Shown in pieces: positions 1-36,835 of a stretch of DNA of 36,835 nucleotides; position 1 is the first letter of the stretch; every line of letters starts with the position of its first letter. Origin of the DNA: Dunaliella salina (Eukaryota; Chlorophyta; Chlorophyceae; Chlamydomonadales; Dunaliellaceae); assembly GCA_002284615.2 (NCBI GenBank), contig MU069565.1, positions 274,158 to 310,992 of the forward strand, in the 5' to 3' direction. Both the position numbers and the translations under genes were made by a program. The notes under the pieces were generated by a model that had not been told where the DNA came from, did no database searches, and saw nothing but the letters and a program-made list of their open reading frames with translations.

Positions 1-101
1 ACCCTCTCCGATTGGACCCATACATATACCAATCTATAGCTCTTGAGCTCAGGATTCCGAATATATAGTTTTTAAATGGATTGACACGTGCCGTCCAAAA
101 G

Positions 102-106
102 TTACA
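102..106 (-). promoter_or_regulatory. TGTAA polyadenylation signal
   Basis: The minus strand reads GTGTAAC here, 169 nt after the TAG stop of exon 24. TGTAA is the usual polyadenylation signal of chlorophycean nuclear genes. A short motif can occur by chance, but the position fits a normal 3' UTR. Confidence 0.55.
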
Positions 107-274
107 CGAACTCTACCCTCCTGTGCTATGTGGCAAATTCTTCCATGTGGAGGAACTCATACTCAAACGTTTTGCCCTGCTATGTGGCAGCCCTTCACCA
201 AGTACAGGATTTCCTAAGGAAGGCAAAATGAAACCAAATACTCAAGGCACAGGCACTGAAGGAATGGGAGGCAG

Positions 275-342
275 CTACAGCTTCGTGACAGGGGGGGAGC
301 TGTGGGTCTGCCTCGCTCGCCGTTTCAGTTCCATGTCAGCAG
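275..342 (-). CDS. Exon 24, terminal exon with stop
   Basis: 68 nt: ADMELKRRARQTHSS then PPVTKL and TAG at 275-277. Acceptor GAATCTGCAG|CT. Phase 1 entry gives a split Ala codon with exon 23. The basic C-terminus contrasts with the preceding Pro-rich tail. A TGTAA signal follows about 170 nt downstream. The call rests on phase, stop and signal only, with no homology. Confidence 0.65.
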
Positions 343-3150
343 CTGCAGATTCAAAAAGGATGAATGCCTACATTAAACCTTAACACATTCGGCAGCAAGG
401 ACGAATGTCTGTATCAAGCCTAGAAACATATCCTCCGGCAGAGCAAAGCGCAGTGAGCCTAAACATACTGCCAAAATACACACCCATATGGGTGTGAGGC
501 ACATCTGCCAATTGGGCCGAGAAACACTTCTGCTAAAGGGGCTGTGATACACACACACATCCACTGAGTGGGCTGTGAAACGCATGTGTTGAGTGGGCTG
601 GAGGGATGATGGGGGCACACATTTGTGTGGGTATCAAACATGAGGTTGGCGAAGAGTGAGGACAGTTCATACGTTGTAGGAAACAGCGGTATGGTTAAAA
701 CTGCAAATGTGTATTTTCCATACTAAATTGAACAGACATAGGTTTGGCCAACTCCCTCTTTTTGCACGTACTTAGAAGTGTTATACCTGGCTTCATGCGG
801 CAAATGTATGGAAATATTAGCACTGAATGTATGGGCACGCGGTAACTGGCATACAGAACTAGCTAACCCTAGACGGAGATACATGTGAGTCTGAATAGAA
901 AAGATCCAAACGGCACAAATATGAATACTGTTATGGCAAGTGCTAAAGATTGAACAGCTGCATGCTTGGATACACTGCACCCTTGGATACTCTTGGATAC
1001 ACTGCACCCTTGGATACTCTTGGATACACTGCACTCTTGGCTACTGCACTACTCTTGGATACACCGCGCACTATGAGGCTGGACATCAAAACCCCCCGCA
1101 TCCCATCCCAGCACACACCAAAGATGGCATCACATCCAGCAAATTATTCACTCCGGGAACACCTCATCCACTGAACACCACAAACGCATGGGAGTGGCAC
1201 CACCCAACCGGCACTACAGGAGCTTTTTGGCGCTGCATCCCTGCGCACACCACAGATGGAATCACATCCAGCAAACACCAACATCGATGCCTGTGAGTGG
1301 CATCATCCAACTGGCATCACAGGAGCTTTTCGGCACTGCATTTCTGTGCACGCCACGGATGGTATCAAATTCAGTTAACACCACGCCTGCCTGTGACTGG
1401 CATCACCCTTCTGCCAATAGAGGAGCTTTGGCACTGCATTTCAGCACACACCACAGATGGTATTACATCCAGCAAACACCACGGGCGCAACATTTCAGCG
1501 CACACATTAGATGGTGTCACATCCAGCAAACACCACAGATGCCTGTGGGTGGCATCACCACTCCAGCACTATGAGAGCTTTGGCACTGCGTTTCAGTGCA
1601 CTGCACACCACAGATGGTATTACATCCAGCAAACACCACAGGCGCAACAGTCCAGCGCACACATTAGATGGTGTCACATCCAGCAAACACCACAGATGCC
1701 TGTGAGTGGCATCACCACTCCAGCACTACGAGAGCTTTGGCACTGCATTTCAGTGCACACAACAGGTGGTTTCACATCCACAGCAATCACCACAGACGCA
1801 TCATTTCAGCACACACATTAGATGGTGTCAAATCCAGCAAACACCATAGATGCCTGTGAGTGGCATCACCACTCCAGCACTACGAGAGCTTTGGCACTGC
1901 GTTTCAGTGCACACCACAGATGGTATCACATCCACAGCAATCACAACAGGCACAACATTTCAGCACACACATTAGATGGCGTCAAATCCAGCAAACACCA
2001 TAGATGCCTGTGAGTGGCGTCACCACTCCAGCACTACGAGAGCTTGGGCACTGCGTTTCAGTGCACACCACAGATGGTATCATATCCACAGCAATCACAA
2101 CAGGCGCAACATTTCAGCGCACACAATAGATGGTGTCACATCCAGCAAACACCACAGATGCCTGTGAGTGGTGTCACCCTTCTGACATTACGGAAACTTT
2201 GGCGCAGCATTCCAGCGCACACAACAGGTGGTATCACGTCCACAGCAATCACCACAGATGCCTGCACTCAGGAATGGCATGATCCCACTGACACCACGCG
2301 CGTTGTGCTTCCCAGCTGCACTCTCCACACCTGCACCCAAGCTCCGCGGGAGGGGTGGCAGTGAGGGTGCCTTGGTTGGGTTGCCTGCCACAGCAGCACC
2401 TGGTACCGGTGGGTCAGCGCCCCCAGCACCCCATGGGGGATCAGCAGTGGCCACTGGGAGGGGGTGTGGTGGCATCGGTGGCTGAGGGAGGGGTTCGAGA
2501 GTTTGGGGTGAGGATCTGGATCCGGGGGGAGATGGCGCTGCTGCTGATGGGAGGGAGGATGGGGAGGGGCCTGGCAGTAAAGGCTCAAGGATGTGGGGAG
2601 AGGACAGCAGTGGGGGCAGGCGGATGTGTTGGGGGGCTGTTGTTGGAGGTGCAGAGTCGGGCTGGGACGAGGACAAGCCGTGTGAGATGCTGCGTCCAGG
2701 CATGATGGAAGAGTGTGGGTCTGGCTTGGAGTGGGGAGAGACGGGAGGGGGCTCAGAAGCATGTGGTGGATGTGGCAGTGGAAGAGGAAGGGGTTCAGAA
2801 GCGTGTGGTGGATGCGGCGGTGGAAGAGGAGAGGGCAGAGGGGCTGATGCATGGGCATCAGCACGAGCAGGTGAGGAGGTGGGTCGTGGAGGCGGGGGTT
2901 GAGGTGGGCTGAAGTCGCTACCAAGTGGGGCAGGCCCTCTGGAAGCCTCTTGAGGTCCAACAGGGGGTGACAGCTCGTGCGCTGCTCCGCCAGAAAAATC
3001 CTGTGAGTCTGCAGCAACGGGATGATCCAGGCCAGGGTGGCTTGGTGGGCGTTGGGTCTGTAGTGTGGGATGGCCACTGGTGGAAGGCGCAGAAGCGGAA
3101 CTCGCGACAGATGGGAGCTTCTGCTGCGCAAAGCTGGGTTGAGGGTCCAA

Positions 3151-3186
<36 letters not shown>

Positions 3187-6100
3187 TTGTTGGTCAGGCG
3201 GGGCAGCACCGGCTTGCAGTGATGTTGGTTTGGATGCTTCAGCGAAGGACACGGCCGCAGATGAACCCTGCTCTACGCTTTCATGAGTGGCGGGAGCAGC
3301 AGCGCCGACAAGGGGAGCAGCAGCAGCCTCACCAGGATGGGCCTGGCCATCAGAACAGGCGTGCGCAAGCAGTGCTGTTGATGCAGGCTGTGTTGCTGAT
3401 GCAAGCTGTATTGTTGATGCAGGCTGTGTTGTTGATGCAGGCTGTGAGAGCAGAGGTGATTTTGGGGCCTGTGGTTCTGGCACAGATTCTTGGACCTGGA
3501 CGTCTGTGTTGGGGGCTGTTGGGGAGGGTGCTGGCGGCTGGGACAACCGGGGCGTCTGTGATGAGTCCGCCCCTGGAGCCACTATCGGGAAGGATGGGCC
3601 GCTGCTGTGTGTGGGGGACTGGTATACAGACACTGCATCAGGTTGTGGTGCCGACACTGCCTCAGGCTGCTGTGCAGCCACTGCATCAGGTTGCGGTGCT
3701 GACGCTCCTGCAGGCTGCTGTGCAGCCACTGCATCAGGCTGGCGTGCTTGCACTGCATCAGGTTGCGGTGCTGAAGCTGCATAAGGCTGTTGTGCTGACA
3801 CTGCCCCAGGCTGTGTTGCTGACACAGCTTCAGGCTGGTGTGCTGACGCTCCTTCCTCTCTGGCTCCGCCAGGCTGGTGTGTTGACCTTGCCGCGGTCTG
3901 TGGTGCTGAAACCTCATCAGGCTGGCGCGCTGGTGCTCCTGCAGGCTGCATTGCTGCCACTGCATCAGGCTGGTGTGCTGACATTGTCGCAGGCGGGTGT
4001 GCTGACACCGTATCAGGCTGGTGTGCTGACGCTCCTGCAGGCTGCTGCGCTGCCACTGCATCAGGATGAGTTGCCTCTGGCGGTCCCAGATCGCGCGCCA
4101 TTGGCTCCCCAAATGCCACTTCTGACTCACTCGGCTGCAGATGGGGTGGTGCTGGAGAGTTTGCCAGGGATGGCGGTGCCCCTTGTGGGAGAGCAGGCAA
4201 GGGGGTGGGCTGGGGGGCCTGTGATGGGTGTTGTGGGGTTGTGATGGGGTCTGGATGGGGGGGCTGTGATGGGTGCAGTGGGGGCTGTGACGGGTGCTGA
4301 TGAGGCTGAGGGAGCCGTGACGGCTGCTGTGGGTCTGTGACAGGTTGTGACTGTGGGGGCTGTGACGGGTGCTGATCGGGCTGAGAGGGGGGTGGCAGGT
4401 GCTGTTTGATGCCGTCAGCATCCTTGGCTCCCTGTTGTGTATGTCCCTGCACAACCTGCGGGCATAGCATTGGTAGCAGCAGGGATGGGTAATACGTGAA
4501 ACACGTATGTACGCGTACGGCTCAAGTCGGCAAAAATACGCGTACGGCTCAGATGGCTGTTCTGCAGACGTGAGAAGTACGTGGGTGGGCCAGGGGCATG
4601 CGGGCCCGCCCGGACACCTCAGAACCCATTGCTGTCCGCTTCCTTACGATTTTAAGACATAAATAAAGATGTTCACTGGAAGTCGGCTTCAACTCAGCCT
4701 TCACTGGTCTGTTTGCCAGCTCTACTCTACAGCCTCTTCCTCTTCACTCCAGTCCCCCCCACTGCTGGACCCCTCTTCCTGCAGCTGCTGCTCCTGCTCC
4801 TCTTACGGCACAGGCACCCAGGGCTGAGCCTCCCCTCCCTGCTCCAGCTGCCGCATGCGCTTGAGCAAGCGCAATTGCCAACTTGCAAGTTGCAGTAGAG
4901 CCACACCAAGTCAGTGGCACAGCTTGTATCCTAGCTTCTTCCCTTTCCCTTCTTCAGGAGAGAACTCAATGTGTGATGAGGGGAGGGGGGAGAGAGCTTG
5001 CATGGGAGGTGGTTGGGGGGTGGTTGGGACCCCCCCTGAGGGTCCCTCCCTGCCAAACCCCTCCCTCCCAAAAATGGCACGTAAAATACGCGTTCGTACG
5101 CGTCATACGCGTATTTTACGCGTACGTACGCGTACGGCACCTCTCCAACCCGCGTATTACCCATCCCTGGGTAGCAGCAATCAAAAAAGCTCCCCTATGA
5201 TACGTTGTGCATAGCATAGGTAGCTGCAGTTGCAAAGCTCCGCCATGATACGTTGTGATGAGGACTTCTCACCGCAACCACTGCTCGGCCAGAGTTCACA
5301 GCTGCAATCACAAAGCAGAACTGGAAAGCAACGTGATGTGCACATCCTCACAAATTTTGAGGAACATGTCAAAAGTCCCATGGAATCAAGTTTTAGGTGC
5401 GGGGCGTGTTGGGGGACAAAACAACAAGGTACTTGCAAGGCACATATAGCAATTGACTCCTGCTTCAAGTTTCTGCAATAATCTGTGCACGCCCTGATTC
5501 TAAGCATGCTAGTGGAGCTGCAGGCTTCCACTGCATGTACATGCGTCCAAGCAACCATAGCACCCTCCATGTTGGAGAACCAGACAAATCCTACACTATA
5601 AAAAAATTCACAAATAAACGTGCACATAATACTAACTCTTTATTAAATAGTTTTAACTTTAAATTCAACCTCGCCCAAACCCCGTTATCTTTGTTGTGAC
5701 AACAAAGACATCATGCACACCCAAAGCAAGAATCAACAATGCAAGACACCCTGGGCCTTGCCGTTTAAGAACTTAGGGTCAGCTGCAGGTGCACAGCTGC
5801 ACCATGCCTCTTCCAGAAGCACCCAGAAAAGGAAAAGAAGCCGCAGCACACCTGCTGCTGCAGGTCCATAGCCGCAGGAGCACCATGCACGGACCCTCCT
5901 CCGGACTTTGATGATTTCGGTGACGAGCCCTCCAACTCGCCATCCTCATCTTCTTCCGGCAGCGTCTTGAGCCCATGGTGCTGCTGTTGCTGCTGACGCA
6001 TCTTGGCAGCGTGAAAGCGCGCCTGTCGCTGGCGCCAGACACCCTGCAATAGCCACAGGTATATGTCATACAGAATGAATAGAATGGATCTAGACAAGGA

Positions 6101-9100
6101 GGCAAGGTGCTGTAGTTTGCATTCAGGCACCACTGAAGTGTGTCAGCTGCTGGCCCAGACGCCCTGCAATAGCCACAGGTATATGTCATACAGAATGTAC
6201 CTAGACAAGGAGGCAAGGTGCTGTAGTTTGCATTCAGGCACCACTGAAGTGCGTCAGCTGCTGGCCCAGACGCCCTGCAATTGCCACAGGCACATGTCGC
6301 TATGGCTAAGCATGAGGCGATGGCTTGTGACAAAGGTTGGTTTGAGGCAAGGAGGCAATATGCTGTGGTCTACACCTTGGCAGCGTCAAAGCGCGCCTGT
6401 GGCTGGCGCCAGACGCGCCGCACACGCATGCCATTCAAGATAATCATTGATGCATTCAATGATTTATCCCAGCTAACAAAGAGACCATGTGTTGACAATA
6501 GCCCCAGACGCCCCTGTACAAACCACAGGCATGCATCACTCAGGCTGAGCTTGGAAAGGGAGGCAATGTACCGTAGTTTGCACTTTGGTAGCACTGAAGA
6601 GCCTGCTGCTAACCCCAGAGGCCCTGCATCAGCCACATGCATATACCACTCAGGCTGAGCTTGAACAAAGAGGCAATGTAATTTAGTCTGCACTTTGGTA
6701 GCACTGAAGCGCGCCTGCTGCTAAGCCCAGACGCCCTGCATTAGCCACATGCATGTACCACTCAGGCTGAGCTTGAACAAGGAGGCAATGTAATTTAGTC
6801 TGCACTTCGGTAGCACTGAAGCGCGTCCGCTGCTAAGCCCAGACGCCCTGCATTAGCCACATGCATATACCACTCAGGCTGAGCTTGAACAAGGAGGCAA
6901 TGTAATTTAGTCTGCACTCCAGTAGCACTGAAGCGTGTCTGCTGCGAAACCCAGACGCCCTGCAATAGCCACAGGCACAGATTGCCTTGGCTAAGCTTGA
7001 ACAAGGAGGCACTGTGCTGTAGTTTGCACTCCAGCTGCGCTGGAACGCGCCTGCCGCTGAACCCAGACGCCCTGCAATAGCCACAGCCACATACCACTCA
7101 GGCTAAGCTTGAACAAGGAGGCACGGTACTTTAGTTTGCACTTTGGTAGCACTGGAGCGCGCCTGCTGCTGGCCGCAGACGCCATGTGATAGCCACAGGC
7201 ACGCATTGTTCAGGCTGAGCTTGAACAAGGAGGCAATGTAGTTTGCACTTTTGTAGCACTGAGGCACTATCCCCAGACGCCCTGCATCAACCACAGGCAC
7301 ATATCGTTCTGACTGAGCTCGAGGCAATGGCTTGTGACAAAGGTTGGTTTGAGGCAAGGAGGCAATGTACTCAAGATACTGTGATCTACACTATGGCAGC
7401 GTTGAAGCGCCTCTGCCGCTGGCGCTGTACTCACTGCAAAAGCCACAGGCATACGTCACACAGAAACAATCTTGAAAAAAAGGCAAGGTGTTGTAGTTTG
7501 CGCTTTAGCACCACTGAAGTGTGCCTGCTGCAAAAGCCAAAGACACATGTCAGACACATGTCATCACACGCCATACACACAGGACCCTGACAAGGAAGCT
7601 AGGTGTGAAAGTCAGCACTTTGGCAGCACTGAAGCGTGACACCTGCTGGTCCCAGATGCTATGCAGGAGCCAGGGGCACACGTCATCACATGCCATACAC
7701 ACTGCACCTCAACATGGAGAAGTGTCGTAGTCTGCACTTTGGTAACACTGAGTTGTGCCTGTTTCTGGTCCCAGATGCCATGCAGGAGCCTGAGGCACAC
7801 GTCATCACACGCCACACACATGGAACCTTGACGAGGAGGCAAGGTGTTGCAGCCGGCACTTTGGCAGCACTGAAGTTTGCCTGCCGCTGGTCCCAGATGC
7901 CAAGCACAATCGATAGGCACATGTCACCACATGCCATACACACTGAGTCTCAACAAGGAGGCAAGGTGCGGTACCTGCACACGCCACAGGCAGATGTCAT
8001 ACAGACTGAGCCTGAGCAGCTTCAAGGAGGCAAAGTGTGAGTGTAGCCGGCACATTGGCATCACTAAAGAGTGCTTGCTGCTGGCCCCTGATGCCCTGCA
8101 GAAGCCACAAGCACATGTCACACAGACTGTGTGCCTTTTCTTGTTCCAGATGCCATGCAAGAGCCACAGGCACATATCATCACATGCCATACACACTGAA
8201 CCTCAACAAGGAGGCAGGGTGCTGTCCCTGCACAAGCAACAGGCATACGTCATACAAAAACTGTACCTTCGCGACTTCAAAAGAGGCGGGGTATGATAGT
8301 CTTCACTTTAGTCCACACTATGGCAACACTGAAGTGTGCCTGTTTCTGGTTTCAGGTGTCATGCAAGAGCAAGAGGCAAGTTTCATCACAGTCGTTTACA
8401 CGGAATCTCAACAAGGAGACGAGGTGTTGCAGCCTGCATTTTGGCAGCACTGAAGCGTGCCTGTATCTGGTCCCAAATGCCCCACAAAAGCCAGTGACAT
8501 ATGTTGCAAAGCATGTACCTTACTGAAAAGGAGTTGTTCATGAGTAATGTCTGCTTTGATTGCACTGAAGCATGCCCGCCACGGGGCCCCAGACACCCAA
8601 TGCAAGCTGGAAGCACATGCTACTCAGGCAAGAACCTTCTTTGATAGCAAGATTCAGAACAATTCACAATTTGTAAAGAATGGATTACTGCCATCTGCTT
8701 GGGTCAAATGCTTTGTCTTGAGCACGAGCATGTGGCTGCGGTCTTGAGATCGTCAAATACTCTGTCTTGAGCACGAACATGCGACTGCGGTCATGAGATC
8801 GCCAAAATACTATGTCTTGAGCACGACCATGCGGCTGCGTTCTGAGATCTTGAAACATACAAGCAGAGAGGGATGCTGAGTGATGAGGTGATGGAATGAG
8901 TGATGCTCTTTGAGGCTTGAATTCATTCCAAGCGCAAATCAACATCCAGAGCATGTTTTGAGCTTAGTCGTTACATGGAGAAGCAGTTGAAAGTTGAAGC
9001 ACTGTCCCCTTTCCCTGCCTTCTCCTTCTCCTTCTCCTTCTCCTTCTTTTTCTTCTTCTTCTTCTTCCAGATGACGTGGATGCTGTTTCAGGAAATTGCA

Positions 9101-12100
9101 TCCTTGTCGTGTGGTAACATGAGAAGGCAGGAGGTCCTGAGGACTATGAGGAGGGGCACTATGGGAAGGGGATAGTGCTTCAAATTTTTCCTCCCTTTAC
9201 CGTAAGCAGGAGTGCATCTGCAGCACATGTGAGCATCCAGGGTTCCATTGGAAACCATCAATCAGAATGGGCACACATTCTCTAAGGAACGCATGCTCGC
9301 ACCTGCAGCACACATGCCGCATGGGCTTGCAGGGCCTGCTCGAAGTCGCCCCTTAAGGCACACACAGCACCAATCTTTGGCAGCCTCAAGCACAGGGGCA
9401 AGCGTGCGGCGCGGTCCTTGAGGGCCTCGCCAGCCTTGGCCATCAGGAACCTGCATGTGTGTGTTGACATGCAAGTGCACCTTTAAAAGAAGAGTACTCG
9501 TCTTTGGCAGCCTCAAGCAGAGGTGCAAGCGTGCGGCGCGGTCCTTGAGGGCCTCGCCAGCCTTGGCCATCAAGAATTTGCATGGGAAAGTTGACATGCA
9601 AGTGCACCTTTAACAGAAGAGTACTCGTCTTTGGCAGCCTCAAGCAGAGGGGCAAAAGCGTGCGGCGCGGTCCTTGAGGGCCTCGCCAGCCTTGGCCATC
9701 AGGAATTTGCATGGGAAAGTTGACATGCAAGTGCACCTTTAACAGAAGAGTACACATCTTTGGTAGCCTCAAGCAGAGAAGCAAGCTTGCAGCGCGGTCC
9801 TTGAGGGTCCTGCCGGCTTTGGCCATTGGGGACCTGCAAAGGCAAGCTGACATGCAAGTGCACTTCCAGCAGATCAATATTTGTCTCGCCAGTCTTAGCC
9901 ATGAGGAACTTGCATGGCAGGCAAGTTAACATGTGAGTGCACTTTCAGCAGAAGAGCACGCATCTTTGGGTAGCCTCAAGCGGAGACACAAGTGTGTGGG
10001 ACAATTTTTAGGGTGCACCAGCCCTGCCTGCCAGGCACATGCGCGCATGAAAGCTTTGCGCTTTCTCATGAATTAAAACGCTAAGTATCCATTTGTCAAT
10101 CCCTATTGTGAGTTGGTGCAGTGTTGGTGTGTAGCACCATCGAGACCTCGCAGGCGCGTGACTCACAGCAGGGAGTCATTTTCCAGCAGTTGTGCGGCGA
10201 TCATGTAACATATTGCCATGGGACGATAATGATCCATAAGGAATGGAAACAGAGTGAAAAAAAAAGAAAAGAGAAGTGAGAGTGATCCATGAGAGAATGA
10301 AAGACCCACGAGGAAAGGGTCGTGCAGGGCACCTTGAGCATTGGGTCGTGGCTGTGTCATTCTTCCTAAACATTTCATACAGAATCCTGCTGACCCACTC
10401 CTCTGCTTGATGCTTCAGACGTACTCCTTGAACTTCACGCCATGTCTTTCATATGGTCATCTTTTCACAGGGCCACTATCCCTTCAGTGGCAGCAACTCA
10501 CTCTTCCTTATGCAACAAGAGGATTGCAATGTCTTCCAGGCGGCACACAGCGGCTTCCAGGTCGTTCGTGTCCTGAGGCTGGATCTTGAGGACCCCCTCC
10601 ACCAAAAGGGTCACCTGCAGTCACAGGTGTTGCAGGCTTTGATTTGATGCATCCTTTCCAGGCTTACGGAAAACAAGTTGGGAAAATACCATGGGAAAAC
10701 AGCATTGGAAAACATGGGTGTTGTGGGAAATAACATGGGAAAACAAGAAAAATATGGGCACACCTGAGGAACCAATGCTTGAACGCAAAAGTGCAGTCAT
10801 GTTGCGCACGATTCTGGCACCATACTCTGTTAAATTACCAGGTCACTTCCAGGAGGCACCCTGCACAAGCCGACATCCCTGTAAGCTGACAATGGCTTGC
10901 CGTGCAGAAACTGTATTATCGCACATAAATTTGTTTTTGGCCCTGTGTGTTGACTTTATGCACGGAATATGTATTTTCATTTTGTCGGAGCACGGTTGTG
11001 AAAATTTACATGTGGGCAGCGAGAGGGTATGGTCAAAGATGTCCTTGCGCGCTTGTGTAAAACAATTCATTTTGGGCTGCGCTGTGGATGCACCATTGAA
11101 AAACATTTTCTTTGGGGGAGAGGCGCATGATGAGCCCATACCTGCAAGGCATCTTTTTTTGTTTGCACCGTTTGTTGAATGTGTTGCTGGACACACAAAC
11201 AATTCATGGCTGCTGGCCACTCTGTTTACCTTCATGTCACTAGTGGGGGAGAGTTCCTCAACTTTTGAATCATGGAGCGGCCATCCTTTCATGTCCTTTT
11301 GCAAGCTAGTGGCTCTTGAAGGAGTTTGAAGAAGTATCAGCATGATGCAATTGATCTCCACAATCATTCATCCCCTATCTTTTCCGTCTTTTCCTGGAAT
11401 TGGGTCCCCATTCAATCAACAAGAACACAAAATCAATGACATGTTGCATTGTTGGCCACACCTTCAAGTCGATGACGCCAGCCAGAAGGTGCAGGTAGGC
11501 TCTGAGCTTCAACTTCACTTTCATGTCTTCATGTTACAACTTTATGTCCATTTGATTTCATGTACTTCACCTTCATGTCAATGATGCCAGCCAGAAGGTG
11601 CAGGTAGGCTCTGAGCTTCAACTTCACTTTCATGTCTTCATGTTACAACTTTATGTCCATTTGATTTCATGTATTTTACCTTCATGTTGATGACGCCAGC
11701 CAGAAGGTGCAGGTAGGCTCTGAACTTTGCGTCGCCCTCAACCTTATTGCTGACAGCAGCAGCCTGCGTGCAGCACAACAGCTTTAATGTCAGATCCTCT
11801 TGTGGCGAAGACACAGGCTGAAACCTGAATGGAGGACTCTGATCTGAATTGGCATCCCCTTCATTTCAATGCTGCTGCTGTTTGAGGCCTGCATGTAGGC
11901 CAACAGAGCTTGCCAGAACTTCTGATTTAGATCACCTCATCAGATCAAAGCTGCAGTAATTGGTATCCCCTTCATCTTGTTGCTACTTTTGTTGGCTCCT
12001 GCATGCATAGCGAGAGAGTCACTGCCAAATTGCTGCCAAAACTTCTACCAAACAAACAAAACCTAATAAAGAAAATCAGGAAGAACATATGGCGTTCCTG

Positions 12101-15100
12101 GGCTTATCCTACGTCCTGACACGTGCACAAGAGCATCAGGTTGGCATCCTCTTTTAAGCCCCACCTGCTTCTTGCAACTACCTGTGAGCACACAGGGACA
12201 TTCAGGAAAGCATACGCTAGGAATACTCCATTTTTATGGGCACATGCCAGGAGCGCATATACGACTAAAATGCAGGGAGCTCATTCATGACGGAGGGCTT
12301 TTGCACAGAGCAGATTCATGACTGAGGGCAGGGGCAACAAGGACATTCCTGACGAAAGGCCTGCGGTTTGTAAGTGAATCATGGCTGAGGGCAGACACTT
12401 TTTGATCACATTCTCGACTAAGGGCAGGCACAAACCAATCACAGTCATGACTTAGGGCAGACACACTTCAATCACCTTCACAACTGAGGGCAGGGCAGAT
12501 ACGTTCACATCACATTCATGACTGTGGCCAGACACAATTAAATTGCATTCATGACCAAGGGACAACGCACTTTTGAACCATATTCATAACTGGAGGCAAA
12601 CACACTTCAATCACATCCACGACTGAGGGCAGGCCACCCTGGAACCACATTTGTGTTTGAGGGCAGGCACATTTTGACCACGTTCATAACTGAGGGCAGA
12701 CACACTTCAATCACATCCTCGACTGAGGGCAGACCACACTGGAACCACATTTGTGATTGAAGGCAGGCACATTTTGACCACGTTCATGACTGGGGGGAAA
12801 CACAATCCAACCACCTCCATGACTGAGAGCAGACACTCTTTAAGACATTTGTGACTGAGGGCAGACACAATCCAATCACCCTCGTGACTAAGGGCATGTG
12901 CGAGGAGCATGCTCGTGTCATCATCTTAGCGGCGTATCCACGCGCCCAGAATCGCAGACGCACTTTCATGCTAAAAGCAGAGGGTATGCCTTTGGCGCGA
13001 ATGCCCCAAACCAAAGAAACTTCGTCAAGTCGACATCCAAAAGTATGCCTTGGGTGCGTCCCAGAGCCTTGCAGTGTCAGGCTGTCGGACATACGCATGG
13101 GCAGCTGCATGGCCACCTTCAAGGGGATTTCCCCTGCAGGCATGCCTCCAAGGCATGGCCTTATGTGCCTTTTTGTTCCTTGATCAATGAGGGGAAAGCT
13201 GCTTGGGTGTGTGCAGAAACGTGCTCCTTGTTGAAAACGTGCTCCTTGTTCAAAAGATGCTCCATGCAGAGAAGTTGGTACAGTCATGTCGTGATATTGG
13301 TCACTGGTCATTGGTCATTGGTCATTGGTCATTGGTCACATTGGTCACTGGTCATTGGTCACAGTCATGTTGTGATATTGGTCACTGGTCATTGGTCATT
13401 GGTCATTGGTCACATTGGTCCCTGGTCATTGGTCACAGTCATGTTGTGATATTTCTATCGCAAAACAGAAATGTGATCCTTCTCCTATATTTGTGGATTT
13501 ACCACGAGCCGGTTGATCCGGGTCCACCTACTAGAGAATGTGCTCTTTGATCAATCAGAGGGGAGAGGTGCTGCTTGGGCATATGCAGGAAACCACTTGG
13601 TCCCTGAGAAGCACATCCCACCGTCTTCACTGTCTTCACTGTCTTATCTGTCCCTGAGAACAACATCCCCACTGCCTTCACTGTCTCACTGTCTTCACTG
13701 TCTTATCTGTCTCTGAGAACAACATCCCCACTGCCTTCACTGTCTTGACTGTCTCACTGTCTTCACTGTCTCACTGTCTTCACTGTCTCACCTGTCCCTG
13801 AGCAGCACATCCCCACTGTCTTCACTGTCTCACTGTCTTAACTGTCCCTGAGAAGCACATCCCCGCTGGTCCCTGAGAACCACATCCCCGTGCAAGAACC
13901 CACCTGGTCCCTGAGAAGTACATCCCCACTGTCTTCAACAAGCCATTTCCTCAAGTGGGGCATGATCACGCGGGAGTGCCTTTGCACCAGGCCCATCAAA
14001 TACGTGGAGTAGATCTGCAAATACAAGGCAATGTGAAGGGCAATGCAGAAAAGCAATGAAGAATAGAGCAGTGTGCCTTTGAGTCAGATGGGCTTGTGAC
14101 CTGGATGCAAAGGGAAGTTGTCACAATGTCACAATGTCCAACAAGTCTGTGGTCTCTTTCACCTTTTTTCATTGATGTGCTCACACCTGTCCTTGCCAAT
14201 CACCCCAATACACTGGAGAGTGCAAGTACAAATAAAATTTGTACGCACAGTTGCTCCTGTAATAAGCATATCTTCTGGCACACGTGGGACTTCTGAGACT
14301 TGTGTACAAAAAAAAAATCTGCATGCAAAACGAAAGCCATCGACAATGATGAGCACGCACCTCTCCCTCAGTCTGCTCTTTAGTCATCGGTGCAGGCTCC
14401 AGCACGTTCATCTTGATGTGCCTAAAAAAGCATGGAGGTTCAATTCACAGTGCGTAGTCTTGATGTGCATGGATAAAGCATTGAGGTCCATACTCAATGC
14501 TCAACCTTGATGTGCATGAGAAAGCATGGGAGTTCGATGCACTGTGCACAACGCTGATGTGCATTGATAAAGCATTGGAAATGGGGGTTACAACGCTCAG
14601 CTTTGATGGGCCTTGAAAAGAATGGGAGTGTAAAACATAATGGCTCAAATTCATTGTGTCTGAGAAAGCAAAAGCAGGAAATCTGAGGTGCAAGATCTGC
14701 AGCTCTTTGGGTGCAAATTGAGCTTGATCATAGTGTTGATGTAAGGAAATTGGAGCTTTCCAAGGGATGGGTCACACATGAAACCATGTTTTTTTTAAAC
14801 ATATTGAGAAAAAAGGGAACTTTAAAACGTATGCTTCAAATGAAAATGCCTAAAATGCCTCGTCGCATGTGGCATGAACGAGGCATGTTGGTACATGACG
14901 TTCATAAATTTCACGCGTTTAACGTGAACGAATCTATCCCACCCCACGTCTGACCCATCCCTGGAATTTTCTGTGCCAGAAATGGCACAACTGGGCTGTC
15001 TGTCACTCAGCGGCAGCACGCACCAACCGGCCCCAAATGAGGCATTTTGACATACAGGCACCCACACACATACAAATGCGGGCACCTCTACAAACAAATG

Positions 15101-15499
15101 CGGGCACCTCTACATACAAACGCGGGCACCTCTACATACAAATGTGGGCACCTCTACATACAAATGCGGGCACCTGCACACTTCAACAACATGCCAATCA
15201 GCCTGAGACCATGGAGTTAGTGCACCACGCCAATGCCGAGCATTTGGTATGGACAGAACAGTGCATAGAGGAGCCCACTGCCCCCTAAAAGATCCTCCAC
15301 AAGTGCCTACCATCTTTTCGCAGCTCTTGCCACCAGCTTTTACACAATTACAGCTTGGTAGCGAGAGCTGGGACAATAATAAGCGCACAAGAAGGAACCC
15401 CTATTGCCCACAACATGTTAAGTGACCTGCATGCACTACCCCATGGATCCACCAACTGTTTAATGATCAACAGAAAGATGTATACACCAATGACATTCT

Positions 15500-15575
<76 letters not shown>

Positions 15576-16686
15576 ACACACATGCACACACGCACACACA
15601 TACACACATGCACACACATACATATATGCACACATTCCTGCCAAAAAGTTCTTCATGTGTAATATTTTCTGGTGTTGTGCATCACAAGGAGACCTTCAAG
15701 TCGCACACGAGAACAAACAAGGGTGCATGCTTCAGCTATCAGGCTACCAAGCACAGATCTGTTTCACTTACTGCCTAATTTGAACATTGTGTATTGTGGC
15801 CTGGATGAAAAACTTCTCCGAAATGGACGTCACATTCTCCACCTGGGGAATGAAACAACAAAACAGCAGCGACTGATCACCAGACAGCAAAACACGTGAG
15901 TTGCACCACCATATTTGGAGGGTGAGAAAAGCTTGCAAGTGCATCATGCAAGTATGATATTTGGAGAGTGAGAAAAGCTTGCAAGTGTATCATACAAGTT
16001 TGTGTGCTTGGCCACAAATTCTGCATCAAAAGAGAATGGAATCAGGGCACATTTATTTCAAGCATGGCTGTCTTCGGAAGCCCTGCTCCACTTCAGTCCT
16101 TGAAGGAAAAAAAAGCATATCCATGCAGAAAGGCAATGGAATAAAGGTAGCAGGACAGGAATGCACGAGGCAGCAAAGAAAATAGACATGCAGACGTGCT
16201 GGTTGGCAGACAGCAAAGTAGGGAAAAAGGAATGCAGGAAGGTAGGAACTTTGCAAGCCTCAGCAGCAGGTGATGCTACATAGGACGAAGAGATGATTCC
16301 AATGTTTCTAATGGGAACTGCCTCATTTTCAAGTGAATTCATAGAAAGCTCCTTAGGGTGCAGGGTTTAGGTTGGGGTTTAGGGCTTTAGGGTCAGGGTT
16401 TAGGGTTTGGGGTTTAGGGACACTTTTGTACTCAGAATCACTTGAGGCAGATGCCCCACCTGCACCTCAGCTGTGGGCACATTTCTCTCAAAGGCAGCAG
16501 CCAGCTGCACGAAAGAGAGCTGCGCCTCAGCCTTGGCTTCTTCTGATGTCTCAGGGGCAAGCATCTGGTCCATATAGGCGGGGAGCGCATCCACAGGCAC
16601 CTGAGAAGGTGGTGTATAACGTGCAATGTGCTTGTGCTTGCAAGAACACGCACGCACACATGTGTGTGTGTGTGTGTGCGTGCGTG

Positions 16687-16766
<80 letters not shown>

Positions 16767-19700
16767 GAATGTGGATAAATACCACAGGGGGTCAGTTGAG
16801 GCCCAAAATCAGGTGCTTTTTGTATGCTCCTTGCATATGTGCGCCGGAAATGGTAGTTTAGAACTTGGTTTCCTCTGGTAGCACTGAAGTTTGTAAATTG
16901 TCAGTCCTGGTGCCTAATTTGCCGCGGTGTGAGTCCTAGTTTTTAACGCCAAATCTCCATACATGACCACCGACTGCACCAAATTGGGGGGTTTTAAGGG
17001 GTATGAAGTCTTATGTGAAAAAAACACCGCAGAAAAAGGAGCGAAGAGACCCGGTGGTTGGTGTTGTATGGCAATCTCAGCCACTTACCAATAAAAAAGC
17101 AACAAAACAGGTTTTACGTGCCCCTTGTGAGCTTTAGCCTAGTCTAGGTTTTACATGCCCCTTGTGAACTTTAGCCCAGTCTAGCTAAGCATACAGGGCA
17201 ACTTGCACAAGTTTGAGCAAATTCTCGGTAGCTTTTAACGCAAGATACACTTCAGACCTGAAATTGCCCCAAAAGATGAAGTGGCTGTGAGCTGGTGCAC
17301 TTTCAATGCAAAACAGGAGCATATTTGGGCACATGCTTAGCTGACCCTCTGGATTAATACATGAGTGCTCATTGGCATTGGAACCAGATCTTGTTGCAGC
17401 TTGTCAGTGCAATTATTTATTTATGGCACTAAGCAGGACACAATGTGGTGAAGACAAGATGCGCACAGGGGAAAAATAGAGCCATGAAGTAGTTTTTTGG
17501 TGGTGAACAGGACTCCAAGGGGCACAAAATGATGCGCACAGGTGGACACAAATGATGCCATGCAGATGGGGCAAATGAATTACACACATGAGTGTACAAC
17601 TGTCATGTTCATCAACCATGTTGATCCATGTGTGTGAGCTAATGCATAGACCTAAGATCAGGTGCCAATAATCACCATGGTCCATGGAGAGTGCGATTGT
17701 GTGAGCTAGAATGCATACAGACATAAGATCAGGTGCCAGTAATCACCATGATCCATGTGTGCGAGCTAAAGTGCATACAGACATAAGATCAGGTGCCAGT
17801 AATCACCTGCCCAGTTTTCTGGTTGTCCATGCGTGCAAACTTCTCTTCTGCCAGGCCTCCAATAAAGGAGTTAATGCGCTGCAGCTCTGTGCACAGAAGC
17901 CTCAGGAACCTGGAAAAGAACAGGAGAAACAGGAAGGAGAAACAAGGAGAGGAATAAGGAGGAGAAAAGGAGAAATAGGAAAAGGAGAAAGGAAAAAGAG
18001 AATGGAAAAGGAGAAAGGAAAAGGAGAAAGGAAAAGGAAACTGGCAAGGAAATGAAAGCAGGCCAGCTTCAAATGCTGCTCAACGTCATGAAAGTGGTGT
18101 GGATCCGTCTTCCGCATTTTCCAACAGCGCTGCAGATCTGTGCACATAAGCCTCAGGTACCTTCGATGCTGCAAAATGCCATGAAAGTGGTATGGATCTT
18201 TCCTTTGCATTTTCCGAGCCTGCAAAAGCAGCTCTGATGGTGGCCATCTCGATGGTGGGCAGCACAGCAGCATTAATACTTCCTCAATGACGCAAACACG
18301 GGTGAAAGGCAAATGCATGCGCTGAGCATTGAGCACCTTCATTGCGCATCATAGAAATATTAATGATGCAAACTGTATTGCAGATGTTACGCAAATGCAT
18401 GCGCAATACATTCAACATGCCTTTTTAATGATGCATCATTATACCTTGGTAATAAACAGTAACGCTTGTTTACACAAAACAGAATTCCAAGCCATCTCTG
18501 AGTCAACTGCCTTGCTTCATATCTAGGCACAATAAGTATCTGACCTCCATGACAGCCTGAAGACAATGCAAGGCAAGTCTGGATAATATGCTCTTCCTAC
18601 AAGCGTCCTAATTCTCGTGAAAGTGATCACCCATCCTTTACCAAAGCTAAGTTTGCTAGGGGTAATACATCTCCAGGGGCACATCTCCAGTTCAGGCTGC
18701 GAGGCATCTGTGGACACATCCCTCACATCTCACCCTCAGGAGGATACATCTTTCTCACACGTGGCGAGGCACATTGAAAAGGAGATACTCTGCCAGGCAA
18801 TAGAAGGGTGTTCATAAGGTAAGGATCCCACACTAGGAATTGTTTGCAAGGGTCCAACTCTTAGGTGCACCTTCTGGGACACACATTACTCGATGGTACA
18901 AAGTAAGTTCGTGTCCCACTTTCAGACACCGAGGTAGTTAGGATCCCACTCTCAGGTATCATACTTGTCAGGGTCCTACTCTTAGGTGCACCTCCTAGGG
19001 CACACCTCACACATTGGTGCCAAGGAATCCTTAAAGTGCATGGTCGTGATCCTCACTCACAGATAGCGAGGCATCTTGAACAAGCGATCAGGGAAGTAAT
19101 CATTTGGACCAGCCTGCTTCTCTCTCCGTGCACGCTCCACAGTGGCAGCATCGACCTGTGCGAAGTGGTGCTTGGGCTTATGAGCTTGCAAAAATCGCTG
19201 TTCTTTTTTGTAGTGATAGCTTTGGCAACCAGGCATCCTCTTCATGGCAGGTGTACACAACAGCAACAGGAGCCTGCAAGAGTAAGAATGCTGGTTTTGC
19301 AGGGGGAGCTTTGGTCTCCGGGCAACCTATGCAGAGTGGCATGTGTGCACAACAGCACCAGTACACCACAAGAGTATAAATGCTGGTTTGTATGATAGCA
19401 TCCACAACACTAGGCACACGTTCCACAGAAGCATCAGGACACTGCAAGAGTACAAATGCTGGTTTTGTATGATGGCTTTGGTCTCCAGGCAATCTATCCG
19501 TAGAGGCATGCATTCACAACAACACTAGGCACACGTTCCAATGAAGCACCAGGACACTGCAAGTATACAAATGCTGGCTTTGTATGATGGCTTTGGTCTC
19601 AAGGCAACCTATCCGCAGAGGCATGCATTCACAACAACACTAGGCACACTTTCCACTGAAGCACCAGGACACTACAAGAGTACAAATGCTGGTTTCGTAT

Positions 19701-22700
19701 GATAGCTTCGGTCTCCAGGCGACCTATCCGTAGAAGCATGCATTCACAACAACACTAGGGACGGTACATGAGTACCTTTTCTTATCATATGCTCAGTTGC
19801 TCCTTTTTTGGGCACATGTTCCACAGAAGTGTCTTTGGCCTCTGATCATGATCCCTTATTGCAACCCCCTATGCACAAAAGCACCTGGGCTCTTCAAGAA
19901 CACCTTTGCGTTTTGGGTCTTAAGCATCTCCTTTTTGGGGCATCCATTCCACAGAGCGGCCATCCAATTACCCTTGTTCAGGTTAAGCATGGGATTTCAA
20001 AAAAGAGAACAGCTTCTTTCTGGAAATTCAAGCCCGACAAAAAGCGGCAGCAGCACCAAAGGTCATGTGCACAGGCATGAAAAGTGTCCTGAGGGTCGCA
20101 AGCTGGGCTATATGTACATGCATGCAAAAGAAAACAATTTCATCATTTTGAGGCCGTGCTTGTCAAACGACAAATGTTCTCAAAACGAAGGAGACCTGCC
20201 GCCACCTCCAGGATCTGCCTGCAGAGTAAGCCAGAAATCCTAGGTCTATTTGCTGTGCAAGCTAAGGTCTATTTGCTGTGCAAGCTAAGGTCTATTTGCT
20301 GTGCAAGCTAGCAGTTGTAGAATAAGCCAGCAATTGCCATACCACCCAAGGACCTTCGCATGGAGCCTCCACGTATGGGCCTCCACTTTCCAACCGTTCA
20401 CCCAAAGGCCCAAGCACCCAGGTTTTAGTTTTGAGGCCTTTAAAACACACCCTCAATTTTCGGGCCTCACTGTACAGCCTTCGTATCAAGGCCTTCCCTT
20501 GAGGCCTTCCCTTTGAAACCTCCCCTCAGGGGCCCGCCCTTTGAGGCCCTCTAGCAATGCAGACCAGGTTGCACGCTCCCACTGGATTGGAGGAAAAAAA
20601 GGGGGTTTACCTACCTCTTGGCACTGCTCAAAGCACAGCGTGTGGAAGCGCTCCCTGACCTCTTGCGAGCAGAAGCCAATAACTGTGTCCGCCACGTACA
20701 TGCACCTGGACAGAAAGTGGATGCAAGCATCAATCTGAGGCAAAAGGAGGATCTCATGAACTTCGAAGAAAGTGGGTTTTTCAAAGTTTGCCAGGTTTTG
20801 TGTGCTGGATTTGCAAAATCAGGCACATGCCCAGCCATCATACGATTGCAAGCAGCAATGTGAGTCACACAGCTGGTAGCATGGCAAATTGCTCAGTCAC
20901 GATACTTTCATAAGAGATCAACAAAAAAGCATGCTCGCGCCGCAACAACAATAAGCTGTCAGACAAATGAGAAAGGCGATACAAAGGTACTCACTTGTGG
21001 AAGCATGCCCAGGGGTAGGCCTCATCTTTGCCGGGATCCTTGGGATACTCCGCGCACATGATGCGTGATGGCTGCACAGTCATGGCATCCAACAATTCAA
21101 AGCTTTCTTTGTGCAGTGCCTTTGATATTTCAAGCATGTACAAAAACTGAAGGCTTTAGAGCATGCAACAATGCCAAAACTAGCAATGTAAAGGAGATGT
21201 CACACACCCAACGGACGTGAGTGTGAATGTCAAATGAGACAACCGGCAAGCAAAAAATGTCAAATGAGTCAAATGAGTCAAAGAATGTCAAATGCGTCAA
21301 AGAATGTCAAAGGAGACGACTGGCAAGCAAAAGGAAATGGAATGCCTTGGTGATCCCAGTATGCCTGTCTTGCTTGCAATTACTTGTAAGCACACATCAT
21401 TCATCCAATTCACAAACAAGGCTTGATGGGGTGCCACGATGCCGTTGTGTTTGGGACAAAATGGGTGCTGAGGATCACCTGCAGGAGGATTCTTTGGGCC
21501 GCATAAACACTTGAAGCTTACTCACCACTGATTATGTGCACCGGCATGCTTGGGCTGTAGAGGAGGTTGAAAAAGGAAGAGTCAACGCACGTCCTGGGCT
21601 GCAAAAAAACTTACACACACCCACAATTAAAGTTCTAAGCTACAGAAGAAAAATGCAAGCAGAAATTAAAAAATGGAAGTCAACCCATGTCAGAGGTGGC
21701 TCTGCTCAGGGGGATAAGGAAGCCCATACACTAGTGCGAACCACAAAACAGTTACCTGCAGCAGCATGTTCTGGGCTTGAGAAGGAAAAATTGAAAAAAG
21801 AAAGAAAGGCCGCTCTAGTTTGGTTTATGAGGAAGCCCAGACCTAGTCCAGACAATGTCCACAAATACTCACCTGCAGCAGCATGCTCTGCGCCGTGAGG
21901 AAGTCCACAAAGGTTGTGAGGTCCCACTCCTCAGACAGGAACTTGGCAAAATTTTCTGCAGGCATCAAAGATGTCCAGGGGCCATGGAACATGCACCAGC
22001 ATGTGCTCAACCAAGCAGGTACAGTACGCCCCATGTGCAGCATGCGCAGCATTTAAGTAGCAGAGCACAGTGTGCCCCTTATGCAGCAAAGGAGCAGCAG
22101 AGCATGTGAGATATGTCCTTGGGGAGGCCCTAAAGATAGTGGTGGCAAATTGAGCTTCTGGGTCAACCCAATGTTGAAGGTCAGCAGTCCACAAACCACT
22201 CTGCCAGAAGCTCAGCCTGGGTTTGGCTGGGATTTTTCATCGTGCAATCAAACATGTGTATCACTGTTAGACAGGTGGTCCATGCCCAGGTTGCACCATC
22301 TGCTGTCCTGACAAAAAAGGGTTGGCAATTGTTTGATCAAGCTTGAGATTTGGCATATTGTTTGGTTGTAAGTTGCTTGAGACGCGAGGAAGGATAGCTG
22401 TGCCATCTGGTCCTGACCCACCTCTCCACCTGCACCCTGCACCTCATCAGTGAAAAAGGACAAGGGTCTATCAGTGGGGTACCAGTGGTTGGAAGAGAGG
22501 TAGTTAGGAAGGTGTGGGGGGGCATTTGGTTTACCTATTCAGCAGTCCTCAAATTCTGTGAACTGGCAATCTGAAGTTAGCTTACGGTTCGAAAGAATTC
22601 TACATCTTGATGACCCCATACCTGGAGTGGGTTACACATTAAACATGTATTTTAAAAGTGCGTCCAAAGCGACGCTCAAATGCGAAACTAGCAAGCCCTG

Positions 22701-25700
22701 TTTGCCAAACATCAATGAATACGCCTGCCAGGTGTGCCTCAGCGAACTGACTTGGGCCTCTTGCTTGGGCATGGGAGGAGATTTTGCTGTTCCCCTTTGA
22801 TATGACGTGTCCCAATATGTACTTTGCATTGTCCTCAACACCTTTAAACCAGGCGTAAACCAGCCCTTCCCCTCCCATGCCCCTCCTTGAGCTCCTGAGC
22901 AACATGGAGCCCGCCTCCACCTCCCCCTCCTCTTCTCGTCACAGCCATCACAGGCTGAGCAATCGTAGGCTAATCCTGTTGTTCTGGGTGCACTTGCAGC
23001 TGCTGCAGGCCTGCCCAGGCTTGCGGAATTGCCGGTTGTGCACATGTGCATTTAAGGTGAGCAGCACAGCTTGCTCTCCCTCTGTTGCCGCTCCCTCTGC
23101 AGCATCAGGCTCTGCACCATCAGGCTCTGCAGTTGCAGAACAATCCCAACCGGGACCTTTGCCTTCAGGCATGTTATGTGTGCATGTTTATTAAGGATGC
23201 AGTGGGGATTGCTTGAGGGATGGTTGGAACTCCCTCTTGGGGACCAACTACATGAGACCCTCCCTCCTAAAAAAGCTTTGCAAAAAAACAAGTGTGCATG
23301 CAATGTATTTACATTTCATGTGTTAAAATGCACAGCTCCTTTCAACCCTGTTCACGACTTAACCCTGTAAATTTTTTAACTGCACAACCTTATTCCATGC
23401 TGAACAACCTAAGGTTTACTTTAGAGCTGAAACAAACAACTGACTCAGCAAAGGAATTAGCAAAGGAAATGAGTGCATAACATCTTGAGACGGTTTCTGG
23501 AGCGACTAGGCAATATGATGGTGCCCAAGCCCCACAATAAGATAAAATGGAAGGCCACGAACCCTGCAAGCTTCTAGCTCATTGGGGCCCTTCTTGGACG
23601 CGCACAGCTTTACAGATAGGCACAGCCTTGTCTTTTCTTTGTTTTGTAAGGAAAGAAAGAGAAGAAAATACGATGTAGGCAAATTACGTTCTCCCTGCAC
23701 TACTTTTTAAAAAAGGAGGCACAATGGCTCAAAATGACCCTGAATTCATGCATTGCGTAACCCCAACGGATCAGAGCAGTGCGCAGCTCATAGTCATCCA
23801 CCCATTCACACCCAGTCTCTTGCTGAGGCGCTGGTCCTGTGTGCAATGAAACATCACAGAGGCAACCAATCACACTCTTTTCATGCAATCATCTAGACAC
23901 TCGTCTTGTTTGGATGCAATGAATGGAGATAGCTTTACTCATCCTCATCTAGGCACTGGTCTTGTATGCGATATAACATAGGACGATAACCTTTCATATT
24001 CTCCTCACGCACTCACCTAGGCATTGGTCTTGTGTGCAAAGCATTAAAGGGAGATAACTCACTTATCCCTCAAGCAATCACCTGCGCGCTGGTTTTGTGT
24101 GGTGTTCTCCTCACACATGTGGTCTAGCGTGGTCTTGTGGGGTCATTCTCCACGCGCACTCACCTAGGCGCCGGTCTTGTGCGCAATGTAACAGAGGAAA
24201 ATAACCTCTCACAATCGCGTTATCACTCACTTAAGCGTGGTCTTTACCTTTCCTGTGTTGATGCCACACAGGAAGATGAATGTTCATACACTCCTCACAT
24301 AAATACCGAGGCGCCGGTCTTGTGCGCAATGTAACAGAGGAAGATAACCTCTCACATTCGCCTCATGCACTCACTTAGGCGTGGTCTTTAGCGCGATGCA
24401 ACACAGGAAGATGAACGTTCATACACCTCTCATGCACTCACCTAGGCGCTGATCTGGTGTGCGATGCAACACAGCATGATTGATCTGACCTAGGCAAAGG
24501 AGTTGTGTGCGATGCAAATTGGAGATAACACTCCACATTTGGCTTGCACTCACCCAGGCGCTGGTCTTGTGTGCGACGCAAAATAAGGGAGCTAACGTGG
24601 GCAACGGTATAGGGCGCGATGCAAAAATGGAGATAATGCTTCACACTATCCACACGCACTCACCTAGGCGCTGGTCTTGTGTGCGATGCAGCATGAGTGA
24701 GTTGACCAAGGAGCCCACATATTTGCTAGCCACCTTGCGCTGGCCGTACTTGTTCATGAAGTGGAAAAAGACAATGTCTGGTACCGTCTGCTTGCGGAGA
24801 ACCTCTGTGCGACCTTGCTTCCGCAGCATCATTTCACCTGCATGTCAGCATTGCCAGGAGGAAGTGAATAAGCCCGCCATTCGCTCAGGCGCATGCATCA
24901 AGGCGAATGCATTACCTGCCTCGCCTTAACTTTAGTCAGCCCGCCTATTGCTCAGGCAGGAGCAACAAGGCAAAAACATCCCCTTAAATTTAAGGCAAAA
25001 GCATCCTCTTAAATTTACCTTAGATTTAGCCATACGAGAAGGAAGGGCAAAAGGGACATTCGCAGAAACATATGCATGGGGCAAGCAGGAGCACTTCCCC
25101 ACTTTTGCATAAGTACTTGCATGGGGCAAGCAAGAGATGCTGCAAAGAACTAAGCAAGAGATAAACTAGACCGCCAGCTCGGGGCAAGCAGAAGCAACTC
25201 CCTAGGGCAAGCAAAGTATTCATCATGGAGAAGCGTGGTAAAATAGAATAAGAAGGCAGACACATTCCTTTGGCAACCCACCCTCCCTGTACACGGCCTC
25301 CACAACTGCTAGCAGCCAGCCCTTGGGTCGGGGGGCCTCCTCTTTATGCAGCGTGATGGCTTCCACAAGGCGTACGTTCTTAGGCATGTTCCCCAACTTC
25401 TCCACAGCATTGTCGGCAGCCTCCCTGCAAGGTATCAGGGCAGTCATGAATTCTGCATTGCACTCATGGAAGCTGAACATGCGAAAGTTGTAGCTTTAGT
25501 TGGCATAAGCAGTCAAAATTCAATTCGTACTATCTCAAATGGCAAACAATACCAAAATGAATACTTTACAATCATACTTCTTGTCAGCGTTGGCCTCACT
25601 GGGCTAAACATTACGTCACTAGCATCAAAATTGAGCTGCCATATCACCCAGAGATTAACGACCGTCATTTACATGCTGTTTGTTTAAAAGGGATTCCTTT

Positions 25701-26690
25701 GGGGAAATTGTGCTGGCTACACAGCAGCGGAGAGCAGGTGAAGTAGCCTGGGTGCCCTGGAACATTGCTCATTACTCTCCACACCCTCATCAGTACTCTG
25801 GCATTCTTCTGCGATTAAAAACTTTCACTGGCATGCTTTCATTGAAGGGGGCTTCTTGGAAGGGGAGGGTGCTGGCACATGGTAGCGGAGAGCAGGAGGA
25901 GGAGTGTCTGGGCACCCAGTAGCATGGTTCAAAAGTCTCCAGGTCTCCATTTCCTCTGTTTCCAACACCCTGAAAGAGTGTCGCTTTTTCTAGAATTGGT
26001 TTGAGGGCGTCATTTGGTGAGACCCTGCTGTGGCTTGCAACTTAGGGAACCAGCACCTTGATGTACATGGCATATTGGCACTGACGGTGTCTTGAGAATA
26101 TCATCCTGCCTTGAAAAGTGTCATCTGTCAGCAACCACCAAATCATGGGGGTCCCGCACTATCAGTGGGCACGGTGGCTAGCACACCACCGAGTGCACAG
26201 TGCTTGTACCCACCCATACCCTCCTTGAGCACCTGTAGACATTTCTACAATCTTTCTTTTCTTTGCCCATCCAAGCCTCCAGGATGCAGCATCTCTGACT
26301 TGCACAGCGTCCCTGATTTGGACAAGTGCCTCATGCAATGCAATTTGCACAGTGCTAGATGCTCATCTGTCCGGGGAGCGTATGCTTTTTAAAGCAGACG
26401 TTGAAAAGTGTATGAATCTAAATTTTGTTTTAAGGAAAGGATACCTTTGGGACCCTGAGTGCACAAGCATGCATGACTCCCAAATAACAATGAATGAGAG
26501 AAGCCACAGGAAGGAGGACCAAATGATCTATGCCCCAGCAAGCTAGGAGCAAGGGCAAGAAAACTAGAGCACAGACATCACGCTCTCATGCATAAGCAAC
26601 ACGCCCGCCAAAAAAGCTCCCTCGCCCTCTCTCACCAGGTGGCTCATCCAAGTGATAGACACCTCAGGTGAAGCAAACATGTGTGCATGG

Positions 26691-26746
<56 letters not shown>

Positions 26747-29700
26747 NNNNNCACACACACACACACACACACACACATACAATTCTGAAGTGGCCACCCA
26801 CCCGCCGCCCTTGCCCTCCAGCAGCTCCTCCCACGCATGATATGCCTCAGCTGAAGCAAGCATGCGCGCCTGGGCGGCTTCCACAGACTCCCTGCCCTCA
26901 GGGGTGCTCCTGATGGCTGACTTGATGGCACTCTGCATGCAAGAAATGCATCCAAGGCTTCATTTTCGTGTTTGGATCCTGAATCTGTTTGAATCCTGAA
27001 GCAAGCAAGCAAGCATGCACGGTATCCACAGACTCCTGCCCTCTGGGGTGCTCCTGATGGCTGACTTACTGGCACTCTGCATGCCAGCAATACATCTGAC
27101 GCTTTGTCTCCTGTCTATATTATGGGCATCCAGTGGTTCTTTGCTCCGATGGTTGACTTGACATCACTCCATGCATTCGTGCAATCCATCCCAACCCCTT
27201 TTTGGAAAAGGTATGTTTCTCAATCAATATTTCCATAATTTTGGAGCCCTGCATGTGCTGCTGTGCTTTAGCAGTCAATCTGTTGTTTCTTTTTCCTGCA
27301 GTGTACATACTGATTCCTCCACTCCGTTCGTCACATCAAGACACAAATTGAGCCTTCAATGTCCTGCACCCAGACACAGATTGGGTCCCTATTGTGTTGC
27401 ACCCAAACACCGATTGAATGCCTGTCGTGTTGCACTAAGATACAAATCAAAACCCACGGGTGTTGTACTCAGACGCAAATTGGGTCGCTATTGTGTTGCA
27501 CCCAGACAAGGATTGAATGCCTGTCGTGTTGCACTAAGATACAAACCAAAACCCAATTGTGTTGTACTCCCACACAAATTGGGTCCCTATTGTGTTGCAC
27601 CCAGACACACATTTAATGCCTGTTGTGTTTCACTAAGATACAAATCAAAACCCAATTGCGTTGTACTCAGACACAAGCTGTATCCGCTTTGCAATGCTCT
27701 CAGGCAGAAATCCTCATTGTGTCACCATCAAACACAAGTTGAATCCTGATTGTGTTGCACCAAAGACAGAATTGGATCCCCAGTGTGCTATACTCACACA
27801 CAGATTACATCCCACCCACAGAGGGCACTCTCCTTGGCCATGCCCTCCTATGACGTCTACCCCGCAATCAAACAGAAACTGATACTACCTGTGGCGTCGT
27901 TGGGTTGGGTGTTTCCAGCGGCCCGATCTTTCTTCGTGAATTCTGTAAGCCCATGCCGCGTTTAGGTGTAGGCGTCATGGGCACATTCTTCCTGCCCATC
28001 CTGTCACACGGAGAATAATGGACATAATAGGCTGATAAAGCGTTGATAGGTTAGCAAATGATCATTGCAAATGAATGCAAGGATAACAATTGATGGAATT
28101 TTTGGGTAAGAATGGTAATGCTACCACTCTCATGGGCGGAACCAAGCGGAAAAGCACAGAGAGACATCCCAGCATTTGAGATAAGAGCCGAGATGGACCT
28201 GGAGCTTGTGGTGCTTGCTGATGGTCAGAAAGGAGACTTTGGCCTAGAAGCAATTCTAACAGCAGAGCTGCGCCTGCGGCCTGTCACTGGCTTGGGATTC
28301 ACAAAGCACAGGACGCAGCACATTTTTGTTTGCTAATGGTCAAAAAGCAAATTTTGGTCCAGCAGATCTGTGCCTGCAGCCTGTCACTCACCTAAGATTT
28401 ACAAAGCACAGGACGCAGCACATTTTTGCTTTTGCTGATGGTCTGAAAGCAGGTTTTGGTCTGATAGCAGATCTGTGCCCGCAGCCTGTCACTCACTTAA
28501 GATTCACAAAGCACAGGACGCAGCACATTTTTGTTTGCTAATGGTCAAAAAGCAAATTTTGGTCCAGCAGATCTGCGCCTGCAGCCTGTCACTCACTTAA
28601 GATTTACAAAGCACAGGACGCAGCACATTTTGGCTTTTGCTGATGGTCTGAAAGCAGGTTTTGGTCTGATAGCAGATCTGTGCCCGCAGCCTGTCACTTG
28701 CGGAAGATAAATAACGTCTGATGCGCGAGGTTGCCATTCCGTGGGACACTTGCTCACACAGCTTGCACTTGTTTCTCCACCTGCTTCTTTTCACCCTTCA
28801 GGCTGAGCAACGTAACGTGTTCACACCCAAAACCCTTCTCTTTGGCATGCTTGAATGTCTGTGGGCCTCAAAGGTTGGTTCAAGAAGGTGAATGACGCGC
28901 AAGATGTAGCACATCATGTGCAGAAGCAAGGACATACAGCTTTAGACATGCGCAACATGTATAGATATGCACCACCTGCAGATCTGGCTGTGCAGTACCA
29001 CGTACAGACCATCACACACCACCTCGTACCGATTTGGCTTTGTACAGGAGTAGGATCCAAAAGCATCAGCTGGCAAGGCCTAAGGATTTGTGCACCTCTT
29101 GCAATAAAAAACCTTGCCCCCCCAAAACGGTGGATGCTGAGCTGCACATCATTGCAACTTGTATTGCATAGCACCTCAAGCCGCACGCAGGCAAGCTCCC
29201 AAGGTTTGTGCATCAGCCGCAGTCCAACAATGTGGGCCACAAACAAAGGGAGCACTGAGCTGAGACCCGCGTGCAAATGCAGCGCTGTGAGTGCTGAGCT
29301 GTGACCCAAATAAGGGCCAATGGCATAGGCAAGCCCAAATAAGGCCACAAACAGAGTGAACTTTGAGTTTTGTGACCTATGTGCAATGAGGGGCACAGGC
29401 ACAAGGAAATGCAGCACTGTTGATGTTGAGCAAGGGCGCAGATTGGTTCCTTGGTAAGACACCTCATGCGAGGGCTGGCAACAGCCATGAGGGGTTATAG
29501 CTGAAACATTCAGTGGATGGACCTCGAGTTGCACACAGGCAAGAGGTTTAGGTGGGCTGAACTGGTAGTTCGCAAGGGCAGAGCGCACGCCTATGTGGCA
29601 GAGTATCCGTGGGTCAGAGCGGCAGCCGAGGAAGGCATAGAAAGGCTGTAAGGGCCTCGAGTTGCACACGGGCAAGAGGGTAGGGGTTAAGGGGTTCAGG

Positions 29701-32700
29701 GCTAGGGTTAGGGTTTAGGGTTAGCCTAAACCCTAAGAGCTTTATGGGCTGAACTGGCATAGAAAGGCTGAAAGGGTCTCAAGTTGCGTTTTCTTGCAAC
29801 CAAGGCCCTCAATTTTTTTGTGTCTAAGGGCCCTCAGTTTTATGCAGGCAAGAGGACACAATGCTGTCAATATTGACCATCCAAGGCGGTGGCTGGCTCC
29901 TTGTTAAGAGGATTATACAACATTAACAGAACTAGTAAAATTGCCTGTTGTCTTGCAATTATCATAGTGGCTATGGAGCAGCCGAGACGTGAGTTTTGCA
30001 AGGATGGACATCGCTGCAAAGAGGCTTCACACAAAGGCTGGCAGGCGGCCAGAATAAGGCACAACCTTCACTTGCCTTCAAGCCTCGGTGGCGTCCCGCC
30101 GACTAGCAAGATGTGACTGGGCACAGCCTGTCTGTATTCAAATGTAAGCCTGAAAGCGCCACATGCAAACCCTGGCAATCTATGAAAGTGGCCCAATGTG
30201 AGGGCTAGCAAGGAGTACCTGTCGCTATACCCAAGTATTTACTCAAGTATGCAAGTACGGATATTGAACCCTAACCCTAGCAAGCCATAAACACCATGAC
30301 CAGACCCAAATGGGCCTCATGCAAGGGCTTGCGACTCCTTAAAAAGGCACAATCCTGTGTCATCAGCTGTTTGTTTGGCTGGAAAGCATGAACAGGCCTG
30401 ACCCTGTGGTCAACAGAAACCTTTTGACTGAATAGGGCTGTGAGCAAGGGCTGGCATGCCCCGGGAAGGCCCTCATGCAGAAGCAAGGCGCCATGAATGC
30501 CTGGAAGGGCCGTGGTACCGCTGTTAGCTTTGCAGGTTACATGGTGTATTAAAAGGGAACAACAAGGGAATATGCAGAGTTTGAGATCAGTCTTTCATCT
30601 CACACTGAAATTCCAAGTTGACCAGTTTAACACCCTAACAATTTGCCCCCTTCTTCCAGGCAGGCAGCCTCCTTGCTACTCAACAGAGCCTGAAAGGGCC
30701 TCAAGTGAAGGATGGCAAGCCATGACAACAAACAATCTCTGTGCCGCCAACCACAACAAAGCACAACCCTTGTGCCGTCAACCATGACAATGCACAACCC
30801 CTGTGCAAGCCACCCCGATGTGAGCCACGACAACGCGCAGCCCCTGTGCCATAAACGACAACAATGTACGACCCTTGTGCCGTCAACCATGGCAACCTGT
30901 GCATGCCACCCCAATGTAAGCCACAAGTTGCACATCCTCTGTGCCGTCAACAACAACAAAGCACAACCCTTGTGCCGTCAACCATGACAATACACAACCC
31001 CTGTGCAAGCCACCCTGATGTGAGCCAAGACAACGCACAACCCCTGTGCCATAAACGACAACAATGTACGACCCTTGTGCCGTCAACCATGGCAACCTGT
31101 GCAAGCCACCCCAACGTAAGCCACAAGTTGCACATCCTCTGTGCCGTCAACAACAACAAAGCACGACCCTTGTGCCGTCAACCATGACAATGCACAACCC
31201 CTATACAAGCCACCCCGATGTGAGCCACAATAACGCGCAACCCCTGTGCTGTCAACTCACTGTGGTGTCCCCTTGGCTGGGCTGCTGCTAGCCTTGGAGG
31301 AGTTGGACTCGGGGTCGGCCCCGTTATCTTCTGCACACAATCACAAGTACAGGTGATCCTGTTACAGAGTTGCTTTGTAAGAGTGATAAAGGTGCCTTCC
31401 TTCCTAAGGGCAGTCCTGTGCATAGGACTGCATCCTCAGAGTGGTAAAGGTGCCTTTATCCATTATCCAAGATAGGGCCTAACAATGTCTGACTTCGTGA
31501 TGGAAAAAGTTCCTGCGATCTTGTGGATGAATTTTAGGGTTAGAAACCCCAAAAAGTATGCTTGGAATGCCAAGAACCTGGTGGATGGTTCAGGAACTCC
31601 TGGTACCCAAGGAAAGCTTAACCAAAGCTGCCTCCGAAAGCCTGTGCACAACAGCAGAAGCAAATAGCATATATGCAAACAAACAAAGTAATGCTAGACA
31701 TGGATTGGTTCGGTCCAGGATCTCTTCCTCGTCATCCTGAGCAAACTCAAGAAAAGCGGATTGCATGCACCCAAGCATGAAGTTGGCCCACTAATCTATG
31801 TAAGTGATCGCACCCACACCACTAATTGACAGACGAACATTACTTGCCACATGAACATCACTTGCCACAAAATCAATAGCCACAACAACATCACTTGCCT
31901 GTCCAGCATAACCACCACTTGCCGCGTATACATTAAAAGGAGCTGATTGTTGGGAACATGGACACCACAGAGGGTCTCCATCCTGGCTTCGATTGAAACA
32001 GCAAATCAATACAAGCGGGTGCACACCTTCAATTTGCACTGTCAGGTTGGAGTGCACATGCTCCTTCGGGGGCAGGGTGCTGCGCTGAGGAAAAGTGGAG
32101 GTCTTAGAGCCTGCGCAAGAGTTGCCAAAATTGAAGAACCTGGAGGCTAGAAGGACAGCCAGATTCATGTGGGAAACGTGTGCACAGTCATGACAACTAT
32201 GGATGTGGTGTGCATCTAGATGCTCATCTGGATCGTGACATTTCTGGATTGTTGTGTATCCGGATGCACACCCATATCATGACAGTTCTGGACTTGGTAT
32301 GTGAGCTGCTTGGGCATGTAAAATTACAGATCAGATCAGAATTTTGCCATAATTTACCGATGAACAGGCGTTGCTCACATTACCAGCAGCACTGCCTTTT
32401 CAGTAATTTCACACACTCTCTGCCATACACATTGAACGTTGCTATGCAAGCCCCTGCAGACGCCCATGCAATTGGCAAACACAAGGCTCAGACTACTCGA
32501 CTTACTTGGAGGAGATGGCTGAGGCTCGGGCTTTGTGATCCTGGCCGGAGGTGCCAAGTCCATGCTGGCCCCTGCTCATAGCAGGTGAACAAATCAAGTC
32601 GTTCTATGCCTGCAGCAGAACTCAGGTTCTTGAAGGCGAGTGAGAAGTGTGACCTGCCCTTTTCCTTTCTTGCCTTTCACGAGCAATCCGGAACAGAACA

Positions 32701-35672
32701 AGAGTCCTGCCAAAAACATCCTACATGGTCTGTGCTCTTTCACCAGTGCTTCGCTGGCACCTGCTCATAGCCAGAGAGCCAATCAAGTCATTCAGTCCTA
32801 TGCTTAGCAGTAGAACTTGGGTTCTCAGAGGTGAGTGAGAAATGTGATCTGATCTTTTTCTTTTTTGCCTTCCACGAGCCGGAATAGAACAAGAGGCTTG
32901 GCCTGCCCAAAAACTTCCTGCATGGTGTGTGTTACTTCACCTGCTTTCAATAGCACCTGGACATTGAATGGAAATGCAACAGAAGCAAGGCTTGGCAGGC
33001 TTTCTGTCTGGTCTGTGGTGTTGCAAACGCTCTTTGCAGGGAAATCAAGGAGAGGAGGGCACAAAAAGGGTATGAATCAAGCAACAGGCTTTTCCTGCCA
33101 CGAGCTTCAAGGTCTGTGTTTGTGTATTTCACCTGCTCTCCCCTGGCACCTGGCAAAGCAAGGAAATAGAGAGAGGTAAGGCTTGGCAGGCTTTCTGCCT
33201 GGCAGGCTTTCTGTCTGTGGTGTCTCAACTGCGCTTTGCTGGCGCATGCACTCTGTGCAAAGGAATCAAGAAGAGAACTCAGCAGAATTTCTTGCCAAGC
33301 CTGTGTTGCTTCACTGTCGCTTCGCTGGCACATGGGGGCTGGTGGCAAGTAGAACAAACCTACAGCAAAAGATGAACAGAGTGAGTCAGGGCCAGGGCCA
33401 TTGCCAAGGCACTTGCCTCATTGTTAGCCTATGCCTTGCCTAGCAATTCATGCACAATCCATGATCCAAACATTCTGACAATGACAGAAGCACGCTGCAC
33501 TGAACTTTCTTGAAGTCGTCACATTGATTGCTTTTCCCCTCCACTTTTTTAAAAATTGCTAAGGGCCGATTTGCTCAAACCTTGCCAATCATTGCACTGC
33601 CTAAGCGTGCCAAACAATGCTTCTTTACAGGTAAAAAGTTGATCACACAGTTTTGATGTGTGTAAGATCAGAACTTTCAAAATTTTGTGCTTTAATGTGC
33701 TCTCTGGTGAGGAATGTGCTTTCTGGTGAGGAGCGTGCTTTCTGGTGAAAATGTGCTTGAATGGTGAGGAATGTGCTTGAATGTGCTTTCTGGTGAGAAA
33801 TGAGAACATATGCATTTATTCCTGTGAGCTTATGAAGACATCTGTGCTGACGTGCACATCAGTGACGAGCCCCCATGTCACAGTGATGCTGACACCACCC
33901 CTGTTCCTCAGTGTTGTAATTCTGAGGAAGATCCATGCAAAAACAAACTATTGCACAGACATAAATGCATGTGGGTACATGCACATGTATGTGCACAAGC
34001 ATGCACACATGCTTGCTTGCCTGTCTGCAAAGTCATGTACATGCACGTGCATGCGTTTGTGTGTACGGCCACACATCCTACTCCAGCTCCTCATCACGTA
34101 AATTTGTCACCTCACACATACCCTAAAACTCACACACATCCCACTTGAGCAGTGATCCAGCTCCACCTTGCCTCAATCCGTAAGCACTGCGTACCCTCAC
34201 ATACTCAAAACATTCCACCTGAACTTTTCTACCTTGCCTCTGCCTGTAAGCAGACAAAAAGCACCCAGTCTCACATGTATTCCACCCGCAGTGTCCTTGC
34301 TTGCCCCCGTTGATCCCCGCACTCATACCCTACTCACACGTAGATGCGCACCTTACTTGAACTGCTCCTCTTCTCTCAACGCTCAACCATGCCACCATGT
34401 GGGAGCGCCGCACTGGGCATTTAGCATTGATGCCTCTGTCGTTCACCTTATACAAACCCTACCTGAGCTGCTCAACCTTGCCTATGTGTGTGCATGCCTA
34501 TGAGTAACGTATGAGTGTGTGACTGCACTCATACCCTACTCACACAACAATACACACCCTACGTGAGCTGATCAACACACAACAGCACACACCCTAGCTG
34601 AGCTGATCAACCTTGCCTCTCTGTATGAGCGCCGCATTGAGCATTCAGCACTGATGCCACTGTCAGTCACCTCTCACATGGCCTTCGCAAACAAGCCTAC
34701 CTGAGCAGCTCAACCAAGCCACCATGTGTGAGCGCAGCATCGAGTATCCAGCATTGATACCACTGTCTGTCACCTCTCACGTGACCTTCGCACACAGACC
34801 CTTCCTGAGCTGCTCAACCCTAACCAGTCTGTCTGAGCGGCGTATTGAGCATTCAGCGTTGATGCCTCTGTCTGTCGCCTGTCAAATAGATTTTTAACAC
34901 AAACCCCCCTTAGCTGCTCAACCTTGCCCCGCCTTTGAGCGCCGCATTGAGCATTCAGCATTGATGCCTCTGTCTGTCACCTATCAAAAAAAATTTCCAC
35001 ACAAACCCCCCTTAGCTGCTCAACCTTGCCCCGCCTTAGAGCACCGCATTGAGCATTCAGCAACGATGTCTATGTCTAACCAAACTGTTGTGGTTTTGAG
35101 GTTTACATGGCTGGCTGACGCTGGCGAGGAGGGCGAGATGAGGGAATAACTCCTTTACATGTGTATTCGATATTAATTAAAAAGACAAAACTCAAGATCA
35201 GAGGCAAGGTTCACACTTTCTCACAGAAATACTGTTCCAACTGATTTAAGTTTATAACAGTTCGGCCCCCTCTCTCAAGGCTGCGTCCTTGCAGTCAAAC
35301 AAAAACTCTAAGTGAGAAAATTGAACAGAAATGAGTGAAGTCACGCAGGGAAGAAAAATGAACCAGGCAAATGTTTTTCCTTGTCCTTAGGCAAGCAACA
35401 GAGAAAGTCTGTCGCCTGCCAAATAATTCTTTCACACAACCCCCCCTTAGCTGCTCAACCTTGCCTGGCCTTCAAGCGCCGCATTGAGCATTCAGCATTG
35501 ATGCCTCTGTCTGCCGCCTCTCACATCACCCTTCTCACACAAACACTCACCTGTGCTGCTCAGCCTTGCATTTGTTTGTGAGCGCCGCACTGCGCGTTCA
35601 GCATTGACGCCACTGTAATTGCCAGACATGCTCATGCGCTTTGGAGATCCGCTGCCGTAGCCGAGGCTAGGC
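275..35672 (-). CDS. Single 24-exon gene for a large uncharacterised algal protein (spliced; N-terminus possibly incomplete)
   Basis: The exons, in transcript order, are listed separately below. All have AG acceptors and GT donors, and reading phase is kept across every junction except exon 13/14. The joined product is about 1,528 residues. Residues 1-118 are basic and Ser/Pro-rich. Residues 119-722 are mostly helical, with conserved-looking blocks such as VPDIVFFHFMNKYGQRK, FAKFLSEEWDLTTFVDFL and IYSTYLMGLVQRHSRV. Residues 723-786 are an acidic/Gln/Ser linker, 787-1506 are low-complexity Pro/Gln/Ala/His, and the last 21 residues are basic. No signal peptide, membrane segment or catalytic motif is visible. 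I do not recognise the family. The block around exons 8-9 weakly recalls long helical or EF-hand-linked flagellar proteins of algae, which I cannot show from sequence alone. Introns make up about 87% of the span. Confidence 0.82.
343..2294 (-). repeat. Intron 23 with a 154-bp tandem array at its donor end
   Basis: From about 1100 to 2294 the sequence is a tandem array with units of about 154 bp (repeat starts such as 1668, 1822, 1976), built from smaller related blocks (GATGGTATCACATCCA, AGCAAACACCA, CTCCAGCACTACGAGAGC). The unit nearest exon 23 carries the donor GTGTCAGTGGGATCATGCC, and the distal units hold degenerate versions of it. At 965-1072 there is a separate 27-bp repeat (TTGGATACACTGCACCC). 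The part 343-940 shows no gene. Confidence 0.8.
2295..4455 (-). CDS. Exon 23, large low-complexity Pro/Gln/Ala/His tail
   Basis: 2,161 nt, 720 codons without a stop. Acceptor ATGCCCGCAG|GTTGTG, donor GCGTG|GTGTCAG leaving phase 1. In order it holds a Pro/Gln/His segment with repeated QPSQPP (about 4400-4230), a decapeptide-like repeat of the SAPQPDAVSA type (about 4090-3600), Ser/Gln-Thr repeats (QPASTIQLAS, about 3430-3360), a Gln run of about 14 at 3151-3192, then His/Pro-rich repeats (PHPPHASEP). Predicted disordered. The antisense strand is also largely open because the codon repeats are biased, but it has no splice or phase support. Confidence 0.82.
4480..5169 (-). mobile_element. Non-autonomous hAT element with perfect 8-bp TSD
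   Basis: Termini are CAGGGATGGGTAATACG and its exact inverse (17-bp TIRs). They are flanked by the direct duplication GGTAGCAG (4472-4479 and 5170-5177). TIRs starting CAGGG and an 8-bp TSD are hallmarks of the hAT superfamily. Several TACGCGTACG motifs lie just inside both ends, as subterminal transposase-binding repeats usually do. The minus-strand stretch 4920-4722 reads like the end of a hAT transposase dimerisation region (LVWLYCNL, then RLLKRMRQLEQ in another frame, then an acidic tail and stop), so this looks like a deletion derivative. It lies in intron 22, 24 bp upstream of the exon 23 acceptor. Confidence 0.85.
4722..4920 (-). pseudogene. Remnant of hAT transposase C-terminus
   Basis: Inside the 690-bp element, the minus strand encodes LVWLYCNL followed, after a frame change, by RLLKRMRQLEQ, then a Glu/Gln/Ser-rich tail ending EEEEAVE and TAG at 4722-4724. 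hAT transposases typically end with a similar hydrophobic-Asn-Leu-Arg motif and an acidic tail. The frame is broken and the rest of the transposase is absent, so it is non-functional. Assignment is by motif memory only. Confidence 0.45.
5178..5851 (-). other. Intron 22, rest
   Basis: No gene seen. Right of the hAT element are two copies of a 50-bp segment (ATGATACGTTGTG-containing, about 5195-5260), then unique AT-rich sequence. Confidence 0.6.
5852..6043 (-). CDS. Exon 22
   Basis: 192 nt, 64 codons, phase 0 to 0. Starts GVWRQRQARFHAAKMR, then a short Gln run, an acidic stretch (LPEEDEDGELEG), a Ser/Gly segment, and ends with Gln. Acceptor CTATTGCAG|GGTGTC, donor CAGCAG|GTGTGC. It marks the change from the helical core to the disordered tail. 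Its acceptor region is the seed of the largest array in the window (6044-8620). Confidence 0.88.
6044..8620 (-). repeat. Array of about 22 degenerate copies of the exon 22 acceptor junction
   Basis: The units are about 109-125 bp. Each contains a version of the intron end plus exon start found at 6043 (plus strand CCAGACGCCCTGCAATAGCC, i.e. TATTGCAG|GGCGTCTGG on the transcript), plus matches to the following codons. The copy at 6384-6412 still reads VWRQPQARFDAAK, against VWRQRQARFHAAK in the exon. Copies nearest exon 22 (6162, 6271) match best; those beyond 7600 are strongly decayed. The array occupies most of intron 21 and abuts the real acceptor. Confidence 0.85.
8700..8850. repeat. Three copies of a 55-bp repeat
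   Basis: GTCTTGAGCACGAnCATG followed by a CTGCGGTC block recurs three times with a spacing of about 55 bp within intron 21. I could not relate it to a splice junction. The rest of the intron (8850-9302) holds a (TTC)n tract at about 9024-9067 and nothing else recognised. Confidence 0.7.
9303..9450 (-). CDS. Exon 21
   Basis: 148 nt, 49 codons: FLMAKAGEALKDRAARLP and, later, GAVCALRGDFEQALQAHAAC. Acceptor CATGCAG|G, donor CTGCAG|GTGCGAG. The second half has a TPR-like helix hairpin pattern (small/large spacing, G-D-F-E-Q-A), but a single partial repeat does not establish a TPR domain. About four more degenerate copies of its first 75 nt plus the acceptor lie upstream in intron 20. Confidence 0.85.
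9451..9990 (-). repeat. Tandem copies of the exon 21 acceptor junction
   Basis: Four to five units of about 119 bp, each carrying CATGCAAATTCCTGATGG-like acceptor sequence and about 75 nt matching the exon 21 start (GGCGAGGCCCTCAAGGAC on the transcript). The three units nearest the exon are nearly identical; the last, at about 9930, is decayed. The rest of intron 20 (9990-10501) shows no gene. Confidence 0.85.
10502..10614 (-). CDS. Exon 20
   Basis: 113 nt, 37 codons: VTLLVEGVLKIQPQDTNDLE then AAVCRLEDIAILLLHKE. Acceptor GACTGCAG|GTGACC, donor GAAGA|GTGAGTTG. Phase 0 in, phase 2 out; the split codon with exon 21 gives Glu. Confidence 0.9.
11477..11679 (-). repeat. Two 109-bp copies of the exon 19 end plus donor
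   Basis: The block GCCAGCCAGAAGGTGCAGG (plus strand) starts at 11695 in the exon and again at 11586 and 11477, giving exactly 109-bp spacing. Each copy includes the codons for AYLHLLAG and the ATGAAG|GTGAAG donor. The two intronic copies are nearly identical to each other, so the duplication is recent. Both are in intron 19, directly after the real donor. The rest of intron 19 (10615-11476) has no gene. Confidence 0.9.
11680..11763 (-). CDS. Exon 19
   Basis: 84 nt, 28 codons, phase 0 to 0: AAAVSNKVEGDAKFRAY then LHLLAGVINMK. Acceptor CACGCAG|GCTGCT, donor ATGAAG|GTAAAA. Two near-perfect copies of its 3' half and donor lie 109 and 218 bp downstream, and degenerate copies of its acceptor lie upstream. 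Confidence 0.88.
11764..12010 (-). repeat. Two degenerate copies of the exon 19 acceptor
   Basis: On the transcript, CATGCAG followed by an AGCAGCA- and GGGGATGCC-containing segment occurs at about 11910 and again at about 12000, aligned to the CACGCAG|GCTGCT start of exon 19 and the later GAGGGCGACGC. Divergence is high. Confidence 0.6.
12270..12900. repeat. About 17 copies of a 34-bp minisatellite in intron 18
   Basis: The core CATGACTGAGGGCAGACAC recurs roughly every 33-36 bp, with flanks such as TTCAATCACATTC. It is translated as repeats like LPSVMNVV in one minus frame, which is coincidental. No relation to a nearby exon was found. Confidence 0.85.
13290..13440. repeat. TTGGTCACTGGTCATTGG minisatellite
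   Basis: Short units of GGTCATT and GGTCACA form two larger copies of about 76 bp (13300-13370 and 13376-13445). They are nearly identical and end in CAGTCATGTTGTGATATT. Confidence 0.9.
13590..13903 (-). repeat. Array of exon 18 end plus donor
   Basis: The transcript strand carries repeated GGGGATGTGCTTCTCAGGGAC, the exon codons SGDVLLRD, interspersed with GAAGACAGTGA runs that match the exon codons EDS. About six partial copies abut the real donor at 13904. Confidence 0.85.
13904..14014 (-). CDS. Exon 18
   Basis: 111 nt, 37 codons, phase 0 to 0: IYSTYLMGLVQRHSRVIMPH, then LRKWLVEDSGDVLLRDQ. Acceptor TATTTGCAG|ATC, donor GACCAG|GTGGGTTC. Clear amphipathic helix content. The last 30 nt (codons for EDSGDVLLRD) seed the tandem array that fills the first 300 nt of the next intron. 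Confidence 0.9.
14015..14360 (-). other. Intron 17
   Basis: 346 bp between exons 17 and 18, both phase 0 at this junction. No tandem array and no gene seen, which makes it a useful contrast to its neighbours. Confidence 0.7.
14361..14421 (-). CDS. Exon 17
   Basis: 61 nt, 20 codons: HIKMNVLEPAPMTKEQTEGE. Acceptor CTTTTTTAG|G, donor GGAGAG|GTGCGT. Phase 2 in, phase 0 out. Its acceptor region is degenerately repeated in the adjoining part of intron 16 (14422-14660). Confidence 0.82.
14422..14660 (-). repeat. Degenerate copies of the exon 17 acceptor region
   Basis: About four units of about 62 bp with CTTGATGTGCATGAGAAAGCA (plus strand) match the acceptor region CTTGATGTGCCTAAAAAAGCA. The AG is changed in most copies. 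Confidence 0.7.
14761..14963. mobile_element. hAT-like MITE, about 203 bp
   Basis: Left end CAAGGGATGGGTC and right end GACCCATCCCTG are inverted copies apart from one base indel, and they resemble the TIRs of the 690-bp hAT element. The flanking 8-mers GAGCTTTC and GAATTTTC agree at 6 of 8 positions, consistent with an old target duplication. The interior is AT-rich with an imperfect palindrome (GGCATGAACGAGGCATG). It has no coding capacity and lies in intron 16. Confidence 0.6.
15060..15175. repeat. Five copies of a 24-bp minisatellite
   Basis: Units of GCACCTCTACATACAAATG plus CGGG repeat five times head to tail in intron 16. Confidence 0.9.
15504..15620. repeat. (CA)n microsatellite
   Basis: About 117 bp of CA dinucleotides, slightly interrupted by TA and TG towards the end. 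It is transcribed as (UG)n in intron 16. Confidence 0.95.
15772..15842 (-). CDS. Exon 16
   Basis: 71 nt, 23 codons: VENVTSISEKFFIQATIHN then VQIR. Acceptor CATTCCCCAG|GTGGAG, consensus donor GGCA|GTAAGT. The phase 2 end joins exon 17 to give Gln. This donor was preferred over a weak GC site at 15800 because it restores phase exactly. Confidence 0.85.
15905..16000. repeat. 52-bp direct duplication in intron 15
   Basis: GAGAGTGAGAAAAGCTTGCA followed by a GTATCAT variant occurs twice with a spacing of about 52 bp. Confidence 0.85.
16355..16425. repeat. Interstitial TTTAGGG-type telomeric repeats
   Basis: Irregular GGGTTTAGG/GGGTTTAGGG units lie just downstream of the exon 15 donor. The TTTAGGG type is that of plants and several green algae. 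Confidence 0.85.
16460..16600 (-). CDS. Exon 15
   Basis: 141 nt, 47 codons, phase 0 to 0: VPVDALPAYMDQMLAPETSE, then EAKAEAQLSFVQLAAAFERN and VPTAEVQ. Acceptor CTTCTCAG|GTGCC, donor GTGCAG|GTGGGG; a donor 6 nt upstream (GAG|GTGCAG) is also in phase. Ala/Glu-rich helical segment. It lies between complementary (CA)n and (TG)n intron tracts. Confidence 0.88.
16661..16764. repeat. (TG)n microsatellite
   Basis: About 104 bp of TG dinucleotides with a few CG changes, 60 bp from the exon 15 acceptor. It is transcribed as (CA)n in intron 14. Confidence 0.95.
17595..17806 (-). repeat. 58-bp array seeded by the exon 14 donor
   Basis: Three units of about 58 bp each carry GTGATTACTGGCACCTGATC on the transcript strand, which is exactly the start of intron 14. 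Only intron sequence is copied, not exon codons. The rest of intron 14 (16765-17590) has no gene; 17110-17190 holds a short direct repeat (CCCTTGTGAGCTTTAGCC type). Confidence 0.8.
17807..17909 (-). CDS. Exon 14
   Basis: 103 nt, 34 codons: FLRLLCTELQRINSFIGG then LAEEKFARMDNQKTGQ. Acceptor CTTTTCCAG|G after a strong pyrimidine tract; donor GGGCAG|GTGATT. Ends in phase 0, matching exon 15. A near copy of its first 34 nt lies upstream at about 18124-18160, with Phe changed to Tyr. Confidence 0.82.
17920..18052. repeat. Homopurine tract in intron 13
   Basis: About 130 bp of GGAGAAAGGAAAAGG repeats on the plus strand. On the transcript it is a long polypyrimidine tract leading into the exon 14 acceptor. 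Confidence 0.85.
18060..18215 (-). repeat. Duplication involving the exon 13 end and exon 14 start
   Basis: Two copies of a block (GGAAAATGC ... ATCCATACCACTTTCATG) are separated by a near copy of exon 14's first 34 nt (GTACCTGAGGCTTATGTGC). The real exon 14 start follows after the homopurine tract. Confidence 0.8.
18161..18278 (-). CDS. Exon 13 (3' end uncertain)
   Basis: The 5' part is convincing: acceptor GAGGAAG|T in phase with exon 12 (split codon Leu), then INAAVLPTIEMATIRAAFAG and SENAKE. The 3' boundary is unclear. The only nearby GT (AAG|GTACCT, used here) leaves phase 0, while exon 14 needs phase 2. The sequence around it has been duplicated with exon 14's start (18060-18215), so the donor may be a decayed or non-GT site, or exon 14 may begin at a later AG. 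Confidence 0.5.
18650..19060 (-). repeat. Degenerate copies of the exon 12 end plus donor
   Basis: GCGAGGCATCTGTGGAC and GGCGAGGCACATTG (plus strand) match the exon 12 block GCGAGGCATCTTGAAC. GATCCCACTCTCAGGTATC-type blocks match the donor GATCCTCACTCACAGATAG. About five copies of about 60-75 bp fill the donor end of intron 12. 18279-18650 shows no gene. Confidence 0.7.
19061..19155 (-). CDS. Exon 12
   Basis: 95 nt, 31 codons: VDAATVERARREKQAG then PNDYFPDRLFKMPRY. Acceptor TTCGCACAG|GTCGAT, donor TATCT|GTGAGTGAGG. Phase 0 in, phase 2 out. Degenerate copies of its acceptor side (19300-19790) and donor side (18650-19060) flank it. Confidence 0.85.
19300..19790 (-). repeat. Tandem copies of the exon 12 acceptor junction
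   Basis: About four units of about 118 bp. Each has CACGTTCCACAGAAGCATCA followed by GGACACTGCAAGAG, aligned with CACGCTCCACAGTGGCAGCA followed by TCGACCTGTGCGAAG at the exon 12 start. Copies still read DASVERV, against DAATVER in the exon. The array lies in intron 11 next to the acceptor. Confidence 0.8.
20240..20320. repeat. Three copies of a 27-bp repeat in intron 11
   Basis: GGTCTATTTGCTGTGCAAGC plus TAA repeats three times exactly. The rest of the intron (19800-20240, 20320-20614) has nothing recognised. Confidence 0.95.
20615..20705 (-). CDS. Exon 11
   Basis: 91 nt, 30 codons: CMYVADTVIGFCSQEVRERF, then HTLCFEQCQE, with five cysteines. Acceptor TTTCTGTCCAG|G has a good pyrimidine tract; donor GAG|GTAGGTAAA. 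The frame is open upstream of the acceptor (IDACIHFLSR), so a longer exon starting at 20741 is possible but breaks phase with exon 10. Confidence 0.85.
20995..21119 (-). CDS. Exon 10
   Basis: 125 nt, 41 codons (contains ALHKESFELLDAMTVQPSR and YPKDPGKDEAYPWACFH). Acceptor ATCAAAG|GCACTG, donor CACAA|GTGAGTACC. Phase 0 in, phase 2 out; the split codon with exon 11 gives Lys. Includes an Asp/Pro/Lys-rich loop. Confidence 0.85.
21120..21872 (-). other. Intron 9
   Basis: No gene seen. It contains short AATGAGTCA/AATGTCAAA repeats at 21230-21330. Confidence 0.6.
21873..21955 (-). CDS. Exon 9
   Basis: 83 nt, 27 codons: FAKFLSEEWDLTTFVDFL followed by TAQSMLLQ. Acceptor GCCTGCAG|AAAAT, donor CTGCAG|GTGAGTATT. 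Phase 1 in, phase 0 out. With exon 8 it forms a helix-turn-helix block of alternating hydrophobic and acidic residues, probably a folded domain. Confidence 0.9.
22560..23330 (-). mobile_element. Possible decayed hAT-like stretch in intron 8
   Basis: The minus frame at 22920-22639 reads WFKGVEDNAKYILGHVISKG then NSKISSH, spaced rather like a hAT zf-BED domain that has lost its cysteines. The block at 23205-23275 (GGGATGGTTGG, then CCCTCCCTCCTAAAAAA) resembles the same-side interior of the 690-bp hAT element. No TIR or TSD was found. Weak call. Confidence 0.25.
23870..24663 (-). repeat. Array of exon 8 end plus donor
   Basis: The plus strand repeats CTCACCTAGGCGCTGGTCTTG then TGTGCGATGCAA about ten times. 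On the transcript each copy reads as codons for LHRTQDQRL plus the donor TAG|GTGAGTG. Spacing is irregular (about 60-120 bp). Copies near 24664 match the exon best, and many keep the GTGAG. No gene lies elsewhere in intron 8 (21956-23870) beyond the possible hAT relic. Confidence 0.88.
24664..24837 (-). CDS. Exon 8
   Basis: 174 nt, 57 full codons, the most protein-like exon (contains RTEVLRKQTVPDIVFFHFM, NKYGQRKVASKYVGSLVNSL and ends HRTQDQRL). Acceptor CATGCAG|GTGAAATG, donor CCTAG|GTGAGTGCG. The split codon with exon 9 gives Glu, making a continuous DQRLENFAKFLSEEW. The last 27 nt plus the donor are repeated many times in the downstream intron (23870-24663). Confidence 0.92.
24838..25281 (-). 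other. Intron 7
   Basis: No gene. It has direct repeats of GCATGGGGCAAGCA (25075-25215) and of a CCTTAAATTTAAGGCAAAA-type block near 24960-25020. Confidence 0.6.
25282..25424 (-). CDS. Exon 7
   Basis: 143 nt, 47 full codons (contains EAADNAVEKLGNMPKNVRLV and GWLLAVVEAVYRE). Acceptor CCTTGCAG|GGAGG, donor GGAGG|GTGGGT. Phase 2 in, phase 1 out; the split codon with exon 8 gives Gly. The amphipathic helix pattern and lack of low complexity mark this as conserved-core sequence. Confidence 0.87.
26593..26692 (-). repeat. Decayed copy of the exon 6 3' part
   Basis: The transcript ATGTTTGCTTCACCTGAGG ... GAGAGAGGGCGAGGG aligns with the exon 6 sequence ATGCTTGCTTCAGCTGAGG ... GAGGGCAAGGGCGG. It lies just beyond the TG tract that follows the real donor. 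The rest of intron 6 (25425-26590) has a duplicated block of about 150 bp (GCGGAGAGCAGG at 25727 and 25883) and no gene. Confidence 0.75.
26693..26777. repeat. (CA)n microsatellite containing an assembly gap
   Basis: CA dinucleotides with five Ns at 26747-26751, so the true length is unknown. It begins at the exon 6 donor on the transcript side. Confidence 0.95.
26781..26932 (-). CDS. Exon 6
   Basis: 152 nt, about 50 codons of Ala/Glu-rich helix (SAIKSAIRSTPEGRESVEAA and LASAEAYHAWEELLEGK). Acceptor CATGCAG|AGTGCC. The donor GAATT|GTATGTGTG runs straight into a TG microsatellite. A second donor 21 nt upstream (GG|GTGGGT, exon end 26802) keeps the same phase and may be the one used. Decayed copies of this exon flank it on both sides: 26593-26692, and 26990-27180. 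Confidence 0.75.
26990..27180 (-). repeat. Two decayed copies of the exon 6 acceptor side
   Basis: The copy at 27025-27090 (plus strand ACTCCTGCCCTCTGGGGTGC then TCCTGATGGCTGACTT) closely matches exon 6's start; the second at 27130-27180 is weaker. The CATGCAG|AGTGCCA acceptor is retained in the first. Confidence 0.8.
27340..27800. repeat. 27-bp minisatellite, about 17 copies
   Basis: Units of the type GACACAAATTGGGTCCCTA plus TTGTGTTGCACCCA vary between copies in intron 5. No clear link to the exon 5 or 6 junctions was seen. Confidence 0.85.
27889..27942 (-). CDS. Exon 5
   Basis: 54 nt, phase 0 to phase 0, encoding NSRRKIGPLETPNPTTPQ. Acceptor GCTTACAG|AAT, donor CCACAG|GTAGTA. The opposite strand of the same block is also open with plausible splice sites (27821-27943 plus). 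The minus-strand reading is preferred because it keeps phase with exons 4 and 6. Confidence 0.5.
28225..28705. repeat. 205-bp dimeric tandem repeat in intron 4
   Basis: ACAAAGCACAGGACGCAGCAC starts at 28301, 28401, 28506 and 28606, so 100- and 105-bp monomers alternate as a 205-bp dimer. Alternate monomers carry GCTGATGGTCTGAAAGCAGG or GCTAATGGTCAAAAAGCAAA. Confidence 0.92.
28760..28802 (-). CDS. Exon 4
   Basis: 43 nt encoding a short Lys/Gln/Glu helix (LKGEKKQVEKQVQA). Acceptor GCTCAG|C, donor AAGCT|GTGTGAGC. An alternative donor 2 nt further (GTGAGC) would leave phase 2. Chosen because both phases then match exons 3 and 5. A longer version starting at an upstream AG is open but breaks the phase with exon 3. 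Confidence 0.55.
29670..29745. repeat. Interstitial telomere-type repeats, head to head
   Basis: AGGGTTAGGGTTTAGGGTTA then CCTAAACCCTAAGAG shows TTTAGGG units meeting inverted units at about 29723. Another CCCTAACCCTA lies at 30268-30280. The rest of intron 3 (28803-29670, 29745-30710) is repeat-rich (GAGTTGCACACAGGCAAG blocks) without a gene. Confidence 0.8.
30713..31260 (-). repeat. 200-bp higher-order array seeded by the exon 3 donor
   Basis: GTGCCGTCAACCATGACAAT and related blocks repeat every 35-50 bp, grouped in 200-bp units (30864 and 31064 start equivalent frames). On the transcript, GTTGACGGCACAAGGGTTGT matches the start of intron 3 (GTTGACAGCACAGGGGTTGC). Confidence 0.82.
31261..31330 (-). 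CDS. Exon 3
   Basis: 70 nt encoding an acidic then Ser-rich disordered piece (DNGADPESNSSKASSSPAKG). Acceptor TGTGCAG|AAGAT, donor CACCACA|GTGAGT. Phase 1 in, phase 2 out; the split codon with exon 4 gives His. The intron sequence just after the donor is the seed of the 200-bp array downstream. Confidence 0.75.
31331..32505 (-). other. Intron 2
   Basis: No supported exon. It contains short repeats (CACTTGCCACA, 31845-31925; GGATGTGGTGTGCATCTAGA-type, 32190-32270) and a small open frame at 31699-31790 discussed among the rejected items. Confidence 0.6.
32506..32571 (-). CDS. Exon 2
   Basis: 66 nt encoding a Pro-rich segment (ASMDLAPPARITKPEPQPSP). Acceptor GAGCAG|GGGCC, consensus donor CCAA|GTAAGT. 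It enters in phase 1 from exon 1 and leaves in phase 1; the split codon with exon 3 gives Lys. An in-frame TGA sits just upstream of the acceptor, so the ATG at 32561-32563 is an alternative start if exon 1 is not used. Degenerate acceptor copies fill the adjacent intron (32572-33350). Confidence 0.75.
32572..33350 (-). repeat. Four units of a 185-bp array derived from the exon 2 acceptor
   Basis: CACCTGCTCATAGC-like blocks recur at about 32571, 32760, 32938, 33129 and 33311. On the transcript the second copy reads GCTATGAGCAG|GTGCCAGCG, against GCTATGAGCAG|GGGCCAGCA at exon 2. Confidence 0.8.
33690..33800. repeat. GTGCTTTCTGGTGAGGA minisatellite
   Basis: About five variable copies of GTGCTTTCTGGTGAGGAAT in intron 1. 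33350-33690 and 33800-34150 show no gene. Confidence 0.85.
34150..35550 (-). repeat. Array of exon 1 end plus donor, about 103-bp period
   Basis: GAGCGCCGCATTGAGCATTC, followed by AGCATTGATGCC, occurs about seven times (34408, 34627, 34730, 34835, 34937, 35040, 35477). It matches exon 1 at 35580 (GAGCGCCGCACTGCGCGTTC, AGCATTGACGCC), the codons for GVNAERAVRRS. Several spacings are 102-105 bp. A GCTGCTCAACCTTGCC block matches the exon end (codons ARLSS). 35150-35380 interrupts the array with unrelated AT-rich sequence. Confidence 0.88.
35551..35672 (-). CDS. Exon 1 (first exon recognised)
   Basis: 122 nt, about 40 codons, rich in Ser, Arg and Gly (contains GYGSGSPKRMSMSGNYSG and NAERAVRRSQTNARLSS). 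The acceptor used is ACTCAG|G and the donor is ACAG|GTGAGTG, leaving phase 1. The phase joins exactly to exon 2 (G + GG = Gly). The frame stays open upstream to an ATG at 35768-35770, so this could be the first coding exon with a start there, or at the internal Met codons of KRMSM. I cannot decide. Junction-derived repeats lie downstream in intron 1. Confidence 0.7.
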
Positions 35673-36835
35673 CTGAGTGCATGTTGGACAGGCAGATTTG
35701 CGCACTTGCAGCTCTGTTGGGCATGCTGGCGTATTTGATGATGGGCCTGAGCGCATGATGAGCACTTCAATTCATGCTTGCATGGTCAGTATACTTAAAA
35801 ACATGCAGCCCAGGAAATTTTTAAACCCTGCAGCGCCATTGCATGGGGCACAAAAAAAACAGGACATGAGAAAGCAGCGTGCATACGGTTGGGTAAAGAG
35901 GGTTGAGCACGTGGCAAAAGAGGGTCAAAGAGCCCCTTTATGACCTCTTTGAAGCCTCTTTTGCCGACTGCACACAACGCTAAGCATGCAGCATGCAGCA
36001 GGCAGCAAACATTCCAATGCAGCAATTGGATCCATGTTGCTGTAAGTTTCCATTCCTTGTGCTGTGGCATGCATGCTGATGCGATGTGCATCGCTGCGGA
36101 CAATACATGCAAACGTCCTGCAGGTTCCACGTACAGGCCAAAACAGTTGAAATGGCATGTCAGCTACAAGCTTGGCGGAGGTCCGACAGTGACAATTATT
36201 TCATCCCCTCAATCATCTTGGCTGAAACATCACAAATCACTATCCCTTGAATCAGTTCTTGCTAGCCGACAACCTCAACAGTAAATTGTCAAAAATGGGC
36301 TGGGAAGGTTCACAACATGCATTTTTGGGGCGGAGCTCCCTTTTAAGGGGCGTAGCCCCTCAGTGTTGGTGTAAGTCAACACTGAAAGAATTGAGAGTCA
36401 ACACGGAAAAAATAAAGCTTTGAGCCACCCAGGCCACCTCAGCTCATAAGGAGGGTACCGCTCAAAAGCTAATTTTTGCGCTGATTCTGTAGCTAGTGCC
36501 TGGTGCACGGTCAAGTACTCTTGCCCGGCCAAGGCGATGAGAGCTCCACAGAAGCATTCCGTCAAAGCCAAACATTTAGATTTTTCATCAACTATCATTG
36601 AATTGATAGAATTGTAATTTTGCCTCTCTGCTCTGAGTTGGCATAGACGTGGCAGAGACATAAACATCGTTGCAACAAGCACTCTCATGGAGACATGCTA
36701 TCGTGTGGGGTGCTCAAAGCATGGAGGTAGGAGAGTTACAACTGCCCAGCACTGTTGACACAACTCCTTAGCCCTCGTGTGCACGAGCAGGGGGGGGTGC
36801 AAGGGGGGCGCAGCCCCCCCCTGCATGATTCATTT
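35673..36835. other. Right flank, no supported gene
   Basis: This may be the 5' region of the gene. It has a possible start codon at 35768-35770 in frame with exon 1. GC-rich hairpins occur at about 36328-36360 (GGGGCGGAGCTCCC and GGGGCGTAGCCCC) and 36796-36821 (GGGGGGCGCAGCCCCCC). An inverted pair CAGTGTTG/CAACACTG lies at 36361-36383. A 96-codon minus ORF (36398-36688) has no supporting context. Confidence 0.5.

Follow-up and report, generated by a model that had tools for sequence, protein, structure and literature searches.

Tandem arrays in Dunaliella salina introns that copy the adjacent splice junction, and a possible bias of their founding towards exon edges

The gene and its intron arrays

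The window analysed here is a stretch of 36,835 nucleotides from the green alga Dunaliella salina (contig MU069565.1, positions 274,158-310,992). Its minus strand carries a gene of 21 exons, running from position 35672 to 5852, that splice-phase testing joined into a stop-free frame of 789 residues. The gene model is strongly backed because 20 successive introns are all phase-consistent. The 21-exon frame is followed by a long terminal exon, x, rich in proline and glutamine, with an acceptor at 4455 and a 3' end that is not fixed. Between window positions 3619 and 4074 this last exon contains in-frame repeats of 24, 48 and 72 bp, all multiples of three. Searches with the gene product gave no Pfam match above the curated cut-off, one chance-level match in the PDB and none there in a second search, and no match in a large protein set. 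The exons, in window coordinates, are the following.

Exon a, 35551..35672, minus strand, phase-consistent open frame
Exon b, 32506..32571, minus strand, phase-consistent open frame
Exon c, 32027..32110, minus strand, open frame; without a junction copy
Exon d, 31261..31330, minus strand, phase-consistent open frame
Exon e, 27889..28000, minus strand, phase-consistent open frame
Exon f, 26781..26932, minus strand, phase-consistent open frame
Exon g, 25282..25424, minus strand, phase-consistent open frame
Exon h, 24664..24837, minus strand, phase-consistent open frame
Exon i, 21873..21955, minus strand, open frame; single donor copy at ~21688-21784
Exon j, 20995..21146, minus strand, phase-consistent open frame
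Exon k, 20615..20705, minus strand, phase-consistent open frame
Exon m, 19061..19155, minus strand, open frame; single donor-side copy at ~18851-18982
Exon n, 17807..17909, minus strand, open frame; single donor copy at ~17663-17767
Exon o, 16460..16600, minus strand, phase-consistent open frame
Exon p, 15772..15842, minus strand, phase-consistent open frame
Exon q, 14361..14421, minus strand, phase-consistent open frame
Exon r, 13904..14014, minus strand, phase-consistent open frame
Exon s, 11680..11763, minus strand, phase-consistent open frame
Exon u, 10502..10614, minus strand, phase-consistent open frame
Exon v, 9303..9450, minus strand, phase-consistent open frame
Exon w, 5852..6043, minus strand, phase-consistent open frame
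Last exon x, 2297..4455, minus strand, acceptor at 4455; 3' end not fixed

A long (TG)n run, with a 5-base assembly gap in it, begins at the donor picked for exon f (window 26692-26781).

The introns are filled to a large extent with tandem arrays. Array bases account for 9,473 of the 28,849 intron bp of the gene, which bears out the view, put forward in a preliminary description of this DNA, that a recurring local duplication lengthens the introns. The richest arrays belong to exon w (17 copies, 2.4 kb), exon a (8 copies) and exon h (7 copies).

34381..35616, minus strand, array of exon a end plus donor; unit ~102, 8 junction-spanning copies
32564..33242, minus strand, array contacting the exon b acceptor; repeat calls and junction copies
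30718..31256, minus strand, array from the exon d donor; dimeric period 200 at 94% versus 95 at 65%
28215..28701, minus strand, intronic array without contact with a known exon; dimeric period 205 at 95% versus 100 at 84%
27365..27676, minus strand, intronic array without contact with a known exon; repeat call
26851..27104, minus strand, array of exon f acceptor plus exon start; repeat calls and junction copies
23870..24711, minus strand, array of exon h end plus donor; 7 spanning copies
19206..19762, minus strand, array upstream of the exon m acceptor; likeness to acceptor plus exon start seen by eye, below threshold
14412..14629, minus strand, array contacting the exon q acceptor; repeat calls and junction copies
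13584..13937, minus strand, array of exon r end plus donor; repeat calls and junction copies
12311..12896, minus strand, intronic array without contact with a known exon; repeat call
11459..11727, minus strand, array of exon s end plus donor; 94-96% identity
9373..9999, minus strand, array of exon v acceptor plus exon start; unit 127
6015..8481, minus strand, array of exon w acceptor plus exon start; 17 spanning copies, unit ~108-122

Other repeats lie among these arrays. The array of exon a is interrupted by a 325-bp dispersed element (window ~35080-35410) with 90-94% identity to at least 39 copies elsewhere. A stretch at window ~22617-23264 has diverged matches (66-88%) at about 12 other genomic places and is perhaps an older dispersed element. 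An element of ~690 bp (window 4480-5169) adjoins the last exon upstream. It has perfect 17-bp terminal inverted repeats (CAGGGATGGGTAATACG), is bounded on both sides by an 8-bp direct repeat (CTGCTACC), and occurs at 39 or more other genomic places, two of them at 99% (39 of 1077 candidates were scored). It is presumably a non-autonomous element of the hAT type. Degenerate telomere-like repeats, which we take to be of the TTTAGGG type, are present within introns at window 16353-16419 and ~29690-29760, as a green lineage would suggest.

Copies of splice junctions, their spread and their fate

Junctions were tested with 70 bp from each side. A copy was accepted if it lay in the adjacent intron, extended at least 8 bp past the junction in either direction and scored at least 24. 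Such copies were found at 13 of the 43 window junctions, 8 of them donors (a, d, h, i, m, n, r, s) and 5 acceptors (b, f, q, v, w), with 48 copies within 3 kb at identities of 0.69-0.96. When the same junctions were matched with non-adjacent introns of the gene, five draws gave 1, 0, 1, 1 and 0 of 43. The copies are therefore local and specific, and the central claim of the preliminary description, that the intron arrays copy the adjacent splice junction, stands. Not all of its assignments to single exons were reproduced: exon c has no spanning copy, and for the last exon (its "exon 23") no donor could be placed.

The 285-Mb assembly (1403 contigs) was searched with segments of the window. The segment 5844-9999, containing the arrays of exons v and w, matched only itself. 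With 17700-24840 the other matches were dispersed elements outside the arrays and one pyrimidine tract; the arrays of exons h and m within this segment had no match elsewhere in the assembly. Of 462 candidates for 26800-35680, 40 were scored, and the matches listed were dominated by a single 325-bp element with 39 long copies; those listed for 4456-16000 were one dispersed element, the window itself being absent; the arrays in both segments are thereby poorly tested. The pyrimidine tract lies within the array interval called beside exon n. Introners, by which introns are lengthened or created, are intronic repeats dispersed across genes. The presence of one element in many genes was not seen for the arrays of v, w, h and m, the remaining arrays being poorly tested in this respect.

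Two further gene sets were assembled in which exons were defined from Pfam matches, independently of the repeats, with edges placed by splice-site scores. The kinesin set comprises 25 motor exons of 27 matches, two N-rich ones being excluded; 44 of its 50 junctions were tested, leaving out two low-score acceptors and four junctions with too little flank. The cyclase set comprises 17 exons in 15 loci from 30 matches, the other 13 not being included; 33 of its 34 junctions were tested, one acceptor being excluded on score. Junction-spanning copies were present at 14/44 kinesin and 8/33 cyclase junctions, or 35/120 over all sets. Edge totals vary from 116 to 124 between analyses, and two overlapping loci (L022, L035) were excluded from the founder-collapse and occupancy analyses described below. 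Local tandem repeats seem denser in the genic loci (31% in the window, 22% in the kinesin loci and 13% in the cyclase loci) than in flanks of dispersed elements (11%) and in pattern loci (7%), although these comparison loci are not known to be intergenic.

The direction of copying is clear in one kinesin locus, L056, where the translation of the copied exon end contains LAGSE, which we take to be a conserved kinesin motif, inside the Pfam match. The exon is thus the source, and the copies derive from it and not the reverse. The intron contains ten junction-spanning copies, five of which extend 57-58 bp into the exon.

The core AG or GT is retained in 90 of 116 copies, in agreement with the earlier suggestion that the arrays leave decoy splice sites, and 82 of the 116 retain the site together with a score of at least 3 on a matrix made from the window gene's own sites. 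Such retention would be expected if selection favoured extra junction copies for a role of their repeated splice signals in aiding or regulating splicing. Ranked among 40 dinucleotide positions for retention, the donor GT is 4th, which also leans that way, but the acceptor AG is just 13th, and copy-to-parent identity is near 0.8 over the exon part and the intron part alike. A selected function is thus considered very unlikely. Since GT and AG retention is unexceptional, the decoy sites look neither clearly preserved nor purged, and no clear constraint is seen. No signal of RNA structure was seen when part of the exon h array was folded (z -0.05).

The arrays had also been described as decaying with distance from the parent junction. 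This is true of the exon w array (Spearman -0.57, 17 copies). It is not a general trait: of 11 arrays with at least 4 copies (window, kinesin, cyclase), 7 lose identity with distance and 4 gain it, the mean Spearman being -0.13. Dimeric periods of 200 and 205 bp in window arrays, and one of 193 bp also detected, point to exchange of two-unit blocks.

Founding of arrays relative to exon edges

Measured over present-day intron positions, junctions are not significantly more copied than other points. The test that the preliminary description proposed would therefore, in its simple form, have given a negative result. Rotation of the gene under its exon skeleton gave 13.8 (sd 2.9) junctions with copies expected versus 13 observed, and random points with full-length targets gave 30.8 expected versus 35 observed over all sets. 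Blind array calls in the window spanned 9/43 junctions versus 12.8 expected, and 8 of 19 large window arrays contained a junction versus 6.9 expected (P 0.37). A first window test found a local copy at 57% of 500 random intron points, the corresponding counts being 9/22 for acceptors and 9/21 for donors. For the kinesin set the 14/44 junctions compare with 23% of random points, and for the cyclase set the 8/33 with 16%. Pooled, these two sets gave 22/77 versus 231/1200 (P 0.055), with the control biased downward by targets shortened at locus ends.

Distance profiles gave the same picture. Array coverage shows no trend over the first 1300 bp from the junction (124 junctions; near minus far +0.008, 95% -0.056 to 0.073), and inside exons it is 20%, 14% and 8% at 0-25, 25-50 and 50-75 bp. 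The raw frequency of copies in a distance series is flat at 0.29-0.35. The same series with a weight of 1/(1+n) on all points, junctions included, gave 0.117 at the junction and 0.151 at 600 bp, with no excess; this all-point series is not regarded as a sample of ancestral sites and was not counted.

Taken at face value, these controls fit a blind process of tandem duplication in which arrays arise anywhere in introns and a junction is copied only when a unit happens to cross an edge. The junction rotation, the random points with full-length targets and the flat coverage profile all agree with it, as does the pooled kinesin and cyclase comparison. Controls over present-day positions mislead, however, because of a length bias: array growth multiplies intron bases while the junction stays single. 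Since growth multiplies every intron base in an array, an intron base drawn at random today will probably fall inside one. The quantity to be compared is the frequency with which ancestral positions turned into founders, and the conclusion about exon edges hangs on this argument. Collapse of each array to its founder would then be the right null.

Tests at the level of arrays and founders gave a different result. First, array-level rotation in the window placed 11 of 20 arrays in contact with an exon versus 6.9 expected (P 0.011), an excess that is weaker at a stricter cut (9/18 versus 6.3, P 0.077). Array termini fell inside exons 11 times versus 2.7 by rotation, and no array contained a whole exon versus 4.5 expected. 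Second, when random points were weighted by 1/(1+copies) and searched on both sides, the expected frequencies were 0.168 for the window, 0.148 for the kinesin set and 0.094 for the cyclase set, compared with junction frequencies of 0.302, 0.318 and 0.242; pooled, 35 were observed versus 16.8 expected (P 1.4e-5). Third, in the founder collapse each blindly called array was reduced to one unit, and spanning of an edge required real repeat cover. By this measure 26 of 90 arrays span an exon edge versus 8.9 expected (2.9-fold, P 2e-7): 9/23 versus 3.4 in the window, 12/45 versus 3.5 in the kinesin set and 5/22 versus 2.0 in the cyclase set. The 26 arrays are split evenly between 13 acceptor and 13 donor edges. 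Trimming of the locus ends gave a ratio of 3.3-3.5. The GC content of founder units is 0.51-0.53, that of array-free intron 0.485, and this slight GC-richness may contribute to the edge excess.

Founder occupancy depends on distance from the edge. It is 23% at 0-60 bp versus 6% at 160-600 bp, or in finer steps 0.22-0.25 at 0-40 bp, 0.05 by 140 bp and 0.03-0.09 to 540 bp, climbing again to 0.09-0.10 at 540-600 bp; the intron mean is 0.07. The drop occurs within one unit length, which favours an anchor at the edge over an effect of the wider region. The near/far ratio is 4.0 (95% 2.1-6.2, loci resampled). It is 5.4 (2.7-12.0) for acceptors and 3.0 (1.0-5.7) for donors, with the donor lower bound at 1.0, and the three sets agree (window 5.6, kinesin 3.3, cyclase 3.3).

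In a simulation, founders were placed blindly, exons were shielded from mutation and the same pipeline was applied. The fold excess was 0.92 and the near/far ratio 0.84, and at an intron coverage of 0.35 the fraction of junctions spanned was 0.07; in the real data junction coverage is about equal to intron coverage. Together with the array-level rotation and the 2.9-fold founder excess across three gene sets, this makes blind duplication rather unlikely.

An excess of edge arrays could also reflect persistence rather than seeding. Founding would be even along the intron, and edge arrays would stay recognisable and keep growing as selection preserves the exon half of the parent. Several observations lean in this direction. 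Edge arrays are richer in copies than the others (median 3.7 versus 2.1, P 4e-4), the excess is large among arrays with 3 or more copies (15/33 edge-spanning versus 3.7) and largest among arrays below 80% identity (14/34 versus 3.7, 3.8-fold), and in donor copies the exon part is somewhat better preserved than the intron part. In the simulation, the fold was 1.16 at 1-10% divergence per copy, 1.26 at 10-20% and 1.62 at 18-30%; two-copy arrays gave 1.12 at 10-20% and 2.57 at 18-30%. The near/far ratio stayed at 1.0-1.15 across divergence classes, the one exception being 2.68 for two-copy arrays at the heaviest decay. Conservation of the exon half can thus inflate the signal of very old arrays, as the simulated excess reaches 1.6-2.6-fold under heavy decay. 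At 10-20% divergence per copy, however, the simulated bias is just 1.1-1.3-fold, and a 2.6-fold excess is still seen among arrays with at least 85% identity (7/32 versus 2.7, P 0.014). The small and youngest class, with at least 90% identity, gave 3/16 versus 1.3 (P 0.13), which is not significant. Persistence as the sole cause appears unlikely, a little more so than blind duplication; these results suggest that a seeding bias and better survival through the selection-kept exon half both contribute to the edge preference.

Arrays at exon edges are thus found at about three times the expectation for blind founding. Tandem duplications of ~100 bp have perhaps been founded over exon edges about 2-3 times more often than elsewhere in introns, and the earlier proposal of a process initiating at exon edges gains support once the length bias is removed. 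The favoured reading, to which a probability slightly above one half (about 0.53) is given from sequence comparison, is that exon edges seeded the duplications through replication slippage or unequal exchange.

Possible mechanism, known systems and significance

Edge seeding could proceed as follows. A unit of ~100 bp, made up of some tens of bp from the end of the exon together with the intron next to it, would be duplicated at the edge, with slippage or unequal exchange as the probable cause. Selection would keep intact only the copy that is fused to the rest of the exon, which by geometry is the end of the array. Arrays would abut the parent junction because the full exon can remain attached only to the terminal copy. 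The remaining copies would be removed along with the intron during splicing and would be expected to drift unconstrained. Further exchange of whole units, to which the dimeric periods point, would make the array grow and lengthen the intron. Growth would leave many intact-looking decoy AG and GT sites that the spliceosome would ignore by context, so that splicing is presumably correct despite them. Edges may be preferred because the conserved exon is a lasting anchor, or because the edge is fragile or structured.

The preliminary description knew of no described system of this kind. The structure itself has already been described, in amphioxus, as "mirages". Mirages are tandem repeats that cross exon-intron boundaries in the Adh3 and globin genes; many of their copies carry AG/GT, and regular splicing is undisturbed (PMC3087553). 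They occur also in the troponin C and PGBD5 genes (PMC3902484). Like the Dunaliella arrays, they span the boundary on its 5' or 3' side, with units of tens to ~160 bp. Features of mirages that recur here are boundary-spanning repeats (at 13/43, 14/44 and 8/33 junctions), location at both acceptor and donor edges (13 arrays each) and AG or GT in many but not all copies (90/116). Unlike the present arrays, mirages were reported from cephalochordates gene by gene, with splicing and allele length examined and with copy number differing between alleles or cells, whereas the Dunaliella data are the sequence of one assembly alone. The Dunaliella arrays differ in being present at 35/120 junctions and many loci, in being strongly degenerate and in having a founder excess measured at edges. 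What is new relative to mirages is therefore the density, the breadth and the measured founder excess. In a literature search that covered mostly open-access papers, no report of a founder excess at exon edges, nor of mirages at this density outside amphioxus, was found.

Two other kinds of repeat at intron borders are related. Tandem duplication is discussed as a route of intron gain in a review (PMC3443670). In the potato RdRp case (PMC4974935), a tandem duplication across an intron-exon boundary, creating splice-site copies much as here, made an intron. The arrays could by analogy mark such a route. In contrast to the potato case, the analysis identified no newly made intron; the two flanks of an intron, at its donor and at its acceptor, resemble each other in 0 of the 21 window-gene introns, and the array units include intron sequence. 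Intron gain is accordingly regarded as the least likely of the alternatives, hardly to be expected at all. Short direct repeats at intron borders (PMC11782384) likewise lie near splice sites; they are pairs of 4-30 bp flanking the intron and read as marks of insertion, whereas the repeats here are intronic arrays with units of ~100 bp.

There is also a lesson of method. A control that uses random intron points conceals an edge effect because arrays multiply intron bases and never junctions. Founder occupancy as a function of distance from the junction can be scored in any annotated long-read genome.

A broader reading, held slightly short of even odds on the sequence comparisons above, is that exon edges may be the birthplaces of intronic minisatellites in the Dunaliella salina genome. 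A standing process of edge-seeded duplication, with copies beside about 3 in 10 junctions, would drive intron growth and flood pre-mRNAs with near-perfect decoys that are ignored by context. If edge seeding is true, it would provide a natural assay of how the spliceosome chooses among near-identical sites. If edges do seed tandem duplications, then intron length, decoy sites and the raw material for new introns would have one source.
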